Assembly: GCA_017506865.1 (NCBI GenBank)
Contig: JAFCMP010000201.1
Location: 1,054,001-1,118,000, forward strand
Reading direction: 5' to 3'
Length of the DNA stretch: 64,000 nt
Source: Tribonema minus
Lineage: Eukaryota > Sar > Xanthophyceae > Tribonematales > Tribonemataceae
The stretch's first letter is position 1; the number at the start of each line of letters is the position of its first letter. Both the position numbers and the translations under genes were made by a program. The notes below the pieces were generated by a model, which did no database searches, was not told where the DNA came from, and saw only the letters and a program-made list of their open reading frames with translations. Positions 1-64,000 of the stretch are shown piece after piece.

Positions 1-961
1 GTTGTTGAAGTGCATGTGTGCCATGCTTTGCCCTCTTCTACAGAGCTGGCTGCTCCAGCGGACATCCGGCTTTGGTTTCTGCACCATCAGCGCCAAACAG
101 CGTCCGCCCCTGCGCCCCATCGCAATGCCACCCACGTGTATGGCTGCAGAGTACAAATTTGTCACATTGATATCGTGAATGCGTGCAGGGATGCTGATGT
201 GTGTTCTTGGCTGTTTGATGTTTCACCCATTGCAGGCACCCAAGGCACTTAAGTGACCTTAGGTAATAGCCTCAAGCTGCTAGAAACTAACCTCATTGAC
301 GCCCCTAAAGTGTCCTGGAGTTTTTCCAAGTATGGCGCATAACCTGATATTGTACAGACTGGCATGCTCGCGTATACATTGGTGTACATTTGTACATGTC
401 GACGCACAAGGGGGGTCACATGCCCTCATTCGCAACGCCGGGGCCCCCCGTTCATCTCTATGGTTTGGCCCCGCAATCGAATGCGTCTGTAGCAGCTACA
501 GAGTCGTGTAGATGTAGGAGTGGTCGCTACTATTGCGCGTCCTTCCCAAGTGACCCTCAATACCCGTAATTTACCATATGATAGGCAGGAAAGTCACGTT
601 GCAGAGGTGCAGATTCGTCTCACGTGTGCTCCAATGCCCTCCTCGTGTGACTCTCAAAGCCCCTTTTTGTATCAGTACAGAGAGTTTTATATGAATTTGG
701 AGCTTGTGTGGACAATGTTTCAAGCAAGCCTATCCTGTACGGTTCATCTCTGTTCTCATATGATCATGGAGGGCGCGTCACCGGCGTGAACTACCCAACT
801 TGAAGCCCCAAAATCATATCCCCAGCGAAAGCAGGTCTGCTTGAGAGCCTTCGCCATTGCAGACCTGATTCAGTGTCCGGGGTTCAGAATGATGACTGTC
901 GCTGCGTGCGTTGAGGGATGGCGGTATGTGTTGTTGAGAACACAACAAGCTGCAAGAGGAC
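1..961. other. upstream flank, no gene recognised
   Basis: Several short open frames exist on both strands, but none shows a recognisable domain, a convincing splice pattern or biased composition. The stretch lies just upstream of the xylanase start codon and presumably contains its promoter and 5' UTR. I see no clear TATA box or other promoter element, no tRNA and no telomere-like block here. Confidence 0.5.
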
Positions 962-3449
962 ATGAGGACGGTCGGCCTCGGCCTCGCGTTGTTCGTGTGC
1001 CTGCAAGCGGTGGTTCATGCCAGTGTGTCATCGTCGGTCATCAGCTCTCAGGTGCGTCAGTTGCCTACGCAGCGATGCTGCACCCGGTCGTCTCCCCTTT
1101 CGGTCATGCAGTGCTGCCCATTCCTGTCACTGTCCCTCACTACATTGCACCTCTGGAGGTTTGCGCTGGCATGCACGCCGACGCTGATTTAATTCTGCAC
1201 TGCAGCGCCGATTCACCACGGCCCTGATAATTTCGCCTTTGTCACAGCCCATTTCTGCACTCCACTTAGAGCCATCATGTCGATCATGTGGAATGACCTG
1301 AAGACTGCTAACATGGTGCTAGAAGCACAGTGCAAATGTTGAACTCATGTGATGAGTCATTGAAGCCTGACAGCGTTTTTTGCCATGCCTGCGGCCAGAC
1401 CGACCCTGGTCCTGTAGCCCCTTATGGCTACGGCTTCGCCAGCGACCGCCTTGTGAATGGAGGCTTTGAAGTGGAGGATCCCCTCGGTTGGGAGACAACA
1501 TGCGCTGATCCCTCAAGTGGGCGTGTAACGGGCGGGGAGGTGCCCGGTGGTCCTGACAGCGCCAAAAGCGGCGATTGGATGTTCTACTTCAAGGCTGCAG
1601 ACAGCTGCCCGGAAACGATCAAGCTGTCGCAGACGATCACGCTTGAGCCCAACACGCCTTATCACGTCATGGTAAGTGTGTGCCATTCGGCCAAGCGCAT
1701 TACCACAGCATGCTGCTTTTTGAATAGTCTGTGCGTATGACATGATGTGGTGAGACATAAACAGTGCCTGCGATCTGAACTGCATATTGAATTGTGTTTG
1801 CATAGGCGTGGCGTACAGTAGTGCCTATGTACCTACATGCCTGTTTGCTCATCCATTTTAATGTTGTTTGCTGTGACTGCAAGTGCGCGTCATGCTACTG
1901 TAGCTTTGAACCTGAACGCAAGACATGTGTAAGTCATACGCCCTGAATGGGGGCAAACACTGCCTTTGCATAGCACGCGTTCCAATACCACCTGTCTTGG
2001 CAAGGCTATGCACCGCTATGCGAGCGGTACCGAGGGCCCCAGTCAAAGCCAAGTCAGCACCCGCTTTCAGCAGCATGCATGTATTGTTGCTGCCAAAATT
2101 TCAATAGATCCACTGCACATGTACCCAAAGCTCACATGGCACTTACTTGCATGCACTGTCTTCTGCTCTTCCGCCAGCTGTACATCTGGCTGCCAGAGAG
2201 CACGTGCACTACGGAGATAGCTTCTAGCGACTGTCCGCAGCTGCTGTACCGCCGCATTGACACAGACGAGTTTACAGGGGTGAGCATAGGCCATAGCACT
2301 GGATTATCTTGACTTGACATTACAGTTATTGGTCATGGCGTTGCTTCTGCTGTTACACGTTGTAGGCAATCACAGGGTTGCCTTAACTTGAAAATAGGGT
2401 ACTACTAATAGTTGGCCATGGCGTTGCTATTGCTGTTGCGCGTTGTAATTGCACATGCCACACAGGCGAAGCGGTGTTGTACACGTGTTGTGCAGTAACA
2501 CTGTAGGTAGCAGGAGAAGTTCCATGTCGCTTCCAAGACCCTTTGTATGCATGCTGCACCGAGTTGTTTTTTTCAAGGCACTCGTGTGTGGCTCATGTGC
2601 AAGCGCTGATGATGCGTTTTATGTCATTCCTTCAGTTTTGTCCATTTAAGTGGTGCCTTACCACTTGACTCCACGAGTCAGTGCTTGTGCAACAGTGATT
2701 CAAAACACCACCCTACCCCATGCACAATCCAGCGTATACATTGAGTGAAGGCCACAGCTCTTATGGCTTCATTCAGCTCATGTTGTGGGGACCGAATTGC
2801 AGCGTTGTTGTTGTGCTACAGGAGCTCTCTGTTCTCACGTACTAGTAGTACAGATGTCATCGTCGAAGGGCGTTGAAAATCAAAGTGCGGCACATGTAGC
2901 CAGGGCCGTTTGAACCAATATCAAAGAAGTGCGCTTGTGCCCATGGCTGCACCAGCGCATGAAAATCTGTTGCTGCCTGTCATGTTAGATTCAACTTCAA
3001 CATTATAACAGACTTGTCGTGAAAGCTGTTTGTGCTGAAACCACACGTGCCATGGCAGTGCAATACCTGGTAGCAGACACCACCCCGCACTTAACCACGG
3101 CAATGATGATGACGCTGTTTGACTCCTGGCCAATGACTGCAGCAGCGGCGACCACGGTTATGAGTGGAAGGCACTTGCGGCTAACCACTCCTTGTCACCT
3201 AGAGCTCTACGATCTTTTGATTCGTTTCCATGTGTTAATTTACCATAGTGATGATGTGTTCTGTGTTGCATGCCATCAGGCTGGGGTCACCATAACCGCC
3301 GTAGGCGACAGCTGGAACCTCATCTCTGGCACCATGTGGACAGCTGGTGACACAAACACAGTTGAACTTCGGCTGCAGGAAATACCACCCGGTGCGGAAG
3401 TCTGGGTGGACGACATCATTATGAGCCGCTGCACCCTCGAAGACTTCAG
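962..3449 (+). other. signal peptide and CBM22-like carbohydrate-binding module of the xylanase
   Basis: Exon 1 encodes a short basic start (MRTVGLGLALF...) followed by a hydrophobic stretch and small residues near AVVHA, a typical signal peptide. Exons 2-4 encode a beta-sandwich-like module. It begins LVNGGFEVEDPLGWE (from about residue 48), continues through YHVMLYIWL across the exon 2/3 junction, and ends with GAEVWVDDIIMSRC (to about 205). N-terminal 'NGGFE...GW' and C-terminal 'VDD' motifs are characteristic of the CBM4/9/22 group. In plant GH10 enzymes this position is held by CBM22, so CBM22 is the likely family. Ligand specificity cannot be read from sequence alone. Confidence 0.8.
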
Positions 3450-6400
3450 GTACAGTTGTCGTGAACAGTTGAAGTAGGGTATTTAGGCGTTGAGTGGGGT
3501 GATGTAGGTATTTACTACTTTTTTGTTTCTATGCTACCCTAGTCTACCAGCTAGTACTCTGCTACAGCTGTGTGCCTAGTCTTGCTGGTCGGTGCCAAGC
3601 AAAGACTGATGCACATGCTGCTGCCTCTCCCAGACGCTTCGCAAAAACTTCACACTCTTCAAGGCCTGTTCCCCATGGATTCATGTAGTCAGTTGGATCA
3701 CAGTTCAAGCTTTAAGGGCTCAGAGCACAGGTTGAACCCAAGCACTGCGGGCCCATCACATGAACTTGCCACTGGGCATTCACGCTTGGTGTGCTGGGCA
3801 CATAGCCCTCGCCCTACTTGCTTGGTTCTATTATGCCAGGCATGTGCTGCAAGCGAACTCCCTTGGACAATCTAATGGCACCACTTGCTTTGTGAAGAAG
3901 CTACAGCTGATGTTCCACTTTCATGGTCGCAACGTGCAAGATCATGATCAGCGCTTCGTGCATGACAGCAGCCACTCTCAGGAGGCCAGGGTGTGTAATG
4001 CAGCTTGAAGTTGGCATATGTTTGTTGCAGTGCGTACTTCGAGCTTCTGGTGCTTTTGACAAGTGCAGCATTCCTTAGGTAAAGCAGTTTTCATTAGTAT
4101 ATGCCGTCTCGTGATGTGCTGATCAACTGAAATTTGTTCTACGCTTGCTGCTCATCACCAGGCCCGTATCAGAGCGCCGCGTCGACGAGATCCGCAAGCG
4201 AAGTGTAGAATTGAAGTTGGGGGGCGACTTCGGCAATGGCACAGACGTCACTGCAGACATCAGCATGACCAAACATGGGTACCCCTTTGGCGCAGCCATG
4301 TGGGATGGCTGTGCCACGGATTCCGCCTGCCTGGATTTCTTCCGTCAGAACTTTAACTTTGCCAGTGAGTGCCGCTTTCAGTGCCGCGACCTACTTGTGT
4401 CAGAGTGGGTTGGGGTTTTAGTTAGGGTGAGGGTTAGGGTTGGTGCCGTGGCCTACATGTGCTCTGAACTTGATATATGCAGCAGCGAGTGATAACATTG
4501 AGTTGCAGTGCTACCATCTATGCACTGCTGTCTTTTGTTGTCGCACTAACATTCCAGAGAGCATGCTGTTTTGTTAGGTGAAGGGGTCTTGTGTTGTCGC
4601 ACTGGCTAACATTCCAGAGCAGGCTGTTTCGTGTGGCGAGGGGCACCGGGGTTAGGGTTGAGGTTGAGGCATCAGCATAACCCCTTCCTTCTATTAGGCG
4701 ACCTGTGCCTGAAAGCATATGACGTTTCCCGAAAGGGGCGGGGGGCAAGGCGGCTGATGCGCAAATGCAATCTGCGCAAGTGCACAAGCGCTTGTGAGGT
4801 GCCCACACCAGCACCGCTGTCAAACAAAAAAGTACTGGGGCACTCTCCATCATATGGGTGTGGCAGAATTGAACAGGTTTGATACCGTGATGCAGCTGTC
4901 AAGCTAAGCATTTTGTACTCTGAGCCGGTAAAAGCTTGAAGGTATGCTGCATGCACTGCACGCCACAGGTTAGGTGTTGGGTTAAGGTTACCTGACCCTA
5001 GCCATGTGACCACGGCCATCACATAGTGTGCGATGCATGATGCTTGAAGCTCAAACACGCCGCACAACCATGTGAAAACAAGGCACACGGCATGTATGCC
5101 TGGCTTCTATACGTGTCCCTGCTTCTGCGATGCACTTACGCTTTTGACACCACGTCTTTTGACTCACTGTAAAATTAAACTGCAAACTTCAACTGCAGCC
5201 GCCAAGGAATCCATGAAGTGGAAAGAGTCAGAGCCAGCACCGGGCGTCTTCACTGACGCTGACGAAAAAGTGCTGAACGCTGTGAAAGACCTGGACATAG
5301 GGCTTCGTGGCCACACCGTTTTTTGGGATGTCCCGATACAGGTCCCAGACTGGGCGAAGGCAAGTTGCTTGATGTTGGGAACAGAAACAAGATGCTGTGT
5401 AGCTGATACACCAGTACTTGAGATTATTCTGTGAGGTGTACTGTTGTTGCCCGCGCCTGAGGTGAGCGCACGCCACGATTCATGTACTTGAGCATCAGGA
5501 ACGGAATTTGCATTGCACGAAATCTGCGCAACGGCGATGTATGCTGGTATGCCTCGGGTGGTTTGCCCTGCTGCACAGTGTGAAGCAATACATGTGGTGT
5601 GTCAGCTGTGCTCCGCTCCGATGCGGTGTCTTGACTGTGACTCACACCGTGACTCAGCCGCCATACATTGCTACACGCATGGCAGTATGGTGCCTCATGT
5701 CATCCGCATTACCTCGAGGCCGTGATTGAAAATTGACTCTGTAAGGCATAGCTGAGGCACAATCTGAATTGGCTGAGCACTGATGAGGCTCTGAGGTACG
5801 TATATGGAGTCAGGGCGTTCAACTAGGGTTAGGGCTAGGGTTACGGTTGGTGTTAGGGCTATGTTGGTAGCTAGGGGTGGATATACGGGTACTCAACATG
5901 TCATGCTGTGAGCCCCCTTGTGAATGGCCTGCACTGCCATCGACACGCGCATTCCATGATCACGCTAACCCAATGAATTCACAGGTGTTCATGAATTCAC
6001 GAATTGACGCTCGAGAGCGCTGTGCACCTGCACTGTGTGCACTGCCGCAGACTCTGCCACGCGATGGCTCTGAAGGCTCACTGCAGTCGGCCATGTATGC
6101 GCGCCTACTGAGATTTGTCAGCAGATATGGGGATGTGGTGGGTGTTCAATTGAATTCTGCCTTCCTTGAGCATTTATGCAGCGCAGTTGGGTGCGTGTGG
6201 CAAGCGCATTTGTGATGATCCTGCAGCAGATGTGTGATGCAAGGCATGTTCAGCTGAAGTTGCTGGATGCACACGTGCGTATATATGCATATGTCAGTGG
6301 TGCCTAATGAAGTGTAGTCTAGCATATTTGCATGCAGGCAATTCGTAGCATGGTCTTGACTACTTCAGCTTCGTAAAAGACACTTTGCATGCCTGCACCT

Positions 6401-9400
6401 GCATGTGCAGGTGCACAAGCACATGTATGCATGTATGCCTATAGCTGCGCTGCAATGTTGCCAAGGCAGAAAGAAAGTTGCACTTGTGTTCATATCAATC
6501 ATGCCACTCAGAGAGTTGAAATGGTACTTCTAGCTGCTGTAATAGTTTCTTTGCAGTCCTGCTTGGTGTTCAACGTTCATTCATGTGAACACGTGATGAA
6601 TTGTTAAACATGTTTCAAAAACACATTGCGTGTACAAGCCTGCTGCGTGGTGATCACAAAGAAGCCCACAACGCTGCAATTCTGCGCAAGACAAGGAAGC
6701 ATCCTCGCTGCCAGCGTGACAACTCAATCCCCTCTGAACACCAGTCCCGCAAAAGCTTACTCACTCATGATATGCCTCTCTGCGCAGACTGCCAATGACG
6801 ATGTCGACAACGAGATGCTGCATGGCTCCTTCTTCAAGGGTATGTGAAAGTGAACACCTGACCAACGTTATACTTCGAGGACCAATCCATACTCTCAAGT
6901 ACTTCAAGATATCATTGGAGTGTAAATCTGAAGTTTGTCTGCTCTGCACGCCTAGTAGTGCAAGATGATGTGCGCATGGCCGTGCTACTTCAAGTTGCAC
7001 CCTCTGTCCATGGCTGTGAACGAGTCATTGCGGCGCAACAGGTGCAAATAGTCTAGGAAGGCGCAACCTTGGAGGCTCAACAGCAATGAAAGAGGTGTAG
7101 CCGCGAACGCTAATATATGCTAATGCAACAGCAAGTCGCACATGTTTTGCTGCATGACACGCAGCCATTGCATCCTATCTGCTTGAAGCACATCCTTGGG
7201 ATCCATTGCATCCCGTCTGCTTTGAGCACATGCTCAGGGTTAGGGTTAATGTGAGGGTTTTGATCACCCGCACAGTAACCCTAACCCTCAGACGCCCATG
7301 TAAGCAATGGGCAAAGGTGGTTTGATGTCATGTAACACAGCCGCTACTTCAACTGCTGGTGCAAGTTGCAATGCTAGTTGCGTGTGGGTACGCCGGCTGT
7401 ATGCACGTATGCGCCAAAGCATCACCCTGCAACTGAATTTCCATCGCTTTCATTTCATGTTTGACACTCTCACAACACCTCTCATCTACTCTGCATGTCC
7501 CTCCCCTCTTCACCCTCTGCACCACTTAGATGCGCTGGCCTGCAATGCGAAAGTGCCAGCATGCATATGCGATTACGCACCGGCCTGTCCCCCATGGCTG
7601 GGGGTTCCGAGGGATGTTGATGTACAAACATGGGCGTACGAACTGGTGAGCTGCTCTGAATGAATGAATGAATGAATGAAATCAAATGAATGAATGAATT
7701 AAGCCACAATCTGCTGTTAAAGCCACAGCATGGGCCTACGAACTGGTGAGCTGCCCTGGATGCAGTTGCCATGATGCAAAAAAAACTCACAATGTGCTGT
7801 GCCACAACGGAAGTGCGAACAAGTGGTGGTACGCAGCCTGCTGCAAGTCATGCAGTCATAGGTAGGCGACGTCAGACGATGCAATGTTGCTCTGGCGTCG
7901 CTTGCGACAAAGCAACAGCATGCAAAAGCTGGACAAAGAAGGTTTGGTCACATGAATCTGATTGCACTTCGAAGTACTTTAGAGTATGCAAGTCTGTGTT
8001 GCGTTGTCATTTGATGGACTGGCACCACTCCGCCCTTAAAGTCATGACTTTGCAGATCATCCAGACTGCTTGGTGCCTGTTGTCACCTTGACAAGAGTCT
8101 CGAAAGCACACGGATGACATGAACGGTGTGAGTTATTCTTTTGAGAAGGGGCAATTTGATGGCAAGTCGCGGTACTCCAGTTGGTAGGTATGCATAGCAA
8201 GACTTGACAAGCGTCCACATATGTACGCAATTGCTCATGCTGCGCCTTGTGCTGTGTGGCATCAACGTGAGGTTTTTGAGTGTGAGATGGCCTGTTCACA
8301 CTCTTGTTGTGGTGCAGCATTGCATGGCTGGAAGGTATGACTCAGGACAGGGGCCTCATCAGAGCCTAATGTGAGGTTTGCCTGTAATAACAATGCCTGT
8401 GCTGATAGAAGTGCTTCATTGGCACGACAGCACAACATTTGCACTATTTCTTTCAATCTCTCTTGTCCTAACCCTAACCCTAGTCTACTGCACCATACCT
8501 ACATACTGTTTGCCATGACACCGCTAGGTACTGAAATCCTCATGACTGACCACCGCACTTACCGTGATACAGCGCCAGGTACGATGACTGACCACAATAT
8601 CCCCTCCCTTGACATGACAGATGGCGTACCTCCAGCCGGATAAGAGGCGCTTTCTGAATGACTTCTGTATGATGGTTTACTGTGGCCCAGACATCACCCT
8701 GAGCTCCCTGGTCAAGCAGTCCAAGACGTTTCCGGATGCAAATGGCCTCGGACTGCAGTCCCACGTCACTAGCGGCAAAGAGGTGCTGAACTTCAACTTT
8801 CATTGGTATACAGTGCGCGCCTCTGCTTGCTGCTGCTTTAGATGTTGTTTCCGTAGTGTGTAGGAGCAGCATGTGATGTTGACATCAGAGTGCCGTCACA
8901 GCATTGTGTCATTGGCTCCAACATGATTGGCAAGAAGTGAGCCGTATGTTTGGTACATGATCATCTGGGTCAGGGTTAGGTATAGTAACACTATTAGGAC
9001 TAGGTAGCATGGCCGATTATGCACGTCTGCACGCGGTGTGATGTCCATAGAAAAACTTTCTTGGAAGTACTCGTTGAAGCATGCTGCAAAAGAGTCAGAT
9101 CCATATTGAAGCTCTTGTTTACAAGTATTGATGTTCCGTATTGTTGCCGGCAAACACCAGTGGACAGGCACAGGCTTCCCTTGCCTGAAACTGCAAGTGC
9201 AGCTGCTGGCTTCATGCTGGAGCACGGTGACAAGCCATTCACGCAAGCGAGCAGCCTGATACTTTGAAGTGTTTCAGATTTCATACTGCCATGTGGTCAA
9301 GTACGTTAGCGTACAACTGTGTGGTCCGGTATAGTTGCCTGAGGCGCTCAACCTGTGATGCTAGTGGGATCAGCAAGTGTGATGCGGCATGAGCAGGCCT

Positions 9401-11291
9401 GCACTTGTGCTCATTGCAGTTGATGTGGCATAACATCAACCTAGCGGCGCAATGAGGTTGCATTTTCGCCTGGGTTGTGGCGTCGTTGCATGCTCAAGTA
9501 GCAAATATTGCATACTTCGAAGTATGATTGCATACTTCGAAGTATGACATCGTAACATGAGCATGTACGCTCTTCTCTTGCGCAGGTCTGCGGCTTCGAT
9601 CTGCTGGCGCGGTTTGACCACGCTGTTGCCGTGGCCAACGACAAAACCAGTGAAGTTCCTTTACCTCAGGAGGACCTCATTGGGCTGGAGAAGAAAATTT
9701 GGGTGACAGAGATGGACTCTCAGGTTTGTACATACGTGTTGGCTTGTTATGATGTACTTCTGATGTACTTTTACGGATTCTTGCTTGGGGCCCCGAAAAA
9801 ACCCGCATGGTGGATGTCCAAGTTGCCAACAGACTTTACATGCATTCTTGTGGACACCTTGAAAGTGTCTCAATGCGCATTGTGACGATCGCTTCTAAAT
9901 GACATCGCCAAATAGCATCTCCCGTCCCTCCAAGTCCTCGTCCATCCCTCCCCCCAAGAGTGCCATGTGCGTCATACTACACAAGGTTTGTACATACATG
10001 TTGGCTTGGTTGTTGGTTCGAAGCGGCATGTGCGCCATATATGCCTGCACAAATGTTGCTGTTCACAAGCACGGTTCGCGCCATACATGTATTTTGGCGT
10101 GCACAAGTGTTGCTGCTCACAAGCATGGGTACGTGCCAAGTTGTTGCCTGGAAGCTCGACATGTGCCTCGTACTGTCCGCATGTCGTCGAATGCGGGAGA
10201 CTGCAACAACCCTCGCTTCTCTCCACGTCACACAAGGCACACAGGCAGACACCATTGCCAGGACTGCATTATTCAACGCAATGACTTCTTCTTGCACATG
10301 CACCGAAGACTCAATTTGAAAAGTCTCATTGGTGTCATCTCAACTGCTGTCGCCTGAAACAATAACAATCACCGACGCCACAGGATACGGATCTTTTCTG
10401 GCGCGCCAATGCCTACGAGTCGTTTTACAGGGCAGCATACGCAAGTGCGGGCGTCGATGGCATGATGGTGTGGGGGTAAGTTGAGGTTGAAGTTAAAGTT
10501 GAGCGTTGTCACGTTGAATCATGCGCTGTCGCTCACGAAGCGCAAGTCAGCCTTCATGCGTGTGAACATGGCTCTCTTGCTGTTGTTGCCTGTGCCACAT
10601 GCTGCCTTTTCATTGCTTGCAGATTGTCGCATTCAACCATGTGCCATCACGCATTCAACCATGTGCCATAGATAATGAAGCGCAAGTTGGTGTTCAAGCA
10701 TTTTGAAATTACTTCAGGGGGATTGCTGCCTTCTCACCCCCCTCAGCCGATGCTTCCACGCGTGCCATTGACATGGCGAATGCGTGATCGCGCTGGTGTG
10801 GCGTCACACTGGGGAGCAGCTGATGCAACCTTGGCATCAGTAACCAATCATTGTTGAGCGTGCGCAATCAACTAAGGCGCCTACCTTAAAGTAAACTTGA
10901 AGTATTGAACAACAGTTTGCGTGTGTTCGTGAAGTATCATACAAAAATGTGAGCACGTTCTTTTGTTTGCGCAACCTGCAGGTGGGCCAGGCACCCGGGG
11001 CAGTGGCGCCCCGACCAAGAGATGGTGGATGAGAACTTCAACTTACTGGAGCCCGGCGAACGCATCTTTGCTGCGGATGGCCTGCTGCACAGCGAGTGGA
11101 ACAGCACCGTCAGCGATGTCTCTATCGAGGACACCACTGTTTCCTTTGACGCATTTCCCGGCAGTTACTCGGTTGAAGTTGGCGACTGCGTTGCCGACTT
11201 CACCGTGCCGCTGGGAATTGGGGGTCTGACAGTTGAAGTTGATGCCTGGAGCTGTGCTGGTGGTGGCAGGAAGATCCGCCTTTTCCTCTAG
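962..11291 (+). CDS. plant-type GH10 endo-1,4-beta-xylanase with CBM22-like module
   Basis: A secreted enzyme expected to hydrolyse beta-1,4-xylan chains in the cell wall or in external polysaccharide. I read 13 exons: 962-1051, 1399-1671, 2178-2279, 3280-3449, 4162-4364, 5199-5359, 6051-6137, 6788-6839, 7530-7645, 8621-8782, 9586-9723, 10384-10475 and 10982-11291. Their lengths sum to 1956 nt (651 residues plus TAG) and every junction phase agrees. The order is signal peptide, CBM22-like module (about 48-205), GH10 domain (about 212-550) and a C-terminal beta region. This order and motifs such as RVDEIRKR, MKW...EP, RGH..FW and NEMLHGSFF match plant GH10 xylanases rather than bacterial ones. 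The start was chosen because it opens a signal peptide and splices in phase. Intron 6 has a GC-AG donor (GCAAGT at 5360). The exon 7 donor could lie 3 nt earlier. Transcript data are needed only for exact borders; the family call is firm. Confidence 0.9.
3113..3230 (+). repeat. dispersed repeat, copy 1 (xylanase intron 3)
   Basis: This stretch, from ctgtttgactcctggccaat to ttttgattcgttt, reappears with scattered substitutions at 30353-30562 inside an intron of the other gene. The two copies lie in unrelated introns 27 kb apart, so it is a dispersed element fragment rather than a local duplication. I cannot place it in a family, and no terminal repeats are evident at this copy. Confidence 0.65.
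4412..4442 (+). repeat. interstitial telomere-like block (TTAGGG type)
   Basis: Degenerate TTAGGG units (ttagggtgagggttagggt) lie in xylanase intron 5, just inside the donor region. Similar short blocks occur in many introns of both genes. Confidence 0.7.
7229..7290. repeat. inverted pair of telomere-like blocks
   Basis: A forward GGGTTAGGGTTA block at the left is followed about 35 bases later by TAACCCTAACCC, so the pair could fold as a stem. It lies in xylanase intron 8. Confidence 0.6.
7631..7760 (+). repeat. exon-edge echo of xylanase exon 9, with TGAA microsatellite
   Basis: The 3' end of exon 9 with its donor (tgggcgtacgaactggtgag, 7631-7650) recurs as tgggcctacgaactggtgag near 7729. 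Between the copies lies a (TGAA)n microsatellite at about 7659-7698. The second copy keeps the GTGAGC donor. This is the plus-strand gene's example of the junction duplications seen throughout the minus-strand gene. Confidence 0.75.
8467..8482. repeat. interstitial telomere-like block (CCCTAA type)
   Basis: Two and a half CCTAAC units in xylanase intron 9. Confidence 0.6.
9511..9547. repeat. tandem perfect palindrome catacttcgaagtatg
   Basis: The 16-bp palindrome catacttcgaagtatg occurs twice, separated by attg, in xylanase intron 10. The core ACTTCGAAGT recurs near 29364 and 53987. It may be a dispersed palindromic motif; no function can be assigned. Confidence 0.7.
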
Positions 11292-11710
11292 TTGCATCAG
11301 CAGCGGGGCGCACAAAAGAGAGTCATGCGCTAATGTCCCAATGTCCCCAGCCCTACTTGCCCATTTCGAGACTTGGCCACCATCACTGTGCTGGGCACTC
11401 TTGCAGTGTCCTGTAGGTATAGCCAGAGTGACAGCAAACAGCAAGCGCTAGTTCAGCACCAGACAGAAATTCACAACACCTGACAGGGCTCGCAGAACGA
11501 CCCCCCCCCCCCCCTCTTCCCACCCCACACCGTTGGATCAGCTAGGTTTAGGGTAAGGTGAGCATAGGCAGGGTCCCTCGAAAGTGGGTCTCGCAACAGC
11601 AGCATGGTAGTTTATGATGGCCTCGGGCACAACGGCATTTATTGTTGCTGCTTGCCGCAGCTAGTGAAGTGTACGCCTTGTACTGCCGCAGCAGTACTCT
11701 GTAGCGGCTA

Positions 11711-11731
11711 CTAACCTAACCCTAACCCTAA
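11711..11731. repeat. interstitial telomere-like block (CCCTAA type)
   Basis: About three CCTAAC units in the spacer between the convergent genes. Confidence 0.65.
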
Positions 11732-12097
11732 GTAGTGTGAACTACTTGGGGTCAGAATCCTGCATGGCTGCTTCCGCTCGAGTCGCGACCGGGTTGGTGC
11801 TTGCGAGATCCTGGCGAGATGGTTTGTTTACTTGCATCCCCCTTCCACAACTAAATACAAGTGCGTGAGTGCCACAATCGCTGTGCGTCATTACTGTTGT
11901 CAATGGCTACTGAACCTGCTCCAATACCTGACACACCTTTGAGCACTACTGACTTGCATTCTGGTTGTGACCATACTTGACTTAACCCAAGCATCATGCA
12001 ACTGTGTACGCGAGGATCACGCAGCAGTGAAGGCCAACATTGTGGAATTCCAGACAAGGGGACATTAGCGTGTACTATGCAAAACAGTATGTGCATA

Positions 12098-12102
12098 TTA
12101 CA
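12098..12102 (-). terminator. possible poly(A) signal TGTAA for the deubiquitinase
   Basis: TGTAA is the usual green-algal polyadenylation signal. On the minus strand one lies about 550 nt beyond the deubiquitinase stop codon. A five-base match in a long UTR is weak evidence; it is listed only as the first plausible candidate. Confidence 0.25.
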
Positions 12103-12647
12103 GCAGTCCCTGCAGATTGCGTGTGTGTCTGACCCCCTGACCGACCAGCATAGCATAGCATAGCGGCGGCGGTGGCAGCAGCAGTCATCAAGGGATTTGC
12201 CCGCTGGCCGTAGCCTTACTAGTAGTCGTGCAACAAGAGCGAGCTCAGCGCATGCGAGGCTGCAGCGGGCAAGCCCTTCAGCAGTGCAGACCCGAGCTGT
12301 GTCGTGCTGCGGGTGCAACGGCGGCTGTGACTCTGCGCACGTTGCGCTTTCGCAGCGGCTGCTGAGAGTGCTGCTACAGATCCTTCACTGGTGCTGGTGC
12401 ACTGTAGTGCTTGGTCCGCAGGCGCAGAGACAATGCCAAGTGCCATGTGCGTCAGTGCTCAGCAGCAGCCCTGCCGCTGTCAGCGCTTAGCACCAGTGCA
12501 CAGCCGCCGTGTCGGACAGAGGTGGTGCGCACCCTGTGTAACCCTAAGTGCAGCAGCGCACATAGACATGCAAGCGGGCAAACAGCGGAGCACTGCCTTG
12601 CGGCCAAATGCTGCTGCTGCCGCCGCCGCCGCCGCCGCCAGCGCCAC

Positions 12648-13178
12648 CTAAAATGTGTCTGACGCTGGGAAAGAGTCTACAGGGCCGCGGCCGCGCGTTC
12701 GCGTTGGCCGCTGCGGCGGCAGCACCTGCTCCTGCCGCTGCTGCTGCTGCGGGGAGGGCGGGGAGTGTATGGCCCCGTCGCTGTCATCATCGAGCTCGCC
12801 GCTGAAGTCGCTGTCGCCCTCTGCCCGCAGGCTGCTGCCGTCATCGTACTCGTTGATCTCGAGCTCTGCGTCTGCGGCCTGAGGGCTGCCCACAGCCGCA
12901 CCGCCGCGCGGCATCATCCGAGTGTCAAAGGAAGCATACAGCTCGTCTGATCCAGGGGCGTTGGGGCTGCCGGGCAGGCCTGCGATGCCCGACCCGGCGG
13001 TTACAACGGGCCCCGGCAGCACTGATGACGTGGGTGCGGAGACACGTGAATCGGCCGCGCTCTGCTGATTGCCGCTAGGGCGTGATGGTGGGGCGCTTCC
13101 CCGGGGGCCCTGGCCGCCTGTTCTGCGGCCCACGTGGCGTTGAACTTCACGCTGGTGCAGATCCTCGCTGCTGTTGCC
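12648..13178 (-). other. deubiquitinase segment 13: terminal exon, acidic low-complexity tail
   Basis: The last exon starts after a clear pyrimidine-rich acceptor (TCTTCTTGCGACAG) in phase with its neighbour. It encodes 176 residues rich in Ser, Gly, Pro and acidic residues, including ELEINEYDDGSSLRAEGD, SGELDDDSDGAIHSPP, a short Gln run, and FPASDTF before TAG. Such disordered acidic C-termini are seen in FAF proteins. A second frame at the start of this region (SVKFNATWAAEQAARAPGE) also looks protein-like but runs into a stop near 13001, so an alternative acceptor is possible. Confidence 0.68.
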
Positions 13179-16100
13179 CTGTCGCAAGAAGAGAAGAGCG
13201 GATCTGTGAACATGCACCAAGTCTTCATGGCAGGAATGCTGCCGCCTTGGCAAAAGAAATGGTCAATACATATGTAGTGCATCGCGAGGGAGCACCAATA
13301 AGCTTGCTTGGGTAAGGGTATATGAGGCAACTGGTGTTGTAGGATTCACTACTATTCAGGCATTGAGAGGTATGTATGTAATTGTAAACTATGAAAAGGC
13401 ACATGCCACCTCACGCGCGCTCCGTCACAGCCAAACTTCAAGTCCAGAGGGAACTTCGCATTGACAGTGTCAGGGGATAGCACGGGATTGATTGGTTGGC
13501 CCATCCTTTTGACGGCACCCCGCACTGTAATAGCCCCCAATGAGGCAGTAAAACTGCAAGGCTAGGGCTTGCTACCAGTGCCGTCACAAGGAGGCAGAAG
13601 GCTGCAAATACCTTACACGCTAGGCATATGCTGTTGTGAGCATACCTACGAGACTAAGCGTGCAGGGGCAGCTAGCTTTACTTGCATGGGCTATGGTGAA
13701 GCAGGGGTTGTGTGATTCAGGCGTTGAAGTTGTGATACATTCGCAGGCTGCGGTAAGTTGACTTGAGCCGTTGAATGTCTATTGACTTCATGCAGAGGGA
13801 AGTGTGACTTCATTCAGATACGTCACTCTCACTGACCACTGCACTGCTGATAGAGCGGATGGGCGAATCGCATTGTGATATGATTTCGATTGACACCTTG
13901 AGCAAAACTGCAGTCCGTTTTTCTTCCCTGATTACTTTACTTTGCGCTCGATGTGCAAGCCCTGAATATTGCGCTAACCCTGAGCTGTGATGCGCATAAG
14001 TAGACACATAAAACTCCAACAAACTCGGCAGTACCACAACAGACATGTCATACATACAAACATACAGCTGTGTGCTTCAAAAACATCAAATGTGTCACCA
14101 ACACACGAGAGTAGCCACCATGCTGCGAGCCAAAAGCGACACAAGCGACGAGTGACCAGAAAGCTAACCCTAACCCTAACCCTAAGTGTACTCACATCGT
14201 CCACCTCTGCACAAGGGAGCAGCTCTGGCGGTGGCTCACGCTGCTCCCTGGTATAGAGGTGTGCATATGGCTTGCTCATCTCGGCAGTTGCAACCCATGC
14301 GTCCTTGCCAGTGGGAGGGTACATGCTGTTTGCCATGTCTCTTGTGACACTTGCTTCATAGAAGTCAATGTCTTGGTTCGTGCCGGGGCGTTGTCTATGG
14401 GCAGTAGGGCAAACGATGCAGCAGAACATCTTAGCGTGCTGGTTGTGCATACATGACAATCAAAGTGTGCCGTCCATCGACTGCTACCACGTGCATGTAG
14501 CTGCAGTCATTGTGCCCCACCGCTATGGCGAACACACCAATGCCGACTAAACGCGCAACTTCAGTGCATGCAGTGGCTAGACAAAACTTCAAGTACTCTA
14601 AAATCAGCCGTGCCGTGAGGGGCCTAAAACAAATTTGAAGAATCGCCCTTGGACAGTTTTTGACAGGGGCTAACCCTAACCGTAACCCTAACCCTCACCC
14701 CTATCGTTGATCCAAACTCAAACTTCTAACCCGAGAGACTCAAACTTCTAACCCGAGAGCGCAGGAGAGCGCAGGCTGAGTACAAAAAAGCGGCTGACAG
14801 TGAAGGTGATTGGCACATAAAGAGCACGCTGCCAGCTTGTCTTTGAAAATCACAGTCATGCACACATGGATGCGTTTTTGCCGTTTTCTTTGCCACAATT
14901 GTTACATGCCAATCTGGCAAAGTGCAGGCACCAAATTGATACATGGATTCCTTGCCGTACATCACCTACTGCAATTTCCATCTCTGAGCTCAGACGTTGA
15001 ATTGGCGCGCTTGACAGTTCCTGTAACTGCAAAGAGTAACTGTCTAGAGCATTGCATCAGCCTTACTGTCAAGAGCATTGCATTAGCCTGACTCCGCTCT
15101 AGCTGTCTGCCCAATGACACCTTGAAGCGGACTCTTAATTCTTTGACACTTTGAACATCACAACTCCCTTGACAAACGTTTAACCCCAACTTCAACTGTG
15201 ACTCACCCTTGCGGAACGATGGACAGGTACCAGCGCTGGTGCTGCTGATCCAACCTGCACCGGAACAGCTGAAAGCTTACTTGCTGCCCATGAAATTCCG
15301 TCGGCATCTCATACATGGGGCAGTTGTCACTCTTCTCACTGCATCTGTGGTAGTCGCCATTGACCTCGCGCACGCCCGCGCCGTGCACCGTATATCCGAT
15401 AATGTTCGGCGTGGAGCCGCTGCTGTAGTAGTCGCTGTCGTTGTCGTTCTCATTGCTGTCATTGTCGCTGTACTGCTGTTTGAATACAAGAGGGGGAGAC
15501 GGGGGAAGTGTCGTCATGTTGATCTTGAATGGCGATTCAGTATACGGGTAAAGCGTAGGCCTATGTTACTGTATGTACTTCGAAAGTAGAAGTACCTCTT
15601 ACCGATTCTCGCTTGCGGTGCAAAAAAGCCCAGATGACTGATGTCAAGCTTGCTACAGTGCCAGAATCTACATGTGCCAAAGTGTCTCAGTGCGCATAAC
15701 TGATCAAGTCTAAACGGCATTGCTACTGTACTACCATATGCTACGCAGTGCGCAACAAACGATACATGCAAGTATGTATGTGTACAGCATCAATTGGTGC
15801 CAAACAGGCGCACTGTGGCAGCACTTCAGCAACTGCACTACTTCGCCAAAAGTGGCAATGGCATACATACGGTGCTGGTGCCCTTTCTCCATGTACAGCA
15901 TATCATCATAGCAGTGAAATTCGAGCCGACTCACAAGGTGGTGCAGCTCAGCCTGTAGTGCACGACTACAGCGCAAGCGATTCATGAACTGGGGCTACAA
16001 AGGTGAAGGAGATGTACGTACCTGGTCCCGGTTGGTGTACTGCTGCTGCCTGTTGTACACAGAGTTGAAGTTGATGCTGCGCTTTGTGTCGACCTCCCTC

Positions 16101-19100
16101 ACCCACGCTAGGTCTTCGCCGCGGACCCTGCAGATGTCCCGCGCAGAACAGTCTGTCAGCTGTAAAAAGTTTTGAGTTTGTAACACCAATGCCATCCATA
16201 GGTGTTTGCGTTGAATGGATTTGACGCATCGATTGGCGCCGGTGGATGCTCATCTGGATTCAGCCCAGAATCTGTGTGTTAACTGTCGCATCACCCTGGA
16301 ACGGAAAACTGCGCGTCAACGCTCTCGTGACACGTAATCAAAGACCACAAGGAACCACCGGTAAACCATTACGGCATGCCAGAGACGCTGTGTACCGTAG
16401 TAAACGGATTCAAATCCCCCCCCCCCCCCTTACCAGACCCCCCTGGTCTTGATGTTTTGTGCTTCTTGTTGCCAAGACAAGGGCCACTTTGTACAAGACC
16501 CCCCCTTCTTGTAAGCTGATCCAAGATGACCAGACAAGGTGTGGTATTGATTTCCGCCCTTAAATCTGGTCCGTTTGCCCCATGTGGAAGTCCGTGTGGG
16601 CATGATGCATGTGTGTGGCTCACGCCCTTAGTTGCGCCTGCCAGTTGCAACACTTGCACGCGCTCCCAGCACAGCCAACTTTGAATGTCGCGCAGCTGTG
16701 GTGTAGGTATGCTGCGCGCTTGCTGCGCTATGTAAGCCTATGTGGCTCATCTACGTAGGCTATCTAGCGACTTGAACGCTTACAAGCATTATTTGGTGAA
16801 GCAAGAGGCATATTGTGCTGCACGATGCTGCAGATACACTTGACAATCGGGGAGCTGGTGTTCCTACCAGCGCCATCACTTGAGTGACCAGCACGTCAGG
16901 CTTTTGCTGCCTGCTCTCAAGTGCACCTTCAAGTAGCTTGACTTGCCAAAGACAGGGGGAAGGGGGGGGGGTTGTCGACACGAGGCTCGGAATGATATCA
17001 AGACAGGGGGAACTCTGTATGAGAGGGGGTACATTGTAGAGTGCCCCCCCCCTGCTTGCCAACAATTGGGCCTGATAACAGCGAGGAAGTATATGCTGAC
17101 CGTTTGCTATGGTATGTGTGTATCAGGTGGACATCCACTCACCGCTGGTGGAGGAACCTGCTGAACGCAGCGCACGCGTTCGCCAGCTGCATCACCGCCC
17201 GCCCATACTGGTCCACAACCGCCCAGAGCGCCGTCAGCTGCTGCTGCTGCTGCAGATACCGCGCACCGCGCAGCGACGCCAGCTGCTGCCCGGCTTCCAT
17301 CTGCTGTATCGCCGCCAAGTGCCCTCCCGCTTTCACCAGCCCAAGCTGCGACTCCCAGCACGCGTACTGCAGCCTCTGCACCTGGTACTGGTCCTCAATG
17401 TCCAGTATGGCAGTGAGCAGCTTGACGAGGTTTGTGAGAGCGACGTCGTCAGCGTCGTAGGAGCCGTAGTACGCGGTCGCGGCGGGGGGGATCGCGGGCT
17501 GGCGCGCTAGCTGGAACAGGCACGAATCCAGCAGGCGCTGCGACGTGAACTGCGCCTGATACGCGCTGCACACGCGCCGTGCTATCGCGCAGCCGATGGG
17601 GAGTGGCCAGAAGGCGCCGCCGCTGAACGCCTCGCCGTATAGGGCGTACTCGCACAGCGCATGCTGCGACAGCGGCGGGATGGGCTCCGCATCCGCTGCC
17701 GCCGCTGCTGCTACCGCAGCTGCTGGTGGCGTGCTGCTCTGCTGCTGAGCACTGGTGGCGCTGCCGCCGGCGCTGTCGGTGGTGGCGGCGGCGGCGGCGC
17801 CGCGGCTGCCTTCCATCGGCGGCGACCTATGCGCACGCCACAATGTGAGGAGGAGGGGTAGGGTCAGGGTAAGCATGCGAGACATACCAGTTGACGGTTT
17901 TGAGGTCTCGTGATGCAGCTATGTGAAAGGCTTCAAAGCCCTGTGTCCTGTGTGTATGCAATACACTTCAGGTGGTGTCAGTAGTATGTTGATGAAAGTA
18001 CAGGTCTTCCGGTTAAGGGAAATGCATGCCGTTGCAGCAGGTCGCAATCAGGGTGGCCGCACACTCAGCTCAAGCCTTTCTTTGATCCCCTTTGTTTCTG
18101 CTGCGGCAGAGGTGGACTGGCTCTCTTGGACACTGCGATAGATGCATAACATCGCGGAATACGAAGCATGTAACAAGCCCTAACCCTGCCAAACACAATG
18201 CAAATAAGACAGCTAGGCCATACGGTAGGTATCAGTATAGCCTCATCATGAGCGACTTTCCCTCAGCGTTTGCAACAGTGCTCACCCAGAGTCAACTGCC
18301 ATGCCATCACCCTCCTTCGCAGGCGCCGCCGCTGCCGCAGTGCTGCTGCCGCTGCCGCTGCCGCCACCACCGCTGCCATCAGAACCGGCGCTGGTGCTGG
18401 GGGTGGCGGCATGCTGCTGAGACACGCGCTGCGTCGTGGGCGCTGGCGATGCGGGTTTGTCCAGCGGAGGCTGCACCATGGTCCACTCTTTGCCCTGCAG
18501 GATTTTGTTGAGGTCAGGACCGTAGTCCTGGGTGGCCAGCTCCTGCCACACCTGAGTGTCATTAGAGAAAGGGTTAGGGTTTAGTGGCGTCGATTGAGTA
18601 GAGTTAGGGTTAGTGACGTCATGGGTGGCCAGCTCCTGCCTGAGTGTCACTAGAATTAGGGTAAGGGTTAGTGATAGCGCAGCAGTGTCAAGACAGCTGC
18701 CCTGTTGTCCGTCAGTGCTGTCAAGTGACGCGTGCCTAGACGTCATGGTATGACATCACGGGCGGCGTGGCTTACGGGCAATGTGGCACCAGCAGTGGCA
18801 TGCGCATCAGCATACATCAGTTACGTACTCCAACACACTAATGGCATTGATGATGGCATGCCGAAAACGTTCTCCAGGCAGCGCAATCCACTACGCACCC
18901 AAGGCACACTGCTGTAGTTCATGTAGCTGCAATCAGCCAATTCTTACAGCTCATTGAGCTACCGAGAATGAGTAGCTCATGCCCTACACTGTGTATGCAG
19001 TTTGGGCATGCAAAAAATTAGGCAAGTGCAGCCTCTCGTGCGGAAGAGAGTGGTGAAGGGCACAATTTCAGTGTGACTTGGCTTGATGACGAAGAGAAGA

Positions 19101-22100
19101 TCGAGTCTTCAAAGTGGATGGTTGCTACAACCATTCACATCAGAGCTGGTGAGAGCACCTCGTGCACTCAAGTAGGCTTGAGCACTTGAGCACTTCGCTG
19201 GTAGGCTGCGGAGTTGCCCGTGCAAGTCCGAACACGCGCAAATAATGCTGCACACAAGTACAGTGCTCTACGAGTTCACCAGCAGTTCACTCACAGAGTC
19301 CACCAGCGCAAGTCCACTGATCTTCACCCTGTACCACTCCAGGAACCCTGCCAGGGTCAGATTCTGAGTCTGCTCTGACTGGGCAAACTGGTTCAGGACG
19401 CTCTTCACCTGTTTTATGTGGCAACAGACGGAAATGGCAAGGGCAGCAACAGCAACCTGAGTGTGTGACCGCATACTAAGAACATGAAAAGCCACATGCC
19501 CGCTCTTCTTGTCGTCATGAATCATGAATGGGAGGGAAGGAATGCTCAGTCCTCTTGGTGCTACCTACCCTGGTCACAGTGCATCAACAATCACATGCAG
19601 TAGACCGCACTGAAATGCTTGCATCCATCAGATGAGGTAAAAAGAGGTGACTGTCACACCAATCATGTTGCAACACGACTCTTGTGTCTCAGGGGGCTGG
19701 ACTCTGTGCAAACGTCATTCCGTGTCAACCTGCCAGGCACATCAAACTTGTTAGTTTTTGGGTGAACTATCCATCTACTACTTTTGAAGTATATGCATAC
19801 ATCCTGCCGCCCAAGCCTCCAGTTATTACTCTGACCATGCGTCAAAGTCGCAACAGCGTTCAGCAGCGGCGATGATGACAAGGCTCAAACTAGTGCCACT
19901 GATAGATCCAGGATGGCAATCCACTAGGATCTCACTAATCATACATACCAGCCAGCAACTGCACAGCAGATGCACACACATGCAACAGTTGGTGTCTTGA
20001 AAAGCACTACGAAGTATGTACTCATCGCCTACCTGACAAACCAATGCATCATATGCTCTGTAACTTTAGGAGCGAGCCGCTCTGCCCCCACACCACAAGC
20101 CTCACGAACCACTACTTGCACATCCCCACCTCAAGTGTGAAACTTCAACTTGTGACGCACCGTGGACTGGTCCGAGCCGTTCATGTGCACGGCGTGCAGG
20201 TACTCCCAGACGCCCTTGGCATCTATCACCACTACGCACACATTCATACGTCAAGTATGAAACTTCAACTTGTGACGCACCGTGGACTGGTCCGAGTTGT
20301 TCATGTGCACGGCGTGCAGGTACTCCCAGACGCCCTTGGCATCTATCTCATCCTCCACCGCAAACGCCTTGAAGATGTCGCAGAGGACCCTCTCGCACTT
20401 CTCCGTGAGCTTCATGCGCGGGTCTGCGTACACGTTCTCGCCGTAAGTGGCTCGATACGCTTCCGATGGGTCCGCACGCTCTGAGGCGCTGGTGTCTTTG
20501 CACACCAGCTCCTCTCGATCCGGCTGCAAGTAGGTCATGCAAATGTCATGAACGACGTGAAGGGTCTGAATGATATGTTTCGTAGAAGAAGAAAAAGCAT
20601 TGGCAATGATACATGGTGCAAGTGGGTCATGCAGATGTCATGAAACGATGTGACGTACTGAATTATGTTTCGTTAAAGAAGGAAAAGCATTGGCGATAAT
20701 ATATGTGTTGGGCAGGCAAAGCGCGCAAGGTTTCGTTTATACTGCCTTGCATGCGGGGCAGTGCTGCAGATGCACTGGTGCATAGCCCTGCACGGCCAAT
20801 GCATTGCTGTTCTAGGCCAATGTTTCGCCATTCTGGGGCAGAGTGTTTGCAAAGCGAGGCAACATGCAGGCCATAGGAAATGTGGACATGGCAGTGACAT
20901 CCGTTCAATCATGCAGGAAGCTATGTACTTCAAGCACTTAAGGCACTTAAAATAGAAGTATGTGCATTTGCCTCCATCTTGTTCTGCTGCTACATCTACA
21001 TTCACAAGAATCTGCCCAGCCCTCCCTGACCGTCAGAGGGCAAATGTGGTAAATCAGTGTAGCAACGCGTGTTGGACCAAGTCAACAACGACGAATGCAA
21101 TCGTGACAACCACACGGACGACACCGCGTGTTGAGAGTGAATGAATGAATACATGATTGCAGGAATGGATGAATGAATGATTGAATGATTGCGTGCACAA
21201 TGGATCATGTCAGCGCTCACCACTCGCAGGCCCATCATGACCGCAATTGCCTCTGGCGCATAGATGAAGTCATTCGGCCGCATGCGGTGGCGCTGCGTGC
21301 TCGACTGGATTTGCTGCAACACAGGGGGGCGCCAGGCACCATGGGTATGTACGTATGCCGGTCAGGGTCGCGATGGCAGCAGAGCTGAGCACTGATGCAC
21401 TCATGAGTGCGCTGAAAGGGGTTACTGGTCACTACTACACATAGCTGGCCACACAATGAAACATACACATTGCCATATTGTGCGTGGGCAACATTCAAAC
21501 CCTGTCCTTGAGTGTTGACGTTATGCCATCCTATTAAACCCCTTCCTTTAATATTGACTTCATGTTACAGTGGTATTACATCATACACAATGAGAGCGCA
21601 AAATGGCATGATGTCGATGCACAGAGCAGTCAGCTCCAAGCCCGCAGTGTTCTGGCGCAGATTTGGTGCTTGTGGGAGAACTCATTGCAGTCACAATCTT
21701 CAGCAGCGGTGCATTGTAACAACCTGATAGGCACCGGCACATGCAGGGGGCTCCGGTGCACTCACTACTACAACACAGCTTGGTGGACCTGCAGCGAGGC
21801 TCCGCAGTTCACAAGACCACATCTTTGCAGTACATGCATACTTTAAGTACAAAGTTCGTACTTGGCGGTACAAGCTGCGCATCTCTTCACACGCGCTATG
21901 AGCCAACAGCCTCGTAATTATAGCAACACAATAGAGAGCAGAGCCCCGCATTCAAGGCCTTCAATGCAATACCAACACTGCTGAACCGCAAGCGAAGTGA
22001 TGCAGACAGGCCTGCTGCTATCATGCATACACCAGCTACATTTTTGTACTACACATCTCTTCACACGCGCTATGAGCCAGCAGCCACGCTGTGTGCGCCA

Positions 22101-25100
22101 CCTCAAACCCTAAACCCTAACCCTACAGCGACGCTTGCCCACCACATGATGCATGCCACCACATGATACACACACATGCATACACTCACGTTCTGGTATA
22201 TGAGCGGGTACGCCTCCTGCAGCTTGGGCGCAGTCAGCTTGCGCGTGATGAACATGGACACTTGCGCTATGGCGTCCTCTCCCACAAGCCAGCGCCGCAC
22301 CAGGTCGCTGCCGGCAGCAACATCGCGCAGCAGCATGAACACCTGCAGTCGCACAGAAAAACATTAAAGCACGCGTACGCAGTCAGTGCACCATGCACAG
22401 AGCTGACTGTGTAATCAGGCGATGGGTGCGTGTTTAATGGATAGTTGGATGCGGGTTTGCATGCTTCAAAGTACAGGCTCTGTGTAGACGCTTTTTCTGA
22501 CTTTGGGTAAAGATGAGGTTACCCTTGCCTGAAAAAATGCGTTGGCCATATGGCAACGCACGTGTCTGGCAATATGCTGCTTAAAGACAGGTTATTCACT
22601 CAGTACCGCCCTGAAGAGGTTCAATGCACGTACCATCAACATCATGGTGTAGTCCAGAATATGGCTGGCGTCACATGAGTTCTTTGTTCTTGTCTAGCCC
22701 AAATCCTGCTTTGTGTCTCAGTTCCTCATGCAAACGCGAACCGCAACCCTATAATCCATATCAGGAGTCCCCAGTGTTGTCGCCCCAAATCATGGCCGTA
22801 CCGCCCTGTTTGTGGTTCAGCAGAAGCTAAACCTGCTGGCAAGTACATAATTAGCACTCAGACACGAAGCACTGATCACATCAAAGCATTGTGTGCCAAT
22901 GTACATGCCGCCACTGACCCTAACCCTACTCTAAACCTAACCCTAATCCCAATGCTAACCATACCCCCCTGACCCAGAAAAGCTCCTGAGCAATGCTACA
23001 CCCGCATCAGCGCTCACCTGCTCGCCGTGCCGGTGGTACTCCGGTATCTCCCCGAGCTGCTGCAGCAGCTGCCGCAGCAGCTCCCTCAACAGCGCCCCGC
23101 CCCCGCCGCCACCACCACCAGACACCGTCGCCGCCGCCGCCGATGCTGCTGCCGCGTCGCTCTCTTCAGCCTCCACGCTCGCTGCCAGGGCGCAGATGGC
23201 GCTGGCAAAGAGCTTGCAGGAGAGCGCGCGCGCGTTGTCGTCCACGCACTCAAAGATGAACTGGCGGAGGTAGCCGGAGGCGGAGGCGGGGGTGTTGGGC
23301 GCTGCTGCTTCGTGTTGAGCGCGCGACGCCGATGGCTTGAGCATGTTGGCCGCAAACTGCCTGCGCGAGTCAGAGTTCCGAGATTGAGAAGCAGTCGTTG
23401 GGAGTACAAAGTGCCTGCCCAAGTCAGAGTTTGCGAGTCAGAATGTCAAGGTTCAGAGGCAGTCATTATGGGTGCAAAGTGCAGTCAAAGTGCCAAGGTT
23501 TGACAGCAGTCCTTATGGGAGGGCATCAGTGCCCGTTGCATGCCCGCTTGTCTCTCGCCACGTCAAGTGGCGCTAACAAATGTGACCTAACAGGAGGCTG
23601 CAACGCCAGCACCGGTGCACTCATGGTCCTGATGACACTCACCAGCGGAAGGTCAGGAAGCACACAGGCACTGCTGCCGCAGCAACAGCATCTCAGGGTC
23701 TGTCCAGTGAAGAGAGCCTTTAGCCTACTCTGACCTAGAGCCTACTCTCGCCTATTGGTGATTCTACCTCCAACCCCAACCTCATGTTGCAGCAATATTG
23801 CGAAAAAAGAACGAGCGCAAAAACATGTTCACCCGCAGTGAATTCAGGCAGCATGCTCTCTTGTTGCTGGGACTGGCTGTTCTCTGGTTGTACTTTCTTG
23901 TGTACTGCCAGCAAAGAAAACCAGGGCGTGCAGCGAGAGCATCCAATCGACAGTTGCAGTGCGACAATCACTGTGACGCTTGCAGAATCACATGCTTTCC
24001 ACACGCGCGCGTCACTCACCTGCACGCCAGCGGGTCCGCCGCCATCGCGGTGCTGAGCAGCAGCTGCAGCTTCCTCCCCGCCGCCTTGCAGCGGTCGTTG
24101 GCATGCAGCATCACATCCAGTAGCGCTGTCACACCCAGTGCAGTGGCGCGGGAGTGGAGACTGGTGCCGCTGGCCTCCGTCGGTTGGGCATCAGGGGTGG
24201 GGAGAGTCACATCCTCGTCCGTCATCATGTCCTGCGTGCAGGGCGCGTTGCGGTTCGGAGTAGTTGAAGTTGGGGTTGGTAGGTGTTCGCATCGAGTGCG
24301 GCGTTGCAGCATGACATGGATCGGTGCATACAGTGGTGTGGCTCGGTGGTGTCGCGCAATAGTGAGTAGTTTTTTAAAAAAACAAAACTGCGCAGCTTCG
24401 GAGCAGGGCCGAGCGCTCAATGAGCGTGAGTGAGGATTTTTCCTGCTCTTGCAGTACTTGCAGGTGAACTGCTGTCGCACAGATTCCTGCAGATTGCTGA
24501 AGCATCTCCAGGCACCAAATGTGCATGGCCAAAGCAGGGCATGAGCACTGCCATGCTGAACAGAACTGTCGCACAAACCTGGAGAAAGAGCCACTGTTGC
24601 CTAGCCAGAGCAATCACAATTCTCAATGGGGGCGTGTGCATGTAAACCATGACATAGAAGTATGATTTGTACTTAATGCTGAGGTAGCACCACATAAAAT
24701 ACTTATTGTTGAAGTAGCACACACAGGTGACTTTCCAGCGGCTTTGATCAAACAGCTCTTCCTCACCGCCTGTGGCGCCGGTTCAGCAGAGTGCTCTGGA
24801 GAGAGCGCCTTCCGCTTGCTGCCGCTGCTGCCCTGCTGTGGCGCCTGACATGTTGAAGTTGCGTCGGCGTTCGCGTCACCCGCAGCAAGAGCCATGTTGA
24901 CCAGCTCATAGACGAAGGAGTGGAAGCCCCGGTCCAGCACATAGGACTGGACCGTTTGCTGCCAGGAAGGGGGGGGGGGGGGGCAACAATTAAACTTCAG
25001 CATCAACTGTGGCATGAGAATTTCGTCATCGTAGCAAGCTGTGAACCAGTGTACGACCAGGTGCAATGACACGGAGATGTCAGCCGCCAAGAGCGACTGG

Positions 25101-28100
25101 CGCTTTTTATGGTGCACAGTAACCTTGGTGCCAATTCAAACACAGCAGGGGGGGGCTCAAGCTGCCCCTGCACGACGCGCCAGCACCTAACCCTAGCCCT
25201 AATTCTCACGCAGGATAAGTGCACACAACAATCACCAGTCCGCACCAGTCCGTAGCATGCTGCGTGAATGTACATGCACCGTAAACTCGAGCCTAGCCTT
25301 ATGTTACAAAATGTAACCCCTACTTGTGTACACTGATGGTATTACAGGCAAACATGCGCCGGCCCTCACCTGCAAGCTAGACAGCCAGACCTCCCGCATG
25401 AACGCCTCGCAGATGCGGCTGAGCTTCAACCAGAGATCGGCATACACTCAACAGACTGTAGCATGCTGTGTAATACATGGTGACCTCAATCCCGAGCCTG
25501 ACATTCTTTAACGCGACCCCTGCCTGAATATACTAGGTGTATGATACATATATTTACATGTATTTTAAAAGTATATTTATTGATCATACATACCTGCAGG
25601 TTAGACAGCCAGACCTCTCGCGTGAACGCCTCGCAGATGCGGCTAAGCCTCAAGCCAGCAGGGCCAGCAGTGCCGCCAGTGGCAGTGTCCATGCTGCTCG
25701 CTGTGCCCACTGCTGCGGCAGTCGCAGGCTCCGTGGCAGTTACAGCAGCTACAGCGGGAGGTGCCAGCGGTGCACCCTCCACGGTTTTTGCGGTTGCTGG
25801 TGCTGGCTCCACGGGCAGTGGCTTGGGGGTCACCTGCCGTAGTCCAGATTTAATTCATTATTACGCGCATGAATAGTGCACAGAGACATGAATTGGCGTG
25901 AGTGACTCACGGCCTGTGAACATGCTCTCATTGATGCGTGGTGAGTCAGCTGCCAAGCTGCTTCCACGCAAGCGCGCTCCCGTCACTCGTCACAAAGCGC
26001 CTCTATTGAAAGCATCGGAGAAATGAGAACAAGGCCCTGTGGCGACCGTGCACAGAGCCGCAGACAAACTCTGCACAACAGAAGGTCATTGGCAATAGTC
26101 AAGGTTCTTGACAATGTTCTTCGTGACAGTCCTCTAAATCAGAGATGGCGCGTAGTGCCATTGTCGAACAGGTCGCGCGTAGCGCGAGAAAATTTTTGAC
26201 AAGTACGCGTACGAGTATTAATATACTGGTGAGAGCGGCTACGGGTAAGAGTCTAACCTGTGCTCTGAGACAACGGGTACGCGTATACCTGTGGAACAGG
26301 TTATTGCTGGTCGAACAGGTTTTTTGCCTGTTTCAGTGGGTTTTTGATGGCTTTCACCAGATTGTTCGCAGCAATGTCCTATTTCATGTAGCAGACTACG
26401 AGTTGCTTGAATCTGCTCTGGGGAAATCGTCTGAGGCTTGGTTAGCCTCGAAAGCCGTGCGTACTACTAGGGCACGAAACACGGGTGCAATGTACTGATT
26501 TAGATATGAAAGCACTGAGTAGCCGGCATGCACAATGTAAATGCAGCTTACTGACATGCACATCTCTTTGGCAAGAGGTAGCTCTCGGCCAGCGCAGCGT
26601 GGCGTTGAGTTGAGTCGGTGAAACGAAGCTCGCTAAAGCTCGCCTATGAGAAGCCACTGCGTCCGAGCCCAGCCGTTACAAGGTCAGCTATATCAGCTAT
26701 ATAGAAGATACGCTCTCTCGTCGGTGCTTGCTCGCAATCGCAGTTGCAACGCACGCTCAGGCTCCTTCACTCTTGTCAAAACGTCGGCCCAACCCAACTT
26801 CAACGGATTTATTCTCGAGAAGCTCGCGAAAACAAGCACGCAGTGTGTACGAGATTATCACTCGTGCAGCGCGTTATCAGCTGTGGACCAGTGCAGGTTT
26901 TACTCGTTGCCTCACACGACAGGTTACGCGTACGAGTTCTTTCGTGGCCACGGGTACGAGTTAAAACGCGCGTCAAAAACTCGTACCTGTACGCGTGCCA
27001 CAGGTGTACGCGCTACCTCTGCTCTAAATCCAATACTTCCTTCATCTGTGACGTATATCATGAGCTACGCGTTCATACAGTATTGGCTGCGCTGTCTTGC
27101 TGGACTAGTGCTGTGACGTTTTTATCCAACAGCAACACGGACCGTCGAGGCCTCATTATAACATACCTTCGCCACTGCAGCACCTGCACAGCACAGCCTA
27201 ATTGCAAACGATCATACGCGATTGCTCACAGACGTGAAAATGTTGATCTTGTAGGCAACAACAAGACAAACAATAACATTGCTTGAGTACATCCTGTAGG
27301 CAACACAAACATGGCGATGCAACACTCCTTCGTCCCAAATTCAAACTTCAAGACTTCCCGCCCCAAAACCACTTCAACTTGCATGCGCTCACCTTCTCAT
27401 AGAACAGCATGAGGGCGTTGGCCACCCTCTCCTGCTCCATGGGCACAGTGACAGCAGTGCTGCTGCTGTTGCCGCTGCCCCTCCAACTGGTGGCCCCTTG
27501 CACAGGACCCATGCCACCAAAGCAGCAAGTCTCAATGTTTGCTAGAAGAAGGTTGAGAAGGGGGGGGGGGGGGAGGGGGGCACAGAGGGGCATGGTCATA
27601 AGCAAGTGCAACTGTCACACAACCGAATGGAGCTTGCACTGCCGGAATGCAGACAGTACCACTTTTGTTGCTGGCACTCTAGAGTCTCAGCCTTTGCTAC
27701 CAGTTTCAGCACCATAGATCTCATCCCTGGCTGGCTTGTGTGACATGTTTGACGCAGTGCGCCCAAGGTAGGTAGGTAGGTAGGTCAACTACAAATCTGG
27801 TGAGACGTGACTCTCCAGCCCACTGTAGCAGTTGCCATTAAGTGTGCTGAACGATATTTGACGAGAGAGGCAAACTTCATCGCATTGCCTACCAGGCTGC
27901 GCAGAAAGCTGCACATTCTGACGCGAGACTGCTGCCACTTCTCACCGTAGTCAAATGGCAGCACGTCATTGTCTTCAAACTGAAAGTCACATTCATTGCA
28001 TCCTCAGCCTTGAATCACTGTTGTCAGGTCTCACTGGGGCCAAACGGCAATCACATGAAAGCGATCCCCAATCATTAATCAATGTTGGCATGTCTCACCG

Positions 28101-31100
28101 GGGTCAAATGGCAGTAGGACCAGATGGCAATGACATGAACATTAAGTCTGATCCTCAACCTTGGGTCAAATGGCAGCAGGTCCAAATGGCAATCACATGA
28201 AGGTAATCCTCAACATTGAATCAGTGTTCTCATGTCTCACCGGGGTCAAAGGGCAGCACGTCATCATCGTCACACATGCAGTGCATCTGCAGCCTTCAAT
28301 CACTGTTGTCAAGTCTCACCGAAGCCAGATGGCAATCACATGAAATTGATCCTCGACCGCGAATCAAGTCTCACCGGGGTCGAATGGCAGCACGTCATCG
28401 TCGTCAAACTTGAACCACTTGGGCTCGCGCCCTGTACGCGGCTGCCGCTCCTTGATGAAGCTGTAGTAGTGGCCCCCCTGTGCTACCCCCGCGTGCACCA
28501 GTATGCCCTTGAGCTCGTACAGGTACTCCGCATCAGCCGCCTGCGAGGAGCAGTTGAAGTCAACAGTTGAAGTTGACGGCATGATGAACGATACATTTGT
28601 GAAGTGTGACATAACTATGACATATCATGTTCATGAAGCAATGAAGTACATTTCACATAAGCACCAGTAGGGCAATCGACTCACGGCACTTCAACAATAA
28701 AAACTGAAGTTGCACAAGCGCATACATACATACCTGCGTGGCGGCATCCGGGGTAGCGCCCACCGCCGCCCCCTTCGGAGTGGAGGGCACACTGGCAGGG
28801 CCTGTCGCACCAGCGACTGGGCCACCATCTGCAGGCCCAGTCATCACCTGCTGCGAGTGTGTGTGCTTTAGGGTCTGGAGCTCATCCAGGGTGAGGTCGC
28901 CGCCGGCGCTGCTGACGGCCTGAGGCAGTTACGGCAGTTGCAGGAGGGTATGGGGAGGGTATGTATGCATAAGTGTGCATGTGGGGTCTGTAGTACATGC
29001 AAGGAAGGGGCTGGCGTAGCAGCGTCGTGTGCATCGTAACGTGTGCATGACAATGTCTTGCTGACAGCAGCTTCAAAGGAATGAGCCATTGCCGTGTGTG
29101 AACAAGGTGAAGCTTGGCGGGAATTGGCGCCTGCGTTGCAGGTTTCGTGCCCTCTCTGTGTTTAAGGGCGGCGCTATGCGCAGGGCATGAGTCATGAGAT
29201 CTCATGTAGCCAGCGTATGGTGCCATAGGCAGTTCAGCACTCGATAAGCAAGTGCTTCATAAATGTAGAATCTATCACGCGCACTCAACATTCAAGCAGG
29301 CAGCAATAAGCGAAAACCATTACATGCAGTGACCAGGGCCCTGTGTTCCATTGAACAACAAGGTATACTTCGAAGTACATACATACATTCATACGTCTTC
29401 ATCACACTCCTCACGGCGCATGCGCAGAGTAAGGTGTGTCATTGCACCAGCTCTTGTGAAAAAGCACAGTGGTGCCAATAAGTGCTGCTATGACGCAATC
29501 ACAAAGAATCCAATTCCTCTCGCATTGGTGCATGTGATTTGCAAGACAAATCATTTCAAGTACCAGCACTTGTGCTGCTATGGCGCAATCACAAAGGATC
29601 CGATACCTCACGCATCAACCCATGTGCTTCGCAAGACACATTATGGATAGCACTTGCGAATGTTCTACCTACACATTATGGATAGCACTTGCAAGTTGTC
29701 TACCTTGTCCAGAGCCAGTTGCAGCGCTTCCTTCTCTTCAATGCCCTCCTGTGTGTACGGCTTGACGTCCAGGGTCAGCGGAAACTCACACCTGCCGCAG
29801 CAGCACCGCAGTCAGTGACACTCCATGAAGGCGCAAAAAAACAGAATGAACACGAACGATGACACTGCCGTATTGCCGATGTGCTCAAAATTTGATGGCA
29901 TATGACAAGTTGAAGAAAATGAACCTATTACGTACGGCATAGATTCCTTTCTGAAACTACGACGGAAGACCCGGGACGGAGTGGAAACTGGGCTGCTGGA
30001 GCTAGAGAAACGAGGCTCGCCCTCTAGCGCGGCGAAGCTAGGGGGGCAGACAAGACTCTTGACCCGCGCTCCGCCTGCTGTGCTACTGCTCGTAGGTGAG
30101 GAAAGGATAACGCTACGGATAGCTCGTGCTAAACAACCTGGAGCCTCCATGTAAGGATGGTTCAAAACCCGCTCATCGCCTTCTGCACTACGCGCATTCA
30201 AGAGCGCTGTCACTAGCTGCTGAACCTCTGAGTTGGGCTGCCGGCTGGCCCTGGCCCACCTAACACGTGAGACCTTTCCATTATGAACACCCATGCCTCG
30301 GGCGCTAAAAAGCTTGCACACAGAAGTCTTTTTGCCTACTGTGGTTATGGTGGCACTGTTTGACTCGTGGCCAATGACTGCAGCAGCGGCGACCACGGTC
30401 ATTGGTGAAAGGCACATGCGCCTAACCATCCCTTAGGGTTAGGGTTAGGGTTAGGGTTACCTAACCCTAACTCTAACCCTAACCCTAACCCTCATTGGTA
30501 AAAGGCACATGCGCCTAACCATCCCTTGTCACGTAGAGCACTACGATCTTTTGATTCGTTTTTCATGACAGTCTGCTTTTGTTGAGAAGTGGAGGCAATT
30601 GCTGCATGGTGATTACAAGACACCAAGTTAGAGCAAACTCTTGTGACAACCGCTACACAGCCTATTCTTGACTACTTGGCAACTACAAAAGTAACCAGAA
30701 TAGATGCTTGAAAGTACCTCTATAAAACTCGGCTGGAATGGCACCATCCAGCACGCCAACAAACACTCCATCCAAATCAGCCGCCACCAGAAGCAATGTG
30801 ACCACGGCTCTTTTTGACCAAAAGCTGAGGCAGCCTCTCCATGATGGTTTGGAGGCTCTCAACGGTCGTCGACGTCTGATTCTTCACTGGTCCGTGTTCA
30901 TTGTCTCACTGCATGGCACGTCGGCACGTATTTGAGGTGCACCAGCAAGGGTTAGGGTTAGGGTTAGCCCTAACCCTAACCCAGCCGCTGAAGCACTCCA
31001 GTGCTTTGAGAAGCGCTATCCTTGTTGAGGTGGCGTATACCTGTTGTTGAGCCTGACGGTCTCAAAGGCCATGTACTCAATGGTGGTGTATGCTTGTTAA

Positions 31101-34100
31101 GGTACATAGCGTACGCCTGTTGTTGAGCTTGACGGTCTCACAGTGGTGCACTCAAATAGCCTACCTGTTGTTGAGCTGGACTGTCTCAAAGGTGGTGTAC
31201 TCATATATATATATGGTGTTTGCTTGTTAAGGTCCAACTGTAACCCTAATCCTAACCCTAATAGCCTGTACCTGTTGTTGAGCTTGACAGTCTCGAAGGT
31301 GGTGTAGTCCAGGTCAAAGCGCTTGAGGTGCAGTATGAGCAGGTTGGGCAGCGCCCCCAGGCTGGTGCGGCGCATGCTGTCCTTCTTGGTACCACACTTG
31401 TCACACTCCACCTGCAGCAATTTGAATTTGAATAAGGATTTTTATCAGAAGACTGCGGGCGCCAGTGTAGTAAGGGTTAGGGTTGGGATTGAGGTGCATT
31501 TCACATACTCAACCTGCTGTGATCAGCCGATGGTGCGGTCACAATATGGGAAAAGGTTCACGTCATGCAGTGCGCTGCCATTTCTGGTGCCATGACTGCC
31601 TTGTGACAACCTGTGTCTGTAACATGTGCACTGCAGAACGACTATGACTTGAAAGTAGACAATGAGTAGAGTCCGGCAAGGGTGCAAGCTCATGCTGACG
31701 CAGAGACATGCATCATGGAGCACTTGAGTTTAACTTATAGTTGCTCCATAGACTCGCTCACTAAGGGGCAGCGCTGGCACCCACTTCAAGGTTTTGGTTA
31801 CAGCACTACGCTTCACACAACCTCTGGCTGAGCACACCGCGATGGCAAGTTGGCAAACCTTACTGCAAGTACAAGCTGTAGTCTTCACGGCTGACGGTGA
31901 GTTTGACTTTGCAGTACCTGCGCATCTTTGCTCACACTGCTCTGTTCCAGAAGTGCTAAACTCTCCTCGTTATGCGGATTCCTGCATGAGGCTCTGTCAA
32001 TTCGACAGCGAATCATCCTCCCTAGGTGCAATTTGGGGTAACCAACAGGTTGCCTGCATGAGGTACCGACATTTCGACAATGAACCATCCTCTCTAGGCG
32101 CGATTTGGGGTATTCAATAGGTTTCCTGCATGAGGTACTGACATTTTGACAGTGAATCCTCCTCTGTATATGCAACTTCAAGTACTTGTTGAAGTTACCT
32201 TGTTGTCCCCCTCCATCAGTTCCCCCTCTACCAGAGCAGCCAGGGACTCCTGAATGGACTCCTTGCCCCTGATGATGAGCTCGAGTGCGATGAAAGGGTC
32301 CTCGCGAGAGGTGCGGTGCGAGCAGCCACGAGGAATTTTCTCCTGGACAAGTCTGCGGGCGCAATAGGGTACGTGAGCATGGAATTCCTGAAAAGGGTAT
32401 GTATGCATGGAATCCCTTGCGAGAGGTGCGGTGCGAGCGAGCAGCCACGAGGAATTTTCTCCTGGACGAGTCTGCAGGCGGGATAGGGTATGTATGTATG
32501 GAAATAAATACAAGGCACGCATTTAATCAGCCCCAGGCACTGTGGTATTTCCATAGGGTTCAGTAATGTAGGGTCCGAGGGTTTGCATGCTTGTTTTTAT
32601 TGTTATGGACACACAGAATCAGAGAGACGTGATACAGGCAGCATTCCCGTAAAGCCACATCAACAGCCCACACTAGGCCTGACCCTAACCGCAACCCGCA
32701 CCTCAAATATGAACCCTAGTCTCAACTCAACAGAAAAACGTCGTAGCGTACGTGCTGCTGCAAGAGACATGGGCACCGCAGTGGCCTTACACTAATCCAA
32801 AGCAAGGAGCACAGGCAACGGCACAGCCTAAGCCTAACCCTAACCCTAACCCCACTCCTAATCCTGAGGCGTAGACCACAAGCACTTGCTGCAGCCCTGC
32901 AGCTGACAAGCTGCACCCAACCCAAACTCTGGGGCTGACCACTCACCTTCCCCCAAAGCAGTTGGCGAGGGCCTTGGCGCTGTCACCCTTGACCGCTGTC
33001 TCCAGTCTGGAGCAGGCAAATGGAACCGGCGATAAAGTGATCGATTAGATCAATCAGCATGATGAGCACTGTCACAATGTCGACGTTGCACGCAGCAAAG
33101 TCGCATCATTTTTTGACGCTGCAAACGTTGACGCAGAGCTGCCGCAACCACGCTGCATTCAAGCAAGGTCATCTTATCTTGAGTAAAAACAGCGTGCGGC
33201 TGACGCATGTTCACACGTGGCACATGCAGACTTCAGCACTATCATGCTTACACTACGGGACAGATCTCACACAACACGATTGGAGTTGCATGGCGTGCAG
33301 GTCAACCAGATTTAGGGTTAGGGTTAAAGTCAATGATTTGGTGCAGGCCGCCGTTGTACTAGTGAACATTCATTCATTGATTCATGATCATGCATTCATC
33401 CATCAGCGTTACCTGTCTAGTAGGTGCAGAACTCGCTGACGTCAAAATGGCGGTAGGCATCCAATCGCTAATTCGTGATAATTCATCCATGCCCAATTTG
33501 GCCATTCACTCATGTGCACTTCCAACATAAACCATCGGAGCTTGGTGCTGCATTCACCCGCATCGTTGTGTTGGTGCACGCTCACTCAATTGCTCATGAT
33601 TGTTCATTTGTGCTTTCATTTACACTTCAAATGCGTCACCTGTCTAGCAGCTTGGTGCAGAACTCGCTTGCGTCGTTCTGATGGTAGACCGAGTACTGCA
33701 GGTTGAGGCACTTGCAGACCTACATGGATGCGTGCAATACAAAGAGTGGCAGCACAGGTAACAGCCAGCAATAACATGACGCGTAAGGTCCACATTGCAA
33801 TGTAAAGGCGGGAGGGAGGCTTGCGGTGGCCGGAGCATAATACGCTGTCTTGAAACCCCTTCTGTGACACCGTTAGGCATGTGATTTTCACAGTGCTGCT
33901 GGACGTCGCTGGTAGCATGACATCCGCTACACGAGCGCGCAATTGCCCTTTTGATGGCAATCATGGCGCCATGTGTGATGGCATTGATCTACGGTGGCGT
34001 GTCAAAAGGTTTGCAGCACAACTGTCCTGTGCACATTGTATGTTGTTAATGCAGGCGCTTCGTCGTTGAAAACACCTTCACTTCAAAAAGTTGTTAGGCA

Positions 34101-37100
34101 ATGCCTGCAACTCGAAGCACATGAGGTCACCGTTGAGATTTCAAGAAGCCCGTGTTGACCCCTGACAGCAGCCCTAGTGCGCACAACTCCACAAGCCCGA
34201 TCCTGCACTCTGGCCCCAACTTCGCGCCATGCTTATGCAAATGGACACTGCATACTGCACTCAGCACTGCCCTGATAGCGACAGATGTGCGCCAGAACGC
34301 ACCTCCACAAGCGGGCGGGGGTCGAAGTATCGGGTCTGACTGTCGTTGAGGTAGCAGAACGTTCTCTGAACCTGCTCCAGCAGCAGCCGCGTGTGCTCAT
34401 CCTCCGCTTCCTGCCAAAGCAAAAAGGTGACAATATATGGAGAATATAACGTCAGGGCATGTGTGCACGCGTCCTGACTCAGGGCAGATGCCTGCCAAGC
34501 AGGAAACTGATGATATGTGGGAGTCACCATGTCGGAGTAATATGGACTGCTAACGCTGACCCACCTCGAGAGCAAGATCAACTTGAAGTTCACTTGGCTG
34601 CTGAGACCAACAGGTACATAAGAGCAACTTAGGGCTAGGCGAGGCTACACTGAGGCTAGCTCTGATTTGACCCTAGCTGCAAGGACCTTGCATAAATACA
34701 ATGCACTGACAGAAAAAAAACACCATGTTGTGTCAGCACCTTGATTGTGTCGACCCTGCACCCCAGAGCTAGCGCATTTTGCCAAGAGATGATGACTGTG
34801 CAGATGATCTTTTAAATGCTGCTCAATGTTAACTACCATATCACACTGTAGATGTTTTGACTGTTTTGACTGCTGAATGCATGTCAGCATCAAGAAATGC
34901 ACCACTGCAACCCTATTCCATTTTGTGTCAACGCTAAATCACGCAGGCACTTGCAGCTGGAAGCCAACACTGCGGAAACACAACGGCCCGGTATACTGAT
35001 GTGGTCTGTAACATGACATGGCTCTGAATCTGCGACAAATCATGACGTCTATGACAAGCTATGAGTGCATTTCAACCATGGATGAACTGGTGCAGTGTGC
35101 TGACCTTCTCCTTCTCTTTGTCGGTGAGGTTGCGCTGCGGTACCACCGCCGAGGAGCCCTGTGCACAACAGCACAAGCATTGGCATTTCAGACTTGTAGC
35201 AAGAGGTTGTCTTGCTTTCACGAAGGTTAGGGGTGGCGTAAGGGCTAGGGTTTTGGCAGATTGCTGTTGTACATAGATTGCATCGCCGCCACTGGGGCCT
35301 GCACTGAGCGCTTGAACGCCCCTGCCTGCACTGTTGTCCTACAGTACAGTACCTTTACGGCACTGTCCGATGTGAAGCACGCACCCAAACATTGCATCTG
35401 TGTGTTGCTCGCAGCATTCATGCATCAAGTTCTGGCCAGGGTTGCATACGTGTGCACTAGCCGTGACCCTAATCCTAACCCTAAGTAAGTGTCCCATAAC
35501 GCCGCGCCAGTGCTACTGATCTCGTTCGCATTGATTGAACGTATCCCGGCTAGCATGATGCATGGGTTAGGTTTCAAAATAAGGGGCATGAATGCTACGC
35601 ATGGCATGGACCTCGCACCTAACCCCTAGACTTCGCACCTAACCCCTAGACCTCGCACCTAACCCTACCCCTGACCCTAAGCAAAGGGTTACAGTGTAAA
35701 GTGCGTGTCGTATGCGCACCTCGCACCTAACCCAAACCCTAACCCTGATCATACGCGACAGTTCTGCTACCCACCTTGTGCACCTTAGGCAGGGGCGTGA
35801 AGATCCCCGTCTCCTTGCCCGGCCGCCCGCTGCGTAGCACGAACGTGTGCACAATGCCCTGCCCCTCGTCGTCGCTGTTCTCCGCACTCGCCTCAGGAAC
35901 TGTCCCAGGAGCGGTCCCAGGCGCGGTCGCAGGGGGGCGGATGGTGGTGTATCTGATGGTGTGCATGCCCGTATCTGGCTGATAGCCCATCACCTTGGCC
36001 TGTACATACATGCATACATACCAGCGTCGAGAGCGATGTCAGCACCCAAAGAAGCGCTTAATTGAAAACAGTGGTCAAAGCGCTAGTCTATGTAGACGCC
36101 GCATGTGTCGGTGCTGGTGGGTCAGCTTGGACTGCTGCTGTGCATGTGGTTGTGGGTCAAATGACAGCCGTTGCCTTTCAATTTCGTAACAGATTACTGT
36201 AACAAACCGGGGATCAATGCAGGCGAACATGGCCAAGTTGCAGGCACACATATGCAGGTGGGCGTGCACCTTCTGACCCTTACTCAACCCTACCCTGACC
36301 TTGACCCTGTGCTCATGTGGTCATGGAGACAGGCGCTGACATTTGCCGTCCGCAGCAACGATACTATTGCAGTTCATGGAAGTGCACACGAAGGCACCAG
36401 GAATCGTTGCAATGCTATGGTGCAGACTGCTGCACAACGGGTGATATACAAACCCTTGCAGAGCCGCAAGTGCAGACCGGCTCGATCTTCCTTTTCATCA
36501 TCCATTTGGATAATTCAATGAACATACCTGCATGGGCTGCTGGCTCTCAAACTGCATCATCAAGCGCCTGCCGACCCACTGAGCAGGGTCCTCTGGCAGG
36601 CTGGCGTCACTGGGCCGCGGCATCGGAGCAGCGCTGCAGATGGCCTCACGGAATGCAGGGACCATAAACAGCTGCAAGTAGCACAAACCACAGGGCACAG
36701 CAGCAGTAGAAAGAAAAATGAGAATTAATCAGGGCAGCGCTGCAGATGGCCTCACGGAAGGAGGGCACTATGAGAAGCTGCTGGTATCACAGACCACACG
36801 GCACAACAGAGGTAGCGACAGGGTCAGATGTTCTGAAGCTAGCGCCAGTGATGGATCAATGGCACTGGATTAGTTGCAGCATCTAGGGCCAACAACTGAG
36901 GACTGCATACACTGCATGCATCTACCACATAAAAGTGCTATTTACAGTGCAGTGCATGCACACACATGCTGCAAATGCGAATGGTGCATGGTTCTGTGCA
37001 CCACAAAGCGGGTTTCTTTCAATTTAAAAAGTGCCTCGCGATTTTGTGCGCAAGAACCTAATGTACATGGTTGAGAAATTAAACCAACTTCAGGGTACAC

Positions 37101-40100
37101 ACCTGTTGCAACAAGCTGTTCATGTAGCAGGTGCAGCCCTGGTTCTTCAAGCCCACATACCCCGATCCACCCCTGCGATCGAAACAACAGCAGCATTGCC
37201 CAAGGCCAGGGTTGGTTTCATGATATCATAATGCAAATTTACACAAATGAAGTGCTACGCGCGGATATTACATCAAGGTATACCTACCAACCCCTGAGCT
37301 GACGTACCGCGTTTCTCAGAGTGCCTGCCTCACTACACATGCATTGGCTGCAGAATTTGCAGGCACGGGTCCCAGCGCAATTGCCATTTCAGCAAACAGA
37401 GAGTGTTTGATACCTACTTGAAGTATCTTGCATAACATGAATCTCATTATAGCCTGGAACCGTTCATGTTGCAGACAGTTTCAGGAATTGGATCTGACAT
37501 GCAATTCACAGGATACGCATGCCCAAACCCACTCTGTATAGTAGCGTTCAAGACTCAACGGCAAGGATGTGAAGAACAACAGAGACCAGCACAGCAGCCC
37601 AGTTCATGAGAGATCGCCTGTTGCAGGTATACACAGCTTCAAAAGGCTTTGCATAGAGCCAACATGCCTCCCCATGTATCGCTTGGCACTGGTGATGATC
37701 AAGTAGTGCCGCACAGAGGTTGCATGGTGAGCTTCACACGGACCCTAACCGTCACCCTAACGTAAGCCTAAACTCTGAGCCTACATACATTTACATAATG
37801 CCATCAAAGCATGCCAAATGTCCTCAAGATGGGTCCTAACCCTAACCCTAGCCCTAAGCGCCCTGAAGTCAGCAGTCCGTAGGACCTTCGAAGCATAGTA
37901 AAAGCCGGAAATAGGGCCACGAAATCTGCAAAATCCCTGAGAATAGCTATATTCACCCTCAGCAATCGCTCTGACTGCAAGCTGTCTGGGGTTATGGCAA
38001 AGGCTGCAGATAGGGTAACAAAGTCCATCAAAGTCCCTGAACCCAGCTACAGATACCCTGACATAACTCTCTCTGCGGTTGTCAACTGTCTCATGCAGAG
38101 GAGCCTCACCTACCCATAAACCCTAGCCCTAACCCTGATGTGATTTATCTGAAGAAAAAAGTAAGCTTGTCTCGTGCAGAGGGGCGTCACCTGTTGCCGT
38201 CAGCTGAGGTCTCGACGTGCCAACACGACCTGAGTCCAGGCGTGGCACCGCTCATCATGTTGCCGCACATGTACAGCAGCTGAGGCAGTGCCGTTGCCGT
38301 GTCCCTGCCAGCGGCTGCCAGTAACACCTAACGATGATGCCAAAAAGAGAAAAGGATGAATCACACTGCTGTGATTCATAATGCATGGTGCGCATGCAAA
38401 GAGAGTCAATGCCAGCAACACCTGCAGATGTTGACAAATGTAGAGAAGGTGAATTACAGTATGATTCATGCTCCTTGATGTGCATGAAACGAAAAGTGGT
38501 GAAAGGTGGGTTGGGGTGACTGCTGCAAAACGCTGCACGGCATATCCAGAGTTTTACTGTAGCCCCAAACAAATCACAACCATTTGATGGCAAAATATGT
38601 CGATGGCGACCATTGCTATGCAGTGCAAGTAAAAAGACCGCATTTAGATAGTAAAATTCATATTCGCCAGTTGAGGCAAGGGGGCATCACCCTAGCCCTA
38701 ACCCTAAGTGCCAACAACACAAACCCAAACCCTCATGCTTCCGGTCATCAGCACTGACGAGCGCTGCTGCAACCATTACATACATACATACATACCTGGA
38801 ATGCAGCGGCGCGCGGACCGTTCCCCTCGCACAGCGGGTGCGCCGTTGTCGCTGCTGTAACTGTCACCGTGGCAGACTGCGGCAGCGCAAACAACATGCT
38901 GCCAAAGACGTGGCCGATCAGGTTTTCGCCGAGCTCCGTGCCAGCCAATGGCATCATGCCCTCTGGGGCGCCCTGAGAGGGGCAGGAGGGGGAAGCGGTT
39001 ACACCAAAAGTGGATTTGTGTGCATATAGCGTACATACTTCTATGTGTATGGCATATGCACATGCTTCGAGGCACACCACAAGTGCAAATGCTATGGGAC
39101 ATGCACACGCTTTGAGGCACACTGCAAGCGCGAAAATGCTGAGCCTTTCAGTAGCATATTCACACAGCTGTACTGGCGATGACTGCAAGGCAGGGTGCGC
39201 AGCCATGCAGGTCAGGTGCTCTGCAATTTGTGCTGCAAGGGATGGTAGAGTGCCTGGTGACGCACGGTGCTGGTGCAGAGAATACAAAAGTTGTGCAAAG
39301 GGGCACCAAATGTCTCAGGCAAATGGCTGCAGGGACATTTCTGTACAAGAGTATGAGAGCAAAAAGACCTAATCAATGATCAACGTCAAAACTGTTGATG
39401 ACTTGCGTAACGAAAGGATGATCCAAGTTGCATCCCAAAGCTGAGATTGACGTTGACGTTTGATGTTGAAGTTCATAAACACATCCAAATGCATACATAC
39501 ATACATACCTTGAGCAGGCGCGTGAGCAGCACCAGGCAGCACTGCAGCACCAAGGTGCTGCTGGCACCCCCGTCGATGCCACCCCTGCTGCTGCCAGCGC
39601 CCTCGGTAGCGTGGGCAGATTCCCTGGATACACAACAAGAGCAAGCGGTCAAGATCAAAGGCGCAGCGCACCAGACAATCAGGTTGTTGTGAAGTTGGCA
39701 ATATTGCTGAGCACAGCACGTGGTGTCGCATGATTTTGATTCAGTTTGGGTTGACTAGTAGTACCAATACCTTCAAGTGCGTTCATCTGCAGTGATCAGC
39801 AATGGCCAGTGGAAGCCATTGTCATGTGATATCAAAGAATGTGTGTCTATGCTGGCTCACAGCAACTTGATGATGACTGACCTCCTCAACAACATATGAC
39901 ACTTTGCCTGAGGCCTTGCCCTTCGCCTGCGCCTCCACCCACACGGTCAAAAGCTTCAGACAACGTCATTGCTGCTGAAGTCTGGCTCTTATGCCAGCAA
40001 GTACTGACAACAAGGTCGACATTCCTCACCAATGTGCAGCTACTCAGCCCTTCAGCGCCTGTGTACCCTTACTAGCTCCTCTACCCAATACGCATTGTGT

Positions 40101-43100
40101 TGTTTGAGTGAGGGTTCTAGGTGAGGGTTGGAGTAAGGGATCGGCTTACTGCTCGGCAATTGATTGACAGCAGAGCTCTAAGTAACATCTCCAATCTGAT
40201 GCTAACCCTAACCCTAACCTTCACCCATTACATCATATACCCTTACACACGCTGTGATAATTCACTCGTGAGTTCATCACCTGCGCAGAGCCATGAGCTT
40301 GACACTGAGCGCGTACCCCAGCGCCTGCAGTTGCCCCTCCCTTCATAAAGCCATGATATATGCTACTGCTGATCAATTAATGTATGAATCCACTCGTGAA
40401 TTCATCACCTGCGCAGCACCATGAGCTTGACACTGAGCGCCTGCCCCAACGCCTGCAGCTGCCCCTCCACAGCCCGCCGCTCCGCGCTAGCCCCCGCAGC
40501 GTCTGCCATTTCCCCCTCAGCAGGAGCGTCACCTGCTAAGAACGCTCTCAGCATGAGCTCCAGCACCTGGTCCAGCGCCATGAAGTACTGCGTGCACTGC
40601 GAGTCCTGCACAGGGACGCAGAATGGAACGAAAATAGCCAGTTGAGCCAGGGATTTGTGAATGACACGGCAGGGGGTGAGGGGTAGGGTTGAACAAAACT
40701 CATTCTCAATGCATGTGCAGGGGTTGCATGCTGCACTGGTGCTGACGGAGGCTCAGAGCGCAGCAAAGGCTAATCCTAAGTAGCAAAACCTAAACTTAAG
40801 TCGGGAAGGTGACGGCAAGGTGCGTAATAGGGTTGAAGCGTGCTGCAGGTGTTGAAAGTGTACTTGCGAGCACTTGAAGAAAGCCTCGTATTGATAAGAT
40901 ATCATATGTGCTACATGTTGTAGGTGGCAGAGCCGCAGACCTCGTCTGTGCTCAAGAAGCTCAACGCTTTGCACTTCGAGTACATTTAGGATATGCGCAA
41001 GCGATACATGTTGTCGAAGTTTGCAAAACGCGACTGACAAAGCCTGCATGTCTACAGTGTGTGCAAACATTTCGTGAACAACACGAGCGGCAGATGAATG
41101 AGGACTGTCCACAAAGTGAGCGCTGCTTCTACGACAAATTGCACAAGCAAAGGGCAAGATACTATGAAGGCCTGCTGTGACAGTACACATGAAGTACACA
41201 ACAATACACACAAAGTGCATGCATGGTACAAGTGAAGTTCATAAACCCACCATGGGCTACAGGTGTACCACGAAAACGGTAGTTTGGTAGCATCCTCTTT
41301 GGCGAGTACAAACACTGCACAAATGAAGTACACATGTAGTCCATGAACCCACCGTGGGTGACAGGTGTACCAGCGGCTCTGTGAGCCATTGGAAGATGCC
41401 AGGGTCCATGCTGCCCAGCTCTGTTGCCAGCTCCACAGCTAGCTCGCTCATGGCCTGCCGAACCTGCGTTGTTAATTCACGCTCATTGTCAGCCATCATT
41501 GTCAGCCACGGTGCCTCCTTCAAGGAAACAACGTGTCAGGTAACATGGTCGATAGTAAGTATGCCTATGCCTGTGTAGGATATGATTGCCGTCCTGGTAC
41601 AGTACAGCGCGATGAACAACGTATGTGTTGTTTGCTGAAAGGCCCATAGTTCGAGGTGACAGGGTGGTATCATGATCGCATGATGTATGACTTCACAAGC
41701 CCTCAAGCGACAACCTTTGAAACACCATTGGCAGACCGTGCAAGCATGCAATGACATGCGTGTGATAGAGGCAGTATCGTCATACAACCTAATATATACC
41801 ACGACAATGCACATACTTCAAGTACTTGACATGCATACAAATCCACGGGATGCCACGCACATATCACATGTGCATCACCTTTTTTCTCCCTCTACAGTAT
41901 GAAGATGTCACAAAGCCTACCGCTTGATGCTGCAGTAGTCTATCAGTGAGGCAGCAGACACTATCATGCGACCTTCAAACTTGAGGAACATGGCAGGGTA
42001 TGTACGTATGCGTTCACTCACCTTCATGTGCGTGCTGCACAGCGATACTGACACCAGCCATTTCCTGGCAGCGCTGGTCTGCAGTACACAGTACACACAA
42101 ACACCAGATGTAGTTAGCAGAGTAGCAGAGTCGGCTACTTGAGAGGCCATAGCTTAAGTGACTCGAGAACCACTCACTCTTTACTCTGCATCTGATGCTC
42201 ACCAGCGAGCAAACCACTATGTGTACAATCAGCAGGGTGGCAGAGACAAGCCAACCTTACTTGACCACACCCCACGTGGGACACTCACATGGCAGCAAAA
42301 GGGGGGCAGTCAAACCATAGGCTGAGTCAAACCCCAGATCTACTGATTTCACACACCTGCAGAGCTTCGCAGCCACGTCTAACCCTAACTCAACTCTCAC
42401 CCCGAAACGCACCCCAGATCTACGGCGGCAAGCCCCCCATATCTACATACCTACATACTGCTGCAGTGCTCAGCATACCTGAAGCGCGCGCGCTGCCGTG
42501 GGCGCCCTCGGCAGCGCCCCAGATCTACAACCTACATACCGTTTCTACACTGCTGCAGTGCTCAACAGCCACACACGCACCTGCAGCGCGCGCGCCGCAG
42601 TTCTACATGCTCACATACTGACGCTACGTTGCTGCAGTGCTCAGCATAGGTGCCTGCAGCGCGTGCGCCGCCACCGCAGGCGCCCTTCGCAGCGCCCCAG
42701 ATCTACATACCTACATACTGAATAAATGCTGCTGCAGTGCTCAGCATACCTGCAGCGCGCGCGCCGCCGCCGCGGGCGCCCTCCGCAGCGCCCCAGATCT
42801 ACCTACATAATGATTCGACACTGCTGCAGTGCTCAGCGTAGTGCAGCGCGTTTGATGACGCAGCAGGCGCCTCAGAACTACATACCTACACGCTGAACAA
42901 AACCGTTGCAGTGCTCAGCATAGGTACCTGCAGCGCGCGCGCCGCGGCCGCGGGCGCCCTCCGCAGCGCCGCAGATCTACATACCGATTCTAACGCTGCT
43001 GCAGTGCTCAGCATAGGTACCTGCAGCGCGCGCCCCGCAGATCTACACACTCACATAAAGTAGTTATTATATGTTTCCACACTGCTGCAGTGCTCAGCGT

Positions 43101-46100
43101 ACCTGCAGCGCGCGCGCCGCCGCCGCGGGCGCCCTCCGCAGCGCCGCCCTGAACACCACCAGCCCGCACTGCACCGTCTGGTACAGCGTGAACTTGTCCA
43201 CCCCCTGCTCCTCCATCACACCGCTCAACGCCGGCCCCTGCACCGCTGCCAGCAGCAGCTTGGCGCTGGTAGAAGGCAGGGGCGCGTGCGCCTGCGCCGC
43301 CGCTGTCTGCTGCTGAGCGTCACCAGGGTTTGGCGGCGCGGCGGCGGTTTTGGCGGTTTCGGGGGTGGGCTGGTATGCGGCGATGGCGTCGGGCATCATG
43401 GCCGCGTGCTGCGCGGCCAGCCCCGCCTGATAAAGACAGCGCGGGAAGATGTGTAGGGTGACGTGTGAGTCGGAGTCGCCATTCGTGTGCAACGCGTCAG
43501 CCAGCTGCATGTAATACATACATATCGGCGAATTTGTGGCATGGCGTGTGTGGGGGCGCGCAAGCTGACCTACTTTTTGATGGAGCTGAGGGTAGGCAGG
43601 AGTGGTAGGCAGCATCTGAAACTCATGTGCCAGGTTCAAGGCAGCTAGCTGGATGCCGACTATAACTGCTGCGAAGCACATTTGTAAGGCACATTGATGT
43701 ACAAACTCTTTTGTATCGTGTGGCATAGACTATATACAAGCAGATGCTTTGTGCATCACGCCAGTTTGTATTGGTAGGTTAAGTCATCGAACTGGATTCG
43801 CAACAGAGTGCCGCAGCAACGGCCTCACAACACCTCGCAGCATCCGATGGCATCAGGAAACACCCCCCTCCTGAAGGAGTTGGGGGCACAACGCCAAAGC
43901 TCAGCCATGTAACAGTACGTGTGTTCAAGCACGTGACAGGTGGTACCACAGTGTTTGATATGCGTTAAGCCCCCAAATGGGGTTACAGTGAGGTTACCCC
44001 TAACGCTAACCCTAACCCAGAGTGAACGGCAGTCCGATTCACGCACCTGAATGGTCTTCTCGAGCAGCTGCGCCAGACTGACACCCACGACCGACTCCTC
44101 CCCCTCAGCACACCCCCCTGCCTGCCCCGACAGCCCCCCAGAGGCAGCGCCGCCATTGCCATTACCCCCAAGCCCCCCTCCCTTGCTGGCCCCCATGCCC
44201 GGGGGCCAGGGCTCTGTGTGGCGGGGGGGCGTGTCCTCTGGTGTTGACATTGACGGTTGGGGTGTGCCACCCTGTGGCGCGTAGGCAAGAAAAGAAGTGC
44301 ATGGGAAGGCACTAGTTTCAGGCACACGCGTGAACATTGGCAAATGGGATGTTCCGCTGCAGCTTCAAGTTGAACATGTGAACAAATTGCCGAAATGAAG
44401 CCAGGTTTTTGATCTGCACAAGAGAGCATGGCATCAGAAACTCAATGCGATACAGCACAATGCACCAACCCTCGCCCACACCTTACCATGCTACGGCAGT
44501 GCATGGCGTTGTCATATGACCCTCACCCTTACCCATAGCATCTACTTAAAGTAGTAGAATAGAATGGCGTTGCTGATGTGCACAAGAGACTGCCAACACA
44601 GTCCAAAATGGTGGTTTTGCCACCCTTGCCGTGTCTGTCCCTTGCACAATCTCAGCTCACAGGACAAAGCCAGGTCGGCGGTCACAATGAAGTTGAACTC
44701 GTCTACTGACCTCTTAATTTTGACTACGTCGAAGTACAATATTGAAATCTTCGTCGTGTGCATCCTTACCATGCTGAGCTGGCCCAGTACCCCTGCGACG
44801 GCAGTTCTCGGTGTAGCCCCCTCCGCATCAGACTCCCCGCCCCCCTCCCCCCCCGCCCCAGCCACATGCCCCGCGCCAACGACATCGCCAAAGCCAGAGG
44901 CCCCAGCCCCCAGCAAGCACGTGCGCATGATCTTGAGGGCCAGGCAGTTGACCCAGTAGTAGGAGGCGTCGCCCTCTGCCGGAGTGTGCAGCAGCGTTTC
45001 GAGCACTGCTTTGAAGCCGCCGGAGGTGACGAAGCCGTCCTGGAAGTGGGGGGAGGCCTGCGCCCAGGGGTGGGCTGCTAGGGGGGCGGCTGGCACCAGC
45101 AGGGCGTCCACGATCTGAGGGCAAGATTGGGGGGGGGGGCGGGGGGGGGGGGGCGGGGGGGGAGGGGGCAGGTGCATCAGAGTTGTTAAGGATGAAGAAG
45201 CCAACTGCTAGCGCTGAAGATTCTCATGTGCACTAAGTGAATGAAGGATGGCGGCTGTAAAGTGCCGCCGCAGGTTGAAGGTTTGTATTCAGCAGTAAAA
45301 ATAAATCAACCGCGGACAGATGGCAGGGCATGAAATCGATCAGTACAGTGGTAACAATGAAATGAAGAATCAACAGCTTCCGTCACGCATGTCGAGAAGA
45401 ATTTGCCTACCCATACCAACTCTCAAACACACGGAAAATGTGGAGCACTGCCACAAGAATATGTCTGATCCTATCAACACCAGACCAGCTCGTACACATA
45501 CGCATGAGCAACTTCAACAGTGTGCACGCTCACAGAAGTTGAGACGCTATGTACGCAGCATGCACGACATCACCAAGTTAGACTCTCTCTTCTGCTATGA
45601 CATAGAAGTAACAAATAGCTACGACTGCGCACCTGCAGCACGTAGACCAGCTTGTACACCGAGAGCGCAGGCGACACCAGGTGCTGCCACATGGCGGCCT
45701 GAGAGCCGGCCGGTGCACTGTCCCCCTTCACCACCCCCCCCGCCTGAAGCACATGGTCCAGTAGCACTGAGTCGGTGGGCAGTTTCATGAGCAGAGACCA
45801 GACGGCGCTGGCGGTGGGCTGGTCCTTGGCCAAGCGCGCTTGCTCCAGCAGACCAAACAGCACGTCAAAGTACCTGCGAGTGCCAGAAGAGCAGGGCGGC
45901 ATGCGGGGTGGCGTCAGCGCAGATGGATATGGTTGTTGCTGCAGTCGTTTGTCAGTCTAGTAAGCTAGACAGTGAGTCAGGCTCGATGTGCAGGCATTGG
46001 CGACAGATGCTGACAAACAATCGCCCGCGCCGCCATGCTGCAGTACCTGCATGCGCGACGCACGAGAAAGGTGGCTGAGCAGAGGATAATGTCTAATCTT

Positions 46101-49100
46101 TCATGCTATTAAAAACATTGGAGTATTGGGCAATCATAAACCAAGCAAATCCACAACAACGGCGTGTGATTCTGGTGCGCTTACATGCTGAGCACTGCAG
46201 CACTCGCCCGTCGTGCTGAGCAATGGCGCCCCCCATGTGCAGCGGGCCTGCTAGCACGCTGCTCGGGATATTGGTTACGATTGGTTGGCCCTAACCCTGG
46301 CCCTAACCCTCTGCACCCTAGGATCAAGCTGAGCACTGCAGCACTCACCCATCATGCTGAGCAATGGCGTCGCCCATGTGCAGGTGGCCCTCTGGGATGC
46401 CCACCTCACCCCGGGGCACAGCGGCAGGGGCCTCGGGACCAGCCACCACCCCCTGCAGCACGCAAAGGCAGGTATAGGCCAGGGGCGGACACATACATAA
46501 AACAACTGTCAGTGGTTACTGGGTGGGTGGTCCTTTTAGCGGTTTTTGAGTCAATGTGCAGGCCATGCGTACATGGGATTGCGCTAGCATGCTGCTAAGG
46601 GTTAGGATTCGAGTTAGCCGAATCCTAACCCCCACCCTATACCTGACCCTGTCTGCGCCCTAGACTAAGGGCATAATTGTGTGATTCGCTCTGTAGACCA
46701 ACGTTTGTTGCACCAAACGCCCATTCTGTGCATTGGAAGATGCGTACACACACTGGGGTGGGCATTCTACATATTATGTTGCCAGATGCGTTGCCGAGTG
46801 CACCAGTGGTGCGAGATTGTGCTGAAGTGCACAATGGAGTCAGGGCTAGACAGATTCTTTTGCAAGGAGTTCCAATCAGCATGCCTGACTTCTGCCTGAT
46901 GAGCAATGCACGCTTGGCTGCTAATCACAGGGCATCCAAGCCAACATCATGAATCTCCGAGGGAGAAATGGTTTTTGTATTCTGCGCTACAGGATTTATG
47001 CCAAACACAGTGGCAGTTACACCTCAGTGGCAGTTGGTCAGCCTCACCTGTGACACCCCCAGCTTGGGGTTGATGTTGACAATGAGCTCGGCTCCCTCCT
47101 GTCCAAAATTCAAGCAGCAACAGTCAAGAGATGTTAGCAGATGTGAATGTCTCACTTTAACCTCGCAACAAGTGAGGCAAAGGCCGGGTTGAGAGCTGCT
47201 AACCCTGACCCTAACACTGATCTTGATACGACATGGCATGCATTGTTGGTTAAAGCAATCTCTTATGTTTGCGCACAGCACATTGGACACTAGACGGAAG
47301 CACTACAGAGCGGATAACAAACAGCGCCACATTGTTGCCAATACCCGTACAAGTGTACCTAGGGCTCCAACAATTACGGTGTACAGTCACAGTACCGATA
47401 GTCGGAGTTCAGTGTGTTGGAGAGAAAGGGGCATAATGTAGCACACCCGCACGTGGTACATGAGTGCAACGTGACAACAAGTTTACATCAATCCCTGGAA
47501 GTGTAAATGCGTACATGAACCATGCTGATGAAGCCACCTACAGCACCCACTGAACCCTGAGCTATGCACTGATATGAATGCAGCTTGCAGGTGCATCTCT
47601 TGCATAAACCACTTGCCACGTGCAGTGGGGAAGACTACCCAAAAGCCCAGACTTCAAAGTCGACTTCAAGCATGAACTTGCCTCAACGCCGCAGGAGAGC
47701 ACCCTTGTCTTGTCCAGTGCGAGGCTCCTGAGCCCCTGCTTGATGAGCACCCTCATTTGGTAGGGGATTGCGGGTGTGCCATGGCGCCATATGATCCTGA
47801 TCATGACACCAATGGCACATATGAAAAAGCAAGTAATATCAGCATATCTTGGGTCTTGAAGATGGCTGCTAAAACCAAAAGAGAGAAGTGAACTCAACTT
47901 TGAGAGCAATGGCATATCGACGAGCAGGTCATGTCAGCAGATCCTGCAATTGAAAGTAGTCTTTGAACCGAAAGAGAGGCGAGGAACTCAATTGTGACCT
48001 CAACTATCTCATCTGCATCTGCCAGGTGCTCCGTGAACATTCCGCAAGAAAACATGTTTACAGCTTGCACGACAGAGAGTGCGCCTGCCGGTTTGTGGCC
48101 ACATTATACTCAATGAGGGCAGCGCGGGTAAGTATGCCTTCCGAAGCACGCCAATTGTTGTAACAACTGCCTCATGCAGAGTTCCCACATGCACGTGTGC
48201 GATATGTCCACTCCCATATGCCTGAGCAAATTGCACATGCGTCATGCTTCAATATACTTCTACACGTGTTGGAGTACATACATAAATACCTGGACTTGAG
48301 CGTGGCGACCGTGTCCAGCGGGTGCACCTCCTTCTATATGTAGTTTGAAGTATACTCATTGAAGCACATTCATACATACCTGGACTTGAGCGTGGCGACC
48401 GTGTCCAGAGGGTGCACCTCCACGTCAAACGGCTCCAGATCTGCAAACTGGTTGTGCTCACGACTGCGCACGACTTGCAGTGGCCTCAGGCCCTTGGGCA
48501 GGTAGTGGCTAGGGGGCGCACACCGCCCCGTGCGCCGCAGCGAAACGGTCAGCGTGCGCTTGACGGAGTCGGCGCGTTCCCCTGGTTACACACCACAGTG
48601 ATACATACGGTATACATGCGGTATTGTGAGCATGAAGACGTCAGGTTCGGGTGTATTATGGTTCACATATAAGTGCAGTATTGTGAGCGTAGTGACGCCA
48701 GGTTCAGGTATATTGTGTTTGAGGTGCAAGTACAGCAGAGTTCGCGAGTAGCTACTGCGCATGGTGTACTTCATTGAAGTTTGTGAGAGGCCTAGCATAT
48801 ATGGTTGCATCTGTTCGCAACATGACCTGCAACATGCGGTATTGTGAGCGTAGTTGCGCCAGGTTCAGGTGTGTTGCGGTTGATATATGAGTACAGTGAT
48901 CGTGAGCGCAGTAACGCCAGGTTGGGTGTTTTGTAATTGACGTGCAAGTGCATCAGAGTAGCTAATGCGCAAGGTGTACTTTGTTGAAGTTTGTGAGAGG
49001 CGCAGCGTATATCGTTGTATCTGTTAGCAACGTGACCTGCAACAATGTCCTTTCAAGTATGTAGGCATCAGTCTGTTAATGTGCTTGGCTGATGATAGGC

Positions 49101-52100
49101 CGCCAACACCGCAACATGTAGACGCAGCACTCACAATCAATCACTCAAAGTCATGTGATATTCACAGCTTGACACCAGCTTGAAACGAACAAGGTGTAGC
49201 TCACTGTGACGAGAAGACCAGCCTGTGCCTTCACTGAATCGGTGCATTCAAATCAAGACAGAGAATTGAGCCACAAGACAATTTTTTTTACACAGCACAG
49301 CCCAACATGAACGTTACCCCTGACTTCAACTTCAATGAGCTCACCATGTTTAGGGGACATGTCCCCCTCAGCCGCCTCGATCGCCTCCTGCAGCAACTTC
49401 AACAGCCTCTGCCCGCGCACGTGCACCGACTGCGCGCTGTACTGCGCGGTGGACTGCTGCTGTACTGCGGCTGTACCGCCGCTGCTGAGCGCTTGCCGCA
49501 TGTCGTTGAGCACTGCCTGCAGCCTCTCAAATATGCTGCCCACCAGGTCCTGCCGCGCTGTGCTCCGCTCTGCGCAGCGCAACAGTGCACAGTCCTAGTG
49601 TTAACAAACAAGAGCGCAACTGATGGCCTGCTGTTATCGCGCTGATGTGATGCAGCATGCCGGTCAATATAGCATGACTGACAGCGAGAAGCTGATGATA
49701 AGCTGATGAAGTGAAGCACGCAACAAGTCAGCACTCCCGTTCCCACTTCATCAAGTGCTTCTACCAAGTACCCATCACCATACTTCTGCATCGGCAACCA
49801 GGAATTGTGGGTGGCCATGTATGTGCGCATTCTTTGTCCTCGCCAGTAACAAGATACACGAACTAGGCTCACCATAAATACCTCATCGCCATGCGACAAC
49901 ATTGAATATACAAAACGCACCTTCGTCGACAGCGCTGCGCGTGTACACCGACAGCAGGTCGCGCGTGGCCGTATCTGCCACATTCTTATCCCCCGTGGTT
50001 AGCACAATCCGCCACAGCGTCTCCACCCCCAGCCTGTGCGCCTCCCGCAGCGGCAGCGGCGGCACCGCCACCGCCGCAGACGCCGCCACAACCTGAGCGC
50101 TGCTGTCAGCCATGTCATCGGGCTCAATCACTTCGGCAGTGACGGCGGTGATGGGGGCGGTGTCGCGTGCGAGGTCGCTCAGGTGCACGAAGAAGGCGTA
50201 GAAGCAGGAGTACGCAGGGTGGCCTAGGTGGGTCCAGTCGGCCTGGCCGCAGATGAGCTGGCTGAAGACAAAGGCCAGCTCAAAGGGGCCAAAGGCGGCC
50301 AGGGGTATCTGCGTGGGCGCGAGCATGAGAAAAAAAAAAGACAAATGGCAGCGTTTGGTGATGGTGGTGAGGGGTATTTGAAAGTTAACTTCAACAAATC
50401 AGGTGAAGTTAAGAGTCACTGGGTCTGGCACACAGGAGACGACGCAGGCGAGCTCGCATTCGCATAAGGCAACATCTGCTGGCACTGATGTAGTTGCTTC
50501 AAGGAGCATGCAGGCAAAAATTGGGAGTAACTGAACAGCTTGTGGCGACACCACTTCTAATAATGACTTCTTTTCTAATGCCATCCAGTCCACTGTTGTG
50601 CGCCTGGTGCGAGATGAGGGCTGCTGGGACTTGAGGCGCACCAGCTCTTGCCATCACTTCCACTCTCATGCAATCCAGTGCACTGTGTACTGTGCACTGT
50701 GTGTACTCGTGTACCTGGTGCGATATGTACTTACCAAGCAAGCAAAACAACCTGTGTGTACCTAGTGCGAGGTGAGCGCTGCTGGGGGCTTGAGGGCACC
50801 AACTCTACATAATTGTCAATGCAATCTAATGCACTGTGAACTGCAAAGTTCACTGTGGGTACCTGGTGCGAGATGAGCGCTGCGGGGGGCTTGAGGGGCG
50901 CCACGTGCGGCACCATCTGAGCACTGTCCCCCGCCTCGCTGGCCCCCTGCAGGAAGGCCATGTACAGCTCCCTCTCCTGAGGCATGCTGAGAATGTCCCA
51001 CAGGCGCTGCAGCTGCTGCACGCTCAGCTTGACCGCCTCCGATGCACCGTGGAGGTACCTGCAAATGCGGCAGTACGAGGTCAGGTTACTAATGGTATGC
51101 TTCGAAGTAGAAAATAGAATGCACACCATCAATTACACCAAGCAACGGCAGTGACAATGGCAGCGAGCTTCACTGCCTCCGATGCACCGTGGAGGTACCT
51201 GCAAATGCGACAGTACAAGGTCAGGTTACTGTAGGTATGGGAAATTAAATGCACACCATCGATTACACCAAGCAACGGCAGTGACAATGACAGCGAGCTT
51301 GACGGCCTCCAATGCACCGTGGAGGTACATACCTGAAAGTGCGGCGGTACAGGGTCAGCTTGACATCGGTCATAGAAAGTTCAATACGCAACGAGCAATT
51401 ACACCAAGCAATGGCAGTGACAACGACAGCAGCCACGTGTGCAAGTCCGCAAAAGTAACCCTAACCCCGGCCCCTAACCCAAAGACCAACGTGAATGCAC
51501 AGACATGACCATAATTTTATCAATCTGCTGATGCTACTGAAGAACGACAAACATACTAAATGTATGTCAAGTTCATGGTACCTGAGAATCTCCAGGCGCT
51601 GCTGCACGTGCTCTAGCCGCAGTGCCTCAGCACTCTCCGCCAATACGTGCTTGCCCACACACTACAGGTACCTGGCCCTAACCCCACCCCATGCATGTAT
51701 ACCCTCGATACATCTACACCTTCCATATCAAGTACTTGAAGTGGGTGTTACAGGTATGTCTGTAGTACCTGAGGATTTCCAGGCGCTGCTGCACCTGCTC
51801 CAGCAGCAACGCCTCAGCACTCTCCGCAGGTATGTGCTTGCCCACACGCCGCGGGTACCTGGCCCTAAACGCCTCAAGTTCCGCAAGCAACAGCTGCTGC
51901 AGCCCCAGGCTCTCACCCTCCATGTCTGCGGTACCTACGCCTGCATCATGGCAGCATTGCAGTGGGATAAGCGGTCAGAAGGAGAGGCATAGGGGGGTGA
52001 TACACGTCGCTCTCACATAAACTATAAAGTGGACACTTGAAGAGGTCAACGTCAAGAAAGAGCCGGGGTGACAGTGCGCAACAGAAGATGACTCTCCATT

Positions 52101-55100
52101 CCGCTCACGCACTTCTGCGTGCAACACTTTTGTGGAGCTGCAGCATGCAACCAGCAATGTTCAGCTTCAAGGTGCGGACACACATTGGACACAGTGATGA
52201 GTGCGCGGCACGTCACTACTCCTTAAATAATGAATTGGAGAGGAACAGCACAAGTACTTCAAGTTGCAGGCACGCATCAGACACAGCGCTCAATCTGTGC
52301 TCGGACACCCGCGAGAGCTCGCACACATGGCGCATGGGCCTATCGTGTCAGATTTCAAGCACGCCATGCTCGTCCTTCGCTTGCATTCTACACCAAAAAA
52401 CTTACAAACATCCTCTATCACACATCCGAATACGTGATCGTGAAACTCGCCTGCGAGCTCACACACGACGCCCCCCACGTCGCGCGGGTCGAACGTGTCA
52501 AAGATGAAGCGCGCCAGCTGCAGCGCGCGCCGTATCGCCTGCTCCTCGCTCTCGCTAAGCACTGCCTCCCCATCCAGCCCGCGCCGCTCCACGTACTCCA
52601 GGCACTGCTGCAGGTAGCGGTGCTGGTGGGCGTAGGGACCCCGGCCCGGCGGCAGTTGCGCGGTGCTGCTGTCGAGCGCTGCTGCGGAGGCGGTGGCGGT
52701 GCTGAGCATCGCTGCGGAGTTGTCCAGCGCGGCCGCCGCGCTGTTGCGCGCCGCATGCAGCATGGTGCCGAAGAACTGGGTGATGGCGTTGCCGGCCTGT
52801 GGTGGTGGTGCATGTGAGAAAAGGGGTTAGGGTTGACAATTAGGATGAGGGTGAGGGTTAGGCCGAGGATTAGGCCTAAGCCTAAGGTGGTGGTGAGAAC
52901 CAACAACTGGTCAATATGAGACATGTGTACGCACTGATCCTTAGATGGCGATTGGGAGTTTCAGCAAGTGCGGAAAGTGTCACGTCGCGATGCTTTGAGG
53001 TCTGAAAGTTCACCACACAAAATCTAGGACATTGTTGTCTTCAATGGCAGTTGAGAAGTAAGAGGAATAAATCATGCCTAGCCCTGGCCTCCACTTTCAC
53101 CATCACTTGCTGCCATAGCATATTGACAAAGCTATGCTCGAGCAGTCAAGCAGGGCACCAGAGTGCAAACAAGATGCTTGAATGAGTGATTTCCACGCAC
53201 ATGTCCTTTGTGACAGGCAGTTCTTTGCCACTTGACGCCGTAACGTAGGACATCACTGCGACCCTAAACTTCAAGACAAAAGGTACAGTGTACCTTGACC
53301 GTGCATAGCGCATCGGCGGGTCAGGCTTCTGCAGTGCCTGACTGCAACTTTGAACTTGAAGTAAACTCTACAGTGACCCTGACCTCGACCAGTCCTCTGC
53401 AGCATTGCGCAGCTGTAGCAAGCACCAGTACATCTACGTCAATTTGAAGTGTGCGTCAACTCGGGTGCCCAACTGTATCTATGAAGATCAAGTTGGACTA
53501 ATGTCGCGTGACTGCAGGCTTCAGCAGCAGTGCCCATCTGTAAACCTAAGCTTGAAGCAAACTTTGCGGTAAGCCTGACCTTGTGGCATGAGAGGCAGTC
53601 CTCTGCAGTAGTGCATTAATTTAATTTGATTTTCTTCAACTTTGAGTATGCATCAACCCTGACCTTGTGGCGTGCAAGGGCGGGCTTCTGCAGCAGCGAC
53701 CACAGCAGCTCCAGCATGGCACTGCCCACTGCCTCAGACGCCCACAAGAAGGTCTGCAGAGCCAACAGAAGCAGAGCAAGAATGAGCAATCGGCAGTGAA
53801 ACCCAGGGAATGACTCCGGCAGTCAGCAATTCAAACCAGGGGACTACTCCAACTCCTGCGTGCAACTCAAACACGCCTGGGGCTGTAACAGCCGCTGCAG
53901 GGGGGCCGGGGCAAGGTGGATCCCAGCAAACCTAGCATGAGAGAGTAGCGCGTTTGCGTGTGACAGGTTTATGTGCATTATACATACTTCGAAGTACATG
54001 ACAGTTACATACAGTACAATAGAGCAATTACATGCGCATGGCGCGCAGCGAGGAGCCGCACCAGCCCCACAGGTACCAATGCGTACGTACGTACACATGT
54101 TATGCAGTGTACACGCCAAAATACATGCAGCATACGGTGTGAAGTGCATACATTCGGTATGATAGATGCAGCGAGGCTGATATGCAGTACATACTCCAAA
54201 GTATGTGCATACGATATGAAGAACATACAGTATGATGGCAACTCACATGCGCATGCGATGCGGCAAGGCGCTGCACCAGCTCCACCGCCTCCGCCAGCGC
54301 AGTCGCGCCAGCGCCGTTCCCTGAACCGACCACCAGTTCCTCACTCTTGCTGCTGGGAGTTGCGGGCATGTTGGCTGCGGCGTTGACCTTGTTGATCAGG
54401 TACACAACGAGCTCCGGGGCTGCGCAGCGCATGAGTGTAGCCAGCAGGGCGTAGACCTCCGACTGCAGTTCCACCTCGGCCTGGGGTGAGGGGGGGGGGG
54501 GGTAATAGTTGGTGAGGGGTATCATAGGGGAGGGGGGGGGGCAGGGTGAGGGTGATAGTTTGTGAGGGGTACCCTAAGTGTCGTACGAACCATTGGTGCG
54601 TAAAGCACCAGCACAGCGCTCCACAACACAGCGTGTGCGTAGTTGAATCTTTGCACAGAAACAGGAGACCGGTTGTACAGGAACACGGAAGGATGACCTT
54701 TGATGTCACATCACCATGCCCGATTTTGTGCACACACACGCGCTACACAGGCTCCTGCGCCAGGTGCAATTGCGCACGAGCACCGCTCAAAGTCAACTGG
54801 CGCGCTTTGTTTTCTCGAGCCCTTGTCTATGTCCCTTGATGTGCCGCACGTTCCTGCACAGACTGTGTACGTACTTCAACTGTCCCTTCAACTGCTGCAC
54901 ACACACAGCTACATACATGCCCTACACATACTGCCCTGCGCAATCTCAGCGTGAAAATGAGCATACCGTAACAAATGCCCTACACAGACTGCCCCTGCGC
55001 AATCTCATTGCGAATTTGCATATGCGGCTTGCACACACCTTGCCCACACAGGCGGCCCATATGAGGTCGATGTGTGCTGCCGTCAGGTACCCCGGCATCT

Positions 55101-58100
55101 GGCTGCAGCGGAAACAGCACACGGGAGGCAGGTCACAAAACATCAACGTCAAACACTGGTCTTGAGTCAGCAGCAACAGCGCACAGCAGGAGGGTCACAA
55201 GATACATCAAGATCAACAACAACTGGTCTTGCCCGAGACCGTCAGCAACTACACTCGACAACATCAGAAGCAAGAAGCCTGTGACTTGCCGCTGCAGTGC
55301 CTTCACGCTGTATTTGAAAGTACTAGACGCAGCGCGAAGACCGGAAAAGGCATGGACTCTAATTGTGTGCGCCAAGAAATGAGATCGATAACGTAGTTTC
55401 AACATCCACGCAGCGTGTCAGTGCGCACACACAGTAACAGCATCAGCATACGATCGACATGAGTTGGATGCAAACTGGGTCATTGCTCAGGTAACCCCCC
55501 CCTAACCCTCACCCTCTCCCTGACCCTAATGCTGACCATGACCCTAGACTGAAGTTCAGCCACGCAAAAGCGAGACAAGAAGCAGCCCTATCTCATCATC
55601 CCTAGCCTGGTGCTCCAGCCTTGATTGTCCTGAGCCTAGCCTCATAATTAATTTTAAGCGCATTTCAAGTACCAGAGCATTGCCACAAGCAGTAGACCCT
55701 TGCCAACACTGTGTGATCCATGTCAATGACTACTACTGTACACTGATCGGTCAGTCAGTAAGATCAGTTGAAGATAGTGTGCTGATGCGCAGACAAACCT
55801 CGACAGAACACACCACACGTGAGGAATGTGAGCAGTGGCCCACTACCTGTAACCTGACACTACCTGTAACCTGAAAACAAACCCTAACCCTAACCCTAAC
55901 CCTAACCCTAAGTCAACCCGATCCCTAAGCAGCAATCCTGTCCCTCATTCCGACGCAACACACCTCACAAATAGACCAGGCACTCTTCTGCAGCATACTC
56001 CTGCTGATGCTCATCACGTGCCTGCACGATGCCGTTTCGCCAGACTTACTTCAAGCATTTGACTGGAGTTTGCCGTTTCGCCAGATTTACTTCAAGCATG
56101 TATTGAAGTTCGCCGCGAGCGCAGGGACAACACCCGTACACACATGAATGTCATACTGGAGGCCTCTATGTTGCATTCAGCGGCAACAGCCACCAAACTC
56201 CGTTGCCTACAACCTGTATCCTACACATAACGGTCATTATCAATTCATCTATCATAACCCTAGCCTAATCATCGATCCTGACCCTAATCCCGACGCAACA
56301 CACCACACCTGAGAAACTTGAGCAGCGGCGTGTAGCCAAACACCGTGGCTCACTATCTCTAACCTGAGCCTCGTTATCGGCCGTTATTGATCATCACCAA
56401 CGCTGACCCTTATCCCGATGCAACACACCTGAGAAACTTGAGCAGCGGCGTGCTCCTGCTGACCACCTCCCTGTGTATGCCACTGCCAAACACGTCCTCC
56501 ACAACTCTGTTGGCAATGGCCCACTTCGCCACCTGGTGCTCCTGAAATCATCATGAATAGGCACCGGAGGTTGCGTTGAGGTTAAACGCGAGCACCTGAC
56601 AAGACATGCGTCTGCAAGCAGTTGTTGCCATTGCTGAGTTGGCAATGGCCCATTGTGCCGCCTCGTGGTGATGAAGACGACATGTGTCAAGCCTAACTTT
56701 GACTCGGTCGTAGGTTTGAGCTAGGTTACACAATGTCACGCTTTGTTACATCAACATTCACCCAACGGCACCCTAAACACACACATGCGCGGCCTGCTTG
56801 TGTGACCTTACAAGGGTGAATGTTTTCGGCACTGCTGCGCATCACAATAAGCTACATAGCACAACCATGCCATCACCATCACGGTGATGTATATGTACAC
56901 AGACACACACATATTACTTTACGACACACGTAGTGCGAACTCAGAGTAGAGACTTGGGGGGAAAGGGTGTGTGCGCAGCAGCAGTGCAACTGCCCACCCA
57001 GACCAGGTACAGCCTGTTGCACTGACCCCCCCAAACCGAGCGATAGCTTTCACTTTGAGAGCAGCACCGTAGAACATTCCTGCAACTCTCCTGTAGACAG
57101 TTTCTTCCTGGGGAGCGTCATCCTAGGAGGCCATCAGGTTCATTTGCTGTTGTAGATGATCCTCATCACCAAATTCATCTCTTTGTGCCACCATCTAGAG
57201 CCTATAGGTCATTATATCTGCCCCACAAGCGCCCCGTTCCCCCCCATTCCCCCAAACAAAGAAAAACTGCGACAATAATGCTCCACTACAGTATACATAG
57301 GGGTCGCATGGCAGTGCTCACAAGAGTGTCCGTCTCGTCGTGACCCTCTGGGATTACGCGGCCAACGGGGGTGAGTACAGGGGGGGGGTCTTTGCCGCTG
57401 GCCCCAGTGCAAACGGCCGTCATCCAACCATGCCGCGGGGGCTCCTGCTCGTCCTGACGCAGGGTCTTGTGCTGGTAGTAATCCACATCCTGCAGGTCAG
57501 GAGGGCAGGGTTTACGCTTTCAGGTCAGGTAAAGACAAACCTAGGGCTAGGAGTAAATGAGGCACAGTAGAGATCGACATACTGCAAATTGCAGTTCAGG
57601 CACCAGACACTCAACAACAGGGATAGTAACATTGAGGTAAGCTCAGAATTGAGTGCTGACAAACTTGCAGTTTCTGTGGGGTGAGACCAGGCAAATGACA
57701 TCCTGAGGCAGTGGCAGCGATTATGGGTTGGCAGCAAATGAAGTTGTGTCAAACCTGGGCCAGGCATGTGGTATAAACAGCAATGTACACAGCGCTGCTC
57801 AATCCCTCAAGGCTTTTGAGGGGAGGACACACGGTAGCGACAGCTTCAAAATCAGCTGTCCATGACTGTACATATCTTGTGGACATGCGGTGCAGAGAGC
57901 CACAACAGTTGGAGCAATGAACTGCATGACTCGACAGCATCTGCTGATCAGCATGATTAATATGCACATACTGCAAACATGCTTTTGGACACACATCTGA
58001 AATGAGAAAACGAGAATCTGCAATTTGCTGATGGCATATTGCTTAAGGCCTCCAAAGATGTTGTACATTATGTGCCAATCGTCGTACTCCTCATCGGGCC

Positions 58101-61100
58101 AGTGAACGACCATGAGAACAACCTTCTGCAAAATGTGCACAGTGCCACCTGTCTTGTCACACACACGACAGTTCATATACAGTACACTCTTGCACTGTAA
58201 CAGTACACGCACCTTGTCCGTGCCCGGCGAATCGGGGTGCGCGACGCTGATGAACCAATTCTTTGTCTTGTTGCGCATGGTGCAGCGGAACAGTGTCAGG
58301 TTGGGGGGCCTCTCCGGCTCGGGGGTCCCCTCCGCAACTTCAATTGTGTACTTGGGCGACCCATCCTGACCCGTGCCCGAGTATCGGTAGCGCCCATTGG
58401 CCTTCTCAGTTCCGGCTCCCTCCACCACGTACTCTCTGCAGATACATACATACCACGGCAATGTCAGTGCTCAGTCAATGGCGTTCCGCGTCCCTCTACG
58501 CAAAGGAATGCGCCGTCGTGTGTGATGTGTATAATATAACTTCAAGTGAGCTGCCGCAGCCACGACTGTGTGGGTGCAGGATCCCCCCTGGACGTGTCTA
58601 AAACATCAACTTTGCTCGTGCATACTGTTTAAGTAAATGCATCCAGGTATGCAGCAGTAACAGGCATGCTGCCAACTTTGCTAGTCTACCTGACTGATAC
58701 TTCCTCCAATTGATGGCAGTGTAGATGCAGCGCCGCTTTGCCTGTACAAACCTTATTCTATTCCCACGCATCCATAGCAGTGTTGGCGTAATTGGTGAGG
58801 TACACTCTCAGGCAACCAAATCAAATTTCCTGCAGAAAGGCCAGCCCCCGCCAGCAATGTGTGGTCATCTCCTCACCTGGGGGGAGGCCGAGCACTGGGC
58901 CTTGCATGGGGGTACACAGCCTTTTCGCGCCCTGAGCAAGAACTAGTAAAAAGTACACAGCCCTTGTAACGCAAGAAAATTGAATTTTCCACAGAGAGGC
59001 CAGCCCCCGCCAACAATGTATGCAAAATCATCTCCTCACCGGGGGGGGGGGGGGGGGGGGGAGCACTAGTCTAGGTCTTTGCATGGGGTACACGCCCCTT
59101 GTAATGCCAGAAATCAAAATATATGTAGAGGGGCCAGCCCCCGCCATCAATGTGTGCAAAGTCATCTCCTCACCTGGGGGGGGGGCGAGCTTCTCCAGCC
59201 GTCTCAATCAACTCAGGGACTTGCTCCCAGCCAAACAAGCGCAGCGGCAGCGAACCACTCCTCAGATACTTCAACGTCAGCTGAAGCCAGAAGTCAAAGA
59301 CCTGGTGGAGGGAAGGCGATTGCGCGAGTGGAGTGTCAACTTCAAGTTGTATACAGGGGACCCGGAGCAGAGCACAGCGTCATTGTTGATTGGCACAGAC
59401 CGATAGAAGTGGGCACGCAGCTGCAGGCAATCCCAGGGCTAGGGTTAGGGTTAGGTTTAGGCTTGGAAAAGCAAGAGCTCACCCATCATTGCCTCTTGTT
59501 GTTTTGAGGTAATTGGGTCAACTGAGGCTGGAGTAGGGGCAGGCTGCCCTAGCCCGTACCGCAATCATAACCCTATCGCCCACTCAGCATGAGCTGCTTG
59601 CTTTGGGCTCTCAGGTCTCAGTGGCCTGTACTGGCTGCTTCCTCAAGCAACTAACTACCACACTTGAAGTACTGAAGTCAGTAATAATCCCTTGTGCAAG
59701 TTGTAGACATTGACAAGCCAGACCACTGATTATGCCAATGCCGGGCAGTCTCCCGCCTGCCACTACATATCACGCATCAGCTCCTTCAGCTTTCATCGGC
59801 CAGTAGGAGCCTTGCATACATACATATTATGCGTCAGGGACAAAAGCAACAGCGAAGAGCAGCACTTGACAACTTCCTTGATGCACATCACTAATAGTAG
59901 ATAAAGGCTGCGCATAGGTTAGGGCTGGGTTAACCTATCCCTTTGAGGGTTACCTATCCCTGTAGGGGTTGAGGTTAGGATAAGCCCTAAAACTAACCCT
60001 AAAGGCACCGTCACGAGACTGACAAGGCATCATGACACCAACCTCTTCAGAGTTCTCAGGACCATACCACCCCATGATTGTTTTCAAGGCCCGCAAGATG
60101 TCGCCGATTGTCTGTTACATCAAGACAAGCAGGGGGGTAGCGGTGAGCTTGAAAGTGACCTGAAGATGAGCATTACGCTGAGATTGAGGTGCGGGTGAAG
60201 GGCGAAACAAAATGCCGAGGGGTCCAGACTCTAGTATACCTACTGTTGGGCCATGACATTGCTGGTAGGTAGTGTTTCACACTAGCATCTGAGAGACAAG
60301 GGTTGATTGAAAAGCATAACCTGCCTGTCTGATGGCCTGATTAAGGCAAGTGCACTCCAATATGGCTAACAATATAAGGTGCACGCAATACAAATGAGTC
60401 ACCCCAGCACAGTGGCAAAGACCACGCCTATGTGCTGTAACACAGAGTCACCTTGCAGATGGGGCATTCATTGGGGATGGGACCAGGGACCGGTCACAAA
60501 TTGGCCACAGAAGGTGCCGCAACCAAGCCCACCCAGCACAGACACACATGCAAAGCCATCAAAGGGCTCATGACGCATGAAAATGTGGTGAGAGCGGCCC
60601 AACTTCAAACCAGATGTCAAATTTTCAACTACAGCAGAAAAGGCATATGGCCCTACTTCAACATTATGTTGAAACTTCAATTACAGGTGTAGGTTCGCCA
60701 AGGGTATGAGGGTACGTAGGTATGCCTTACCTCGCTGAGCTCTTTCTTGAGCTCATCCTCACTGAGCAGCAGCATCTGCTCCATGATCAGTTTGCACAGG
60801 TATGTGGTGCCCTCGATGTCATCGGTGCTGCTGCAAATGCGCAAATAAGAGGACGGAAAGCGACGATGATAGTTAGAGGCAGTGCACTGACTTGACCATC
60901 CTGTTACAACGACCAATAACAGTAGTGGGATGGCACAGGCAACTGTTCTTTCCGACACCAATGGCAGCCCCTGTGAATGATGACAAAGCACTGCGCAGAC
61001 TTGACCCTCATGTGCGCTGACTTGACCCTCATGCCAGGTGCCCAAATGACAGTGCATGTCACATGAACCTATATCAGGCAACGACACCGGCCACGTGCCA

Positions 61101-64000
61101 TTTAGTGAGGAAATGCAGCACCTTGCTACATTCCCCACATGGCCCAGTATGTGCATGCTGCATCAATCAAGTGTCACGGCATGGTATGTGTGCTGCATGC
61201 TTCATGATATGCTTGTCTGCTGTTGCAAAGCAGGCCGCAAGTTGAACGCATGGGTATCGCATCCTGGCGATAGATATATACCAGCCTCGCTGAACACCAA
61301 TGACCAGCACACAATAAATGCGAAATTGGAATCGGGCTACATCATGACCTCATCGCACGCATTCATTGTCAAATGGTGCTGAAGCAGCAGGCACTACATA
61401 CTGCAAGCTCCAGGCGGCAGCATGACCAATTGATGGCCAAATCAAAGTTTGGTCTTCATAACATGACACCGTGATTACAATAGACCACACTTGCTAAAAC
61501 ACTAATGCATGTGTATGCTGGCATCCCAGAAATGACACGTAACGCAATCTCTGTACTGCTGACATCTTCAGATCCTGACTTCGTCATTAAATTGTAGATT
61601 TCTAGCACATGTTTACATGTTTTGAAAGAAAGAGGTACTGTGCTTTGCCGGTTATCTGCATGCATGGCATCAGCCGCAGACTATCGAGTTGCAGTCACAT
61701 GTATTCCAACCCACCCGTTTGCAAACCACACTTCCACTGATGCATGTATAGAACGCACAACTGTTACATAGCGTTCCATGCCACTACTGCACTTAGTGGC
61801 ACGCAAACAACCTTCGCATAGAAGTATACAGTACTTGAAAGCATCCCACACTGCTTGCACCTGTGGCAACAGCACCGCTCTTCGTCAAAACCGCTTGCCA
61901 AACGCAAGCGACACCGCCTGTGACTGTGCCTCGCACGAATCACATGCATAAGTTCTACTTGTAGTACCGTTACCCAAGCAGTTTGCATCTCTGACCATAA
62001 AACTAACCATAGCCCTAACTCTACCTTTCTACCCACGCCATTCACAACATACCAAATATATGCACACTGGTGCGGTGGATGTATCTGGCAAGCACCTCAT
62101 AACTCTGCCTTGTACCCTAGTCCTACTGCTAACCCCAACCCTAAGCTTCGCTTGGCAAACACCACGCGTAACATTCCAAATGCATACTGCACCATCGTTG
62201 AAGTACGTCATCATTGAAGTACAGACTGTTGAAGTTGACATACCTGGCCAGCACTTTGCTCTCCGTCATCGCCTGCACCAGTATCTGCGTCTGCTCCGCC
62301 CCCATCCATCCTGCGGCCACGCTCTTTGACACCGGCGCAGGTGCTGGGCCCTGCAGCACAGCGCCACCTGCGACCTGCTGCGGTGCGGGCACCGACGCTT
62401 GTGCCCGAACCACCCGCAGCAGCTCCAGCAGTGCATCCACTCCCTCGTGCCGGAAGAACTGAGGAGGAGAAACGCAGAGCCAGCGCCGTGGGGTTGTGCC
62501 ATACTCACTAGGAAACACAAATTTCATGATAAGATCAAGAATGTTGTGCATGTGGTACCTACTCCACTTTGGTTAACGCACGTGTTGGAATGGTGGGAGG
62601 GGGCAAGTGCGTGCATAGAGCTAAGTGCATGATTTTGCAAATGTGAAGTCTAATGAACAAAGCGACAGACGCTGTCAGAAGAGAACATGATCATAGCACA
62701 TAATTGCCAGTATTAGTGTTTGAGTTGTATGAGGGCTATGGTAGTTGCTCAGCAGCGGCACAGGTAGCAACCCTAAAACCGAATTCGGTGATGCTTGCAA
62801 GCAACTTGACTGATACATGCATAACCACATGCATACATACACACGCTTACCCGGGCTCACACAAGATGGCATGCATCGTCCCTCCTCGACGAGCCTGCCA
62901 TACATGTATACCCCATACATACAAAGTCGCACTTACACGAGCTCACCAAGAGTGGCATGCATTGTCCTTTCGCCATGAGCCTGCCACTTCGGCTGATATG
63001 CAACCACAGTCATTACATGCGCCAGAAGCTAGCTAATGAGCTACCAACTGCCACTCACCGTGTCGATGCACCGCAGGCGAACCTCGGGCGCTCCAACCTG
63101 GTACGACCAGTGAGGGGAGCGGTGCCCCTTGTAGAAGGGCCTGTTGCTGTCAAACATCAGGCACAGGGTCCTCACGAACTGGCGTTGGGCGTGACTCATG
63201 AGCCACACCAGGATGACTATGGCCTGATCCAGGCTGCGCTCCACGCAGCTCCGCTCGTGCTGCCCGATCTGCCATGCACGTTAATAATGAGGTCGAGGGT
63301 CGTGTTAATGCAGAGTCACGAGCAAGCACGCGTTATCTGTTGAGCAAGCGTGTTTGAGTACAAGAAGTTCAGTGTTGAGGCGCAGGTGAAGTGTGAGGTC
63401 AAGTAGGCCGAGGGCTTGCCGCATGTAATGCCAGTATGCAGCCAACATATCGCTCAATCGGATGGCTGCTCACATAAGATGGACTCATGATTGGACAGCC
63501 CGCACACATTGCAAGGAGTACATCAGCTCAATACTCCACTGGCAATGACAGCCAGTATGGCAGCTCACATCAGTTTCTACATGCAAGCCATGCGACTAGA
63601 GAGCAGCGACAGCTGTTGCATCAGAAAGACGCTCTGCGAAGGCAGGCGACGGTTTAGCGCTGTCATGATGTACTCTGGCTTAGTGGACCATGCCAGACAT
63701 ACATGCATATAAACACACTTCAAAGTTCATGGCTTACTAGTGATGCTCACACCAGCAACACGCTCAACCTGCCATTGATGCAGCCTCGCTGTCGGAACCA
63801 GCAGGCATTGGGAGATAAAGTTGATGTGAACTTCAATAGTGACGCGCGTACCTTGGAGATCTGCTGGTCCAGCAGAATGCTGGTGACCTGGTGAAAGCAG
63901 TCTCGAATGAACGACTGCGTTTCCTCCTCCTCCACCCACTGCCTCGCCTGCGTGAACGACTTGACCGCCAGATCCCAGCCCACAGTCGCGCTTTTTGCCA
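12648..64000 (-). CDS. giant USP9X/FAF-type ubiquitin carboxyl-terminal hydrolase (5' end outside window)
   Basis: A cysteine protease that removes ubiquitin from proteins; members of this family are very large and mainly cytosolic. About 60 exons fill 51 kb, and phases agree at almost every junction I read. The visible part is about 3,610 residues, already longer than animal USP9X (about 2,550), and the N-terminus lies beyond base 64000. Family evidence is the full USP signature: Cys box GYVGLKNQGCTCYMNSLLQQ at 37103-37171, NDASEF, a GCSH/CDKC zinc-ribbon-like pair, LILHLKRFDLDY, and the His box QGGHYYSFIKE...WFKFDDDD at about 28400-28475. FAF-type evidence includes LGVETLWRIVL upstream, a ubiquitin-like fold, CCFGG...ALMLFYEK after the core, and IEDQYQVQRLQ in the C-terminal half. 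Two beta modules and an EF-hand-like insert are additions I do not know from USP9X. Exon lists are in the segment entries. About 80 percent of the gene is intron. It ends with a TAG stop at 12648-12650. Confidence 0.88.
14164..14185. repeat. interstitial telomere-like block (CCCTAA type)
   Basis: More than three perfect CTAACC units lie 11 bases from the donor of the 14196-14394 exon. Confidence 0.75.
14196..15475 (-). other. deubiquitinase segment 12: second GAG/NGxY beta module
   Basis: Exons 15207-15475 and 14196-14394. After an Asn/Asp/Ser-rich linker the module reads YTVHGAGVREVNGDYHRC, then CPMYEMPTEF, then FQLFRCRLDQQHQRWYLSIVPQG | QRPGTNQDIDFYEASV. It copies the layout of 57322-58435 step for step, including the position of the intron before 'PGT..D.DFY'. 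The two copies lie at opposite ends of the visible protein. An additional possible exon in the intron upstream (about 15871-15952, AELHHLVSRLEFHCYDD) does not join in phase at its best donor and is left out. Confidence 0.72.
14715..14759. repeat. 22-bp tandem duplication
   Basis: The unit actcaaacttctaacccgag occurs twice in direct succession within an intron, next to a degenerate CCCTAA block. Confidence 0.7.
16022..18551 (-). other. deubiquitinase segment 11: distal C-terminal region
   Basis: Exons 18286-18551, 17143-17826, 16868-16910 and 16022-16159. The 684-nt exon encodes SQRLLDSCLFQLARQ, DDVALTNLVKLLTAILDIEDQYQVQRLQ and a helical QQQQLTALWAVVDQYGRAVMQLANACAAF. It parallels the 'LDLLLQILLIEDSWQTHRI...CIKCMVALF' region near the USP9X C-terminus. 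The 43-nt exon (QQKPDVLVTQVMAL) is short, but it is the only reading that joins its neighbours in phase. The next reads LTDCSARDICRVRGEDLAWV. Ala, Gln and Ser/Gly runs are frequent. Confidence 0.72.
18620..18655 (-). repeat. exon-edge echo, acceptor side of exon 18286-18551
   Basis: The sequence gggtggccagctcctgcc...tgagtgtca, which spans the acceptor and first codons of the exon at about 18530-18560, is repeated here in the upstream intron after about 70 bases. Confidence 0.7.
19295..20523 (-). other. deubiquitinase segment 10: EF-hand-like insert
   Basis: Exons 20281-20523 and 19295-19408. The protein reads KCERVLCDIFKAFAVEDEIDAKGVWEYLHAVHMNNSDQST | VKSVLNQFAQ...NLTLAGFLEWYR. Two helix-loop-helix units with a short beta-like loop (EIDAKG, QNLTLAG) and a helix after each resemble a degenerate EF-hand pair. 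The loops lack the full set of acidic calcium ligands, so calcium binding is doubtful. I do not know this insert from animal USP9X. The donor end of the first exon has a nearly identical 120-bp tandem copy downstream. Confidence 0.6.
20127..20246 (-). repeat. 120-bp tandem exon-edge echo, nearly identical
   Basis: This unit matches 20247-20366 almost base for base. It contains the last 70 or so bases of exon 20281-20523, the GTGCGT donor and the start of the intron. Only a few substitutions separate the copies, so it is the most recent echo in the window. Use of the distal donor would lengthen the exon. Confidence 0.85.
23400..23520 (-). repeat. echo copies upstream of exon 23018-23360
   Basis: The acceptor-side sequence cctgcgcgagtcagagtt...gcagtcgttgggagtacaaagtg is repeated at least twice with decay (cctgcccaagtcagagtt; gcagtcattatgggtgcaaa; gcagtccttatggg). 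Confidence 0.65.
25366..25430 (-). repeat. exon-edge echo of exon 25594-25833
   Basis: The last 60 or so bases of the exon with the donor (cctgcaggttagacagccag onwards) recur here as cctgcaagctagacagccag, 230 bases into the downstream intron, with few substitutions. The peptide would read like the original (SRICEAFMREVWLSSLQ). Confidence 0.82.
26140..27021. mobile_element. non-autonomous hAT-like DNA transposon
   Basis: Imperfect terminal inverted repeats, CAGAGATGGCGCGTA on the left and CAGAGGTAGCGCGTA read inward from the right (13 of 15 match), bound an 882-bp element. Both ends are flanked by the 8-bp direct repeat CTCTAAAT (26132-26139 and 27022-27029). An 8-bp target duplication with T at position 2 and A at position 7, together with CAGAG ends, is the hAT signature. 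The subterminal regions repeat short motifs such as ACGCGTACGAG and CGTACCTGT, as hAT transposase binding sites often do. No transposase domain is visible in its frames. It sits in the intron between exons 27393-27541 and 25594-25833 and looks fairly young. Confidence 0.85.
27770..27785. repeat. GTAG microsatellite
   Basis: Four direct GTAG units in the intron after exon 28375-28540. Confidence 0.7.
27940..28352 (-). repeat. array of about six echoes of the His-box exon 3' end
   Basis: Copies of the donor end of exon 28375-28540 (gtctcaccggggtcgaatgg, with the following coding bases) occur near 28313, 28232, 28161, 28093, 28028 and 27944. Some share a secondary variant (ggcaatcacatgaa) absent from the exon, so part of the array was amplified from an echo rather than from the exon. 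The farthest copy (27944-27990) keeps an open reading, FEDNDVLPFDY, between an AG and a GTGAG. Confidence 0.8.
30353..30562 (+). repeat. dispersed repeat, copy 2, split by a telomeric insertion
   Basis: Homologous to 3113-3230. This copy is interrupted by a telomere-like block with a duplicated flank (see 30400-30527). It lies in the 1.5-kb intron 29792-31271. The adjoining 29812-30429 minus frame (205 codons, Ser/Arg-rich) may be part of the same unidentified element; I recognise no domain in it. Confidence 0.65.
30400..30527. repeat. telomere-like insertion flanked by a 35-bp direct duplication
   Basis: The telomeric block 30435-30492 runs as about four TTAGGG units and then flips to CCCTAA units. 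It is bounded by 30400-30434 and 30493-30527, which are identical at 34 of 35 bases (cattggtgaaaggcacatgc onwards). The related copy at 3113-3230 has this flank only once and no telomeric block, so both block and duplication are derived. Confidence 0.9.
30949..30982. repeat. head-to-head telomere-like palindrome
   Basis: About three GGGTTA units are followed directly by the inverse CCCTAA units, giving a near-perfect palindrome. Confidence 0.85.
31028..31205 (-). repeat. three echoes of the 3' end of exon 31272-31411
   Basis: The donor end of the exon (tacctgttgttgagcttgac plus tctcaaaggtggtgta) occurs at about 31028-31090, 31108-31145 and 31160-31205 in the downstream intron, with varying decay. 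Each copy keeps the ACAG|GTA-type junction. A short AT dinucleotide run lies next to the last copy. Confidence 0.8.
32405..32485 (-). repeat. echo of the 5' end of exon 32199-32352
   Basis: The first 50 or so bases of the exon plus its acceptor and upstream intron (cgagcagccacgaggaattt, cgcaatagggtacgtgagca) recur here, upstream of the exon. The copy keeps a plausible acceptor. Confidence 0.8.
33405..33450 (-). repeat. echo of the 3' end of exon 33640-33719
   Basis: The junction sequence cacctgtctagcagcttggtgcag recurs as tacctgtctagtaggtgcag, followed by aactcgctgacgtc, in the downstream intron; a more decayed piece (gcttggtgctg) lies near 33540. Confidence 0.65.
35610..35672. repeat. 20-bp tandem repeat, three copies
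   Basis: The unit cctcgcacctaacccctaga is repeated three times with single-base changes. A further degenerate copy grades into CCCTAA sequence near 35718-35750, so the unit may have arisen from a telomere-like block. Confidence 0.75.
36724..36790 (-). repeat. echo of the 5' end of exon 36528-36671
   Basis: The run gcagcgctgcagatggcctc, with following bases across the acceptor to tagcacaaaccaca, is repeated upstream of the exon as gcagcgctgcagatggcctc ... tatcacagaccaca. Confidence 0.78.
40259..40345 (-). repeat. echo of the 3' end of exon 40409-40605
   Basis: About 85 bases matching 40390-40475 (cactcgtgaattcatcacct, catgagcttgacactgagcg) lie downstream. The copy retains the ACAG/GTGATG junction with few substitutions. 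Confidence 0.82.
42458..43060 (-). repeat. seven-copy echo array of exon 43103-43426 donor end
   Basis: A unit of 75-100 bases (gctgcagtgctcagcatacc, then ctgcagcgcgcgcgccgccg) recurs from about 42458, 42551, 42630, 42731, 42822, 42907 and 42998, ending beside the true exon edge at 43085-43145. The echoes share a ccagatctacatacc tail that the exon lacks, so the array grew from a first derived echo. Most copies keep a donor-like junction. Confidence 0.85.
46180..46245 (-). repeat. echo of the 3' end of exon 46349-46452
   Basis: The junction gagcactgcagcactcaccc, continuing to gctgagcaatggcg and cccatgtgcag, recurs here with few changes (cgtcgtgctgagcaatggcg). Confidence 0.8.
47048..48581 (-). 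other. deubiquitinase segment 5: ubiquitin-like domain
   Basis: Exons 48380-48581, 47682-47751 and 47048-47098. They encode LEPFDVEVHPLDTVATLKSR | VLIKQGLRSLALDKTRVLSCGVE | EGAELIVNIN. The pattern 'V.V...DTV.TLK..V......L...K.RVL.CG.E' is that of a ubiquitin-like beta-grasp, which USP9X also carries upstream of its catalytic core. The 47682 exon ends in a GC donor (GCAAGT). Its acceptor, ending ATGAG, is unusual in lacking a strong pyrimidine tract. Confidence 0.72.
48280..48335 (-). repeat. echo of the 3' end of exon 48380-48581
   Basis: The sequence acctggacttgagcgtggcg, continuing accgtgtccag.gggtgcacctcc, is repeated almost unchanged downstream, together with the CATA-rich donor side. 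Confidence 0.85.
49345..51058 (-). other. deubiquitinase segment 4: FAF-type helical block before the ubiquitin-like fold
   Basis: Exons 50863-51058, 49921-50308 and 49345-49569. The middle exon contains HPAYSCFYAFFVHLSDLA and LGVETLWRIVLTTGDKNVAD. These correspond to the 'YFxCFxxFF' and 'IGLDYLWRVVI' stretches of animal USP9X, one of the clearer FAF-specific matches outside the catalytic core. The third exon (RQDLVGSIFERLQAVLND... RGQRLLKLLQEAIEAAEG) is helical. Phases agree (0, 1, 1). The 50863-51058 exon is flanked by echo copies on both sides. Confidence 0.8.
50600..50810 (-). repeat. echoes of the 3' end of exon 50863-51058
   Basis: The donor sequence tacctggtgcgagatgagcg, then ctgc..gggcttgagg, recurs near 50755-50800 and 50600-50645, with a shorter piece near 50714. 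The copies share the motif caatccagtgcactgt, which also lies beside the true donor. Confidence 0.8.
51125..51345 (-). repeat. two echoes of the 5' end of exon 50863-51058
   Basis: A unit of about 125 bases carrying the acceptor and first codons (gcctccgatgcaccgtggag gtac) plus upstream intron (agtgacaatg.cagcga) is present at about 51040-51110 (true exon), 51160-51235 and 51285-51350. This exon therefore has echoes on both sides. Confidence 0.82.
51580..51672 (-). repeat. echo of the 3' half of exon 51769-51925
   Basis: About 95 bases (cctgagaatctccaggcgct onward to ttgcccacac) match 51768-51860 with scattered substitutions, including coding bases. The copy has lost an open frame. Confidence 0.82.
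53285..53615 (-). repeat. four decayed echoes of the 3' end of exon 53664-53753
   Basis: Variants of gaccttgtggcgtgcaaggg + cgggcttctgcagcag appear near 53292, 53378, 53508 and 53573. Decay increases with distance from the exon only roughly, which argues for repeated independent copying. Confidence 0.7.
55795..56340 (-). repeat. scattered echoes of the 3' end of exon 56429-56541
   Basis: Pieces matching cgatgcaacacacctgagaa and acttgagcagcggcgtg occur near 56290-56330, 55950-55985 and 55800-55835. A 5'-side piece (gttggcaatggcccattgtgccgcct) lies upstream near 56637-56665. Between them is a tandem gccgtttcgccagacttact pair at about 56030-56090. Confidence 0.7.
55880..55911. repeat. interstitial telomere-like block, five units
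   Basis: The longest uninterrupted perfect CCCTAA run in the window. It lies in the 1.3-kb echo-rich intron 55103-56428. Confidence 0.85.
57322..59301 (-). other. deubiquitinase segment 2: FWLQL helices and first GAG/NGxY beta module
   Basis: Exons 59174-59301, 58213-58435 and 57322-57489. The first reads FDFWLQLTLKYLRSGSLPL...GWEQVPELIETAG, like the helical part of FAF proteins, and ends in a run of ten C that encodes prolines. The second encodes a compact beta module: EYVVEGAGTEKANGRYRY, then SPKYTIEVAEG, then LTLFRCTMRNKTKNWFISV. It continues across the next junction as SPGTDK|DVDYYQHK. The same architecture recurs at 14196-15475. I do not know a name for the module; WY/F-rich, LFRC and PGT motifs suggest a binding fold. 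Confidence 0.75.
58845..59062 (-). repeat. two echoes of exon 59174-59301 donor end, with expanded C-tract
   Basis: The junction ggccagcccccgcc.caatgt + catctcctcacctggggg is repeated near 58840-58880 and 59000-59062. In the second copy the coding C run (ten bases in the exon) has grown to 21 (59041-59061 as G on the plus strand). Confidence 0.82.
60043..64000 (-). other. deubiquitinase segment 1: edge of window, helical repeats
   Basis: Exons, read high to low: 63852 to beyond 64000, 63059-63259, 62244-62458, 60731-60830 and 60043-60111. The first is open to the window edge (VGWDLAVKSFTQARQWVEEEE...). The others encode amphipathic helices, for example DQAIVILVWLMSHAQRQF, GVDALLELLRVVRAQ, TTYLCKLIMEQMLLLSEDEL and TIGDILRALKTIMGWYG, consistent with an armadillo/HEAT-like scaffold. 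All four internal junctions agree in phase. No catalytic motif lies here. The 1.4-kb intron 60831-62243 contains short unassigned frames only. Confidence 0.75.
62846..62992. repeat. intron tandem duplication of about 85 bases
   Basis: The stretch cttacccgggctcacacaag, then gtggcatgcat.gtcc and gagcctgcca, occurs twice with substitutions between exons 63059-63259 and 62244-62458. It resembles the donor of exon 63059-63259 only weakly, so I do not class it firmly as an echo. Confidence 0.6.

Follow-up and report, generated by a model that had tools for sequence, protein, structure and literature searches.

Local duplications in the introns of Tribonema minus cross splice junctions and leave decoy splice sites

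The introns of Tribonema minus (Xanthophyceae) contain many short, local and almost exclusively direct duplications, which occur both within introns and across exon-intron junctions. Junction copies lying inside introns carry decoy splice sites; the donor decoys decay as neutral sequence, while the exon side of the original junction is conserved. The explanation that we favour, which is probably correct though far from certainly so, is that error-prone local duplication acts throughout the introns and that tolerated junction-crossing copies survive as decoys, remaining recognisable through their exon half. The window analysed is a stretch of 64,000 nucleotides of the 158-Mb genome (contig JAFCMP010000201.1, positions 1,054,001 to 1,118,000), and it was chosen for its extreme appearance.

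The window contains a gene for a USP9/24-like deubiquitinase on the minus strand (12648-64000), which is predicted to run ~8 kb past the window end into the extension L026. Exons were modelled with an HMM gene finder self-trained on the window and 24 ten-kilobase stretches, the coordinates of a first-pass annotation of the same DNA being left unused. The model is a single open frame of 3421 residues in 59 predicted exons within the window, some of which are intronic copies of exon edges (hereafter echoes) called as exons, and the predicted protein contains the UCH domain (Pfam PF00443, 2.7e-30). Its top protein match is P0001, a hypothetical USP-domain protein from T. minus in GenBank (phmmer, 2559 bits); the best local BLASTP alignment between the two shows 94% identity over 48% of the query. 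Against the window, P0001 aligns in at least 23 non-echo pieces with 93-100% identity among the listed pieces above 85%. P0001 starts mid-gene, so that the annotated deubiquitinase gene looks truncated or split, and it appears to include 24232-24486, an intron in the HMM model.

Aligned against itself at E <=1e-3, the window yielded 56 local pairs, of which 49 are direct and 7 inverted or palindromic. The first-pass annotation had reported echoes at about 20 of roughly 60 deubiquitinase exons, and its listed edges, together with additional pairs at 41353, 54247 and, weakly, 56541, agree with this estimate. All 14 donor edges on its list (20281, 25594, 28375, 31272, 33640, 40409, 43103, 46349, 48380, 50863, 51769, 53664, 56429 and 59174) were placed exactly by the HMM, and each is overlain by local direct pairs. 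Four of its five acceptor edges (23360, 32352, 36671 and 51058) were also placed exactly, the fifth, 18551, being moved to 18542; local pairs cover 18542, 32352, 36671 and 51058, while the copy at 23360 was recognised only by eye. The dominance of donor-side copies that it described is borne out by 48 donor and 25 acceptor echoes with a placed decoy.

The donor echoes, which like all features of this gene lie on the minus strand, differ in spacing and copy number. An exactly tandem 120-bp duplication crosses donor 20281 (20108-20347; copy 20108-20227, decoy donor 20161), with 91.7% identity between the copies and a TRF period of 120 with 96% matches. The echo of 25594 (25368-25658) pairs 25592-25658 with a copy at 25368-25433 and a decoy donor at 25370; the aligned segment has only 2 intron bases, and the duplicated unit was probably ~224 bp, because the spacer resembles the flank (p 0.02). 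The echo of 40409 (40259-40468) pairs 40387-40468 with 40259-40340 at 90.2% identity across a 46-bp spacer unlike its flanks (spacer test p 0.51). Multi-copy echoes are found at 28375 (27940-28412, from local direct pairs) and at 43103, where an array at 42425-43145 has units of ~93-96 bp and 4.4-4.9 copies by TRF. Two copies each accompany donors 31272 (31033-31314; copies 31150-31202 and 31033-31084) and 50863 (50587-50903; copies 50752-50801 and 50587-50643), and two further copies of donor 59174 are indicated by local direct pairs at 58796-59190. The pair at 33640 (33406-33674) joins 33633-33674 to 33406-33443 with 81% identity over 42 bp, that at 48380 (48269-48421) joins 48359-48421 to 48269-48331 with 92.1%, and that at 51769 (51557-51868) joins 51749-51868 to 51557-51681. 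At 46349 (46184-46400) the decoy is a GC, at 46208, and a telomere-like CCCTAA repeat lies in the spacer. The echo of 56429 (56268-56452) has 87.3% identity, and that of 53664 (53571-53696) is a local direct pair, as is that of 41353 (41193-41372); the latter is missing from the first-pass list, as are the local direct pairs at 54247 (53965-54285) and the weak pair at 56541.

On the acceptor side, the echo at 18525-18673 consists of 18525-18586 and a copy at 18618-18673, that of 32352 (32300-32503) of 32300-32384 and 32415-32503 with 85.4% identity, and that of 36671 (36622-36815) of 36622-36709 and 36728-36815 with 79.5% identity; an acceptor-side array at 51058 (51026-51430) has a unit of ~130 bp and 2.4 copies by TRF. 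The echo of 23360 (23361-23423), seen by eye from the sequence only, places a decoy acceptor at 23414, 54 bp upstream and in frame. Residues 1099-1232 of P0001 correspond to 23416-23015, and the GenBank model thus appears to use this decoy, gaining 18 extra residues. Duplications of the same type also occur away from junctions, such as the intron-only tandem duplication with a period of 210-218 bp at 48614-49044; another, with a unit of 86 bp, was found by TRF and self-comparison at 62813-62986.

The sample beyond the gene comprised 24 other loci (L002-L025), 11 of which lie on the window's own contig. Most tests did without two of them, the satellite-like L025 and L004 (whose ORFs look reverse-transcriptase-like by eye), so that 22 were in use. 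Exons in the sampled loci are HMM predictions, backed by protein matches for L024 and, through tetratricopeptide-repeat chains, for part of L019. Exons below 45 bp and low-complexity hits were dropped, and the event tests also left out any cluster that exceeded 1500 bp or touched intergenic DNA. At a threshold of 30 bits and with simple repeats unfiltered, the window and L002-L025 together gave 921 local direct hits, as against 5 in block-shuffled controls. The unselected L024, which encodes a P5A-type ATPase (PDB 9jbm, E 1.4e-48), is richer in echoes than the window gene itself: seven of its eight predicted exons of at least 45 bp have copies at one or both edges, and 12 of its events cross a junction and 1 is intron-only. 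Downstream of its exon 3604-3792 lie three copies spanning the donor, one of them 97% identical, and upstream lie five copies of the exon start, three of which span the acceptor.

Direct local hit pairs outnumber inverted ones by 337 to 13 at 40 bits or more, L025 being left out. The distance between repeats is 60-250 bp in 194 of 281 events, distances below ~50 bp being undetectable by the search. Because blastn suppresses hits close to the main diagonal (within 50 bases), duplications of short period escape it; the absence of events below 45 bp is a limit of the method and not evidence for a minimum size. The median period of isolated two-copy events (n=64) is 126.5 bp. The spacer is shorter than 12 bp in 11 of these 64 events, and among the other 53 it resembles a flank in 20 (p < 0.05) and does not in 33. 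Spacing varies from the exactly tandem 20108-20347 to the unlike spacer of 40259-40468. Since several copies of ~90% identity have spacers unlike either flank, simple tandem duplication requires a second step.

According to the favoured explanation, the introns of T. minus would have been enlarged repeatedly by short duplications of this kind, nearly always direct and mostly at distances of 60-250 bp. Their likely source would be staggered breaks repaired in an error-prone manner, through fill-in and end joining, and sequence between the copies may later have been lost or gained. Fill-in and end joining are described as requirements for small tandem duplications where breaks have 3' overhangs (PMC8355091). 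Insertions in rice are reported to include duplications, whether tandem, partly tandem or non-tandem, of sequence lying within 200 bp of the break, and are ascribed to asymmetrical nicks (Vaughn and Bennetzen 2014, as summarised in PMC7407515). Duplications within exons would alter the protein and mostly be removed. When a duplication crosses a junction, the outer, original junction would still work, so that the event would be tolerated and the copy would become an intronic decoy; the decoy would then drift while the real exon is conserved, and its exon half would remain identifiable for longer than a copy of intron alone. Tolerance may be greater for donor-crossing than for acceptor-crossing copies, as the original donor would still come first.

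The main alternative is a mutational process that favours exon-intron borders, for example through breaks or stalled copying, with introns growing by repeated junction duplication. This we consider unlikely on the evidence below. Marginally less likely still is the fuller proposal that junctions are the preferred duplication sources, that introns are built outward as ladders of junction copies of different ages, and that the spliceosome tolerates decoy donors of equal strength ~100-200 bp away.

In coverage, pairs span 14 of 60 donors and 6 of 61 acceptors in the window, compared with 8.1% of inner intron positions, and 44 of 189 donors and 34 of 189 acceptors in the 24 other loci, compared with 15.6%. 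Over 29 blocks, the ratio of spanning at the junction to that in the intron 60-200 bp away is 1.09 (0.92-1.28), and to that in deeper intron 1.66 (1.19-2.33), the window alone giving 3.32 (2.19-5.99). Neutral simulations with purifying selection gave 0.48-0.58 and 0.28-0.38 for the two comparisons, and the observed values are higher. Donor coverage in the window is 0.255 at the junction and 0.106 at 201-300 bp, while the simulation has no junction peak. The simulations, whose parameters were our own choice, combined a neutral process with purifying selection on exons, with indels and with deletions of several sizes. In the coverage, event, simulation, exon-masked and codon-position tests, the echo exons of at least 45 bp called by the HMM in the window (25370-25423 and 42928-43020) were counted as exons; they were removed for the decoy-offset, decoy-score, young-pair and decoy-mismatch analyses.

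Counts of events point the same way. In the extended gene stretch (the window with L026-L027), 17 of 33 events cross a junction, as against 5.6 expected with placement over the stretch and 7.1 with local placement (2.38-fold), and in the 22 other loci 41 of 81 do so, as against 20.3 and 25.4 (1.61-fold locally); the simulated ratios of observed to expected are 0.82-1.08 and 0.93-1.21, respectively. The remaining 16 of 33 and 40 of 81 events are intron-only. With placement over the locus, the excess in the other loci survives filters on exon strength, with 28 crossings against 11.8 at score 8 (2.37), 16 against 5.8 at score 15 (2.74) and 5 against 3.1 at score 25 (1.61). Without the three richest loci, however, the local ratio falls to 1.32 (18 against 13.7), which is near the upper simulated value. 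Young pairs, for which the conservation of exons matters little, cross junctions in 13 of 27 cases at 88% identity or more, against a simulated proportion of ~0.30 (p 0.036), and in 9 of 17 at 90% or more (p 0.04), but in only 4 of 9 at 92% or more (p 0.27) and 1 of 3 at 95% or more. The exon 3604-3792 of L024, with junction-spanning copies on both sides, also favours a process acting at borders.

Masking of exons, which leaves intron sequence alone to be compared, gave a less consistent result. Unmatched coverage within 10 bp of donors exceeds that of mock exons both in the window (0.125 vs 0.031) and elsewhere (0.135 vs 0.079). The matched test over 138 introns, however, found no clear junction enrichment, with ratios of 1.07 (0.63-1.60) for donors and 1.30 (0.88-1.82) for acceptors, both intervals including 1; for donors the gene stretch alone gave 1.78 (0.70-3.88) and the other loci 0.82 (0.38-1.28). 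This comparison errs on the side of caution, since its control is raised too by the decoy copies that lie within introns.

A moderate excess of junction crossing is therefore likely to be real in the counts, and a residual of 1.3- to 2.4-fold over local placement is unaccounted for by the explanation that we favour. Pure ascertainment, by which conserved exons merely keep their copies recognisable, was rejected as its source, since the simulations failed to yield the observed excess, and for the same reason a residual unexplained part is kept. A mutation process directed at junctions is not supported by the matched test. The first-pass annotation had proposed such a separate process: its expectation that crossings would be unusually frequent holds against neutral simulation in the gene and in the 22 other loci, but the same duplications also give intron-only copies, the matched intron-only comparison lacks a clear excess, telomeric repeats are not concentrated near junctions (see below) and donor decoys are neutral. 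Whether duplications are commoner at splice junctions than elsewhere has, in sum, a mixed answer, with event counts above simulation and a matched exon-masked test without clear excess.

Interstitial telomeric repeats are frequent in the same introns. In the window and L002-L027, with L025 left out, 131 TTAGGG/CCCTAA repeats were found in 237.6 kb of intron and 1 in 65 kb of exon; the intronic rate is ~8 times that of six control hexamers, and by sense strand there are 84 TTAGGG and 46 CCCTAA. Two contigs (C2 and C3) begin with CCCTAA arrays, so that the telomere repeat of T. minus is probably TTAGGG. Insertions of telomeric repeats are described as scars of break repair in mammals (PMC2246262, PMC7215372). 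In T. minus their density is no higher up to 200 bp from a junction (5.4 per 10 kb; 40 repeats in 74.1 kb) than farther away (6.6 per 10 kb; 68 repeats in 103.2 kb), which speaks against a border-favouring process. Nor do they show a preference for flanking direct repeats, which accompany 11 of 118 telomeric repeats and 220 of 1935 random non-exon sites; the telomeric scars are thus not tied to these duplications, and telomerase-filled breaks were rejected as a general cause of the spaced copies. At one site, a 36-bp direct repeat with 97% identity (30399-30434 and 30492-30527) surrounds a head-to-head (TTAGGG)4.5 and (CCTAAC)5.5, an arrangement to be expected if the ends of a staggered break had been filled, extended by telomerase and joined.

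The copies carry decoy donors and acceptors and are of many ages, in line with the decoy sites and varied divergence described in the first-pass annotation. It is very unlikely, in our judgement, that they are functional, with decoys that tune splicing or provide alternative exons and are kept by selection. Decoy donors have kept GT in 38 of 48 cases, with GC in 6, and decoy acceptors have kept AG in 23 of 25. The 37 of the 38 GT decoys that were scored have a mean of 4.98, compared with 5.01 for real donors, and 36 of the 37 exceed the 10th percentile of real donors, a point in favour of function; yet this cut-off is also passed by 23.5% of the 14727 GTs in introns, so that strong-looking unused donors are not rare in these introns. 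In a set of 49 donor and 27 acceptor pairs, real and decoy GT mismatch at 9 of 95 positions (0.095), while intron 31-60 bases away mismatches at 161 of 809 (0.199). The GT mismatch is half of the pair rate, which fits a fixed real site with only the decoy drifting, at the neutral rate of one lineage, and selection on donor decoys was rejected on this ground. Decoy acceptors mismatch at only 1 of 49 AG positions, as against 0.20-0.25 in intron; this retention above expectation is a hint in favour of function which is not relied upon, and the apparent use of decoy acceptor 23414 in the GenBank model points the same way.

Other features of the copies speak against function. The offsets of the decoys show no frame bias, with 24 of 73 being multiples of three, and frame-preserving selection was accordingly rejected; the extensions that their use would produce contain a stop in 65 of 73 cases, which argues against regular use. 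The exon-derived parts have changed at all codon positions: in donor echoes the mismatch at positions 1, 2 and 3 is 0.119, 0.142 and 0.202 in the other loci and 0.095, 0.132 and 0.152 in the window, and in acceptor echoes it is highest at position 3, with positions 1 and 2 varying. In favour of the preferred explanation, junction pairs compared by their intron parts are similar in age to intron-only pairs, with median identities of 0.808 (n=65) and 0.812 (n=32; p 0.16). To judge from these patterns, the decoy sites are apparently ignored by splicing, and the real donor may be chosen over its decoys simply by coming first.

Introners have been reported as a source of new introns in diverse eukaryotes (PMC9860276), but the idea that introner-like or other mobile elements brought the splice signals into these introns is scarcely credible, as the copied segment is the local exon edge, each copy is at most a few hundred bases away from its source, and 20100-20400, the one echo-bearing segment tested, had a single genomic match, such repeat counts being lower bounds. 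An artefact of assembly or haplotype merging has a negligible chance of being the cause: the window comes from one assembly, but its junction pairs are at most 92% identical, which is far beyond sequencing error, many ages coexist, and conservation by codon position is seen on the exon side but not in the decoy. The statement in the first-pass annotation that copying is continuing would likewise rest on this spread of identities, which reaches 92% for junction pairs in the window and 97% in the sampled loci.

The pattern is a variation on known border-crossing duplication, in which existing introns come to hold decoys. Ma et al. (2016, PMC4974935) describe an intron of the potato RdRp gene that was gained when a tandem duplication crossed an intron-exon border. 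The likeness is that tandem duplication over one splice junction moves its signals elsewhere; in potato this made a new intron in one gene, while in T. minus the copies lie inside existing predicted introns, at many junctions and in several genes. In Drosophila, exon duplication followed by intronization has been described (PMC2891723). The AGGT, or proto-splice-site, model of Rogers is similar in that a sequence with splice signals is duplicated (PMC4974935, PMC2891723), but there an exonic AGGT segment becomes an intron, whereas in T. minus the duplicated unit contains a functional junction, whose copy is left as a decoy. The small tandem duplications at overhang breaks (Schimmel et al. 2021, PMC8355091) and those in rice (PMC7407515) are likewise short, direct, tandem or nearly tandem, and local; splice junctions are not the subject of the available parts of these papers, and in T. 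minus the origin from breaks is inferred. Direct repeats near the splice sites of many introns were also reported by Rogers and Bendich in 2025 (PMC11782384); these are of 4-30 bp, are compared between the two borders of one intron and are read as footprints of insertion, in contrast to the segments of ~40-220 bp in T. minus, which reach across one border and are copied into the intron. Among the papers of the open-access literature that matched best by title or abstract start, none dealt with this pattern in Tribonema or at such density, most subscription papers being outside the scope of the search.

The introns of T. minus keep a readable record of their growth, in the form of copies of known source and graded age. 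Two questions become directly testable in them, namely how introns lengthen and how a splice site is chosen beside near copies of itself. They also present a hazard for annotation: besides the apparent use of a decoy acceptor in the GenBank model, the HMM gene finder called the echo copy 25370-25423 an exon, and likewise 3866-4194 in L024.

The plus strand of the window carries a gene at 790-11291 with a GH10 glycosyl hydrolase domain in an ORF (PF00331, 3.1e-06), the model of which is incomplete. The echo that the first-pass annotation had placed at a xylanase exon was not recovered in this model; the one pair detected close to an exon edge there is of 25 bp (9722-9746/9984-10008, 96%) and has 2 bases in a predicted exon. 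Elsewhere in the sample, complex local repeats dominate positions 1-10000 of the satellite-like L025, with 160 hits of at least 40 bits. In L011, a perfect (100%) 94-bp tandem duplication at 5857-6044 holds a telomeric repeat inside each unit, and may be of very recent origin or polymorphic between strains.
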